DNA of 64,000 nucleotides from Tubiluchus corallicola (taxonomy: Eukaryota; Priapulida; Priapulimorpha; Priapulimorphida; Tubiluchidae). The position numbers and the translations under genes were made by a program. Shown here piece by piece: positions 1 to 64,000 of this stretch. How positions within the stretch are numbered: position 1 is the first letter of the stretch; the number at the start of each line of letters is the position of its first letter. The notes under the pieces were generated by a model. It worked only from the letters and a program-made list of their open reading frames with translations, had not been told where the DNA came from and ran no database searches. The stretch lies in contig JAQGDQ010000462.1 of the NCBI GenBank assembly GCA_030141605.1, positions 1 to 64,000 on the forward strand. Reading direction: 5' to 3'.

Positions 1-17
1 GTTTTACGTATTAATGG
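1..17 (+). other. LINE A fragment at the palindrome edge (junction)
   Basis: GTTTTACGTATTAATGG is identical to 28616-28632 inside the LINE A reverse transcriptase, in the same orientation. The last eight bases, ATTAATGG, are also the LTR sequence at the arm boundary (reverse complement of 28010-28017). The two sequences therefore meet at an 8-bp microhomology. Confidence 0.7.
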
Positions 18-1138
18 AAGGTCGGTAGTAGGCAGATGTCTTATAACGGTGACTTTATGATCGTCACCAAGGTCTCTACCAGTGCTCGGAGACATTGGAC
101 GGGGAGAAGTCTGAAGATTTGCCGACGACGGAAAGAGATCTCACAGAGCGAAAGAATTCGAAGGAACACCTTGCTGATGTCAGAAATTGCATGGCAGGGG
201 ATGTCACCTGCCGCCGATGCTGCCATATGGTGCAATCTTTAGCAAGGTCAGCTCTTCGAGATATAAACTCTAAGTTTTAGACACACACACACACACACAC
301 ACGAGGAGCGACGTGAGTTACACATACCCACGCACATCGAGGAGGAGAGTCTGACAGTGTGTCCGAGACAGCTTCTAGGAGAGAAGAACATCATTTGACA
401 CCAGCGTAGAGGAGTTCTGCGTTCTCAGCAATAGACTGGGCACTGGATCAGCGAAAGTCTCGTTAAGCTATTCAGCTAGCTATTTGGAGTTGACCGAGTG
501 TACGGGGTACATTGGTCAATCTGCAAGTTAAGTGTACTTAACATATTTGTATCTGAGAGTAACTCTGCATAACTGTGGTTCACATTGCATTAAGCACCTT
601 AAGTGCTGCATACTGAATCGTTGTCAAGTAAATCGTATGAGCATCTTCTCTGGAGCAATACATCAATTGTAAACGCTCACCAGCGTATAAGGATAAATCC
701 TGTAAAGCATACAAGATTAGATAAAGTGTATTCTGTAATTGAATAAATTCAATTCACTGTGGTAACGTAGATAACCAGTTCTTGTATGATTAAGAGCGTT
801 CAAAGCAAAGCAACACTAAATCCTAGATACGAACTTGAGAGATTGTACTAACTAAAGCTCAATTGCGGGAGCTACGCTCGATAACTTGAGGGAAGAAGAC
901 CTCCACTCACAACGCAAGGTCAAAGTGACAGACTTGAAGGTCAGCATCATTGCCTGATAGACTTAACTAAAGTCCTCGGAGTCAGGTGATAGAATCATCT
1001 TATAGCGAACAGAGAGCAAATCTGTAAAATCTAAACTAATGAAAATACAATCTGTACAATATATAGATTTAGTTCACGATCACTCAATACGGCTACATAA
1101 AACTATACGATCACTCTATCGAGAAAAGGATCGCTACA
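10..1138 (-). mobile_element. Truncated LTR (left-arm copy)
   Basis: This is the reverse complement of the first 1136 bases of the solo LTR at 26882-28304. It includes a short AC tract (about 282-302). The inner end abuts ATAG at 1139-1142, matching the CTAT target duplication seen in the right arm. The outer end is cut within the LTR at position 10, where it joins a LINE-like sequence. No coding region is seen. Confidence 0.8.
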
Positions 1139-2605
1139 ATAGGCCTATAATTATTAGGGTCACTATAATCGGACTTGCCATTGTTTTTAATAAATGTAAC
1201 CTTTGAGTCATTCCATGGCCAAATATTGCTCTCTAAGCAAATGTTGACTATATTGAGAAAGGTGGCTTTAGCCCAAAATCCCATGTTTTTTATCATTAGT
1301 GGATGAAACCCATGAATGTCTATGCTCTTGTTATTTGTTTTAACACTTTTTATCGCATTATTTAGTTCCCTCATGTTAAACCTATCATTAAGCCATGTAT
1401 GCTTCACAACTATTGGTTGATCAATTTGTTGGTCAACAATTTCCTCGATTTCTTCAAACCATGCATTATCAAATGAATTGGGATTTATATGTTCTCCACT
1501 AAAAAATGTTTTGTACATGAGTTTACTTTTGTCATCATCACTTACGTAATCTTTACCCAAAACTTTTAGGCTTTCTATTTCGTTACTGAATTTAGTTTCA
1601 AAAACGCGTTATACGTTTTCCAGAACTCCTTGCCTTGTGCTGCATTTAAATTTTCGGAATTTTTGTCAATCCACTTATTCATTTCTAAATGCAGCGCGTC
1701 ACTAAACTCTGACGTGGCTTCCACATAAGATTGCTTGTTTTCGTAATTGGACATCTGCAGGTAATTTCTCCTGCAAAGCCTCACTTTATTATTTACTTTT
1801 GTTAATTGACTAGACCAGAAAGGTTGGCTAAATTTTGTTATCATTTTCTTATTTAGTGCTTCTTCGTTTGCATTTTCTATGATCTTTCGGAGCTGTACCC
1901 AAGCACTCTGAACATCTTTGGCCTAAATAAGTTGATTTAGTTCATGAAATTGTTCTCTTACTTTACGTTCCAAAACACCTGACCATCTTTACCAATCACT
2001 ATTGTTAAAATCGTACACACAACGAACTACTTTATCATTTTCCGATAATTTACATTTAATTTTGTTCATAACAGCAAAGTGTCCCATTTGGGGTGCTCCC
2101 GAAAAGAACTCTGTATCTTTCTCTACATATTGCTGACAAAGTTGGGCAGAAAAGTTTTGCGTAGCTAATATAACATCAATTGTACTAGAACCAGTTGCAG
2201 GGTTCGTTTGGCGTAATAATGACGTGGACACCCTTGGCCTGATTTAAGAAGTTGTGAAGTTGTATGCCATGTTCATTGTCAATCCTATCCCAGAGAATAT
2301 TATGGGCGTTTAGATCGCCTATAGCCGCAATACTGTATATACCGTGTTTACTGCCGAAAGAAGCTGCTTTCTTCTACATTAATAACCATTTTCTCATTTG
2401 TTCAGGTGAATTTGGTTTTATATATACAGATCCTATTAAAATTTTAGTATGTGGCGTGTTTAAGATAACCCATACAACATCTAAATCTGAATCGCTTGCA
2501 TCTGATAAGTACAACATGTTACTGGCAATATTTTCTTTTATATACAAGGCTACTCCACCAGAGTAATTGCTCACGCCTTCTTTGAAACTCACTGAAGCAT
2601 AACTA
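1139..2605 (-). mobile_element. LINE A, left-arm copy (endonuclease to start of RT), decayed
   Basis: This is a non-LTR retrotransposon fragment on the minus strand and the mirror of 25415-26881. The frames contain an apurinic-endonuclease-like part (GGVALYIKEN, then GDLNAHNILWD, then SSTIDVILA), a linker, and the start of a reverse transcriptase ending at NNYRPI where the LTR interrupts it. Frameshifts and stops between the segments show it is dead. In the translated LINE segments I count three residue differences from the right-arm copy in about 390 residues. The closest superfamily by motif is CR1/Jockey; the clade is uncertain. Confidence 0.85.
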
Positions 2606-3594
2606 TAATGCTAGTGTGACAATTTTTAGAGACAGCTTCATTTCATCAGCCTTGACAAAAAATATGTGAACCCCATGGACACATAGACTATAACATATTA
2701 GCTGTATGTCAGCGATGTATGTCACGAATCTCGTCACCAGAGGTGCAGGCGCAGATACATGCTCAATGGCAGCCAAGTCAATTGTTCGTTTTGTGTACAG
2801 TTTTATCCGAACTTTTGCCAAGGATTCTCAAACATGAAATTTTCGTGAAGAATGAGGTACGAATAACCCATATAATCATGAGTTATTCAAGCCCAACTTA
2901 ATTTTGGTGATATTCCCCTTTTAAGTGACATTAATGACAAAAGTGAGCTCCAAATGAAAGATATCGGGCCGCAAATGGTCGAAATGTCCAGAAAACTACT
3001 CTTATATTAAAATTTGTGATAGTATTATTTCTGACGATGAAGATAGTTTATGAAGCCAATTTATTTATTGGATAGTGTGGCCGAAAGGGGGGCCTTGTAA
3101 TAGTTATTTCTTTTTGCCGAAAGGCTGAATAAGTACAGAAGACCGGTACATTTTTCAAAAAATCCAGAACATAAAACTGTGATTGAACACGCATGACACT
3201 GACTTATATGCATAGCTAATCATTGCCGAGTACACTCTCGAAATGGTATAAAAGGCATAATTATGTCATTTCTTACAAAATTTGAAAATAAATAATAAAA
3301 TAATGATTATAAATTTTATTCGTAAACAAATATTGTCTATTAAAGCACTGTATTGGTAGCTATAGAACTATTGCTGATGAGCAGTTTCTCAAAAAATGGA
3401 AAATTGACATAATCCCTTTTTGCACCAAGCCATGTAATTGTTATTATGTAAAATTTCAGGTTAGCGTCCTATCATTTACAGTGTAATTCATTTCTTTTCA
3501 ATTCTATATGATTTATAGGCGTGAACGCTCTAAAGGTATTGCAGGGACTCGTACGACAGGCGGGACTAATTTGCTTGTGTTTTAATTACTTTAG
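2606..3594. other. Non-coding stretch between LINE A and the receptor exons (left arm)
   Basis: This corresponds to intron sequence of the receptor gene in the right arm (24420-25414). I see no gene or named repeat. It is almost identical between arms. Confidence 0.6.
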
Positions 3595-4144
3595 TTTGCA
3601 CGCATTTCCTTCAATGTCTTTGCGGTTGAGCCCCATTCCAGTTGTGCCTCCGATGCTCTCTACGTTTACAGTGGCAATGATACGTCATCAACGTTACTGG
3701 CCACACTGTGCGGTTTCGATATTCCACCTGATTACGTATCATGTCAGCAACTATTCCTGCATTTCACAACAGATAACACTGTACCTTTTAGAGGCTTTGA
3801 GTTAGAAATCACTTTCACTTCTAGTAAACCTCTTCCGCCTGAAAATCATGAACTTTTTGAAAAGCAACCTGAAAATTCAGATGTTATAAGTAAAGATGAT
3901 GTAATGCTGGAATGTACAATGACAGAGACCTTTCTGAAGCTTCCCTGCTACGCGAATTATTCTTGTATCTGGACGCACAATGATGAAGTAATCCCAGTAG
4001 ACGAAATGGAAAATAATGAATACCTTGTTGATTTGGAAGATGATCGCTTGGGAAGTGGAAATCACAGTATTCTAGTCAGTGATATAGATTATTATCAGAG
4101 AGATGGGATCTATAAATGTGGATGCAGAGTTGATTTACATCAAG
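3595..4144 (+). CDS. Exon: CUB3 second half plus Ig1 (left copy)
   Basis: The exon enters in phase 0 and leaves in phase 1. It encodes the Cys3-Cys4 half of a CUB domain (CASDALYVYSG, then TLCGFDIPPDY, then LFLHFTTD) followed by an Ig-like domain with Cys in LECTM, YSCIW and GIYKCGC. Compared with 23870-24419 there are six changes in the last 84 residues. Flanks are ttactttag and gtaaaa. Confidence 0.85.
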
Positions 4145-7100
4145 GTAAAAGAACATAAACTCCATTTGGCATTATATCTTGCTTTTTTGTCTTACACTCA
4201 AGTGAAATTAATTTTTCGGATTTTTTATTTTGCTTATATCTAAAAAAGACACGATTTCTCATAGACCCAAACAAGTTTTGAGATGACTGACATAGCATTA
4301 TTAAAAGACGTGAAACTTTTTTTTGCAGTTTATACATATTCAGAAGAAGCAGAAGTAAGAGCTTTTGGTAAGTAGCTTTGCTACTGCATTGAAAAAATCA
4401 ATTTTAAATGACACTGTGGCATTACTTGAATAATTGGCGATCATATAATATCAGAACTCTGATTTAGCCTCACAATCTGCGCTTCTAATGTAATTTGTAA
4501 ACGTAATTGGTAAATAAAGGGCATTAATTTTTATTATAATTTGACTGACCAGCGCAACGTACAAGACAGCATAAGAAAATGTAAGGCACACTTCATGGAT
4601 GGATGGATGGGAAGCCAACAAACCGATGGACAATCTGATAGAAGGAATGATAGACAGACAAACAGACTGGAGAGCAAACAGACAGACAGCAGAAAAGACT
4701 GACTGACTGACTTCGCTGATATGTACTGACCATGCAGTCCTACTTGATCGTCAATGAATGCACTGTGCCAGAAAACTGGCAATTTAAACTGGACATAATG
4801 CACTGTTAAACATTCAATTGACTTTAATTAAATTGCACTTGGAAAAGTATGCTAAAAGCCTTGTTGGACTGCATGTGTTGTCTAGATGTTAGAATTTGTA
4901 ATCACCCATCCTGCCAATAGCGTTACTGCACTGCATGAATATTGATTTTAGAATTTATTAGCATCCATTTTACTCTTTTTTGTTATAAACTATGTAATCG
5001 CTCATTATTGAGAGACATTTGTCATATTTATGAACAGAAATATTCAATAACACGTACAGGATTATAATTTAACAGCTCCTGGTTGCCTGGGTGAGGTCTT
5101 TGACATAACAGAAGAACGTCTTCTCATATCACATCCTGGATATACTCAACAGAATTACTTTAATTATGTTAACTGTAGATGGCGCATCACTGCTCCAATG
5201 GGAAAGGTAACTAGTCTGTAATAGTTATTAGTTATTATTGGTTATTAGTGCTTCTTTGTAATTTTTTGTGATCATAATATAGGGCATCTGAAGACTATAT
5301 ATAATTGTTCGTATAATAATTCCGCAAAATAGTCTCATATTGATGTTAATGTACCACGTGTAGATGCATGCAACTGATATTATCATTATCAAGCAAATGA
5401 TATATGCTCTTGAATAACGATGACGCCTAATTTTTGAGAAAAGTAACGGAGAACAACGTTCAAGTTGAATTTTATGACAAACTTGTAGGAGCTTGCATAA
5501 TGACTAACTGCCTGGATGTGCTAAGTTCTAAATATCTTCTTATGGTCAACATCAAAATAAGTCCATATTTACGGTATCTTAGTTTGACTTGTCACACAAC
5601 TCTATACGTAGGTGGCTTCTGAATTTCATAATAGGATAGCTTTATTTGGTATACTTGTTATAAACTGAATTTTAATCCACAATTTTAAAATACAGTAGAA
5701 ATTTACATGACTAATACTTGCTTTATAATTACTTTCTGCTGCACGAATTCTTGTTCTTATATTTGCAGACAATATCCATATCCTTCAAGTCGTTTGCTGT
5801 TGAGTACCATACTAACTGTGCTTACGATGTACTTTACATCTATGATGATAGTGACAACAATGCGATGTCCATGATAGCTAGACTCTGTGGCTACAATCTT
5901 CCACCAGATTACCAGTCTTCTGGACAAGCGATGTTCCTTCACTTCACAACTGACGTTATGGTAACAGCTGCTGGTTTTGAAATTGAAATAAAATTCTTGG
6001 ATGTTACAATTTTTTCTGATGAACCACAAAATGCCGACGTAGTTAGTGGAGGAAGTGCTATATTAGAATGTGTGGTATCTGATGCATTCATCAGCAACAG
6101 TGAAGAGTATTCCTGCATTTGGAATCGAAATGAAGCTGACATTATTATAGAAGAAACTGACAACATTGAATACTTAATTGAAGTAGAGGAAGATCGTCTC
6201 AGAAGTGGAAATCATAGTATAAAGATCAGTGAAATAGATGTTGCTACACGAGACGGATTCTATAAATGTGGTTGCAGAGGAGACCCCACCCAAGGTAATC
6301 ATTATTAGAGTATTGATATTAACGTCTTAACAACCATTCTACCGGCTAGTATCAATGTTAGTAAGCCTATTAAAGACAATCCTAAAGTTCGTCCGCAGTC
6401 AGTTCTGCAATTATTTGGCATGGTAATTAGCAAATGTCACATAAACTTTTAAATAGACTGTCAGATTTATACGTGCAGATGTATGCAATATATGATGACC
6501 TTCTCTGAAATAAGCTTTAGAACTCATCGAACTGACATTCAAAAAACTGAAATGATACGCCTCTCAGATTTCTAACAAGCACAAAATATTGGGCATTACT
6601 TGGCGATTCAAATTAAAATTTCAAGAACACGCTGATTTAATGGTTCAAATATATCAGATTAATAAAAAAATGTCATATTACCATGACGCAGTTCAACACT
6701 GGACCATTACCAGTACAAATTAGAAGTATTTCAATTTTTAGCCCTTTCTTTAAATCATTTTCAGTTCTTGAACTACAACTATTTTCATTTGTGGGGTTTT
6801 GTTTTTGATAGTTCTTTTTGCAAAATTGTGTTTAAGCTTCAAAAACATTGCCTGCAGCCTTGCTTTAATATTTTAAGTAAACAGTTATTTTAATTTCTCC
6901 TATTTTGTGGATTTGTAATGTATCTTTTCATATATACCTTGTATTGTTTGTATGTGTACCTATATATGTGACAATATGTGTATAGATGTTTCCTTCCTCT
7001 CAGAGCATTTTCTTTGTAACTGGCAATTAGTAGCATGTAAACATGAACGTGCAATGCTGTTAGAAAGTTTCAAAATTATGTGGCTGCTGAAAATAACGTA

Positions 7101-10100
7101 CTTTACAAGTGAAAGAGTATGTGTGAGACTACTTGTTCCATGTCCGCTCAGCGCATGCTCTGCTACATGCACGCTGTGTTATTTCAGCAGCTGGTTCATT
7201 TTATATCTTATGGTTCATATAATATCTTAATTTAATCAGTACCGTGTTGTAAACGAGCTCTATTCCATTAATTTTTCTCCTGAATAAACGTTTTTCAAAT
7301 TTTTCAGTAAATGCATTAAAGTGAAAACGCATAGCTTACGTTTTCTCACCTCATTTCCTCATTTAGATATTTAAATTATATAAATTTTGCCCTTCATATA
7401 TATATATATATTCTTTTTGTGTTGATTTGAGATGATAGAGATTTAAGATTTCTAATTAATTTTTTAATTAATGTATATTTTAATTTTTTATCTGTGATTA
7501 TTTTAGATTATACATACACTGAAGAAGTAGAAGTAAAAATAGTCGGTAAGTAGAAAAAAACTGAGTTATCCGCCATTTTAGTTACAATATTTGCAAGAGG
7601 CGAAGGATTGTGTGTTATTCTATTGACAGTGAAGTTAAAAAACGTTTTGCTAGAAGGGCATGAATGTCCAAAGAAGAAGGCATATGATGAAGGCATTATT
7701 TAAAAACAGGCCTAGTCAATTTCTTTAATGAAGACTAGTTGCTATTATTTATAGAGAATAATGTAGATGGGGTGAGACCCTGTAGCGACTATCAAAACAA
7801 TTGATAAAGTCAAATGAAATGACGTAGAGCAAACAGGACCCAGCTGTACTACTGCAAACATTATCCATTTTTGTTAACGTACATTACATTACAGCAAAAC
7901 CCCATTATATGACTGATCCCGCATGCAACACTGAGATAGAGGAAAGAAATACTGGCTTCCTACAATCTCCTGTTTTCTGTTCCTATCCGAAGTTTGAGAG
8001 TGCAACTTGGACAATAACTGCAACAGCTCGCGATACAGTGACAGTTACACACTACGAGGTCGGCTACATTTATTACTTTGATGAATATCAAAGTTACTTG
8101 GAACCAACTACAAGCAATCATGCCTACGAGGAATGTTTTGAAGCCAAGATTTATATCAAAGCACTAGATCTGGAAGAAGGAGATATTCTTGATGTTGTCT
8201 TCAAGGTAGCTAACAACATCGGTCATGTGGATAAAAACTGTAGGGTAGAAATCATAAAAGGTATGCCAATATTTAGACTCATTGAAATTTAGACTAAAAA
8301 AAAATCCATAAAATTACTACTCATTGGTGTCAAAATTTGTTTCAGACTACACAACTAAAAGTTAAATTAACATAGTGTAAAACCAACATGATAAAATTTT
8401 ACAAATAACAAATAAAAACAGCCAACAAAACAAAGAAATTGTAAAGTCCAAATACTTTGGCAGAGGCAAAATTAACTAAAATAACAAACATCATAGTAAC
8501 TCTAACCCTAAACCCATTTTTTCTGTGGCATTTCTCCTGTGTCATATTTAGCTGTGTCTTTTTTTCCTATGTCACAACCATGTTGACATCGTTTTATGTC
8601 ACGAGAACGTCAACACAACTGGACAGCTTAGAATACCTCAACGAGAAAAATTTCGTCTATCTGGATTCAATCACATGATATAGTAGTACATAAAACGGTG
8701 ACGTTGAACACACCGGTAAAATCTGATTTCAAAACAGATTGGCTTCCAGTGTAATATCATCATATGGTCTAACTTTAAATTTTTTATGAAAATTGACAAT
8801 CGTTAGTGATAAAATTATGCGGTTTTGCAGCTAAAGCATCTAGTTACATAACCTGCATTACCCGTAGCCTGAACGTCGCATAACAGCAACAACAACAACA
8901 ATAACAACAAAGGCAATAATGATGATGATGATATCATAAAATTTGGTGCAAGCTGGTACAAGCCATACTTCTGCTGGTAGCTAAAGGTCATATGTTTTTC
9001 CGTTTGGCTAAATTTCCTGTGTAAATTTCTAGCAGATAGAATTTGGTACAAAATTATTTTGCAAAGCTAGCTTCGTCTCCATGACTAACTACTTTACTAC
9101 TTCATTTGAATCTAATAACAGAAAATCCAAGCACCCATGATTCTTGAACAGTGCAGTGTTATGTCCAGTTGAGATGAGTAATATAAATAAAAGAAACTAC
9201 GAATAATCATAGCAGATATGCTGCTAAACACATTTAATTTATTAATACAAATTTTTGATTGCTTTACGTTCTCACCTTCAAAGATGCTGAGCTGATATTG
9301 TTGAAGCAGTTATTGCAGGCACTGTTGCTGCTATTGTTGAAACAGTTATTGCTGGCACTGTTGCTGCTATTGTTGAAACAGTTATTGCTGGCACTGTTGC
9401 TGATACTGTTGAAACAGTTATTGCAGGCACTGTTGCTGCTATTGTTGAAACAGTTATTGCTGGCACTGTTGCTGCTATTGTTGAAACAGTTATTGGTGGC
9501 ACTGTTGCTGCTATTGTTGAAACAGTTATTGCTGGCAATGTTGCTGTTATTGCTCAAACAGCTATTGCTGGCACTGTTGCTGCTGTTGTTGAAACAGTTA
9601 TTGCAGGCACTGTTGCTGCTATTTTTGAAACAGTTATTGGTGGCACTGTTGCTGCTATTGTTGAAACAGTTATTGCTGGCAATGTTGCTGTTATTGCTCA
9701 AACAGCTATTGCGGGCACTGTTGCTGCTGTTGTTGAAACAGTTATTGCAGGCACTGTTGCTGCTATTTTTGAAACAGTTATTGGTGGCACTGTTGCTGCT
9801 ATTGTTGAAACAGTTATTGCTGGCAATGTTGCTGTTATTGCTCAAACAGCTATTGCTGGCACTGTTGCTGCTGTTGTTGAAACAGTTATTGCAGGCACTG
9901 TTGCTGCTATTGTTGAAACAGTTATTGGTGGCACTGTTGCTGCTATTTTTGAAACAGTTATTGCTGGCAATGTTGCTGTTATTGCTCAAACAGCTATTGC
10001 TGGCACTGTTGCTGCTGTTGTTGAAACAGTTATTGCAGGCACTGTTGCTGCTATTTTTGAAACAGTTATTGGTGGCACTGTTGCTGCTATTGTTGAAAGA

Positions 10101-12259
10101 GTTATTGCAGGCACTGTTGCTGCTATTTTTGAAACAGTTATTGGTGGCACTGTTGCTGCTATTGTTGAAACAGTTATTGCTGGCAATGTTGCTGTTATTG
10201 CTCAAACAGCTATTGCTGGCACTGTTGCTGCTGTTGTTGAAACAGTTATTGCAGGCACTGTTGCTGCTATTGTTGAAACAGTTATTGGTGGCACTGTTGC
10301 TGCTATTTTTGAAACAGTTATTGCTGGCAATGTTGCTGTTATTGCTCAAACAGATATTGCTGGCACTGTTGCTGCTGTTGTTGAAACAGTTATTGCAGCA
10401 CTGTTCTGCTATTTTGAAACAGTTATTGTGGCACTGTTGCTGCTATTGTTGAAAGAGTTATTGCTGGCACTGTTGCTGCTGTTGTTGAAACAGTTATTGC
10501 TGGCACTGTTGCTGCTATTGTTGAAACCGTTATTGCTGGCACTGTTGCTGCTGTTGTTGAAACAGTTATTGCTGGCACTGTTGCTGCTGTTGTTGAAACA
10601 GTTATTGCTGGCACTGTTGCTGCTGTTGTTGAAACAGTTATTGCTGGCACTGTTGCTGCTATTGTTGAAAGAGTTATTGCTGGCACTGTTGCTGCTATTG
10701 TTGAAAGAGTTATTGCTGGCACTGATGCTGCTATTGTTGAAACAGTTATTGCTCCTCATGCAGTGGTCGCTCTTCGAAGCAAATAAAAATTTTACGATTT
10801 TCAGAAGAGTCTGATATAAAGCTTGGTGCAATACTCGGTGTTGTATTTGGATTACTTGCTCTTATCATTATCGTTCCTATCATAGTGGTCGCTTGTTCTT
10901 CCAACAACAAGAAGAGCAGTTCTGGACGTGAGTATTCTAGCAAGTTTATCAATATAATACTATTTTTCCCGAAAGGCACGAAACGCATTTTAGGTACCTC
11001 GAGGTCTACAGTAATATTAGCATTTCAAAAATCACCATAATAGCTTAAGCTGCTAAGAATAAAATGAATTTTTTTTAAACATGTTTTACGTACCTTTCTC
11101 AGGCCAACAGTAACATGAGCATATCAAAAATAAGGTCTCCTAAGAGTGAAAATTTTATACTAGTTAAAAATTACAGAAAATTTGATAAGGCTGCAAGTGC
11201 GTTTTCTCATTAACTGTATGTGGTTTTTAAAAATAAAATGTATTATTCTAGCGAACCTAACTAATATAACATAATAGTTGGATGTAACAAAAACGTCTAA
11301 CAAGCAAACGAACGAAGCAAACAAAACAAACAAACAAACCAAGCAAGATTAACTTCTAAAGCTCGTAGAACAACCCGTAGAAGCAGACGACAGTTGAATG
11401 TTCAGATGACTTCAGATGAAAAATGAAATGAATGAAGTGAGCTAAGAGAAGATGGCATGCTAATAATGAAATGCGTCTAGAGAGCTTGTACTGTTTGCTG
11501 CATATATCTTTGCTTATAAAAATGTTACTTAGTGCAATTACACACAGTGATACATACTTTGCGTTGAAATCAGGTAAATGTAGGTGTGATAAGCTACGAA
11601 TTTTTAGGTCTGATTAGATGCTGTTATTCCTGGTCACGTCAATACTAAGTTTTTTACAATTTAATGTTATATAAAGGCGTATATATGACACATTTTTGAA
11701 AGTACTGTTCATATTTTGACTCATATATGTAAACTTAATTTCACATCGTTCCAAGGTATCTGATCTTTTTTGCAACTGAAAGAAAACAATGATTGGTGAA
11801 CCTCATTGCAAAATCGTCTCGTATTTCGATATAAAAATTTGTCTGTCATGATGAAGATTTTAAGAGATTCGTGACCTAATTAAAAGAAGTTAGTTTGATT
11901 AAGTGGTGAAACGATATAATAAAGTCCATATTTTCAATTCCCATCTGGAAGTTTCAGCATTGAACTGATAACATTCAAAATTTGCGAAAAATAGCGTTTA
12001 TACTCACAGAACAGTAATTTTTTGTTTAACCCATTATAGTTATACAAATTTAACGCAATTGTCATTAGCTGGTGTTCTTCTGTCTTCAAAAGCCTTTAAA
12101 ACTCATGGTCTCTTTCATTTTTTCGTTTCAGAAGAAGCTTCTCACGATGCAGAAATGTCATCTACGCCTGCGTACAGCACGGAAGCTACTAAGGTGCCAA
12201 TGAGCAGCAAGGAGATTTTAGAAGACAATAATTTACATAACGTGTCTGAATCTTTCTAA
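3595..12259 (+). CDS. Partial inverted copy of the CUB/Ig receptor gene (8 exons)
   Basis: The eight exons are 3595-4144, 4329-4367, 5076-5206, 5769-6294, 7507-7545, 7895-8260, 10805-10927 and 12132-12259. They total 1902 bases (633 codons plus stop), with every junction in phase and with GT and AG at the intron ends. The product would be half of CUB3, Ig1, a 13-residue linker, CUB4, Ig2, a second linker, a third Ig-like domain, one membrane helix and a 42-residue tail ending in SESF. The signal peptide, CUB1, CUB2 and the first half of CUB3 are absent within the window, because the arm ends in LINE/LTR sequence. The exons carry no stops or frameshifts. It may be a real paralogue with 5' exons further left, a truncated gene, or a second haplotype joined in inverse orientation. 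Confidence 0.8.
4329..4367 (+). CDS. Exon: 13-residue acidic linker 1 (left copy)
   Basis: This 39-bp phase 1-1 exon encodes YTYSEEAEVRAF. The flanks are ttttgcag and gtaagt. It matches a similar exon after Ig2, which shows that the CUB-Ig-linker block was duplicated as a unit. Confidence 0.75.
5076..5206 (+). CDS. Exon: CUB4 first half (left copy)
   Basis: This 131-bp phase 1-0 exon starts APGCLGEVFDITEER, has the typical LISHPGY turn and the second Cys in NCRWRI, and ends at APMGK before gtaact. It is the mirror of 22811-22941. Confidence 0.85.
5769..6294 (+). CDS. Exon: CUB4 second half plus Ig2 (left copy)
   Basis: This 526-bp phase 0-1 exon completes CUB4 (NCAYDVLYIYDD, LCGYNLPPDY, MFLHFTTD) and encodes a second Ig-like domain (ILECVVS, YSCIWNRNE, DGFYKCGC). 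It is the mirror of 21732-22257 with a handful of replacements. Flanks are tttgcag and gtaatc. Confidence 0.85.
6295..7506. other. Intron after Ig2 exon (left copy)
   Basis: I see no gene. It is AT-rich with a short TA tract (about 7398-7411). This is one of the regions where the two arms differ most. Confidence 0.5.
7507..7545 (+). CDS. Exon: 13-residue linker 2 (left copy)
   Basis: This 39-bp phase 1-1 exon encodes YTYTEEVEVKIV. Flanks are ttttag and gtaagt. It resembles linker 1. Confidence 0.7.
7895..8260 (+). CDS. Exon: third Ig-like/beta-sandwich domain (left copy)
   Basis: This 366-bp phase 1-1 exon encodes a domain with Cys at DPACNTE, VFCSYP, EECFEAKI and KNCRVEI. I do not recognise a specific family; it is probably a membrane-proximal beta-sandwich. 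It differs from 19891-20256 at about seven residues. Flanks are acag and gtatgc. Confidence 0.75.
8261..9290. other. Intron sequence before the minisatellite (left copy)
   Basis: No gene is visible. It holds short CAA/GAT trinucleotide runs (about 8885-8935), which are longer in the right arm. Confidence 0.5.
9293..10753. repeat. 36-bp intronic minisatellite (left, long allele)
   Basis: About 40 copies of a 36-bp unit have the core GCACTGTTGCTGCTATTGTT. Because 36 is a multiple of three and the unit lacks stops, several frames on both strands stay open for hundreds of codons; these are not genes. Part of the array has a 144-bp higher-order period. The marker TTGCTCAAACA recurs near 9550, 9694, 9838, 9982, 10198 and 10342. 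Confidence 0.95.
10805..10927 (+). CDS. Exon: transmembrane segment (left copy)
   Basis: This 123-bp phase 1-1 exon encodes LGAILGVVFGLLALIIIV and further hydrophobic residues, then a polar CSSNNKKSSSG stop-transfer region. It lies just after the minisatellite. Flanks are ttttcag and gtgagt. Confidence 0.85.
10928..12131. other. Last intron (left copy)
   Basis: AT-rich intron sequence. I see no gene or named element. Confidence 0.5.
12132..12259 (+). CDS. Exon: cytoplasmic tail and stop (left copy)
   Basis: This 128-bp last exon encodes a Ser/Thr/Glu-rich tail ending NVSESF and TAA. It has one Tyr (PAYSTEA), which does not fit an ITIM consensus. The acceptor is cgtttcag. Confidence 0.8.
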
Positions 12260-12330
12260 AGAAAACCAGCTACATACCCCTATCAGCAATGGAATGAGAA
12301 AAAAACAGCGATCTGTATTATCCTGCTAGT

Positions 12331-12336
12331 AATAAA
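12331..12336 (+). terminator. Polyadenylation signal AATAAA (left copy)
   Basis: AATAAA lies about 72 bases after the stop. The mirrored site in the right arm reads AGTAAA, a weaker variant. Confidence 0.55.
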
Positions 12337-12366
12337 TCATTTTCACGCCCTATATGATGACGACGG

Positions 12367-12368
<2 letters not shown>

Positions 12369-12414
<46 letters not shown>

Positions 12415-12436
12415 CGATGACGATGATGATGATGAC
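12369..12436. repeat. GAT trinucleotide microsatellite
   Basis: A run of GAT/GAC triplets just downstream of the 3' UTR. The right-arm partner (about 16727-16775) is shorter. Confidence 0.9.
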
Positions 12437-12654
12437 AATGACATCGACACTAAAACTTTTAGAAAAAAATTGCAGGATTTTTGTGAATTTAAATCAAAAC
12501 AAAAACTTGTTTTGTAACAACACAACAATATTTTGCGTATCAGAAACTTTGCTTTTATTTTCTTCTACTTTTCTTTGTTTTCTGCTTTCCCTTCTTCTTT
12601 TTTCTCAGCATTTTTCTTCATTCTCACAACATTATTATTGTTGTGCTTTTTGTT

Positions 12655-12765
12655 TTTTAATGTCTCACAAATGCACCGGGCTAGGGTCACGAAACTTATT
12701 GGGCGCACTCCTAGGATAGGGGGACTTATGTGGGAGACTGTAAAGCTTCTATAATTCAGTGTTGA
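12655..12765 (-). mobile_element. SINE-like or LINE-tail fragment (left copy)
   Basis: A GC-richer block stands out from its AT-rich surroundings. Its right-arm partner (about 15980-16146) ends in an AAT run, as the 3' tails of many retroposons do. The family is unknown. Confidence 0.35.
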
Positions 12766-12815
12766 CAAACCTTGTTAAGTAATTGTTCAACCACGTACAC
12801 GTCTCATGTGCCTTC

Positions 12816-13180
12816 ATAGCATGATTTATTCAGTAGAATATCACGGATTTACCGTATCAAACACTTTTGACAAGTCGCAAAATACTCTGTAGTATAGAAC
12901 CTATACCATTTTTTGACAGTATGAATGATATTTTCTATGATTTCTGTTAGGTCATTTCTGTAGAACTGTTTTAGATTGTTTAAATTTTATTGGACATGTA
13001 ATAATTTAAATTACTATTGCAATGATTTGGAGATGTTATTAAAGGCGTATATGACGATGTTTGGTAATGTTTTATCCTAAAATAGTCTTTACTCCGATTA
13101 AATGACTCTCAAGTATTATGTGATTTTCTGTTATTGCACTAATAAAAATGCTTTGCCTGCCTGCAAATAGAGGCTCATTG
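12816..13180 (-). mobile_element. LINE B reverse-transcriptase fragment (left copy)
   Basis: On the minus strand this matches LINE B at about 52870-53830, for example TAGAAAATATCATTCATACT against 53711-53730. It reads straight across the point where a 406-bp insert sits in LINE B, so it is an empty-site paralogue. It is non-coding. Confidence 0.75.
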
Positions 13181-13439
13181 TACTACTACTACTAATAATA
13201 ATATTAAAGATTTATCGTTATCATCATCGTAACTCTGTTATCAACATCTGCCTAACGGATTCTTGTACACGAGATTTGCACGAACGATCATAACCACTGC
13301 CAACAATTTACACAATTGCATTTTTCACAACCACATAAAGGCAGCTAAATTCGCATGAGTGTGAGAATTTTAACATTAGAAAGGCCGAATGTGGTTGGCT
13401 GGCTATAAGAAAAACTCGACTATTTGGTCACTGCTGATA

Positions 13440-13510
13440 CGATGGCCTAGTGGCCTAAGATGTCCGCCTTGCAAGCAGAAGGTACCTGGTTTAATCTAGA
13501 CTACATACCA
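13440..13510 (+). mobile_element. tRNA-derived SINE-like sequence
   Basis: TGGCCTAGTGG (13443-13453) fits the RNA polymerase III box A, and GGTTTAATCT (13488-13497) resembles box B about 35 bases downstream. It does not fold as an intact tRNA by eye. The right-arm copy (about 15189-15210) keeps box A but has lost box B. Confidence 0.45.
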
Positions 13511-14581
13511 ATTTTTTACACTTTTAATAAATTTATTACCTTAAGTGTTATACATAATTGAAGCTTTTCCTTCAAAAATGGCAAATTTTAGCACACTCTG
13601 AAAACTTTTAGGTGTCAAAACTAGAATATATACATTTTTGTATTTATTTTTATTATATTTCGTTATTTTAGACATACTTAAAAATTAAATGTGGATATAC
13701 GAAACATGTCACTGTTCCAATATTCTCAAACTATAATGTACTAATCGTCATATCAAAATCATCATTAATGCCATAGTCGTCTCAAATAGTCTTCACGTCT
13801 AAACATTTTATTCTCCCTTTTTATATTGTATCTTCAGCAGCTATTTGTGCACAGTAACGAAAATGTTGAGAAACTACTGAGTGACGCGTGCCTACATTTA
13901 AGTGCAATAATTTTTTAATTTACACTTTTTTATATCAAGAACCAAGAACCTTATTAATTTATTGTTGGTGATGATGGTGGAGTGATGCGTTCTTCAAGGC
14001 TTCACTAATCATAAAGTATAATAGTCATATGGCTCGAGAATTTTGTGAAATGTAGTAAAAAGCAAATGAAACACCGAACTGGCGGGGCATAATGATAACA
14101 AACAAGGTTTTTTGTCAAACAGCAAATATACGCGAAAATAAACAAATATATGAGTAAATATGTGTAAATAAGATATATCGGGTAGTACCGAAAAATGTGC
14201 CAAAGTTTAGAATACAATAATGTTGGAAGCAAATGATTTACAGAGCTGAAATTTCACAGCGTGATGTGACTTAATATGCTTCATCGTCAGCCATTTAATG
14301 ACATAATTATAAGAACAAAATTTGCCTTAAAAATCTGCGGAAATCTATAAAGGATGTTTCGAGTCACTTTGATTTTGATTTTTTATAATTATCTTCAGTC
14401 TCACTTCAGGCTCTTTTGAGAATGATAAGTTTCCGTTGACAATTATTTTATTTATTTTTAATGGGACCATAATAAATGTTTATAAAAATCCTACTTATAG
14501 ATTATTGCGCATATAATCGGAATAATTAGACTCGTGTGTTGAAGGAGACAAGACAATATTTTCCGCATAAGTATCAAACGG

Positions 14582-14582
<1 letters not shown>

Positions 14583-14659
<77 letters not shown>
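14583..14659. repeat. TG dinucleotide microsatellite
   Basis: An uninterrupted TG tract of nearly 40 units in the palindrome spacer. Confidence 0.98.
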
Positions 14660-14661
<2 letters not shown>

Positions 14662-14755
14662 ATCATATTTAAATTACTGCACAACATAATGGAGAATGCT
14701 TTAGAGCTTAAGAGTTTTTCAATGAAAATTTTACCTATCATCTTCAAAGTGTAGA
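14660..14755 (+). mobile_element. LINE B 3' fragment in the spacer
   Basis: ATCATATTTAAATTACTGCA and the following bases align with 54408-54520 of LINE B (AGAATGCTTnAGAG and ATCTTCAAA blocks). The orientation is plus. Confidence 0.65.
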
Positions 14756-15464
14756 ATCGGGTGTTCGCCAAATGCTCGCTATGTAATTCAGGTACCACAT
14801 TTTAAAATTATGTTCCACGTAATTTAGTTTCTATACTTTTCCCAATATTTTCGTTACTGTGCGCAAATAGCAGCTGAAGCTACAATAAAAAGGAGAATAA
14901 AATGTTTAGATGTGACGACTATTTGAGACGACTATGGCATTAACGATGATTTTGATATGACGATTAGCACATTATTGTTTGAGAATATTGGAACAGTGAC
15001 ACGTTTCGTATATCCACATTTACTTTTCAAGTACGTCTAAAATAACGAAATATCATAAACATAAACACAAATATGTACATATTCTAGTTTTGACACCTAA
15101 AAGTTTTTAGAGTATGCTAAAATTTGCAATTGTGGAAGGAAAAACTTCAATTATGTACTGTATATTACTTAAGGTAATAAATCAAATTGGACATCTTAGG
15201 CCACCAGGCCAACGTATCAGAGTGACCAAATAGTCCTGTGTTTCTTATAGCCATCCAACCACATTCGGCCTTTCCAATGTTAATATTCTCACACTAGGGT
15301 GAATCTAGCTGCCTTTATGTGGTTGAGAAAAATGCGATTGTTTATATTGTTGTCAGTGGTTATGATCTTTTCTGCGAATCTCGTGTACAAGAATCCGTTA
15401 GGCTGTTTTTCAACAGCGTTACGATGATGAAAACGATAAATCTTTAATATTATATAAGTAGTAC

Positions 15465-15870
15465 AATGAGCCTCTATTTGCAGGCAGACAAAGCATTTTT
15501 ATTAGTGCAATAACAGAAAATCACATAATACTTGAGAATCATTTAATCGGAGTAAAGCCCATTTTAGGATAAAATATTACCAAACATTGTCATATACGCC
15601 TTTAATAACATCTCCAAATCATTGCAATAGTAATTTAAATTATCATTTTTAACATGTCCATTAAAATTGAATCAATCTAAAACAGTTCTACAGAAAAGAC
15701 CTAACAGAAATCATAGAAAATATCATTCATACTGTCAAAAAATGATATTGGTTCTATACTATAGAGTATTTTGCGCAGAAACATATTCTATGTAGAACGT
15801 AAATTTTTTTACCACGTACATGCTAAATCTCATGTGCCTTCATAGTATGATTTATTCAGTAGAATAAACA
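15465..15870 (+). mobile_element. LINE B reverse-transcriptase fragment (right copy)
   Basis: This mirrors 12816-13180. The piece TTATTAGTGCAATAACAGAA around 15498-15517 matches LINE B with the 406-bp LTR removed. Confidence 0.75.
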
Positions 15871-15979
15871 CTGGTAATTAGAGTGTCACAAAGATATTGC
15901 TTATTTCTTTTTGTTTAATTTTTAGCATTGATGATGGCATTATTTGCCAAAACGACCATCTGCAGTCAATAAAAACACA

Positions 15980-16097
15980 TTGAATTCTAGAAGCTTTACA
16001 GTCTCATGCATAAGTCCCCCTATCCTGGGAGTGCGCCCTATAAGTTTCGTGACCCTAGCCTGGTGCGTTTGTGAGTTATTAAAAAAACAAAAAGCAC

Positions 16098-16146
<49 letters not shown>
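15980..16146 (+). mobile_element. SINE-like fragment ending in an AAT run (right copy)
   Basis: A conserved block (TAAGTCCCCCTATCCTGGGA and following) ends in an AAT repeat at 16099-16146, like a retroposon tail. The family is unidentified. Confidence 0.35.
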
Positions 16147-16147
<1 letters not shown>

Positions 16148-16660
16148 GGTAGAAGTGAAAACCGGAAGTCAAGTATATTTTGCTGTGTCCAAGTAAAGTA
16201 GCGTTTATACATTGTGACGCACCGAAATAAAGTAATATTTATGTCCGTAATGTATATTTCTGATAAGATTAGAGTGGATTCCAAGTAAAAATGTCTATGC
16301 CTGCTGTCAAAGAATGTGAGATAATATGTGTATTTCTGTTTGCCTGCTAGTGTTAGCACTTTTGTCTTAACCACTTCACTGCCATGCAACTTGTGTTTCA
16401 GCTGGCGCACATGAATATGTTAGTAAAATGAAAAGTTGCTACTGTTATAGGTGCTGCAATATTATTATAGTATGGTTGTTACTACATCAATAGTAACTTC
16501 TATTGTTACTATTGCCGTTGCTGCCATCATAGCTGTTGTGACCCCCTCTCACCACCACCACTGCTAATGCCACTGCCACCGCTGCCGCCATTCCACTGCC
16601 ACCTGTGTCTGATACTACCAGTGTCATTGTTGCTACCATGTATTAGCAAACTTGTGAGAA
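16147..16660. other. Block present only in the right arm
   Basis: About 500 bp lack a partner in the left arm. They include a CCACTGCC/GCTGCC-rich low-complexity piece. I recognise no gene. Confidence 0.45.
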
Positions 16661-16871
16661 TGAAGAAGATTGCTGAGAAAAAAATATTGAATTTTTTTCT
16701 AAAAGTATTAGTGTCGATGTCATTGTCATCGTCATCATCATCATCATCATCATCATCATATCATCATCGTCATCATATAGTGTGTGAAAATGATTTACTA
16801 CTAGCGGGAAAATACAGAATCGCTGTTTTTTTCTCATTCCATTGCTGATAGGGGTATGTAGCTGGTTTTCT

Positions 16872-16999
16872 TTAGAAAGATTCAGACACGTTATGTAAAT
16901 TATTGGCTTCTAAAATCTCCTTGCTGCTCATTGGCACCTTAGTAGCTTCCGTGCTGTTCGCAGGCACAGATGACATTCCTGCATTGTGAGAAGCTTCTT
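16872..16999 (-). CDS. Exon 14: cytoplasmic tail and stop
   Basis: A 128-bp last exon. The tail is rich in Ser, Thr, Glu and Asn and ends NVSESF and TAA. The downstream signal reads AGTAAA rather than AATAAA. Confidence 0.8.
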
Positions 17000-19294
17000 C
17001 TGAAACGAAACAATGAAAGAGACCATGAGTCTTAAAGGCTTTTGAAGACAAAAGAACACCAGCTAATGACGATGGCGTTAAATTTGCATAACTTTAAAGG
17101 GTTAAACAAAAAATTACTGTTCTGTGAGTATAAACGCTATTTTTCGCAAATTTTGAATGTTATCATTTCAATGCTGAAACTTCCAGATGGGAATTGAAAA
17201 TATGGACTTTATTATATCGTTTCACCACCTAATCAAACTAACTCCTTTTAATTAGATCACGAACCTCTTAAAATCTTCATCATGACAGACAAATTTGTAC
17301 ATCGAGATACGAGACGATGTTGCAATGAGGGTCGCCAATCATTGTTTTATTTTAGTCGTAAAAAAGATCAGATAGCTTGGAATGATATGTAAATAAGTTT
17401 ACATATGTGAGTCAAAATATGAACGGTACTTTCAAAAATGTGTCATACATACACCTTTATATAACATTAAATTGTAAAAAACTTAGTATTGACATGAGCA
17501 GGAATAACAGCATCTAATCAGACCTAAAAATTCGTAGCTTATCACACCTACATTTACCTGATTTCAACGCAATTTATGTATCACTGTGTGTAATTGCCTT
17601 AAGTAACATTTTTATAAGCAAAAATATATGCAGCAAACTGTACAAGCCCTCTAGATGCATTTCATTATTAGCATGCCATCTTCTCTTAGCTCACTTCATT
17701 CATTTCATTTTTCAGCTGAAGTCATCTAAACATTCAACTGTCATCTGCTTCTATGGGTTGTTCTACGAGCTTTAGAATTTAATCTTGCTTGGTCTGTTTG
17801 CTTGTTTTGTTTGCTTGGTTTGTTTACTTGTTTGGACGTTTTTGTTACATCCAAATATTATGTTATATTAGTTAGGTTCGCTAGAATAACACATTTTATT
17901 TTAAAAACAACATACAGTTAATGAGAAAACGCATTTGCAATCTCATATATTTTTCTGTAATTTTTAACTAGTATAAAATTTTCACTCTTAGGAGAGCTTA
18001 TTTTTGGCAAGCTCATATCACTGTGACTTGAGAAAGGTACGTAAAACATGTTTAAAAAAATCATTTTGTTCTTAGCCGCTTAAGCTATTGTGGAGATTTT
18101 TGAAATGCTAATATTACTGTTGACCTCGAGGTACCTAAAGTGCGTTTCGTGGCTTTCGGGAAAAATAGTATTATATTGATAAACTTGCTAGAATACTCAC
18201 GTCCAGAACTGCTCTTCTTGTTGTTGGAAGAACAAACAACCACCATGGTAGGAACGATAATGATAAGAGCAAGTAATCCAAATACAACACCGAGTATTGC
18301 AACAAGCTTTATATCAGACTCACCTGAAAATCGTAAAATTTTTATTTGCTTTTGGGAGCGACCATTGCATGTTAGCAATAGTAACAATAGCAGCAACAAT
18401 GCCAGCAATAACTTTTTCAACAATAGCAGCAACAGTGCCTGCAATAACTGCTTCAACAACAGCAGCTACAGTGCCAGCAATAACTGTTTCATCAATAGCA
18501 GCAACAGTGCCTGCAATAGCTGTTTCAACAGTAGCAGCAACAGTGCCAGCAATAGTTGTTTCACCAATAGCAGCAATAGTGCCAGCAATAACTGTTTCAA
18601 CAAAAGCAGCAACAGTGCCAGCAATAACTGTTTCAACGATAGCAGCAACAGTGCCTGTAATAACTGCTTCAACAATAGCAGCAACAGTGCCAGCAATAAC
18701 TGTTTCAACAACAGCAGCAACAGTGCCAGCAATAACTGTTTCAACAATAGCAGCAACAGAGCCAGCAATAACTGTTTCAACAACAGCAGCAACAGTGCCA
18801 GCAATAACGGTTTCAACAATAGCAGCAACAGTGCCTGCAATAACTGCTTCAACAATATCAGCAACAGTGCCAGCAATAACTGTTTTAAAAATAGCAGCAA
18901 CAGTGCATGCAATAACTGTTTCAACAATATCAGCTCAGCACATGTGAAGGTGAGAGCGTAAAGCAATCAAAAATTTGTATTAATAAATTAAATGTGTTTT
19001 AGCAGCATATCTGCTATGATTATTCGTAGTTTCTTTTAACTTATATTACTCATCTCAACAGGACATAACACTGCACTGTTCAAGAATCATCGGTGCTTGG
19101 ATTTTCTGTTATTAGATTCAGATGAAGTAATAAAGTAGTTAGTCATAGAGACGAAGCTAGCTTTACAAAATAATTTTGTACCAAATTCTATCTGCTAGAA
19201 ATTTACACAGGAAATTTAGCCAAACGGAAAAACATATGACCTTTAGCTACCAGCAGAAGTATGGCTTGTACCAGCTTGCACCAAATTTTATGAT

Positions 19295-19344
<50 letters not shown>

Positions 19345-20754
19345 TATTGCCTTTGTTGTTATTGTTGTTGTTGTTGCTGTTATGCGACGTTCAGGCTACG
19401 GGTAATGCAGGTTATGTAACTAGATGCTTTAGCTGCAAAACCGCATAATTTTATCACTAGCGAATGTCAATTTTCATAAAAATGTTAAAGTTATAGATGA
19501 TGATATAACACTGGAGGTGTCTAGTTGTGCGGACGTTCTCATGTCATAAAACGATGTCAGCATTTTTACAACATAGGAAAAAAGACAATGCTAAATTTGA
19601 GGCAGGAAAAATGCCGCAGAAAAAATGGCAAACCTAGACAAATATGGGTTTAGGGTTAGAGTTACTATGGGGACAATTATTTTAATCAATTTTTCCTGTG
19701 CCAAAGTAGTTAGGTTTCACAATTCCATTGTTTTGTTGGCTGTTTTTTGTAAAATTTTATGATGTTAGTTTTACGCTGCATTAATTCAACTTTTAGTTGT
19801 GTAGTCTGAAATAAACTTTGACACCAATGAGTAGTAATTTTGAGGAATTTTTTTTAGTTTAAATTTCAATGAGTCTAAATTTTGGCATACCTTCAATGAT
19901 TTCTACCCTACAGTTTTTATCCACATGACCGATGTTGTTAGCTACCTTGAAGACAACATCAAGAATTTCTCCATCTTCCAGATCTTGTGCTTTGATGTAA
20001 ATCTTGGCTTCAAAACATTCCTCGTAGGCATGATTGCTTGTAGTTGGTTCCAAGTAACTTTGATATTCATCAAAGTAATAACTGTAGCCGACATCATAGT
20101 GTGTAACTGTCACTGTATCGTGGGCTGTTGCAGTTATTGTCCAAGTTGCACTCTCAAACTTCGGATAGGAACAGAAAACAGGAGATTGTAGGAAGCCAGT
20201 ATTTCTTTCCTCTATCTCGGTGTTGCATGCGGGATCAGTCATATAATGGGGTTTTGCTGTAATGTAATGTACATTAACAGAAATGGATAATGTTTGCAGT
20301 AGTACAGCTGGGTCCTGCTTGCTCTACGTCAATTCATTTGACTTTGTCAAGTGTTGTGATAGTCGATACAGGGTCTCACCCCATCTACCTTAACTAGACT
20401 AGATAATAGCAACTAATCTTCATTAAAGAAACTGAACAGGCCTGTTTTTAAATAAAATATGATTTAAATAATGCCTTCATCATATGCCTTCTTCTTTTAA
20501 CATTCATGCCCATCTAACAAAACATTGCTTTAACTTCACTGTCAACAGAATATTACACAATCCTTTCCCTCTTACAAATATTGTAACTAAAATGGCGGAT
20601 AACTCTGTTTTCTTCTACTTACCGACTATTTTTACTTCTACTTCTTCAGTGTATGTATAATCTAAAATAATCACAGATAAAAAATTAAAATCTACATTAA
20701 TTAAAAAATTAATTAGAAATCTTAAATCTCTATAATCTCAAATCATCACAAAAA

Positions 20755-20799
<45 letters not shown>

Positions 20800-23700
20800 G
20801 GGCAAAATTTCCAGAATTTAAATATAAGCAGAATTTAATATCTAAATGAGGTGAGAAAACGTGAGCTATATGTTTTCACTTTAATGCATTTATTGAAAAA
20901 TTTGACAAAATGTTTTATTCAGGAGAAAAGTTAATGGAACAAAGCTCGTTTACAACAGGGTACTGATTAAATTAAGATATGAAATGAACCAGCTGCTGAA
21001 ATAACACTGCGTGCAAGTAGCGGAGCAGACATCCGCTGAGCAGACATGGAACAAGTAGTCTCACTCATACTCTGTCACTTGTAAAGTACGTTATTTTCAG
21101 CAGCCACATAATTTTGAAACATTGTAACAGTATTGCACGTTCATGTTTACATGCTACTAATTGTCAGCTACATCGAAAATGCTCTGAGAAGAATGAGACA
21201 TCTATACATACATTGTCACATATAGAGGTACACATACAAACAACACAAGGTATATATGAAAAAATGTACCAGAATAGCACAAAATTAGAGAAATTAAAAC
21301 AGGCGTTTACTTAAAATATTAAAGCAAGGCTGCAGGCAATGTTTTTGAAGCTTAAACACTATTTTGCAAAAAGAACTATCAAAAACAAAACGCCACAAAC
21401 GAAAATAGTTGAAGTTCAAGAACTGAAAATGATTTAAAGAAAGGGCTAAAAATTGAAATACTTCTAATTTGTATCATTCCAGTTTTCTAAATGTCAGTTC
21501 GATGAATTCTAAAGCTTCTAAACTTATTTCAGAGAAGGTCATCATAATATTGCATACATCTGCACATATAAAGCAGACAGTCTATTTAAAAGTTTGTGTG
21601 ATATATGTTAATTGCCGTGTTAATTGCAGAACTGATTGTGGACGAATTTTAGGATTATTTTTAATAGGCTTACTAACATAGATAATAGCCAGTAGAATGG
21701 TTGTTAATATCAATACTCTAATAATGATTACCTTGGGTAGGGTCTCCTCTGCAACCACATTTATAGAATCCGTCTCGCATAGCAACATCTATTTCACTGA
21801 CCTTTATACTATGATTTCCACTTCTGAGACGATCTTCCTCTACTTCAATTAAGTATTCAATGTAGTCAGTTTCTTCTACAATAATGTCAGCTTCATTTCG
21901 ATTCCAAATGCAGGAATACTCTTCACTGTTGCTGATGAATGCATCAGATACCACACATTCTAATATAGCACTTCCTCCACTAACTACGTCTGCATTTTGT
22001 GGTTCATCGTAAAAAATTGTAACATCCAAGAATTTAATTTCAATTTCAAAACCAGCAGCTGTTACCATAACGTCAGTTGTGAAGTGAAGGAACATTGCTT
22101 GTCCAGAAGACTGGTAATCTGGTGGAAGATTGTAGCCACAGAGTCTAGCTATCATGGACATCGCATTGTTGTCACTATCATCATAGATGTAAAGTACATC
22201 GTAAGCACAGTTAGTATGGTACTCAACAGCAAACGACTTGAAGGATATGGATACTGTCTGCAAATATAAGAACAAGAATTCGTGCAGCAGAAAGTAATTA
22301 TAAAGCAAGTATTAGTCATGTAAATTTCTACTGTATTTTAAAATTGTGGATTAAAATTCAGTTTATAACAAGTATACCAAATAAAGTTATCCTATTATGA
22401 AATTCAGAAGCCACCTACGTATAGAGTTGTGTGACAAGTCAAACTAAGATACCGTAAATATGGACTTATTTTGATGTTGACCATAAGAAGATATTTAGAA
22501 CTTAGCACATCCAGGCAGTTAGTCATTATGCAAGCTCCTACAAGTTTGTCATAAAATTCAACTTGAACGTTGTTCTCCGTTACTTTTCTCAAAAATTAGG
22601 CGTCATCGTTATTCAAGAGCATATATCATTTGCTTGATAATGATAATATCAGTTGCATGCATCTACACGTGGTACAGTTGTTTATTAACATCAATATGAG
22701 ACTATTTTGCGGAATTATTATACGAACAATTATATATAGTCTTCAGATGCCCTATATTATGATCACAAAAAATTACAAAGAAGCACTAATAACTATTACA
22801 GACTAGTTACCTTTCCCATTGGAGCAGTGATGCGCCATCTACAGTTAACATAATTAAAGTAATTCTGTTGAGTATATCCAGGATGTGATATGAGAAGACG
22901 TTCTTCTGTTATGTCAAAGACCTCACCCAGGCAACCAGCAGCTGTTAAATTATAATCCTGTACGTGTTATTGTATATTTCTGTTCATAAATATGACAAAT
23001 GTCTCTCAATAATGAGTGATTACATAGTTTATAACAAAAAAGAGTAAAATGGATGCTAATAAATTCTAAAATCAATATTCATGCAGTGCAGTAAGGCTAT
23101 TGGCAGGATGGGTGATTACAAATTCTAAAATCTAGACAACACATGCAGTCCAACAAGGCTTTTAGCATACTTTTCCAAATGCAATTTAATTAAAGTCAAT
23201 TGAATGTTTAACAGTGCATTATGTCCAGTTTAAATTTTCCAGTTTTCTGGTACAGTGCATTCATTGACGATCAAATAGGACTGCATGGTCCGTACATATC
23301 AGCGAAGTCAGTCAGTCAGTCTTTTCTGCTGTCTGGCAGTTTGCTCTCCAGTCTGTTTGTCTGTCTATCATTCCTTCTATCAGATTGGCCATCGGTTTGT
23401 TGGCCTCCCATCTATCCATCCATGAAGTGTGCCTTACATTTTCTTACGCTGTCTTGTACGTTGCGCTGGTCTGTCAAATTATAATAAAAATTAAAGCCAT
23501 TTATTTACCAATTACGTTTACAAATTACATTAGAAGCGAAGATTGTGAGGCTAAATCAAACTTTGATATTATATTATCGCCAGTTATTCAAGTAATGCCA
23601 CAGTGTCATTTAAAATTGATTTTTTCGATACAGTAGCAAAGCTACGTACCAAAAGCTCTTACTTCTCCTTCTTCTGAATATGTGTAAACTGCAAAAAACA

Positions 23701-26700
23701 TTCACGCCTTTTAATAATGCTATGTCGATTATCTCAAAACTTGTTTGGGTCTGTGAGAAATCGTGTCTTTTTTAGATATAAGCAAAATAAAAAATCCGCA
23801 AAATAAATTTCACTTGAGTGTAAGAAAAAAAGCAAGATATAATGCCAAATGGAGTTTATGTTCTTTTACCTTGATGTAAATCAACTCTGCATCCACATTT
23901 ATAGATCCCATCTCTCTGATAATAATCTATATCACTGACTAGAACACTGTGATTTCCACTTCCCAAGCGATCATCTTCCAAATCAACAAGGTATTCAATA
24001 TTTTCCATTTCGTCTACTGGGATTACTTCATTGTTGTGCGTCCAGATACAAGAATAATTCGTGTAGCAGGAATGCTTCAGAAAGGTCTCTGTCATTGTAC
24101 ATTCCAGCATTACATTATCTTTACTTATAACATCTGCATTTTTAGGCTGTTTTTCAAAAAGTTCATGATTTTCAGGCGGAAGAGGTTTACTAGAAGTGAA
24201 AGTGATTTCTAACTCAAAACCTCTAAAAGGTACAGTGTTATCTGTTGTGAAATGCAGGAATAGTTGCTGACATGATACGTAATCAGGTGGAATATCGAAA
24301 CCGCACAGTGTGGCCAGTAATGGTGATGACGTATCATTGCCACTGTAAACGTAGAGAGCATCGGAGGCACAACTGGAATGGGGCTCAACCGCAAAGGCAT
24401 TGAAGGAAATGCGTGCAAACTAAAGTAATTAAAACACAAGCAAATTAGTACCGCCTGTCGTACGAGTCCCTGCAATACCTTTAGAGCGTTCACGCCTATA
24501 AATCATATAGAATTGAAAAGAAATGAATTACACTGTAAATGATAGGACGCTAACCTGAAATTTTACATAATAACAATTACATGGCTTGGTGCAAAAAGGG
24601 ATTATGTCAATTTTCCATTTTTTGAGAAACTGCTCATCAGCAATAGTTCTATAGCTACCAATACAGTGCTTTAATAGACAATATTTGTTTACGAATAAAA
24701 TTAATAATCATTATTTTATTATTTATTTTCAAATTTTGTAAGAAATGACATAATTATGCCTTTTATACCATTTCGAGAGTGTACTCGGCAATGATTAGCT
24801 ATGCATATAAGTCAGTGTCATGCGTGTTCAATCACAGTTTTATGTTCTGGATTTTTTGAAAAATGTACCGGTCTTCTGTACTTATCCAGCCTTTCGGCAA
24901 AAAGAAATAACTATTACAAGGCCCCCCTTTCGGCCACACTATCCAATAAATAAATTGGCTTCATAAACTATCTTCATCGTCAGAAATAATACTATCACAA
25001 ATTTTAATATAAGAGTAGTTTCCTGGACATTTCGACCATTTGCGGCCCGATATCTTTCATTTGGAGCTCACTTTTGTCATTAATGTCACTTAAAAGGGGA
25101 ATATCACCAAAATTAAGTTGGGCTTGAATAACTCATGATTATATGGCGAATAGAAATACGTACCTCATTCTTCACGAAAATTTCATGTTTGAGAATCCTT
25201 GGCAAAAGTTCGGATAAAACTGTACACAAAACGAACAATTGACTTGGCTGCCATTGAGCATGTATCTGCGCCTGCACCTCTGGTGACGAGATTCGTGACA
25301 TACATCGCTGACATACAGCTAATATGTTATAGTCTATGTGTCCATGGGGTTCACATATTTTTTGTCAAGGCTGATGAAATGAAGCTGTCACTAAAAATTG
25401 TCACACTAGCATTATAGTTATGCTTCAGTGAGTTTCAAAGAAGGCGTGAGCAATTACTCTGGTGGAGTAGCCTTGTATATAAAAGAAAATATTGCCAGTA
25501 ACATGTTGTACTTATCAGATGCAAGCGATTCAGATTTAGATGTTGTATGGGTTATCTTAAACACGCCACATACTAAAATTTTAATAGGATCTGTATATAT
25601 AAAACCAAATTCACCTGAACAAATGAGAAAATGGTTATTAATGTAGAAGAAAGCAGCTTCTTTCGGCAGTAAACACGGTATATACAGTATTGCGGCTATA
25701 GGCGATCTAAACGCCCATAATATTCTCTGGGATAGGATTGACAATGAACAGGGCATACAACTTCACAACTTCTTAAATCAGGCCAAGGGTGTCCACGTCA
25801 TTATTACGCCAAACGAACCCTGCAACTGGTTCTAGTACAATTGATGTTATATTAGCTACGCAAAACTTTTCTGCCCAACTTTGTCAGCAATATGTAGAGA
25901 AAGATACAGAGTTCTTTTCGGGAGCACCCCAAATGGGACACTTTGCTGTTATGAACAAAATTAAATGTAAATTATCGGAAAATGATAAAGTAGTTCGTTG
26001 TGTGTACGATTTTAACAATAGTGATTGGTAAAGATGGTCAGGTGTTTTGAAACGTAAAGTAAGAGAACAATTTCATGAACTAAATCAACTTATTTAGGCC
26101 AAAGATGTTCAGAGTGCTTGGGTACAGCTCCGAAAGATCATAGAAAATGCAAACGAAGAAGCACTAAATAAGAAAATGATAACAAAATTTAGCCAACCTT
26201 TCTGGTCTAGTCAATTAACAAAATTAAATAATAAAGTGAGGCTTTGCAGGAGAAATTACCTGCAGATGTCCAATTACGAAAACAAGCAATCTTATGTGGA
26301 AGCCACGTCAGAGTTTAGTGACGCGCTGCATTTAGAAATGAATAAGTGGATTGACGAAAATTCCGAAAATTTAAATGCAGCACAAGGCAAGGAGTTCTGG
26401 AAAACGTATAACGCGTTTTTGAAACTAAATTCAGTAACGAAATAGAAAGCCTAAAAGTTTTGGGTAAAGATTACGTAAGTGATGATGACAAAAGTAAACT
26501 CATGTACAAAACATTTTTTAGTGGAGAACATATAAATCCCAATTCATTTGATAATGCATGGTTTGAAGAAATCGAGGAAATTGTTGACCAACAAATTGAT
26601 CAACCAATAGTTGTGAAGCATACATGGCTTAATGATAGGTTTAACATGAGGGAACTAAATAATGCGATAAAAAGTGTTAAAACAAATAACAAGAGCATAG

Positions 26701-29700
26701 ACATTCATGGGTTTCATCCACTAATGATAAAAAACATGGGATTTTGGGCTAAAGCCACCTTTCTCAATATAGCCAACATTTGCTTAGAGAGCAATATTTG
26801 GCCATGGAATGACTCAAAGGTTACATTTATTAAAAACAATGGCAAGTCCGATTATAGTGACCCTAATAATTATAGGCCTATTGTAGCGATCCTTTTCTCG
26901 ATAGAGTGATCGTATAGTTTTATGTAGCCGTATTGAGTGATCGTGAACTAAATCTATATATTGTACAGATTGTATTTTCATTAGTTTAGATTTTACAGAT
27001 TTGCTCTCTGTTCGCTATAAGATGATTCTATCACCTGACTCCGAGGACTTTAGTTAAGTCTATCAGGCAATGATGCTGACCTTCAAGTCTGTCACTTTGA
27101 CCTTGCGTTGTGAGTGGAGGTCTTCTTCCCTCAAGTTATCGAGCGTAGCTCCCGCAATTGAGCTTTAGTTAGTACAATGCGAATCTCTCAAGTTCGTATC
27201 TAGGATTTAGTGTTGCTTTGCTTTGAACGCTCTTAATCATACAAGAACTGGTTATCTACGTTACCACAGTGAATTGAATTTATTCAATTACAGAATACAC
27301 TTTATCTAATCTTGTATGCTTTACAGGATTTATCCTTATACGCTGGTGAGCGTTTACAATTAATGTATTGCTCCAGAGAAGATGCTCATACGATTTACTT
27401 GACAACGATTCAGTATGCAGCACTTAAGGTGCTTAATGCAATGTGAACCACAGTTATGCAGAGTTACTCTCAGATACAAATATGTTAAGTACACTTAACT
27501 TGCAGATTGACCAATGTACCCCGTACACTCGGTCAACTCCAAATAGCAGCTTATTAGCTTAACGAGACTTTCGCTGATCCAGTGCCCAGTCTATTGCTGA
27601 GAACGCAGAACTCCTCTACGCTCGCTGGTGTCAAATGATGTTCTTCTCTCCTAGAAGCTGTCTCGGACACACTGTCAGACTCTCCTCCTCGATGTGCGTG
27701 GGTATGTGTAACTCACGTCGCTCCTCGTGTGTGTGTGTGTGTGTGTCTAAAACTTAGAGTTTATATCTCGAAGAGCTGACCTTGCTAAAGATTGCACCAT
27801 ATGGCAGCATCGGCGGCAGGTGACATCCCCTGCCATGCAATTTCTGACATCAGCAAGGTGTTCCTTCGAATTCTTTCGCTCTGTGAGATCTCTTTCCGTC
27901 CTCGGCAAATCTTCAGACTTCTCCCCGTCCAATGTCTCCGAGCACTGGTAGAGACCTTGGTGACGATCATAATGTCACCGTTATAAGACATCTGCCTACT
28001 ACCGACCTTCCATTAATTAACTGTAACTCTGCATGTGGCTATACAAGACAATAGTGTCTTCGCTTAAACAAGACACCTGTGTTCCTCCAATATGCTATAC
28101 AAGACACACCTGTATTTCTCTACAATGTGCAATAATTTGCGTCGCATTAAATCCGTACTTATCAGCTGGGTGAGTTTCTCTGTCAACCAATAAATTTATC
28201 TTATGAAAATCAATGAGGCATGAGATTTATCAACTGAATCTAATTCAGCTGATAACTCCATTAATTTGCTACCAAATTATCGATTTATAAATTTATTCAC
28301 AACACTATCAGCATTACCTCCCACTATGGAAAACTAGCAGAAAAGCTTCTTGAAAATCGTGTGACATATGACATTATTGTTGATGAGCAAGAAGGCTTCA
28401 GGCCCAGACACAGTACAGTACGCTACTTGGTCAGGCTTATGTCTAACCTGACTAGAACAAATTTACTTAAAACAAACTGCATTGCAATTCTTTGCGACTT
28501 TCAAAAAGCTTTCGATAGTGTTTGGATAAATGCGCTATTATACTAGTTGTATCAATATGGTATTAAAGGAAACATGTTGTGTCTTATTAGTACATTTTTA
28601 AAAAATTGCAATATTGTTTTACGTATTAATGGTCATACATCTCCAAAGTACAATTGTTAGTTGGGTCTCCCACAAGGTTCCGTTTTGTCACCATTACTGT
28701 TTTTGTTGTATGTTATTGACATGTTTGAATCTATAGATGATGAAGTATGCTGTGAAAAATTTAAATATGCAGATGATGGTTTTTTGCTAATCACAGCTGA
28801 CACGAACTATGAATGTTATTTAAAAGCACAAAAATGTTGTGATAAACTGTACACTTGGAGTAAGAAGTGGCGGATGAACATAAACTGTGCCAAAAACAAA
28901 ACTGAAGCCATTTTGTACAAGAACTCCAAAATTTTGAGTTGGGAACCAGACCAACCAAACCTCAAATTTGGGAATAATCCTATTGATTATGTAAGAAAAA
29001 GCAAAGTGCTGGGGGTCACAGTGGACAATCAATTAAATTTTAATGCTCACATGCTAGATACCAGGAAAAAGGCGTGGAAAACATGGCAACAGCTAAAGCA
29101 GTTTTGTTTCTCTGCAAATAGAGGGAATTTATATATACAGTGGCCGCCGCTTATTGTGGACACCTCGGGCCAGCAGTGTATGTCCATATTAAGCGGCTGT
29201 CCATATTAAGCGAAGTGACCCATGAAGACCCTTCCCCTTCATTAAAAAAGGCAAAAAACTGTCTGTATCAACTCGTCTCTTGTTTTATTGAAAAAAAGAA
29301 GTCAGACGAGTTTGTTTGGCAGGAAACTTTTCTCTCAACCTTGAACGGAAGGAAGTTATCACAGTTTCGAAGCTCTCAAGGCCACGGCAAACGGCGAACT
29401 GACTGATGCAATGACTCACACAGGCAGCAGAGCGGGAAGCTCTTTTCAATCACGCGCGCAGGCCGTGGTTGGCACGGCTGGTTCACGTGCCAAGAATGTT
29501 CGCTGTCCATATTAAGCGGCGGTTGTCCATATTAACCGGCGGATTTTATTAGGGGAAAATTCCGTCCCTCGCGAGTTGTCCACAATAACCGACTGTCCAC
29601 AATAACCGTGTCCATAATAAGCGGCGGCCACTGTATTATGTATGTATTTATGTTAATATATATAATAAAATAGAGTTATAATAAAAAATAATCAGTGAGT

Positions 29701-32700
29701 TTCTCTGAGTTTACAAATTCATTAATTCTTCTAGCAGAATGAAGTTACTATATCGACTTGTTTTACAAGAAAAGAACGTTTGTTACCAATGCCCACACTT
29801 TTGCAGCTTGTATTGCTGACGATGTTTTCAATTAATGCCACAAGAATTTTCACAATATGCTGTAGGCCAGTCTACTTTTGATTGTTTACCTCTATTGGAA
29901 TATACTGTAATGGACCTACAACTTTCCAAAGTAGTAAAATATCGCTTCTGATAAAATCATGTTAACGAGTGCAAGGACAATCGCTTCTATCAACCGACAA
30001 CCTATCGGAACCAATGTCAAATGCTGTAATGTAGTTATAACAGCTTTATTTTTAGCCTAGTCGCCCACGACAGTATCACAACAGAGGCTGCGTCTACACT
30101 CTGTTGCGTCATCAGCCTGAGCTGCGCTAGTTCAATTTTTTCACCATGAGAGGCGTAAGTGCAGCTCCATGGCGTTTCCCGTGAGATACAAAATAGTTAA
30201 TTAATCATTAATTAGACAACGTACTGCTAAAAAATTTCGCCAAATTGTTCCCTGGGAAGGCAACTATAAAAAAAAGTTTAACTTGATTTTCATGATATTC
30301 CCCCCTTTAAGAAAACTTGTGTTATTATATATTACTATTATTACTAATACTATCTTTATTTGAAACAGTATAGATTTATTTACCACAAGCTTCTTGAGTA
30401 TAATAACGCGATTGGCAATTTTTTTACTACTTATCCATTGTTTAGTGAATAGTTTCAGAACCTCAGTAGCTTTGTTGCTGATAAAGATGGGCCGTTAATG
30501 GTCATCAACGCCTGTCACTAATTACGGAGAGTTAAGAATGGCATTAACGCCTATAAATAATGACGACAAATGGATGACTAATAGTCATTGAAGCGCCGTC
30601 GTTCTTATTTATGACTGCCATTGCTTAAATAAAGCCCAAATATTGAACATTAACATGCAGAGAATACCCATTGTATAATTAGTTACAATAATTATATGGC
30701 TTCATTACTGCAACAGCCATTAAAAGTTTGTTATTTGTATGAACATGTCCACAAATACTTCGTCAACAAACTATAGCATGTCTGTTTCAATAAGCATGCA
30801 AGACTGCCAGAAAACGGGCGTACAATGCTGAATTGTTTCATACACACACAGAAAAACTAGGACAAATGAGTCAGTGACAACAGTGAAAATAAGTTATTTT
30901 ACTTTATTATTTATCATATGCCCAAAACGCATAAAAGGGTTGAAAACTAAGTCTCTAATTGGTGTTCATCTTTTCGACAGAAAGAATTTTTACCTTTTTG
31001 TATGGAGCTATAATTAACCATCTGCAATTCGCAGCGTTAGGATACCAGCCAGGATATCTCGGGGAGGTCAGAACGCCTTCTTCTGTTATGACTTGCACTT
31101 CGTCACTGCAATCTGGCGCTAAGGTTGTTGGCAATGTCGTACTTGCTGAATGTTGCCCGGATATTTAAAACAAGCAAAACATGAAAATCGTTTTTACAAC
31201 ATTTAAATGATAGTAGTTATTTACCACTTGAACTCCCTTGTTTTTGCTACGCCATGATTATCTGTAGAACCTGTATCTGTGCAGGCAGAGTAAAGCCAAC
31301 CTAGTTACATATCCACAAATTAACACACCACGTCCAGTTATTAAAAAACTATGACTCAAATGGAAATTTGAATAAAAACAACTAACGTTTGGAAGAGTTG
31401 ATAACTACAGTAAGTACAGACCCACTTTGCATTTTTAATTTGGGGAAAAACTTTTCTCTATCGGGGAACGTAAACATCTGTAAATTTTGTACCTAACAAT
31501 TGTCCCCGCATAAAAGACTACAGATACAGGAAAGTGTTTTCCTGAGTATATGCCAAAGGTAGCGTTTACTATATTTATGTTTACTATGCGCTTTTGATAG
31601 TGCTTAAAATTTTCCATTTCCTACTGCACGCATGTTAACATTAAACGGGTTAACAAGTATAAACCTTTTTGCCATACACAATATTTTACACCATAATTTT
31701 GGCACAGAAAAAATGGAACATGTGCAGATTTTTGTAGCGTATACGGTAACCAATGAAGTATAATAGTAATAAACAGAACATTTTTTACTTACGTGGGTTT
31801 GTAACGTAGGAAACATATATCTCGAATCCTGCCATTGTTACAGAGAAATCAGTAAAAAAGTGAAGAAGAAGCCATCTACCATACCAGAAGAAATCTGATG
31901 GAATTTCAAGTCCACAAAATTGAGCTACCAGAGGAGGATCGGTGTCATTGAGATTATGCCAACCATAGATACGAAGAGAGTCATAATTGCACATTACGTC
32001 ATATTCAACGTCAAATGATATGAATGACATGTTAATGCCCTAAAAATAAAACATTCATTTCTTCGAGTTGGTTGTTTATTTTCAGCAATTTCAAAAATTT
32101 CTTATTACCACCGTCAAAACTGGCAAGATGGATCTTTGTATACAAATAATTTTGGAATGCCGGGATACCTTGCACCTCCAAGGCCCTGGATTTAATCAAG
32201 CCAACATTCCGGCTAACTTTTTTGTTCTCTCTACACAATTTCGATATTATGTTAAAGGACAAGGAAAGGGGCACCTGAAGTAGGTTTCAGAAAAATCGCA
32301 TTAAAAATTATATCGCTTTACAGCAATTTCAGGTAAAATATCGTATTCGCGCTGCAAGGAATTTTTGTTTGCTTTCATTTTAAATCTCCCGCAATACTGT
32401 TCCGAAGTCGCCATTACATGACGTCACATACGCACAACGTAAATCAAGGAAAGAAAAAGGAAATGTTAAGTTATGTCGCAAAAAAATTTCCATGCAAATC
32501 TGTGTTACTTAGCATTTTTCTTACCTGCTAGAAAGACTTATGTAACTAGAAAAGAAAATGATTAATTATTTAAAATGTTTTCACCAATTGGTAAAATATC
32601 GCTGACTCACCCTCCAGGGTGCACCACTCACTAGTCACGTATTAAAAACACGTATTTTTAATCTATTGATTGACAAGATACAGTAATTTTAAATTTTACT

Positions 32701-35700
32701 TAGTTGGTGACGTGTGCGCTACGAATGCCCTGATTATTTTTTCAGACTTTACACAATGTCATCTAAACTTGTTTCAAATGACCTGTCGTGAAAATGGCTG
32801 CCTTGGTGATATTGCACAGATAATGCAAATTAAAAGGTAAAATGACAACTGAATTACAAGGTAAGTGAAATTAAAAATAACAAAACAGGAATTAAAATAA
32901 TAATTGGCATACGATTAAATCTGCAAAGACAATAACCGGTTAAATAGGTATAATTAGCCAATATTGGCCTGTTGAATAAGCATTTCATACATGACTAGAT
33001 AGTTCAACAGTTCATACATGGTTAGGTTCTCTTCCTTCCCCTCCATGATGAAGTGCTAAATGCTTACTCAATAAGCATACTGAAATGAAGAGATGTTCTA
33101 CGCATCATTACTGTTACGAGAATCTGAGGACTGTGATGAGAAATTGCAATGGCGTCCAGTTACACTATGCTATATGTTTTGTGTGTGGGGGGAGATTTAT
33201 TTTTTGGATGTCAGAAGTACTCCAAAGTGTATAACATTGGAGCTAATATTCAGAATCTATGCCAAAAGCCAAAAAACTGAATTTGTCACTAGTCTTTAAC
33301 TATACAACAAAATTTTAGCGACCGTCCACAAAAATCTCACATCTAGTTTTTCTATAAAAAAATCGCAAACATGATTACGACAAAATACGCACAGAGTTCA
33401 AACTTAAAATAATTGTTTTTTTACTGAGAGACTTTGAAAAAATACAAGCTAAGGATACGTAGTAAGTAACTTAGATTGTTGGTTAAAAGTAACAATTTTG
33501 TACATCCACTTGCAATATAACTTCTAATATTGATAAACTTTAAAACACAGAAAAAAGGTCTCTGCATGACACGCAACGAGATTCATGGTATGATAAGTTT
33601 GGTCTGCGTCTTGAGATTTAGGAATTTAGAAAATCACGAGAAAAAGTCATAAGTGACAAAAACAAAGTCAAATTTGACGAGTATCACAAAGAAATTGTTG
33701 GTGTTTGCCACGCTGCAATTTTAAAATGGCTGCTTCTTTCTGGATTCTTTTACAAGCTTCTACTGTTAGGCTACAGCTTATAGGCTACAGTTGTCTAATA
33801 TGCAGACAGCTTTTCTTCAATCAGCTAGTGTAAAAATGACACACAAGTCACAACATAGCTTACCATTGATGGAGGCGCATAGATCTGCCACATACAATCT
33901 ACGAAATTTGGATAATCATAATCTGGATATCCTGGAGATGATATGACCTCTTCTTCCGTAACATTTTGAACTTCGCCATCACACCAAGGTGGTAAAGTGG
34001 GTGGTGCAGTTGTTGTTAAATTGTCAGCTGTCAAGACACAATTTACTCATTATTGCTATATATTAATTTTCATTACCCGCCCATTGTGACTACCCAATAT
34101 TCTTGATACTTTTTCTTTTTTTCAAAAAGCAAATATCACAAAAATACCGTACATTGGAAACCATCAGTAGAAATGAAGGCACAAAGCCTGTCGCTAAATT
34201 CGCCCAACGCCATAGCACTTGCTAATTATTTAGAAAATCACATTTTCTTAACCTTGGATTGTCAAATATAAGATTGTCAAACAGTATAGCAGTGAAAATG
34301 ACGTTTTTGCCAATTATGGCTGCAATAAACTCGTTAAAATACGGACATTTCTTTTCACACGGACCTTAAAAAATGACATTCAAAACACTGAACTCTTCCA
34401 ACATGATCAGTTTTCACTGACAATTGACACAGCGACGACACTGATGCACACCGAGTATTTCCGATTGCTGGTTAAATTTAAACTTCTAAATAATGCAGTT
34501 CTCAAGAGCAGGTTTTCAAGGCTTCAAAGCGACTTTTGCAGGTTAGTTGTCATAGTGCAAGTGTACAGGGCATGCGTTTCACTGTACAAGTCTATACAAC
34601 TTTCGTACAGTGCTGACCAAAATTTCTGTTCTCATGCTCCTACAAAATATAATTGATGCAGTCGCTTTTTGTTAATAATTCGTTATTCTAGTGACAGCGC
34701 AGCATTTACGCACATGCTATAAATGGGTTCTACTGCCTGAGACACCAGTGCGCATTATTATTAGTTGTTCGTTCTGAGAATGACGATCGACGCGAACGAA
34801 AGTCAAGACGAGCTTGATATCGTCAAACTTGAATAACATTCAAATTTCGCCATCATTCTCAGCGTCTACACGGATCTTCAAAACTGACAAACTGCAGAAT
34901 GACAATGTTTTGAATGACCACATTGACAACCTGGGCTACACATTACAACGGAAAACACCCAACTAAATTTTCGAGGAAAAATTTGCGCTTACCTTCAACA
35001 TCGCGAAATGTGACCATAATTTCATATCCCAATCTTGTAACCACTTCGTTAGATGTCAAATGAAGAAAGAGGTGTTGTCCTGATGACTCGTAACTTGGAG
35101 GGAGTTTAGTACCACATAGTTTTGCCAGCATGTACGAGTCTGTGTCTTCGCCATCGTAGATGTAAAGTGCATCAGCATCACAATATCGATCATATTGCAC
35201 ATTGAACATTATGAATGAAATGTTTGCTGCCTAGAAAATTTTAAGCCACTGTCCAGAAATAATGCAAGTGATGTCTACGTGTTTCAAAAAAATATAGTTT
35301 CTGGTGATTCTGTCTAAACAAATTAAGAGAGTTCAAAACCAAAAGTAAGTAAATTTAAAACACTTATTGCTCAAGTTAGATTAAATTAAAAATATGGTAA
35401 CGTTATGGACAGTAACAACAGTTCTTTCAATGTTCATATAATTTTCTTTTTGACAAATTGATGCTTTTGCATGATAGATGCAGACACTAGTAAAACAGTG
35501 CTAACAATTAACTGTACGTTTTTGTATCAATTGTCCATCAGTAGTTACTAACAACTGAAAAACAATCAACAGTCAGCAGACCAAAATTTCAGCACGGTTC
35601 AAGATCCACATCTTCTAAATTTGGGCTCAAAAGGTGGCAGCACTGCCAAAAAAATAGAACAAATTATTGTAGACAATTCTATCCTGCTTACCATGCCATC

Positions 35701-38700
35701 TGGAGCAATGATTAGTGTTCTACAATCTGCATTATCAGGATAATTTTCTTCTGGATATCCGGGTGTGGTAATTATACCTTCTTCAGTAACCTCTAGAACA
35801 CCTCCATGGCATTCAGGAAATGCCGTAGTCATTGTGGTATCTGTAGTCCATTCTGGATCTGCAGTCACGTTTGAATCTGCAGTCACTGTTGGTTTTAATA
35901 AAAGAGTTAGCTTAATGATCAATATTTTTGTATTGCAACTGTATAAAAATGCGAACATTTTAAAAAAGGCAATATGGACAGTAGCAGCCTATCCTACATA
36001 ATATCTATTGTACACATAGATACATATTTCCAATATAAGCAATATATAAAGTTGCTCATTGAAACTAAAAAATGACGAGGTCGTTTTATCAATTGTACTG
36101 CTGGAGCAAGTCTTTAGACATCGTTTTAAATTTTGAGACTGACGACAATTTACGGATTTCGGAGTTGAGGTTGTTCCATTATTATAACAGAACCGCGGAA
36201 TTTAATAGAAAATTTCTGAAGATTAGTATTACATTTAAGTTTAACTTTTATTAACAGTTAAGCTTGTTACGAGTGTTATAACCATGAATATATAAGTTTT
36301 GCTCAAAATGATCATCAAATAACGATGGAAGTGAATTGTGGCTTGTACATAAAAACAGAAGTTTCAAGATTATCTATATCATAAACATTTAAAAAGCCTA
36401 GATTCTTAATAATGGTGCAGCACGTTTTTTACTAGGTAGAAATAATATGGTTCTAACAAAACGTTTTTGAAGAAGATAAAGCTTAGCCAGCTTCGATGAA
36501 TAATTGCTACCCCAAAACAATATTGCAATATTGATAATATGGTAAGAATAGAGTCTTACAGAACTGGTAGGATATATTTAGGTTGAAAATGTCTGACTTT
36601 ATAATTTTTAACTTTTAAGATTTTATTATATTCTGGGAGCTATTAAAGTTCTTTCCAGATCAATTTTTCGCTTCTAAGAAACACTCCTAAAAAATTTGTT
36701 GTTTGAGCTTTTTTGATTTTTTCACCATTAATTTGCACAGAAGATTTATTCGAATTGTAATTTTTGCCAAGGAAAATAATAAATTAGGTTTTCCTGGCGC
36801 TAATTGATAATTTATTTGCATAAAACGAATAGCTCAACTTCTTCAGTTCCTTGTTTACAGTAGCAAATTATATGATCGATTTTAGTAATTTTTGTAAAAC
36901 ATACAAGTATCATGTGCAAATATAAGTAAAATGCGATATATTACAGAAGTCTTACTGATATATAACAGAAAAAGTATAGGGTGTAGGATTTATCACCATA
37001 AATTAACCATAAATAACAAAAATCTGCCGAAATAACTATAAAATACTATTGTTGCAGTTTTGTTTACTATGTCTGTTTACTACAATTCGCGATTTTATCT
37101 TGAACACAATTTTGATATGCTCATGTTATGGTTTTGGTTAAATCAAAAAACGGTGCAATAAAATAAATATAAATTTTTTTACTGCAATTAAAGGCGCTGT
37201 TTTTTCAACAAACGAATCAAGCAGAGCTTTAACAAAGCATAATGACGTCAGCCTGCCAACTGGTGACTGAAGATGTCCTCAGCATCGACAAAGTGGCCAA
37301 CCTTTCAGGAAACCTGTCATTTTAGGTATGATATTGAACTAATATTCTGAAGTCATGAGATCAATGCTGCCAATGAAAATCTCCTATAGAACAGGAAATG
37401 GTTGTGCGCTACGATTTCAAAAAAAGCCTTTAAACTAAAACGAGTTTATTCACCGCGCAGATAAATCAAGAAAAACACTCGAAATGTCCATAATATTCCG
37501 TATTAAGTCACAGCTTGCTAGATTTAACTAGATTAGATCGTAATATTATAATAACCGGTTCTCGTTCGTAAATTTTCATGTTGGCTGTGATAAATTTACT
37601 ACTTCATTCATCTGCATTTCCATTGCCACACAAAGCGTGCTATTTACAGAGGTAATTCAATCAAAGATTGTTAATTAAGCCTGTTTGCTGATTAAAGATC
37701 GGCACTTAATGTCAAGTCAAGCGAAGTATGACGTCATGCGGCATTGCCAATACATTTATTTCAATCAATTCTTTTCACGAATTTTCAACGTTCCATTTTC
37801 TAATTTTTCTCAGTCCCAAACCTAAGATGTTTTCTGGATCGGTTTGCATATAGAAAGCGCTACACCAAAAAGACAGCAAAAACTATTCCTGGATTAAATA
37901 CATTGATTGCTTAATTAACCACTTTCTGGAGTTTCATTATGCTTCGTTAAATCATCTGTCTGGATTTTTCAAGACGTGCGATTTGCTTACCTGCCTACAG
38001 TTAAATTATCTACATTAGGCATTAATTAAGGTCAGTTAATAGCAAAAAATTTGTACGCGCAATTACAGCAGATTTAATATAATAAGTGTTTATTTACTCA
38101 GTATTATAGATTCTTGGCCTTATAGTGAAAGTGAATTTAACAGAATAAATCACACTTTACTAAAACGTTTCTTTGCAAGTACTTAGTTGTAAATCTGTAC
38201 TGAACAGAATTCTTACTCCTATAACTTTAATCCTCTTGCAGTGAAATAGTTAAGCGGTTTTTTATGATGCCGTTGTAACATAACACTCTTCGCTACTATA
38301 CATCTACAAAAAACGAGGACAACAACCAAATGACACTATCACTAACAAGAATAATCAAGTGAACTAATGACAGCAAAAGCCCACTCAAAAATAATTAAAA
38401 TTTGACAAATTCTGCAATGATAAGTTTCCAAAGCATCTGATCTGCCTTTTAGCATACTTTAACCACGTTAAAAACACCAAATCAAATATTATTAAAAGAT
38501 GTTAAATGTATTTTTAAATATTCAAGTACTTGGCCCTCGAGGCCACCCCCTTTTTTGTGAAGCAGCTCTACTGCTGTTACAAATGCCTATTATGTTTCAA
38601 AAACATTTTAAAAACAACAACAAAATGACTATTCATCTTACCAAAGACACTTTGAGTAAACTGTAAGAAAATTACTAACGTCGATAAAAGCACAATAACA

Positions 38701-38723
38701 TTATATTTCTTGTATAAACCCAT
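16872..38723 (-). CDS. CUB/Ig transmembrane receptor, complete 14-exon gene
   Basis: The exons (minus strand, 5' to 3') are 38723-38642, 35885-35692, 35230-34993, 34027-33864, 32039-31793, 31145-30994, 24419-23870, 23688-23650, 22941-22811, 22257-21732, 20661-20623, 20256-19891, 18323-18201 and 16999-16872. They sum to 2979 bases, 992 codons plus stop, with every phase matching. Predicted layout: signal peptide 1-28, CUB1 about 49-171, CUB2 185-305, CUB3 320-440, Ig1 455-540, CUB4 557-675, Ig2 680-772, a third beta-sandwich 795-905, membrane helix about 916-938, short tail. CUB domains bind proteins or carbohydrate outside the cell, so a type I surface receptor or adhesion protein is inferred. 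The tail shows no ITIM or kinase. The 6.6-kb intron within CUB3 houses LINE A. Ligand and exact role are unknown. Confidence 0.88.
18201..18323 (-). CDS. Exon 13: transmembrane segment
   Basis: A 123-bp phase 1-1 exon encoding LVAILGVVFGLLALIIIV and following hydrophobic residues, then CSSNNKKSSSG. Confidence 0.85.
18373..18936. repeat. 36-bp intronic minisatellite (right, short allele)
   Basis: The same 36-bp unit as at 9293-10753 in inverse orientation, with roughly 15 copies and no clear 144-bp higher-order period. The length difference of about 900 bp equals about 25 units. Confidence 0.93.
19289..19345. repeat. ATC trinucleotide microsatellite
   Basis: About 19 ATC units, expanded relative to the left arm (about five GAT units near 8918-8932). 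Confidence 0.95.
19891..20256 (-). CDS. Exon 12: third beta-sandwich domain
   Basis: A 366-bp phase 1-1 exon with Cys in DPACNTE, VFCSYP, EECFEAKI and NCRVEI. The family is not identified. Confidence 0.78.
20623..20661 (-). CDS. Exon 11: linker 2
   Basis: A 39-bp phase 1-1 exon encoding YTYTEEVEVKIV, like the linker after Ig1. Confidence 0.72.
20757..20797. repeat. TA dinucleotide tract
   Basis: About 20 TA units, expanded relative to the left-arm partner near 7398-7411. Confidence 0.95.
21732..22257 (-). CDS. Exon 10: CUB4 second half plus Ig2
   Basis: A 526-bp phase 0-1 exon with NCAYDVLYIYDD, LCGYNLPPDY, then Ig2 with ILECVVS, YSCIWNRNE and FYKCGC. Confidence 0.88.
22811..22941 (-). CDS. 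Exon 9: CUB4 first half
   Basis: A 131-bp phase 1-0 exon with GCLGEVFDITEER, SHPGYTQQNY and NCRWRI. Flanks are aacag and gtaact. Confidence 0.85.
23650..23688 (-). CDS. Exon 8: linker 1
   Basis: A 39-bp phase 1-1 exon encoding YTYSEEGEVRAF. The donor is gtacgt, against gtaagt in the left copy. Confidence 0.75.
23870..24419 (-). CDS. Exon 7: CUB3 second half plus Ig1
   Basis: This 550-bp phase 0-1 exon completes CUB3 (SCASDALYVYSG, TLCGFDIPPDY) and encodes Ig1 (LECTM, YSCIW, YKCGC). It differs from the left copy at several exposed-loop positions. Confidence 0.88.
25415..26881 (+). mobile_element. LINE A, endonuclease to start of RT (right arm)
   Basis: This is a decayed non-LTR element, 5'-truncated within the endonuclease. 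Segments in several frames give GGVALYIKEN, GDLNAHNILWD, SSTIDVILA, a linker with EFWKTYNAF, then the RT lead and DPNNYRPI. A solo LTR then interrupts it at 26882. The RT resumes in frame at 28309 after removal of the LTR and one CTAT copy (YRPI joined to SITSHYGKLAEKLLENR). Confidence 0.88.
26882..28304 (+). mobile_element. 1423-bp solo LTR inserted in LINE A
   Basis: The insert begins TGTAGCGATCC and ends TTCACAACA, with TG and CA termini. It is flanked by CTAT at 26878-26881 and 28305-28308. Removing it with one CTAT restores a perfect RT frame. An AATAAA at 28189-28194 fits plus orientation. It contains a GT tract near 27729-27746 and no coding region. The palindrome boundary (28017) lies inside it. 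A 4-bp duplication suits Ty3-like integrases; the family is unproved. Confidence 0.85.
28309..29137 (+). mobile_element. LINE A, reverse transcriptase palm to thumb
   Basis: The RT continues with QEGFRPRHSTVRYL, CDFQKAFDSVW, GLPQGSVLSPLLFLLY, the catalytic KYADDG and a thumb-like SKVLGVTVDNQLNFNAHM. In-frame stops (after NALLY and near KYNC) show inactivity. A MITE interrupts the element at 29138. Confidence 0.88.
29138..29633. mobile_element. 496-bp pogo/Tigger-like MITE
   Basis: Terminal inverted repeats start CAGTGGCCGCCGCTTATTGT on the left and end in its near-perfect reverse complement on the right (TAATAAGCGGCGGCCACTG). TA lies on both sides (29136-29137 and 29634-29635). The subterminal motif TGTCCATATTAAGCGGC recurs at both ends. 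No transposase is present, so it would be mobilised in trans. CAGTG ends and the TA target fit the pogo/Tigger branch of Tc1/mariner. Confidence 0.85.
29636..30993. other. Rest of the CUB3 intron
   Basis: AT-rich sequence that may include the 3' remnant of LINE A at first (ATATATAATAAAATAG). No gene is seen before the exon at 30994. Confidence 0.45.
30994..31145 (-). CDS. Exon 6: CUB3 first half
   Basis: This 152-bp phase 1-0 exon encodes PTTLAPDCSDEVQVI, LTSPRYPGWYPNAANC and IIAPYKK. It pairs with the phase-0 exon ending at 24419 across a 6.6-kb intron holding LINE A. Confidence 0.82.
31793..32039 (-). CDS. Exon 5: CUB2 second half
   Basis: This 247-bp phase 0-1 exon encodes MCNYDSLRIYGW, FCGLEIPSDF, LLLHFFTD and FEIYVSYV. 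The acceptor is atttttag and the donor gtaagt. Confidence 0.85.
32040..33863. other. Intron within CUB2
   Basis: AT-rich non-coding sequence. I recognise no transposon. Confidence 0.5.
33864..34027 (-). CDS. Exon 4: CUB2 first half
   Basis: This 164-bp phase 1-0 exon has a Thr/Pro-rich lead (LTTTAPPTLPPW), then CDGEVQ, ISSPGYPDYDYPNFVDC and YAPPSM before gtaagc. Confidence 0.85.
34993..35230 (-). CDS. Exon 3: CUB1 second half
   Basis: This 238-bp phase 0-1 exon has Cys3 in YCDADALYIYDG, Cys4 in LCGTKLPPSY and the SSGQHLFLHLTSN strand. The acidic residues of the DALYIYDG loop fit a calcium-binding CUB. Confidence 0.85.
35692..35885 (-). CDS. Exon 2: Thr-rich stem and CUB1 first half
   Basis: A Thr/Asp-rich stretch (TADSNVTADPEWTTD) precedes PECHGG, TTPGYPEENYPDNADC and IAPDGM. 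The exon is 194 bp, phase 1-0, with flanks ccaacag and gtaagc. Confidence 0.85.
36400..36960 (-). mobile_element. CR1-like LINE fragment (RT motif C to C-terminus)
   Basis: On the minus strand, broken frames give IFAHDTCMFY (an altered FADD motif), a TTNFLGVFLRSEKLIWKE thumb motif and a C-terminal INIAILFWGSNYSSKLAKLY with LLQKRFVRTI. It lies in intron 1 of the receptor gene, in the same orientation as the gene. Confidence 0.7.
36961..38641. other. Intron 1 of the receptor gene, remainder
   Basis: AT-rich sequence with no recognised gene. The region next to exon 1 is not homologous to the palindrome. Confidence 0.45.
38642..38723 (-). CDS. Exon 1: start codon and signal peptide
   Basis: ATG at 38723 begins MGLYKKYNVIVLLSTLVIFL, a basic n-region then a hydrophobic core, followed by QFTQSVF. 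This is a good signal peptide. The exon ends in phase 1 before gtaaga. No clear promoter is visible upstream. Confidence 0.8.
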
Positions 38724-38984
38724 TTGTGCACTCCTAATATAGACAACGAAATTATACAAACTTTAGTAATGCGTCAATCTTTTCAGATACTAAATGTTAA
38801 CTCTTTGCAAATCTTATACTTTATACGACAAATGATGATATATCTAACCAGGACGATCAGAATGCAAACAGCTATGCACATCTTATTCATTTACCTAAGA
38901 CCATAATTATCATAATGACATTTCATCTCTAGATTACTAGGTAAGTTTAGCGCTCGAGGTTGTCTATTGGCCAAACTTTGGTAT

Positions 38985-39080
38985 GAGAAGGCTGTATGAG
39001 CAGTCATTGTGTAGGGCTGTATGCTCAGCCACGAAGTTAAGTAACGTTGTGCCTGACTAGTGTGATAATCTGTTCGGCCT
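38985..39080 (+). other. 5S rRNA-like degenerate sequence
   Basis: CCACGAAGTTAAGTAACGTT followed by GTGCCTGACTAGTG resembles the middle of animal 5S rRNA (internal promoter, GAAGTTAAGCAACGTCGGGCC type). The 5' third does not match by eye. It is probably a 5S-derived SINE or pseudogene rather than a working gene. Confidence 0.35.
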
Positions 39081-39084
39081 AACA

Positions 39085-41200
39085 TTTCGCAAAGTAGCTT
39101 ACGTAGAATAGCTAGATTATCACTTGAACACTGGTGCTAACACACCACAAATACTTGAAGAATCTGCATGTTTCATTTGATCTATGGCTGTTACAGTAGC
39201 TTTTGACCAGCTTCTTTAATGAGAAAATTTAACGTTATCCGAACAAATTGACCAACAAGCGATTAACCATAAACTCATTACAACTTAGTGCAAGAAAACA
39301 CATTTGCAAAATAACTAATAACAGTATGATAGATTATATCGTTAGACTACTGTCTTTTTACCCGGGATTTTTAGATAAACCAAAAAACCCCACAAACCGG
39401 TTCTTATCGTGAAAGTTTCTGTACAGCTAGCTTAGCGTCGCAGTAGTCGCTATGGGAGGCTTCTGGCGGTAGCATGGACTCTGACGGCGGCTTCACAAAC
39501 ATCAAATTTTTTGCAAGCCAAAGTTTTTAGTTTAATGGCACATCGGAATAACATCGCTTCAATAGAAATTCAACAACAATAACAATTGCCAAACATTGCT
39601 TCATAACATAAGTGCAACTTTGACTGCCTGTCAAAGACTTGGCTTCACGGTGATATTGATGATACAAATTTGGTTATAAATGCTCTTCATACTAACTTGC
39701 ACTGTGGTCACCAGGTTTCGGTTGGAAGGGGAGAAGCAATCTATGTTGGTAAGCACCAGCAGCTGCCAGAACGACATGTAGATACTGTCAGCATTGCAAA
39801 TACCAAACATGACTTACGGCAGGCCATCAGGTAACACCCACACATTTCGGTGAATTGTCAAGGACCCGAAGACACCAACTTAAGGTTGTATTCACTCCAC
39901 ACATACCGGACTGTCTAGGTTTATATACGCCACAAGAGGTTGCGACTCATCACACTACATGGATCCGCCAATTGAGCCAATCACTAGAGATCACATGGCA
40001 TCTACATTTCCTCTCAGAATCTGTCGCTACAACAAATTTTCAATCGCTGTATCAGACTTTATTCCGACATGGTAGACAACTTCAATTGGGATAGTCCACG
40101 ATACAGAAGTCCAGCTTCTACTTGAACAAACACGGGATGAGACTTAGTAGAACCTTGAACAACTTGAACAATTGTTGACGAGATAAATTTCGAGTGAAAC
40201 TGTCAATTGTTAATCAGATGGAACTTTAACCGAGCATACTAATTACATTATTTATGATAGACCTTTTTTAAATAATTAAACGTGTGACTCATATTACTAT
40301 TTAACTCAAACTACTGTGTACATTTGAGTCTATTATAATCTTGCCTAACGTAGTTAGTATTATCTGAAGACATTGTGTTCGTAATACGTGTTGTATGGTG
40401 TAACTAGGACAAAAGGAGCACACAACATTTTAGAAACCAATCATTTAACAATATGTTTGATTTAACTTCTAAAATTTGGTTTGTCACTCTCTCTAACTCT
40501 ATAGTATACAAGGTGAGCAATTTTTCTAAGATTGTTAATTATGTAGTGTATTTCTCCTGTATAAAAATCAATTAATTAAATAACCTACTAAACCAGTAAA
40601 CTTTTTACTGTTTTGCTGTCATGTATAGAATGCTTTGTAAACGCGGTTGTTTCCCAATTATTCGTGACGAACTTTCAAGGTTCTTGCATATAAATTTTTA
40701 TCACAAAAAATGAACTCGAAAACTACTAAAACTATGTAATCTAGTTTTCTTTAATCTAGTTTTTTTTCTGAGCCAAAAGTAAGTGCATCGTACACAGCAT
40801 TGGTTCATACTGTGAAGCTTCTAAATAGCAGGGCACTTAGTGCTAATGTTATTGTAGTCTAAACCTCGGTACATTTCTGCGCTAGCCGATATTTATGTAA
40901 TATGAATTGTAACTGATGCAGGATGTTTCTCCAATTGTTCACCTTTCATCACCTGCTGTGTGGTAAAGATAAAAACAAGATAGGACGCATTTTTATCAAG
41001 GTAAATACCCACGATATCAGCACACGTATAAAATAAAGCTGCTATATATGTACAAGAACCCTGAATTTATCATTGCACTTATAGTTTAACTCGCACGTTA
41101 CGCATTTGACAGGAATAGTGTTGGGTTTGTTATGAACTAAGGTTGATTGTTTACCTTTAATTCTTGGATTATGATAGTCAGAGTGTTATAAAGGCAAATA
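39085..41200. other. Intergenic stretch
   Basis: I see no convincing gene. Short open frames around 39855-40094 have no recognisable domain. Confidence 0.4.
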
Positions 41201-41304
41201 CTATACTATAATACTACATTATACTATACTATACTGCACTGCACTGCACTGCACTACATTGCACTGCACTGCACTACACTACACTACACTACACTACACT
41301 ACAT
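41201..41304. repeat. ACTAT/GCACT/ACACT pentanucleotide array
   Basis: About 100 bp of 5-bp units drift from CTATA to GCACT to ACACT, ending just before the 66-bp array. Confidence 0.9.
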
Positions 41305-41392
41305 GTTCCACTTTTTCGTTTATTTCCATGCTGTAGCGATGTGTTACGTCGTGTAAGTGGCCAGGTAAGCAGATATGTTCGTAGATGGAAAA

Positions 41393-41722
41393 GGTGATAG
41401 ATCTGTATGGTTTGGTGTAAGTACACAGGGCGAGCAGGTACATATAGGAAGCCAGACAGGTGATAGATCTGTATGGTTTAGTGTAAGTACACAGGGCGAG
41501 CAGGTACATATAGGAAGCCAGACAGGTGATAGATCTGTATGGTTTAGTGTAAGTACACAGGGCGAGCAGGTACATATAGGAAGCCAGACAGGTGATAGAT
41601 CAGTATGGTTTAGTGTAAGTACACAGGGCGAGCAGGTACATATAGGAAGCCAGACAGGTGATAGATCAGTATGGTTTAGTGTAAGTACACAGGGCGAGCA
41701 GGTACATATAGGAAGCCATACA
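41393..41722. repeat. 66-bp minisatellite, five units
   Basis: Five near-identical 66-bp units start at 41393, 41459, 41525, 41591 and 41657, with the core AGTGTAAGTACACAGGGCGA. Because 66 is a multiple of three, both strands stay open. I do not treat this as a gene. Confidence 0.95.
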
Positions 41723-41725
41723 GGC

Positions 41726-43690
41726 ATAGCAAATAAGAACAAATAAAATCACACAAAGAGGGATAAATATACAAACAGAGACGTAAACAAAGTACTTTAT
41801 TCTGTTACTAGAAAATCGTTAATACAAAAATTTATTATTTATTTTTTATTCACCAAATTGAATCACTAAAAACTAATTACTAGTCTTTTGTTTTATTTTT
41901 GAAATTAAACGCGATTTGCCATTATGGTAGAATTATTTTCGGTAAAATGTTAATTAATGAAATTTAGTCTTGCAATCAGCTGTTCTTTCTTGCGATGTGT
42001 CAGCTGCAATGTTTAACCAGAACGTGACAAAGATTCAGATGATTGATGTCAAATAGCAAGAGCTTTAGGGGTCATTCACATAATTATGACGATCGTCTTT
42101 GGCCGATTTCGATGACCTACCTACCTTGCATTATACCACCTACCACCTACCTACACCTTATATTGATATGGATGTCACACTGATGTAGCTTTCTGTACAA
42201 TGTATTCTTCTCTTCTGAAGGACAGGCAACAGCATCACTTGTGTTAATTAATGGGAAGCCATTAGTGGATTCTACTGGCATCGGTTGTGGAGGCAGTGGC
42301 AGTCCCAATTATTCACTGAACTCTTTCTGATCAAATGTAAAAAATGCGCGAAGTTGAAAAACTTGAATCAAGTCAAATAACGATGTCATGACCAAGATAG
42401 CGCCTGGATTTATTTTTACCTTGTACCATATTGAATTGTACCAAAACTTCGTTTGTACCATATTTCCTCTAAACAACATTTTCCCAGTGGTAAAATTTCA
42501 CTGTAGCAAAATTAGCAGGACCAAATTTACCTGTACCAAGCTTACAACTGGTCACTTGATTTTCCATGTTTTCAGCTTTGTTTACGTAATGTACGAACTT
42601 GCACCAAGTCATCTAGTTCGGATGCTAAATGTAGTAGACATCCAAGACGGCCCCTCCCCCGTAGGCCACTGATCTATGAATTGCAGGTTTAGCCTTTTGT
42701 ACTTGTGTTGAGTTAGAATGTGCAACTAAAGCACCACGGACAGCGTCCGGTCAGGGTGATCACATTGCAACTCGTCCCGCTATGAAACTGTTAGCTTCAA
42801 AACATTGTGGCTGTTCAGAACAAAAAGCAAAAATTTACATAATTCAAAACGATAACATTGTTTTGAGAAAAAGTATCAGAAAACTCTTTTGTGTGGGAAA
42901 TTTAACAAAATATTATGTAACTAAAAGTAATTGACTAACTTTCAACTTTGAACATGTTCACATTCATACTGAAGGAAATTGTACTTGAAGCAGTGAGAAA
43001 CAGAAACCTATAACAACAACTTCTTTCAAAGTCAGTGTCACGTCTTGCTTGCAAACTTTCACATTCTCAGCAGTCAGTTCGTAATTTCACTTTAGGCATT
43101 TCAACGGTTCCTTGCAAACATTTTGACAAAAACGAATAAATTCTGACTCATTCATTCACATCTCATTTGTTCCACTAAAACTTAAAAATACATTCTGAAG
43201 TAGAAACTACTTTCAGTTGGTCAGCCATGAAATAAACGTCATTTAGCCGGAGAAAACTAAAAAAATAAATAAAATCTTCGGGTTACAGCACAAGTGCCGG
43301 ATTATTATTTTTGTTTTGAAATATACATATATACCATCTTAATGCTCCCTTCATAAACAATGTTTATAATACATAGAACAAAGCATTCGTCATTGAATGC
43401 AGGCAATACAATTTATTCGTTATTGAAACAGAGGCAGTTAGTCCCAATTTCTGAAGAAGTTTGTCCCGAATATAACAGGAAAGAATAAATAAGCAATATG
43501 TCAATAAAACTGTTGAAAACGATATAGCTCCATATAAACAATGAAATGAAAATTTCTCTTACGATAAACATCTGCTGACATGCAACATTTGCCTTTACTT
43601 TTACGCGAGGAGTTTAAGTTGATTGAACCTTCTGCTGAGATGATTATTTTTTGTATAATTGGGTTATTGAGTTCTGCTATTATCATCATA
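41726..43690. other. Intergenic stretch
   Basis: I see no gene. Around 42390-42560 there is an unusual run of ACCA/TTGTACCA-containing sequence. Confidence 0.4.
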
Positions 43691-43761
43691 ACTGTGTGTG
43701 TGTGTGTGCGTGCGTGTGTATGTGTGTGTGTGTGTGCGTGCGTATGTGCGTGCGTGTGTGT
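43691..43761. repeat. TG/CG dinucleotide microsatellite
   Basis: An imperfect TGTG tract interrupted by GCGTGCG. Confidence 0.92.
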
Positions 43762-44867
43762 GATTTAGGCTTTTCTTAGTTACATCTCTATACTTGCTAC
43801 GCAAACGATATCATTAGGTGAATTACTCCAGAATCTACAATGTTGTGTGAAAGACGATTCAGTCCTATACACTTATTAGATGTGAACTTGTCTAACATTA
43901 ATGAATGGCCTGTATATGGTGATCAAACTGGCCACCTGAGATCTCAATTAACGTCAAACAAAATGTCAATCATTTTCAGTCAAGCTCTGCTGACTGTCCA
44001 ATCAGCTTGCGTTTTTCGGGAGCCTGGCGCTCACAGAACTAGTTCATTACCTCGTGTTTCGGGACAAGCTTTTTCTTATATTCTTATAAAAAACTTTTAT
44101 AACAACTTTTCATTAGTCTGTGGGAGAGAAACGAGCTTGGGTTTAGATTTTATTACTGGTATTGTAATAAATATTGTAAATAAATCGTCTGAATTGTCGT
44201 TTGAAATTGCAAGGCAATTAGTGGAAATATAGTCTAATTTCGTTTTTTATAGGAAGAAATGCGCAGCGCTTACGTCTATGCGTTACTGATTTAGTTATTA
44301 ACAAAATACGCACTTTAGGTTAATGTGCGACCTTGCAAGCTAAACAAAGCAAGTATTTGATTAATGTGGCCAAAATTTGTGTTATATATCAATGTAGAAT
44401 TTGTATTCTATTCTATTCTTTTGGTTATAATCATGGTTAAAAAGATAACCATAAAGTCATAAGGACTTATAGGTTACGTAAGTTGTGCAAGATTGTCTAC
44501 GGAAAAGAACAATCAAATCTATTCTATTTTTGTAGTTGAACAAAGAATTGAAAAATGTAAAAAGTGGAAAAACGCTTAATTGTTAATAGTGATAACGACC
44601 ACACGATTAGTTAAATGTAGAATAATTACATAGTACGTCCATTTGTCTTTAAGCTAAGCTGGCTTAGTTCCTTTATAATAACGACTCTACAAGGCAGTGA
44701 TGTGAATGAATTTTCTAGTTCTTTAAAGCTTCGTTGCTACATTGTGACAACATTTTTTGGCTAAATTCATTTTTCGCAAAAATATCTCCTGCATTGCTTA
44801 TTTTGTGAAAAATTACAATCAGTTTGTCCACTGATTAAACATTAGTTGCCATGTTGCTTACTAAAGA
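43762..44867. other. Intergenic stretch
   Basis: A 130-codon open frame at 43840-44232 (plus) has no domain I recognise. I see nothing else here. Confidence 0.4.
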
Positions 44868-45157
44868 GAGTTGTTGATCATCGGGAGCTGATATCCTGAG
44901 TGCTGCTCGACGTAGTTACTTCAAAGCGGAAACGGAAGTGAGTTGTTGATCATCGGGAGCTGATACACTGAGTGCTCTACTCGACGTGGTAACTTCAAAG
45001 CGGAAACGGAAGTGAGTTGTTGATCATCGGGAGCTGTAATCCTGAGTGCTGCTCGACGTGGTTACTTCAAAGCGGAAACGGAAGTGAGTTGTTGCTCATC
45101 GGGAGCTGATACCCTGAGTGCTCTACTCGACGCAGTTACTTCAAAGCGGAAACGGAG
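44868..45157. repeat. 72-74-bp tandem repeat, four units
   Basis: Units start at 44868, 44940, 45014 and 45086, each with GAGTTGTTG(A/C)TCATCGGGAG and ending CGGAAACGGAAGT. The second and fourth units share a two-base insertion (GTGCTCTACTCG), giving an alternating pattern. Confidence 0.93.
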
Positions 45158-45710
45158 CCATCGACCAATAAGTTTGACGTCAATTGAAACGGTGGGCTCA
45201 CATCTTTATCATATATATGCGTTAAGATCTTATAATCCTCTAACACCTCTAATGCTTCTCAGTCTCCTGTATTTTGGTGCTGGCAATTTAGAGAACTTTA
45301 TCTGATCAGTGTACCATAATTCTCTCAAATCACTAAGCTTTCTTGTGGCATATCTTTGTTCTGTGACTCAACCCAGAGTATCCTGTAGTTAACTTTGTCT
45401 CTTACATCAACTAATTACTTCCGTTAAGCTCCGGTTATTATAATTTCCCTTCCGGTTGCTTCCTGTTAACATAAAATTCTGGATGTTAAAGCTGAAATTA
45501 GTGCTTAAATCAATCGTACCCCAGGTAAGATAATTAATACTGTTTTGTTTTAAGTGAAATTATGAAAAGTAACTGATCAGCTGAATCACCACATTTTAGG
45601 TGCTACACTATCATGAATTTTAGGAGGCTTCAGTCCTTGAACGCCATTATTAACATAAAACTAAATTACGAAAATTCGGACTACCGGTGACATCAAATTC
45701 CAACGTTCCT

Positions 45711-46091
45711 TTAGAAGTAAATCTCGTTGACACCTGCATTCTTGAAGACTTCTGGATATATGTAATAAAGATCCGTGTAAAAAATATGCACAGAAGGTAT
45801 ACGACCGTTTATCGAATTTTGTCCTAACTGAGCTACATTGCCATCATATATCCGTAATATCCCATCAAAGGTCTCTGATACGTTATGTAATACTTTTCTG
45901 TGAAAAAATTTTCTGTGGTAATTGTATATTGCAACCAGGGCGAGTCGGTCAACACCGTCCAAATCGGCTTCTATTCTTGCAAGTTCATGTTTGCTACCTA
46001 CATCGCCACATGTTACGCAGCAATAACCTGTTTCTTCTGCTTTCTCAACTTTACAACATTGAACAGTTTTATTGCAATAATCGGCTGGCAT
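45711..46091 (-). CDS. Hypothetical Cys-rich protein or exon
   Basis: This frame encodes 126 residues from an ATG at 46091. It has a Cys-rich start (CNKTVQCC, GYCCVTCGD), then a charged region and an aromatic C-terminus ending NEIYF and TAA. The frame stays open upstream of the ATG with LLVAVCLSVLVNSC, which looks like a signal peptide core. A stop precedes it, so a start would need an upstream exon joined at a CTGCTAG acceptor. I do not recognise the family. It could be a chance frame. Confidence 0.3.
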   Translation of the reverse strand: MPADYCNKTVQCCKVEKAEETGYCCVTCGDVGSKHELARIEADLDGVDRLALVAIYNYHRKFFHRKVLHNVSETFDGILRIYDGNVAQLGQNSINGRIPSVHIFYTDLYYIYPEVFKNAGVNEIYF

Positions 46092-46605
46092 GCAAGAATT
46101 TACTAATACTGAGAGACAGACTGCAACTAGCAGCGTGGGTTAGAGGGTCTGTGGGAACTCTGTAATTAAAACGCCTTAATAAATATATAAGGCTTTAATT
46201 AAATTAAGTCTTCCATAAATATTCTTTGCTGCCATTTGTCTTAAGATACCTGGCTTAGTTCGTTTATGATAACGACCCGACTAGGCACTCAGGTCTATGC
46301 ATTTTGTAGTTCTTTTGAAGTTTATTGCCACATTCTGCTACAAATTATAAAACATAATTAATTTTTTGGCTAATTGAAGTTTTAATAACTTGCAAAAATA
46401 ATTGTGGCCTTGCAAAAAGCACAATCAATTATCGCGTTGTTTAATTTAAGGAGGTTTGCAGTTACACCCAGGCAAGATATATTACCAAGATATGACCGTG
46501 TGGAAGATCTATATCTAGTTAGTGTAAGGAAACCATTGTTTTGCTATTAAGTGTATCGATGAAGGAACCATGTACTCGAGGTACTGCAGAATATGAGATA
46601 CTTTA
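46092..46605. other. Stretch before the RTE element
   Basis: AT-rich non-coding sequence with nothing recognised. Confidence 0.4.
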
Positions 46606-48920
46606 TCTTCTTCTTCTTCTTCCCAGCTTTTCACTATGCGGGGTCGCCGTTGTGAATAAGTTTTCTCCATGCATTCCTGTTGTTGGCCATCTCTTCACTT
46701 ATGTTCTTCTCTCTAAGGTCTCCGTTAATACGTTTAAACCATCGCAGCTTGGGTCGTCCTCTTCTTCTATTTACCAGCACTTCCATTTCCATGACCTGCC
46801 TTCCCACATGATCTTCCCAGATTCCTCTTCTTTTCAGGTGCCCATACCATCGCAATCTTGCCTCTTGCATCTTTTTCGAGGCTTCCACTGTTCCTCTGGT
46901 ATTACTATTCCTGATTTTATCCCTTCTTGTTATTCCCACCATCCATCTCAACATCCTCATCTCCGCCACATCCATTTTCTTCTCTTCGGTCTTGTTTAGA
47001 GGTGCTGCTTCCAGCCCATAGATTAGAGCGGGTCTGACCACTGCTTTGTGAGCTTTACCTTTGTCACGCTGGAATACTCTTATCGCATATCACACCCGAA
47101 ACTTTTCGCCAGTTATTCCAACCACCCTGAATCCTGAAATTCACCTTCTTTCCATTCCTGCAGTCTCGTCTATCATTGATCCCAGATACTTAAAGGTCTT
47201 TACTCTTTTCAACTCTGCCCCATTCAATCTTATTGTTTCGCGTTGGTCCCCATTCATGTCTGTCATAAGGTACTCCGTTTTGGATCTACTAATCCTCATT
47301 CCTCTGCTCCCCAAAGCGGCTCTCCATGCTTCTAATTTTCCTTCCAGTGTTTCTCTACTCTCAGCCACTATAGCGATATCATCCGCATACACACACTCTC
47401 TGTGATGACATCAAACACTATGTTGAACAGTAGGGGGTTAGTGCCGATCCTTGATGTAAGCCGACTTTTACTTGGAAACTGTCTGTTATACCAACTGTAC
47501 TCCGGACTTTAGTTGTCACGTTCTTGTAGCATTCTTGGACTATTCTTACATATTTTTCTGGCACTCCTCTCTCCCTCAGACCTCTCCACACTTCTTGCCG
47601 TGGTACCCTATCATATGCTTTCTCTAGGTCTATGAAAGCTATATGTAGTGCCCTTTGCTTTTCCTGGTGTTTCTCTATATTCTGTCGAAGTGTGAATATA
47701 CCGCCAACCGTTCCAAGTCCCTTCATGAATCCCAACTGTTGCCGTCCTATGTGTACCACCTGTCTCAATCTATTATCCAGAATCCTTTCGAACAGTTTCA
47801 GGGTGTGGAACATTAACTTAATCCCCCGATAATTTTGGCAGTCCTGGATGTCTCCCTTCTCTTTAAAAATCGGTATCAGAGTACTTTCCCTCCATTTTTC
47901 CGGAATTACCTCTCTCTCCACTATTTCTCTCATCAGTTGGTGCAATATGTCAATCCCTTCTTCTCCCAAAGCTTTCCAAACTTCCACCGGTATTCCGTCC
48001 GGTCCCGTAGATTTGCCATTTTTCATTTGCTTTAATGCTAATTCCATCTCCTGTCTTGTCACCCCTGTTACCTCCAGCTCATTCGGTTCTCCATCATCCC
48101 TAACCAGTCTTTCATTTTCCTTGTTCAGCAGCTTCTTGTAGTATTCCTTCCACCTCCCCAGGACATCGCTTTCTTTTCGTATTACTTGCCCCCTTTCATC
48201 TTTGATCTGCCGTATATGCCTAATGTCCTTTGTACTCTTATTTCTCAGCTTCGCCAACTTGAAAACTCTCCCCTGTCCTTCCCTGGTGTCCAACTCTTCA
48301 TAAAGGTTGTCATACGCCTCCGCTTTTGCTACAGCTACAGTTCTTTTCGACTCCTTACAAAACTGTTTGTAATACTCTCTGTCCCTGTCCAACTTGGTTT
48401 CTCTCCATCTTTTCTTTGCCATTTTTTTCTCTTTTACTTTCCACTGCACCTCTTCTCCAAACCACCATGTTTCTCTGTTTTCCCATATTTTACCACTACA
48501 TTCCCCGAGAATTTCTTTTCCAGTCCTTATAATATTTTCACTCAGCCTGTTCCACCATTCGTTTATTTCTTCCGTTTCGTAGTCCACCTCTCTGAGCACT
48601 CTGTCTTAAAAGAGTTGTTTAAGGTTCTGCTCTTTTAGTTTGAACCATATAATCCTTTTTTCCGTCGTGACTTTCCTTTTCGGCCTATGCGTAACAGCTA
48701 TGGTGAGATCCATAACCATCAGGTGGTGTTGTGCTGCTACGTAGTCTCCTGGTATAACCTTGCAATTTCTTATCTCTTTGATGTCTCTCCATCGGTAGAG
48801 TAGGAAGTCTATCTGGCTTTCTCTATCCCCACTACGGTAGGTTATTAGGTGGTCATTTTTCTTGCGGAATATGGTATTTCCTATCACCAAGTCAAAGGCT
48901 AATGCCACGTCGATTAATAT
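46606..48920 (-). mobile_element. RTE-like LINE, 5'-truncated
   Basis: On the minus strand: the end of an endonuclease (NTIFRKKNDHLITYRSG, SQIDFLL, KVIPGDYV, HHLMVMDL) near 48890-48700. The reverse transcriptase spans about 48599-47418 (GPDGIPVEVWKALG, TLIPIFKEKGDIQDCQNYRG, DLEKAYDRVPR, HQGSALTP) and 47392-47141 (YADDIAIVAES, KTFKYLGSMI). The C-terminal domain is at 47041-46634 (MLRWMVGITRRDKIRN, RLRWYGHLKRR, GRPKLRW). The 3' end is a GAA repeat at 46606-46622, as in RTE elements. A few frameshifts separate the blocks, so it is dead. Confidence 0.88.
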
Positions 48921-49007
48921 GAGACACTTTATATTAGTAGCTTTACAGAGACAATATAAAATTTTGAAGCAATGTAAAAGCAATGTTCAACAGTACTACT
49001 GTAGATG

Positions 49008-49013
49008 TTTATT
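49008..49013 (-). terminator. Polyadenylation signal of the polycystin gene
   Basis: AATAAA on the minus strand lies about 95 bases after the stop at 49109. The RTE element begins just downstream. Confidence 0.5.
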
Positions 49014-49108
49014 CAAGACATATGTTAATAATTAGCTATGAGACAGCCATTTTAAGTTTAACAAACATTTCAATAAATTTTTCATTCTATAATACTGCAT
49101 TTAAATAA

Positions 49109-50154
49109 TTATTTCCAAGATTCAACAATCTTTGAAAAACGAATTTTAAATACCGTTCTATCCACTTTTTGACTAATGTGATCCACAATATCATAATGTG
49201 TTTCCATGTACCTATATCTCTTAATTACTAACCTGTATGAGTTTATTAATATGACTCTAAACAAACACAGTAAAATTGCGAACGATAAAACAATGAAAAT
49301 AACTAAAAAGAATAAACCAAGGTATGAAGACTGGGCTATCGTGACAAAGTAATCTCTACCTGCTCTTACTAATAAATATATTAAGGTTCGTAGTGATGTA
49401 GCCAATGTGTTAAATTCTGGTTGGTTTTTTCCAAACATCAAAGTGGCAAACAGAACAAAAGGAATTAACACAAGTATAGTCATTAAAGAGAAGTTGACTA
49501 TTGGAGCATATGAGAGAGACAGAGTGAAACAATAAACGGCCATTACTTGGTTGAATAGTAACATGTGCCACAATTTAATCGTTACAATAAAAATCAGGAT
49601 GCCCAGCACACACTCAACAGCAAAGTCCCATAATGCAGCTTCGTAGAAACTAATAAAGGCAGACTGTTTTGCAAGGAAGTTTCGCTTTAACAGTGACTCG
49701 ACAACAAGAGTTCTTTTGGCAAAAAATGCCACACCCATTACAGACAAAACCAATATGCTTAACTCAATGTAATTCCATAATTCAAAAAAGTACGCAGTTT
49801 TCAAGTGATAAAGTTTTGCCACTTCTCTGACTGCAAAAAGTAGAACTAGAAATAAGTAGAATATTTCAACCATTGCAGTAGACCACGATACCGTCTTCAC
49901 ATATTTCACAAGGTCCATTGTCATAATACTGTGATATGGAGCCACGGCACCAGTTCCAGTAAATTCCACCGCTAGAATGATAACACTAAACAAATTTGTG
50001 TTGGAGTTAAACAAAGTGAATTCAATCATTAGAGCACGAGTGTGATCATTTATCCATCTGGAGTTCCTTAGAGAGTTAATAATGGATTTGTTTTCAGTCA
50101 GATTTCGAGTCAAAGTCTTTACGTAGCCGCCTCCACTGTAGTAGGCAAATTTAC
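49109..50154 (-). CDS. Polycystin terminal exon: YYSGGGY to stop
   Basis: A 1046-bp exon. [11 protein letters not shown] and [18 protein letters not shown] complete the polycystin domain. Five hydrophobic helices follow, with [20 protein letters not shown] as the pore-helix region and [12 protein letters not shown] after the last helix. The short cytoplasmic end finishes KIVESWK and TAA. Confidence 0.92.
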
Positions 50155-53100
50155 CTGTATAAATAACACAAGTTTATTTTAGAAGCATTATAAGAAAGCA
50201 TATAGTATTATTACAAAGTATTTAATGCACTTCCATACTAAATATTTATGAAGCTTGTAAAATTGGCTTAAAAACACTGGTAGCACTCTATTATGATTTA
50301 TATTTCATAAATCATTTACAAAATTGATACGTGCAGTCTAGCAAAAGAGTAAGCAGCAAAAGCTTGATTAATACATGAATTAAAACATAATTGTCCAAAA
50401 TTACTCTAAATACAGTTGAAAGTAAAACTTAAATCTATCATGGAATAATTAAACAATTAAATCTGAAATATAGTTCAGATTTGCTAAAAGAGAAATTAAA
50501 AATCACGCAAGAGACAATTTTCATCAAAGTAAAAGAAAAACACAAGCAGCAATCCTTAAAGGTGGCGTTACTGGTTATTTCAGACAGGACGCATTGTTAC
50601 TGCTCCTGGTTTTAGCATCAGCATCAGCATATTACTAAAACAGAATCTTGTAAATAGATAAACAGCCTGTTATTAAACACTATTAGTTTAATATTAGTTT
50701 GATATTAGTTTTATTTATACACAAGCACACACATCCGCGCACACATGCATGCACGTGCACACTCACACGAATAAGCACATACTTATATTTAGAATGATAA
50801 TGAATGGTTTTGCCATCTTTGTCTACAGTCTATTTTTCTGTTCAATAATATACCAGATGATGAAGAATTTAAACATATTGCACGTTTTTCAAATTTTGGT
50901 TCTATCTTGTGCAATTATAATTTATATCTCTTTTGCACTGAATCAGATGATAGCAATAATATCACGAATATGGCAGATCCTGATTTAAATTTTTTTAACT
51001 CCAAACTTAGTACCAAAAAGCAATTACTATGATGAAGATCAGTTCACATCTTTGTACAGTAACACTGATTTCAATACACCACTGTCTATGATCCATGTTA
51101 TTATTCGTAGCCTAAAAGCTCATTTTGATTATTTAAATGTATATTTAGAATCATTAACTATAAGTTTTTCAATTATTGCCTTATCAGAAACATGGCTCCA
51201 AGATGATTCAGGAGTAACCATTTCCCTGCCTGGATATGAATTTGAATGTATAAATCGTAAACACAAATCTGGTGGTGGAGTCGGCTTGCTTATAAGGAAA
51301 GACATACCTTATACAGTGAGAGAAGACCTATGCCACATCAATGATCCAGACATAGAATCACTTTTCATTGAATTAAGCAGCAAGAATAAAAATACAATAA
51401 TGGGAGTAATATATAGACCACCTGGTGAAAATCCTAACCATTTTACAGACAAAATACAGAACACTATGGCAATTGTTAATAGACAAAACAAACATATTTT
51501 CTTACTAGGGGAATATAATATAAATTTAATAAGCCATGCTTCTCCCAACGAAACCGGACACTTTTTAGACACAATGCTGACCAATTATCTGTTCCCTACT
51601 GTTACAAGACCAACAAGAATTATGCCTTATTCAGCAACACTAATTGATAATATATTTACTAATGCACTAGATTATAAGTATAAATCAGGTATTTTTCTAA
51701 CAGATATAACAGATCACCTCCCAATTTTTTTAATTATTGATCTCAAAATTGAAACATTCAGCAAGGAATACGTGCACAAACATAGTTATAATGTTCATAT
51801 AAAAAACAAAATTATCCAAGTTTTAAATCAATGTGACTGGTCAGATTTATATTCTGCAACTAATACCGAAGATGCATACAATTTATTTCATACTAAGCTT
51901 TCTGATATCTACAACAAAAATATTAAACTACAGAAAAATAATAACAATCATAAAGCAGCAAAAACACCTTGGATCACTACAGCAATTTTAGAAAGTGTTA
52001 AACGGAAAAATAGAATGTATCGTTCTCTAGTGAACAAGACAAATAATAACGTATCTGAAGTAGAATACAAACGATATAGAAATGAACTTAATACAGTTAC
52101 AAAAGCATCAAAATGTCAGTATTATAGGGATAGATTAATGACAGTTAAAGATAACGTAAAAAAGACATGGGATACAATGAAAGATATTATGCACAAAGAA
52201 AGACAAAATCGACCCATTACGTTGTTCATAAACAGTACAGCAATTTTAGAAAGTGTTAAACGGAAAAATAGAATGTATCATTCTCTAGTGAACAAGACAA
52301 ATAATAACGTATCTGAAGTAGAATACAAACGACATAGAAATGAACTTAATACAGTTATAAAAGCATCAAAATGTCAGTATTATAGGGATAGATTAATGAC
52401 AGTTAAAGATAACGTAAAAAAGACATGGGATACAATGAAAGATATTATGCACAAAGAAAGACAAAATCGACCCATTACGTTGTTCATAAACAGTACAGCA
52501 ATTTTAGAAAGTGTTAAACGGAAAAATAGAATGTATCATTCTCTAGTGAACAAGACAAATAATAACGTATCTGAAGTAGAATACAAACGACATAGAAATG
52601 AACTTAATACAGTTATAAAAGCATCAAAATGTCAGTATTATAGGGATAGATTAATGACAGTTAAAGATAACGTAAAAAAGACATGGGATACAATGAAAGA
52701 TATTATGCACAAAGAAAGGCAAAATCGACCCATTACGTTGTTCATAAACAGTAAATTAATTAAAAATAATGTAGAGGTGGCAAATGCTTTTGACGATTAC
52801 TTTGCCAATATTGGACCAATATTATCAGAATAAACTGAAAACACAAACATAAATCCATGTTTATATCTTAAAGGCACCTACCGACAAAGCTTTTTTATTA
52901 GTACTGTTTGGGCTTTACGGAGACAAACAAACAAAGTCATCATTTGCACAGTGTAACTGTTTATTGTTTGTACTATTTTCATGGCACATGCCCCGTAGTC
53001 ATATTTGCTTCATCCCAAAATATTACATTTTATCTGAAATAATATATAAATTTCTTTAATAAACTGATTCATTTTTACCAAAACATCGAATATGATTAAA

Positions 53101-56100
53101 TTAATGAGAAGCTTACAGTAAATAAAATAAATGACTAAATAAAATTTACGTACATCGTTGGCATTAATCATGAGTTCACACAGCCACGTCACCACATGTA
53201 CACCTTGAAACCTAAATGACCGGAAACTCTGTAGGAAGCGACTATTGAGGCCAGGTGTCGCCACTTGTAACTTATAGCTATACTAAATTTGACAAACAAA
53301 ATCCTTGACAAGTACAGTAACAGAAAATGATATAATAAATACATGTACTTGCAAATAGTTTAATCGGAATAAAGGTCCTGGTAAGAACAAAATGTTACCT
53401 AAAGTCGTAATACACACAATCGATTACATCTCTAAACCTTTGCAATATTTATTTAATTTATCTTTTCTTACAGGTGAAATATAAGTGAAATTGAAAGAAT
53501 CAATTATTGTTCCTTCGTTTAAATCAGATGATCCCATGTCTCTGAACAATTATAGACCAGTGTCCTTATTGCCTTTTATATCAAAAATATTAGAAAAGCT
53601 TTTTACAATCAGTTATCTCATTATTTAATAAAAAAAAAAGAATTCTGAGTAATAAACAATTTGGTTTCAGAAAAGGTAGCTCCACTGAAATAGCCTCAAC
53701 AAAAATTATAGAAAATATCATTAATACTGTTGAAAAAAAGGCACATCCTAGGGAGTATTTTGCGATCTATCAAAAGCATTTGATACAGTAAACCATGACA
53801 CTCTGCTAAATAAGTTGTACTATCACGGTATCAGGGGTTTGCCTCACATGTGGCTAAAGAATTATTTAATAGGGTGCACTCAGACAGTAAAATATAATAA
53901 CACTTTTTCAGATGTAGCACTAATCAAATGTGGTGTGCCCCAAGGCTCAGTCCTTGGGCCACTACTTTTTCTAATTTATATTAATGACACCATTTTTTGT
54001 GTTAAAAATTACAATTTATTTCAGTTTGCTGATGATACAAGCATTTTTTTAGCTTTCGTAAAATAGAAAACAGTATTGGCTACATAAATACAGTTCTACA
54101 TGATCTAGCTATATGGTTCAAGACAAATAAACTGTAACTAAATTCATCAAAAACAAAATACATTCTGTTTAGATCCCGAAATAAAAAAATTCAAGCGAAC
54201 CACGATTTAATAATAGACAAAAAAGAATTACACGTGTAAAAGAACTGAAATTTCTGGGATTAATCCTGAATGAGCATCTAGACTGGCGACCACATATATT
54301 CATGATCAGATTGAAAATATCAAAAAATACAGGTATTATCTCATATATTAAAAACTTTCTGAACACCGTACACCGAACATCTTCTAACATTATATAACAG
54401 TTTAATATTGTCATATTTAAATTACTGCAGAACATTATGGGGCTTTACTTATACTACAAATTTAGAATGCTTAAGAGTTTTACAACAAAAATTTTTACGT
54501 GTCATCTTCAAACTAGACAAAAGGAGCACAATTACTACTACACATTTTAAGCAATGTCAGATATTACTTCTGGTTGATGTTATTAATTTTAATGGATGCA
54601 TATATATGTATAAAACCAACAACTTATTTCCAACTTTTTTGAAAATTAAGTCAAGATAAATGTAAAAAGATACAATACCAGACATAATAAATATATACCA
54701 AGATGTTGTAGAACAAATATGGCGAAACATTTCATTAGCTATATGGGACCAGTCCTATGGAACAGACTAAGCCGCAATTCAAAATGTAGTCACTTCCTTT
54801 CAACTTTTAAAAAAACCGTCAGAAAAGAAATATTTCAAAAGTATTGAGAGTAACAAGATTTGATAATGGTAATCACCTGCATTCTTTTTCCACAGTAATC
54901 TTAATAAAACGTGACTATGCTCAACAGGTTACCGAACACTTTATAATCATGATCACAGTTTTTCTTAGTTCTCGCTCCATATCATCTTTCATTCACTACT
55001 CCCCCCACACTGTTATGTATATATTATCATTATTTCAATTATTAATCACTTCTTTAAGATTTCCACGTACAGTTTGGCCTGTCAAGCTATGCTTTTAGGC
55101 TCGAACTGTATGCATCAAAATTATTCTGTAATGTAATTTGCACATGTACATGGTGCATTTTGTAATTTCTGGATAATATTGCATTTATATTTATATTTAC
55201 GTCAGTGAAATTATCTATATTTTTATTATATCTGTTAGATGCAGAGTGGAAATAAATAAACTTATAAACTTATTACTCTTATGAACAACAACATAAACAA
55301 AGCACCTGAAAAAGGCAATGTCCAAAGTTCTAGTGCAGACTGGAATGTCCAGTGGTCTGGTGGATATCGTGGATATTTACGATATCGCCACCCTGACCGA
55401 TATGATCTTGTATCTTGACTTGACCAGCTGTAAGCACTCACGCATTTTCGACCGTACGGTTCCAGAAGGTTGTCAACGAAACACAGATCTTAATAACGAA
55501 AAAAACGAATTTCAAGTGCAGTGAATGATAATCGTGCTAAATTTAGCCCTGAATTAACAATTAACTAAAATAAGCACGTGCTTAGGGCCTTATAAGAAGA
55601 GGAGCCTGACACAGTTTTTTCCAAATTCAATAATTAGGTGGGAGATCTGCTAAATGGCTTTCCTCTTATAAGAAAATGTATTTTAGATGCCTCGATGTAT
55701 TTTTAATCTAATATCGCTTTTCTAAGCTATTTAACGCTGATGTCTTAGCCTAGCATTTACTTTAAATGAATCTTTCTGCAAGATTTGAAAGACAAAAATT
55801 CATTTTATAGCTTTGTATAGTTTTGTATATGGGAGTACCATAATCTTTGCAGTGCCATATTTAAGGCCTCTAGGGGTGTTGCTCAGACCCTGGTTAAGTT
55901 ATATTAAAAATATGTACAGGAACTATCTGTATTTGTCTTGTGAAATAATGGTTTTAAGCATAGCAGGTTGGAAAGCAGAAAGAATTGTCTAATCATTAGA
56001 AAAAGATCATTCATCATTTAGTGGAGGTGCAAAATTTTTCAAATTTTCTAATTTAGAACTGCCCTCATGCGTTCATAACTTTCCTATTGTTATAGTTCTG

Positions 56101-59100
56101 CTTTGATCATCTTTTTTCATCTTGCATTTTTATATATTATTTTGGTAATGAACAAAATTAAATAAGACTTTGTTTTCATTTAACGTACCCGGTGCTTCTC
56201 GCAATTGACGTAGTCTTGCAACTCCGACAAGTCTGCAAACTAAATCCGTTGCATAGCCTGGCTTTATTGGTTTACCGTTGTACATTTTCTCTAAATGTAG
56301 ATTAGGTTGTAATGTGTCGTCAATAAACTCCCACATGTCACTGACATCTTTTATCTATCATAGAAAAAACTCAATTGTATGATTCCTGAAATCAGGAGTT
56401 TAAAGAAGCCAATTTATGTCATGCCTGCTCTGACCAAACTAATCTGTACCCGAACCAGACTTGTACTAATTCAGTATTAGTAACTAAGCAACATTTAAAC
56501 AACATGTTACTGTTAGTCATAGCATTTGTTATGTACAGAAAGCCTTTACTATTTCATTCATGTTGCAAAGTCGTTTATTCTACAGAGAATAATAAAGAGA
56601 AAATTAACAAGTAAGAAAATAAATAAAATGATTAACAGAAACTTAGTAATTATGAAGAAGTCAACGTATTGGTAAAAGTACTTTCTCAAATTTCAAAGAT
56701 CGAATTCATAACTTAATTAAATTATTTAAGTTCATGTAACTTACATCGTTGGCGCTTCGTCAAGATTTAAAATTTCTCAAGGCACAAATTTGGTTATAAC
56801 TAAACGCTGTTATTAACTATAACACAACAACGACAAAAAACATTGCTGTGAATAAAAACACGACCATCATTGTTCTCCTCCTGTCCTTTCCTCTCTGCAC
56901 TGCCCGTAGAGGGCAGCACCTTCCAATAAATAAGTGTCGTTATGCATATTGCAGTTACACTCCCCCTCTAAAATGCGAACTCACAAAGCATTTTACCAAA
57001 AATTTCCAGTAAGCAGTTAGTCGGCACCCTCTAGAAGACAGAGCTTGTGTATGGGGCGCTCTAAAAATCCAGCCTTCACTTAAAGTGTAGCACTTCTTAC
57101 TAACCCGTCTTCGCCTACATGAACTTGCTCCACCTTGCCCAATGGCCACGGATTTCTGGGTGTGGTCTCCTTCACAAGCACCACATCATTGACTTTGAGA
57201 TTTCTTTTTGGCACAGTCCACTTGTTCCGTTGCTGTAAGGATGACAAGTACTCTTTGGTCCACCTACTCCAAAAGCTGACACTAAGTGTTGAATGTGTCG
57301 CCACTTGCGTCTGTATCGATCAGACTCAGAAAATACTCCTTGTGGCAGTGAGGCAGCATTGTGAGCTAAAAGCAGATGATTTGGTGTCAATGGTTCTGCA
57401 TCTTTTGGATCATTTAAAATCCGAGTTAACGGCCTTCCATTAATTATTGCCTCCGTTAAACAGAATACAGTGGATAATCCTTCATCGTCAAGGGTTTGTC
57501 CATCTAAACGGTGAACCAATATCCTTCTGACTGATCTTATCATCCTTTCCCAACAACCTCCCATGTGTGAAGCAGCTCGTGGATTGTACTCCCACTCTAT
57601 GTTACGTTGGTGTAGCTGACTAGTGATGTTCTGATGGTTCCAGCCTAACATAGCTTTTTGAAGCTCCCTGTCTGCTCCAACTAAGTTTGTCCCATGGTAA
57701 GACCTGATCACATTCGGCTTTCCCCTCCTGCTAATAAATCGGAAGAGGGCATTAACAAAGCTATCAGTGGTCATGTCAAAAAAAACTTCTAGATGAATAG
57801 ATCGTACTGTCATGCACGTAAATAAACATCCATATCTCTTAGCAGATGTGCGCCCTCTCTTTACCCAAAAGGGCCCAAAACAATCTACCCCCACTGAGGA
57901 GAACACTGAATCTCTTGAAACCCTGTCGCTGGGTAAGTCAGCCATCTTTTGGCCCAGCGTGGGTGCATACAAATGTCTGCACCTGCGACAGTCCTTTATA
58001 ACCTTTCTTGCGATAGTTCTCAGTCCAATGATCCAGAGCTTGCCTCTGACTACAGACATAGTGTAATTGCATCCAGCATGACAGTTTTCTTCATGGTAGT
58101 GTCGGACAACTAGGTGAGAAAAAACATGGTCTTTTGGCAGTATTATTGGGTGCTTAGCTTGTTTAGCTAAAGGAGCTTTGGCTAGTCTGCCTCCAACTAC
58201 CAATATGCCTCTATCAGATTTCTGAGGGTCCAATTGATACAAATGACTGGTTTTGAATACATTCTGTCCTGTCAGCTCTTCTTTGAAGTGTATGTACTGC
58301 ACATGTCTAATGATTTCTTCCTCAGCCTCCATTAGTTCCTTCAAAGAAAGGGCAGTGTGCTCTGAAATAGCATTGACCCTGTTAAGTACTTTGTCTCTCA
58401 ACAATCGTTTCAGACGTAGGAGATAAGCTACACATCTTTTTAGCCGATGCAGATTTGAATAATGCTTACACAACATGTCGATGACATTATCATCCTTTTC
58501 TACTGCTTTAGACGTGTAGACCACCATAGGACTTTTCTTTATTTCAGAATCATCTGAGACATCTTTGCCTTTGATACTATCACCGATCTTTGGCCATTGC
58601 TCTCGCTTGCCTTTCAGAAATGTGGGGCCATTTATCCACCTGCTTTCCTTCACCAGATGCATCATCTGCTGGATTGTCTGCTCCTGGTAGGTGATGCCAT
58701 TGTTGTGGTGAAGTTAGTTCCTGAATGACAGCCAAACGATTGGCAACAACTACCTTGCTAATGCAGACACAACACTCTGAATCACTTTGGGCTTCGAGTC
58801 TACTCTATTTTTCCTGAGAAATTCTCATTGTACGATATAACCACTTTTATTTGTCTTTGACAGATCGGTTGTTATTTTCCTGGACTGAGTGGTACAAAGC
58901 TAAATACTTACTTCACTGAATTTTGTGTGACCTTGCTGTTTTGACTTAATAAACATGTCTTCAACCCATTTGGTTACCATGTAGGACCTACAAATAAAAA
59001 ACATTTACGGCTAATAAGATTTTGCCAAAAGCAACAGCCATCCCAGCAATACAAATTTGATGATAATAATAATAATTCCTCCTTTCATTTTTCTATCATT

Positions 59101-60809
59101 CAAAGTTAAAAACATTAGTCATACAGCTTATACGCATAACTGAGGATTGCATGACTGAATTTTGAATATTGTGAATTGATGATATTTGGAATTAATTTGT
59201 ATTGATCGATTTTCACGATCTGACTATGCACGTGAACTATTATTAGCATCTAGAGAATTGGGTTTTTTATTATGATGAAATCAATATGCACCTTTTGTCT
59301 CGAAAATTGTAAACAATGTTGGACAGAAGAAGTACAAAAATTCCAAATAAGATAATCTCCTTCAATATCTTATCCATGAATCGGTCATGTAGACGACGTT
59401 TTCTATCAAGTTCTATCAACTTTTGCTCCGGAGGCCGGTATGTTCGTCGCCTCTCTGAGATCCTGAAAAGAAAGTAGTTTAACTTACATCAAATGTCAGA
59501 CCACTCACATAACAACTTACTATCCTGTACACTACGAATGAGAATGTGTTAATTGTATCAGATAACTGAGTGCTTCTGGCACATGGTTGAGCTATACTGG
59601 GTATCAGATAGGGGTGAGATTTCCTTACCATAATGCAAATTCAAATAGAAGTCGAATTTCGAAGATCATGCATATTACGTGATTTTATTCTGCAGCAAAA
59701 GCACTAATAATTTGTATAATAATTAAATTGCAGCTAAGCTTTGCTGATTGTGTGCAGTTTCAAACGTTTTAACGATAAAGAATGTATGTAGTTGATTCGT
59801 AGTGATGAGTTTTTCAAATCTATATTTCTCGATGGAAATCGAATTCGAACAAAAAAGAACTGGATCGAATCAAATACAAAAATTCCTTGCTCACCTCTAG
59901 TATATGTATATATATATACATATATTAAGTGAATTTTCTGTGTGAAATGTTTCTGTGTTTAAAACGCTATTATCATACAACAGAGTAGGTAAAATATGAA
60001 ACAAACTGTTGCAAATTTTCTGATTTTCTTACAGACCTTTCATGCTCTTCTAGCAGTTCTTGTTGCACATACTCTTCGTCTTGCTGTAACGGTACATCAG
60101 TTAGAGCACGTGGCAGTTCATTTGGCTGTTTAAATATAAATGTTAACATCACTGCCATTATTAAAACTTTTATCGGTTGTGAGAGGAAGATGCTTTCTAT
60201 GACGCTGGTCAACATTGAATACAGCCAGGCAACACTTTTTGAATAACCAAACTTTAGACCATAAAGCATCACTAAGTAGCTGCAGACGAGAGACAAACCC
60301 AGGGCAAGTGTCCAACCAATAATGGCACACCATTGTGGTAAATTAAATGCTGGGTTACCATAAACGTCTTTTCCAAAAACCAAAGAGAATGGAAAAGGTA
60401 TGGTTTTTGTTGTAGTTACGTCAAAACTGTAACGTACAGAGAGTTTCCTTGGTATTTCCTCAACGAATATTTCTTTGTCATCACAGGGAACAGTTTCTTC
60501 TTCCACGTCTATGCTAGCAGCTTCTTCCTCTTCCTCTTCATTTTCAACCTCTTTTAATGCTTCCATCCAATGGCGATCGGGCACTATAGAGAATTTAGGT
60601 GCATAAATGCCACTTGCAAAAGCAGCCAGGTGAGTCTCACTCGCACCTGCTTCCTCATGAATTAAACGAAGGTAATGAAGCCAAGTTCTTAAATTGTTCT
60701 TTATTTTTCTAGTTCCATCGTACAGTTCTTTTGAGCATGCTGCCTCTTCCTGCTTGAGGCTCAACCACTCTTTGTGCATTTGTAATACAGACATTCTCCT
60801 TTTCTTCTC
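49109..60809 (-). CDS. Polycystin-1-family membrane protein, C-terminal six exons
   Basis: The exons (minus strand) are 60809-60037, 59462-59292, 58987-58912, 56354-56189, 55488-55306 and 50154-49109. They total 2415 bases (804 codons plus stop), and all phases agree. In order they encode a polar stretch with an acidic run, paired membrane helices ([43 protein letters not shown]), the first channel-type helix ([15 protein letters not shown]), the extracellular polycystin domain ([51 protein letters not shown]) and five more helices. The pore region has VRAGRD where PKD2 channels have an LGD filter, which fits a PKD1-type subunit. The 5' part (PLAT, GAIN, ectodomain) lies beyond the window. 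Introns hold a BEL/Pao remnant and LINE B. Confidence 0.9.
50155..50900. other. Polycystin intron, part downstream of LINE B
   Basis: AT-rich with a short CA-rich stretch (about 50720-50765). No gene is seen. Confidence 0.4.
51979..52752 (+). repeat. 258-bp in-frame triplication inside LINE B
   Basis: Three consecutive 258-bp (86-codon) units start at 51979, 52237 and 52495. Each runs from [14 protein letters not shown] to [12 protein letters not shown]. Units two and three are almost identical (HSLVNK, KRHRN, TVIKA) and differ from unit one (RSLVNK, KRYRN, TVTKA). The unit lies between endonuclease and RT and keeps the frame. Confidence 0.97.
52905..53310. mobile_element. 406-bp solo LTR inserted in LINE B
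   Basis: The insert begins TGTTTGGGC and ends CCTTGACA, and is flanked by AGTAC at 52900-52904 and 53311-53315. Removing it with one AGTAC gives TTATTAGTACAGTAACAG, which matches LINE B fragments at 13140 and 15500 that lack the insert. Five-base duplications and TG/CA ends indicate an LTR retrotransposon. No coding region is present. Confidence 0.85.
55306..55488 (-). CDS. Polycystin exon: extracellular domain, middle
   Basis: A 183-bp phase 1-1 exon encoding [25 protein letters not shown] and [15 protein letters not shown], as expected between RLRQLR and YYSGGGY. The acceptor is attaag, which is weak. Confidence 0.75.
55489..56188. other. Polycystin intron
   Basis: AT-rich non-coding sequence with nothing recognised. 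Confidence 0.5.
56189..56354 (-). CDS. Polycystin exon: extracellular domain, RLRQLR motif
   Basis: A 166-bp exon encoding [30 protein letters not shown] and [12 protein letters not shown]. The RLRQxR motif is a polycystin signature. Flanks are atgatag and gtacgt. Confidence 0.88.
56735..56959 (-). mobile_element. BEL/Pao 3' LTR
   Basis: 225 bp starting TGTAACTGC and ending GTTACA on the minus strand, immediately after a purine tract. No partner LTR is seen near 58.8 kb. Confidence 0.65.
57172..58665 (-). pseudogene. BEL/Pao integrase, frameshifted and catalytically altered
   Basis: 497 open codons. A zinc-binding N-terminus ([11 protein letters not shown] then CRRCRH) is followed by the core with the first Asp in VGVDCFGPF, then RSYHGTN where the family has an Asp-containing SDxGTN motif, then Glu in GGCWERMI. 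The frame begins by frameshift after DDASG and loses its C-terminus by frameshift near 57300, where the true end ([25 protein letters not shown]) is in another frame. Three defects make it non-functional. Confidence 0.85.
58912..58987 (-). CDS. Polycystin exon: start of extracellular domain
   Basis: A 76-bp exon encoding [17 protein letters not shown] and ending KFSE. The acceptor is atttgtag and the donor gtaagt. Confidence 0.75.
58988..59291. other. Polycystin intron
   Basis: A 304-bp AT-rich intron with donor gtgcat and acceptor atttgtag. Nothing else is seen. Confidence 0.5.
59292..59462 (-). CDS. Polycystin exon: first channel-type helix
   Basis: A 171-bp exon encoding [16 protein letters not shown] and [20 protein letters not shown], then YNFRDK. 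This matches the conserved basic-then-hydrophobic start of the polycystin channel region. Confidence 0.8.
59463..60036. other. Polycystin intron
   Basis: A 574-bp AT-rich intron with a short TATATA palindrome near 59903-59924. Confidence 0.5.
60037..60809 (-). CDS. Polycystin exon: cytoplasmic loop and membrane helices
   Basis: A 773-bp exon after acceptor tttcag. It encodes HKEWLSL, a run of Glu ([11 protein letters not shown]), then [28 protein letters not shown] and [13 protein letters not shown]. The donor is either gtctgt (60036, used in my phase count) or the more canonical gtaaga four bases downstream. Confidence 0.85.
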
Positions 60810-61053
60810 CTGAAATAAACGTCACAATCAAAATATTTAATGCAACCATTAGCTGACTAAAACAGATTAACTAACACAGCCTTGTGATGATTGCCATATG
60901 GTAATATACCAATAAGTACAAATGCCTTTGTTAAGCAGATTTTCTAATATTTCTATGTACTAAAAAGTAAAAAAATCGTAATTTTGTTTCGAAAAGTAAC
61001 TGAATCATTAAACTAAATCAACGTAAATTAAGTTTGACACTCGCCAGTGATAA

Positions 61054-61948
61054 ATGTCGACAGGAACAAGAAGTAGAGCACGTTTACTGACTGTACTTGG
61101 TGACGTTGTTACACAAGCTACACCAGAAATGGGAAATGAATATGAAATTAACTCGTACCATGCAGAAGATGAAGACCACTCCCCAGAAAGTGAATGTGGA
61201 ATAGAGGACACAGAGGATTTTGATCTTCAAGCTACTCTCAAAGTGCTAGTAAAGCAAGTTAAAGCAGTTAATCACAAGGTAACCAGAATCGATAAAAAAA
61301 CTGAAGACATAGAAAAATCCCAGCAGTTCATCTCAGATAGCTTTGAGACGATGAAACATGAACTTGCATCAGCACGCCAAGAAATCAATATCTTGAAGAC
61401 AAAAAATAATGCATTATCAGCTACAGTTGAAAAACTAGAAAAAACTATAAAGGACAAGGATCTGGAAATTGATAGTCTGGACCAATACAGTAGGCGTGAC
61501 TGCGTTGAGATTTCAGGTGTGCCGTTGACTAAGGATGAGAATGTTTCTGATATAGTTCTGTCCATTGCTCTGAACATGGATATCCCACTTGATAGGAACG
61601 ACATTAGTACAGCCCATAGGCTTCCACCGCCTAAGCGAGGAGGAAAAACCAAAGATAGTGGTGAAGTTCACTCGTAGGCTTGTCCGCGATCAGTTTTATG
61701 ACAGCCGGAAAAAAACTGGAAAAACAGGTCATCTTACTAGTGCCAACTACACCATAGACAATCAGATCTACATCAATGAGCTTCTCACGACGAAACGAAG
61801 GTCCCTTTTTCTCAAATGTCTAGAATTCAAGAGAAACCACAACTACAAGTACATTTGGACTAAATATGGTAGAATTTTTATTCGAGCCAGTGACAATAGT
61901 AATACTGTTGAAGTTCAGAGGGAGGACGACTTGAACACCCTAAAATAA
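61054..61948 (+). pseudogene. LINE D ORF1 (coiled coil plus RNA-binding-like domain), frameshifted
   Basis: Starts MSTGTRSRARLL. A coiled coil spans about residues 60-145 (KVTRIDKKTEDIEKS, ILKTKNNALSATVEKLEKT). It is followed by LDQYSRRDCVEISGVP and STAHRLPPP. A one-base shift in the A run near 61655 moves the rest (IVVKFTRRLVRDQFYDSRKK, IYINELLTTKRRSLF, YKYIWTKYGRIFIRAS) to another frame. This arrangement is typical of CR1/L2-type ORF1 proteins, which coat the element RNA. Confidence 0.8.
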
Positions 61949-61994
61949 AGACTTAGATGAGTAAATCCTGTTAGTTACATTTTATTAGATAGTT

Positions 61995-62408
61995 ATGGTT
62001 TACCCATGCACTTTTTGTCTACACAATTGCAAAAATAATCAATTTAGTATTTTCTGTGACATCTGCAAATGTTGGACGCACTTAAAATGCACAAGCTTAA
62101 CAAGAGAGCAATTTGTGACTTTATCAGAAACTTCTGATGTCTATTACTGTTTAAAATGCATTAATGAAGTTATGCCGTTTCAAAACATAGAAGACGAGGA
62201 TTTGTCAATTAATTTCTCACATTTTGTTAATGTTGAAGATATCGAGCAAATAACTACTGCTTTGGAAGAATATCTTTCTCCAAATCCTAACAAAGCTGAT
62301 TCTTATGATCCTGATCATCATTCGGTTAAGTTCACATGTAATTATTATAAACTTGAATCTCTAAAGAATGACATCAATCTCAATCCAGATAAAATGATTT
62401 TTTGTTAG
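61995..62408 (+). pseudogene. LINE D ORF2 start: PHD-like zinc finger
   Basis: Cys pairs CTFCLHNC, CDICKCW, THLKC and YYCLKC follow the Cys4-His-Cys3 PHD pattern. A one-base loss in the T run near 62400 separates it from the endonuclease, which begins LVHMNTNSLTKNY. Confidence 0.75.
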
Positions 62409-63100
62409 TCCATATGAATACGAATAGTTTAACCAAAAATTACTCGAGTATGCTCGATGTACTTTGTTATTTTTCACAGGCCCCTGATTTTATCGCCATC
62501 AGTGAAACTCGTATAAAAGCTCATCAACCTTTTTTATGTTCTCTCCCCGGCTACACTTATATTTCGGTAACTAATGCAGGTGGTGTAGCCTTATATATTA
62601 AAACTTCTATAGACTTTCAAATTAAAAGAAATTTGAAAATAGAATGTGATAAGGTGATAAATGATACCTTGCCCCCTGTGCATAGCCATATTCAGGTTGA
62701 ACATCTTTTTGTAGAATTGTCAACAAAATTTTCTAGTAAAAATATTATTTTTGGGGTGATCTATCGCCACCCAAACACTCCACTCAGACATTTTCATGAA
62801 GAGATGGACAATCTTCTGAATAAAATCAGCAAAACAGATAAATTGGCCTATGTGTGCGGAGATATTATTATCGACTTATTAGAGTATGACTCTAAGCAAT
62901 GTGTTCAGGACTATACCAATATGCTTTTTGCCAATTACTTTACACCATTGATTACTAAGCCTACACGTTTTTCTTCTACAGCTAAAACACTTATTGACCA
63001 TATTTACACTCCCCTTCTTCCCCCATTTATGCTGGTGTAGTCCTGAACCAAGTATCAGATCACCTACCTGTTTTTACCATTTGTAAAAATTCTTACTTAT
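62402..63100 (+). pseudogene. LINE D endonuclease domain, frameshifted
   Basis: An apurinic-endonuclease-like fold: APDFIAISETRIK, GGVALYIKTS, FGVIYRHPNTP, VCGDIIIDLL (normally GDxN), KTLIDHIYT. After a shift near 63020 comes VVLNQVSDHLPVF. Loss of the Asn in the GDxN motif suggests decay. Confidence 0.78.
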
Positions 63101-63239
63101 TGAAAAAACAAGCAAAAATCAGGAAACGAAAGTTGAATAATATTAATTCTGCAAGTTTTTTAAATGACCTAAATCAAGCATTTATGGAAGCAGGAGTTGA
63201 AGACAATAGCGATATAAATCAAGCATTTAACGATTTTTT

Positions 63240-64000
63240 TCGTCTTTCACGAATGTTCTGGATGCTCATGCACCTATAATTACATTAAGCAGGAAACAAA
63301 CAGTTACATTTCAAAAACCCTGGCTTACATCTGGCATACTTACGTCTATCAAGATACGTAGTCGAATGTTCAAGACACATAAATTATCTAATTCTCTCTA
63401 CAAGCAGCAACTTTATAGGGCCTACTCTAATAAATTAAATCATATAAAAGATTTAGCCAAAAAGAAATATTATGAATACCAGTTTCAAATTAATCAAAAC
63501 AATGTTAAAAAAACCTGGACCATTATTAATAATATAATTGGCAGAAAAAACAAACAAATGCAAATTCCTAAGAAACTAGTGTACAATGGGAATTCCTCAT
63601 CTGATCCTGGAACTATTGCTAACATGTTCAATGAATTTTTCCAATCTGTGGGTAATAAAATGGCAGCTAATATCCCGCTTAATCCTAATGATTTTAGAAC
63701 ATACCTTTCGAATCCAAATTGCAACACCTTCTTTTTAAATCCAGTAGTAGGAATTGAAATAAAAACACTTATTAATAATCTCAGTGATTCAAAAGCAAAT
63801 GGACCTGAAGACATTCCAATAAGAATCTATAAATTGACAAAAGACGTTATTACACCGATACTAGTTACTTTAATTAATAAGTCTTTCACAGTAGGCATAT
63901 TTCCCGAAATTTTGAAAATTTCCAAAATCATTCCTATTTATAAAGCAAGCTCGCCAGATAATCCATCAAACTACCGACCAATTTCATTATTATCTCCTAT
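63240..64000 (+). pseudogene. LINE D linker and start of reverse transcriptase
   Basis: After a frameshift near 63240: PWLTSGILTSIKIRSRMF, NNVKKTWTIINNIIG, NMFNEFFQSVGNKMA, SDSKANGPEDIPIRIYKL and KIIPIYKASSPDNPSNYRPI. The catalytic palm lies beyond the window. Confidence 0.8.

Follow-up and report, generated by a model that had tools for sequence, protein, structure and literature searches.

In Caenorhabditis elegans, newborn gene duplicates are described as often adjacent and inverted (PMC2728529), and the palindromes of ape Y chromosomes are presented in PMC7953838 as large gene-bearing inverted repeats with stretches homogenised by arm-to-arm gene conversion. Moreover, colinear blocks of genes in inverted orientation have been reported within single contigs of the assemblies of Adineta vaga, Folsomia candida and Botryllus schlosseri, where depth was needed to verify that they are real (PMC7953838, PMC7749112, PMC12448946); in the last species, the authors judged the palindromes to be real from depth and structural checks (PMC12448946).

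The locus described here lies in the first 64,000 bases (hereafter the window) of C982, a contig of 181,639 bp in the Tubiluchus corallicola assembly (343.5 Mb, 2344 contigs). It resembles the young duplicates of C. elegans in its neighbouring inverted copies, and the ape palindromes in being a large gene-bearing inverted repeat with an apparently homogenised stretch. However, the copies are not newborn, since over most of their length they differ by 6-8%, the outer part being nearly identical, and unlike in the ape palindromes, most of the arm differs by 7.68% and the near-identical part is found on the outer side. Furthermore, in contrast to the multi-gene blocks of the three other assemblies, it concerns one gene and is known from the assembly alone. 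We consider it probable that this is a real tail-to-tail inverted segmental duplication of a CUB/Ig receptor gene, of the ordinary kind and partly homogenised, and we favour this reading over that of two haplotypes joined head to head, which we regard as unlikely.

Self-comparison and local alignment of the window define arm A at 10-13873, with the gene in the plus sense, and arm B at 14838-28017, with the gene in the minus sense. The two are colinear and inverted, in agreement with the preliminary description of two arms facing each other. The main inverted blocks pair 10-6558 with 28017-21471 (97.3% identity), 6714-8625 with 21473-19518 (87.0%) and 10191-12405 with 18934-16726 (92.0%), while lesser blocks reach 13465/15189 and local alignment extends the arms to 13873 and 14838. 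Inverted matches 2.0-6.6 kb long at 87-97% identity exclude chance as the source of the similarity. The spacer between the arms, previously put at about 1 kb, measures 964 bp (13874-14837) and is not palindromic, its halves scoring 27 in local alignment against a best of 34 in 100 shuffles. A search of the assembly with 13300-15500 returned 42 matches: one is the query, two are the ends of the arms, and the remaining 39 are short, repeat-like and at most 89% identical. It thus revealed no second copy of the spacer beyond short repeat pieces. A tRNA scan yielded 0 genes.

Two colinear inverted arms flanking a spacer correspond to the architecture of a large palindrome. Cruciform formation, in turn, calls for a short loop and near-perfect inner arms. 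Here the spacer is large and the inner arms match poorly, being only ~81-82% alike, with a longest exact match of 55 bp past 12.9 kb, so that the extrusion previously suggested for this inverted pair finds no support and is unlikely.

Each arm carries six 3′ exons, E6 to E11, of equal lengths (550, 131, 526, 366, 123 and 128 bases). Their splice sites are canonical, their phases agree, and in neither arm are they interrupted by stops or frameshifts; the eight receptor exons per arm counted earlier are therefore reduced to six by splice sites and phases. In arm A, on the plus strand, E6 (3595-4144) encodes the second half of a CUB domain followed by Ig, the open frame matching the Pfam CUB profile at 9.4e-11; E7 (5076-5206) encodes the first half of the next CUB; E8 (5769-6294), its second half and another Ig (CUB 5.3e-16; V-set 9.5e-4); E9 (7895-8260), a membrane-near domain without family match; E10 (10805-10927), a transmembrane segment as judged by eye; and E11 (12132-12259), a short tail with the stop codon. 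The coding order is thus CUB-Ig, CUB-Ig, membrane-near domain, membrane segment and tail. The arm B counterparts, on the minus strand, are found at 23870-24419 (E6), 22811-22941 (E7), 21732-22257 (E8), 19891-20256 (E9), 18201-18323 (E10) and 16872-16999 (E11).

The arm B gene (gene B) extends past 28017 to 35.9 kb, outside the region delimited by the preliminary description, through five further minus-strand exons (30994-35885): E1 (35692-35885) and E2 (34993-35230) encode the first and second halves of one CUB, E3 (33864-34027) and E4 (31793-32039) those of another, and E5 (30994-31145) a first half. The resulting eleven-exon model has four CUB units and 0 stops, its 5′ part lying beyond the arms; upstream of E1, a signal-peptide exon was not identified. 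As read from its domains, the predicted product is an animal CUB/Ig transmembrane receptor, and the two copies stand tail to tail with their 3′ ends facing. The CUB profile matches (9.4e-11, 5.3e-16 and 3.2e-11) are each above the curated cut-off. Those to Ig profiles (V-set 9.5e-4, Ig_3 0.026) both fall below it, and the Ig domains are putative, resting on these profiles and on our own inspection of the sequence. Among solved structures, the CUB matches (15 sequences, E <=0.01) include cubilin, the best at 8.8e-33, PCPE-1, TSG-6 and neuropilins; the receptor differs from cubilin and neuropilins in its alternating CUB and Ig exons, its family-less membrane-near domain and its short tail. A structure model of E9 built from two sequences, with a mean pLDDT of 55.3, was too weak for use. 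No named orthologue was established, and the literature search returned neither a matching receptor nor a paper on this locus.

The arms also share their insertions. LINE-like reverse-transcriptase fragments, recognised in open frames on the plus strand at 26098-29209 (RVT_1 1.6e-12 for 28661-29209), occupy intron 5 of gene B and are split by a repeat of ~1.4 kb (26893-28307) nested in the reverse-transcriptase frame. The inner junction of this repeat is common to both arms, being placed at 1127 in arm A, where the remainder is cut by the contig start; the claim that the same nested insertion is present in both arms is thus confirmed. A search with 27000-28017 gave at least 46 matches, two of them the arms and the best others at 82-90%, with the best 40 of 190 candidates scored. 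The LINE is adjoined, at approximately 29138-29634, by a short DNA element with inverted ends that has very many near-identical copies. Since base 1 of C982 is also the first base of the window, position 10 is the contig end and no biological boundary; the contig ends inside a repeat, so the true extent of the duplication is not visible on C982, and it may exceed arm B, whose arm A counterpart is cut there.

Other differences between the arms announced by the preliminary description, i.e., substitutions and microsatellite changes, are likewise present. A minisatellite with a 36-bp unit, located in the intron preceding the membrane exon E10, comprises 40.8 units in arm A (9291-10753, 1463 bp) and 15.3 units in arm B (18383-18934, 552 bp), a difference of 911 bp where about 900 had been given; as the array precedes the 3′ splice site of E10, a coding minisatellite is excluded. 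The indel put at about 500 bp corresponds, from its flanking matches, to ~480 bp extra in arm B (15776-16719 against 12412-12875 in arm A).

Divergence is distributed in steps. With simple repeats, the minisatellite array and the badly aligning stretch 12340-12980 excluded, the arms differ at 467 of 11,272 aligned sites, with 17 of 3550 in segment 10-3562 (0.48%), 68 of 2750 in 3563-6341 (2.47%) and 382 of 4972 in 6342-13900 (7.68%). The first split of the segmentation gains 146 log units against a maximum of 7.3 in 500 permutations, and in 250-bp steps, 5001-6000 is low again (6 of 983 sites). Inverted arms around a loop-like spacer are what a read or polymerase fold-back from one template would also produce. 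Nevertheless, the stepwise divergence, together with indels and changes of repeat length, rules out a simple fold-back, as already argued in the preliminary description, unless a template switch ran between haplotypes, which amounts to a misjoin; we give this explanation practically no credit.

These steps bear on the arm-to-arm gene conversion that had been proposed. Near-identical tracts amid diverged sequence (0.48% against 7.68%) are consistent with it, and hint that one receptor copy partly overwrote the other; however, the arms are not near-identical over most of their length, 6342-13900 standing at 7.68%, and an allelic history could yield the same pattern, just as recombination among alleles would if the arms were misjoined haplotypes. 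A bolder version, in which the tail-to-tail pair exchanges CUB/Ig exons by repeated conversion and acts as a small generator of diversity, is in our opinion doubtful: exons, and even the nested transposon insertion, would pass from copy to copy, while the membrane-side exons would stay distinct.

The 5′ half missing from arm A leads to another contig. Among the matches listed for 30000-36000 (best 40 of 4931 candidates scored), C1167 (23,766 bp) is the only near copy of the 5′ half besides the window, with 93% identity over 34823-35993. It carries E1 to E5 in order and then ends ~2.4 kb downstream of E5, so that the halves are complementary, C1167 holding E1-E5 and arm A only E6-E11. The lengths of E1-E4 are conserved (194, 238, 164 and 247), and E5 has a 9-base insertion. 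With E5 left out of all values, divergence is similar across the halves: dS 0.060 and dN 0.034 for E1-E4 of C1167 against gene B, and dS 0.046 and dN 0.026 for E6-E11 of arm A against arm B. In both, nonsynonymous changes per site are fewer than synonymous ones (ratio 0.57), with Fisher p = 0.061 for E6-E11 alone and 0.021 for both halves together on rounded counts.

Matching pieces at 77-95% connect C1167 to 31-39.15 kb of the window, and past ~8.9 kb it has in common with the window (39-64 kb) one repeat piece only. Its 17.1-20 kb region matches instead contig C134 at ~90%, colinearly and close to the end of the latter at 63,989; an open frame in this region resembles Mab-21, below cut-off. 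The far flank of C1167 thus resembles C134 and not the window, which suggests that it is non-allelic to the flank of gene B, and two 5′ halves with different neighbours speak for paralogues, the junction of C1167 with arm A being one that we infer. Against this junction, E5 of C1167 is only ~81% like that of gene B and intron 5 beside it shows no similarity between the two. Whereas the arms, their intact exons, the steps in identity and the complementary halves are observed, the location of both copies on one chromosome and the conversion are, like this junction, inferred. These data suit the order C134 - C1167 - arm A - spacer - arm B - remainder of C982, although no sequence bridges C1167 and arm A. 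If C1167 is part of arm A, the near-identical part is flanked on both sides by ~6-8% divergence, as conversion predicts.

The deviation of E5 and intron 5, greater than that of the rest, would also suit a real duplication with C1167 as a third paralogue apart from it, in which case the palindrome would end in unassembled repeat beyond base 1. This variant lies within the reading of a real duplication and their probabilities overlap; it requires that one more 5′ half, for arm A, and one 3′ half, for C1167, be missing, neither of which was among the matches listed, and we hold it to be quite improbable. In the real duplication as we picture it, a receptor gene belonging to a family with many other copies would have been duplicated in inverted orientation, the duplicated unit probably spanning the whole gene and beyond, at least from E1 to past E11, and the part of arm A beyond position 1, absent from C982, would probably be found on C1167.

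The preliminary description had feared that two haplotypes were wrongly joined head to head, and this doubt is a fair one. According to it, the two arms would be divergent haplotypes of a single receptor locus, united through a chimeric read or a fault in assembly. C982 begins inside arm A, and C910 begins in a comparable way, its first 6000 bases containing an inverted 1.2-kb pair (1-1204 with 4777-3579, 92.8%) with the same nested repeat. Look-alike contigs in this neighbourhood are highly divergent: C134 and C1167, ~90% alike, may be an allele pair, in which case allelic divergence here can equal that between the arms. Furthermore, the assembly holds redundant contigs, the same DNA being present on two to six of them with no difference in the compared stretches: 4-kb loci are identical on C2142/C2128 and on C2264/C2138/C1787, and 300-bp probes on six contigs (C2107, C2074, C2072, C1974, C1831, C1752). 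Artificial palindromes created by scaffolding errors are a known problem (PMC7953838), and for A. vaga a single palindrome is reported in a later assembly where the first had many (PMC7749112).

The comparison with the whole assembly nevertheless tilts against a misjoin. With a non-palindromic spacer and no N within the window, the joined ends have no common sequence, i.e., no overlap that would have led an assembler to unite two haplotypes there. Beyond the absence of a second spacer copy, no allele-like copy of 39.2-46.4 kb was found among the best 40 candidates scored; this query was used because, with 36000-47000, 39 of the 40 matches listed fell on a single repeat at the query end. Moreover, the second 5′ half, on C1167, is flanked by other sequence, and eIF3d, normally single-copy, is confined to a single contig, C177, which accounts for all 9 of its 9 matches. 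On these grounds we rate the joining of haplotypes as unlikely and retain the real inverted duplication.

The two arms are embedded in a wider family. Identity of 89% or more to the 3′ half is confined to the two arms, as judged from a search with 5400-8400 in which 18 of 18 candidates were scored: of its 27 matches, 5 lie on C982 and the other 22, at 69-84%, on C503 (16) and on C225, C1927, C215, C1297, C1957 and C1946 (one each). C503, at 13001-22500 and over the rest of the contig, harbours an array of eight CUB-Ig exon pairs in tandem, ~2 kb apart, with ~70-75% DNA identity to E8, and such local duplication elsewhere in the family speaks for a real event at the present locus. If the duplication is real, it offers a compact case in which two intact receptor genes stand inverted to each other and share a stretch of clear near-identity, suited to the study of sequence exchange; if it is a misjoin, it illustrates that incomplete collapse of an assembly can make a divergent receptor locus look like a pair of genes. 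In both cases, the family on C503, C225, C1927 and C1167 merits annotation.

Outside the duplication, the window holds several other features. Polycystin-type channel exons are present on the minus strand at 45711-50173 (PKD_channel 1.8e-31 and Polycystin_dom 2.1e-22 for 49109-50173); C1835 and C2275 carry copies of them at 91-94%. Three tandem units of 258 bp, 99% identical, lie at 51978-52753 within a retrotransposon-like endonuclease frame, and a minus-strand open frame at 57172-58713, with an integrase zinc-binding match of 1.7e-5, just below the cut-off, is probably a retroelement fragment. Finally, a repeat of ~550 bp at 32254-32801 has at least 40 copies; C1442 and C1633 each carry two inverted ~550-bp repeat copies with equal scores, ~14-15 kb apart, an arrangement that may reflect a large element bounded by long inverted termini.
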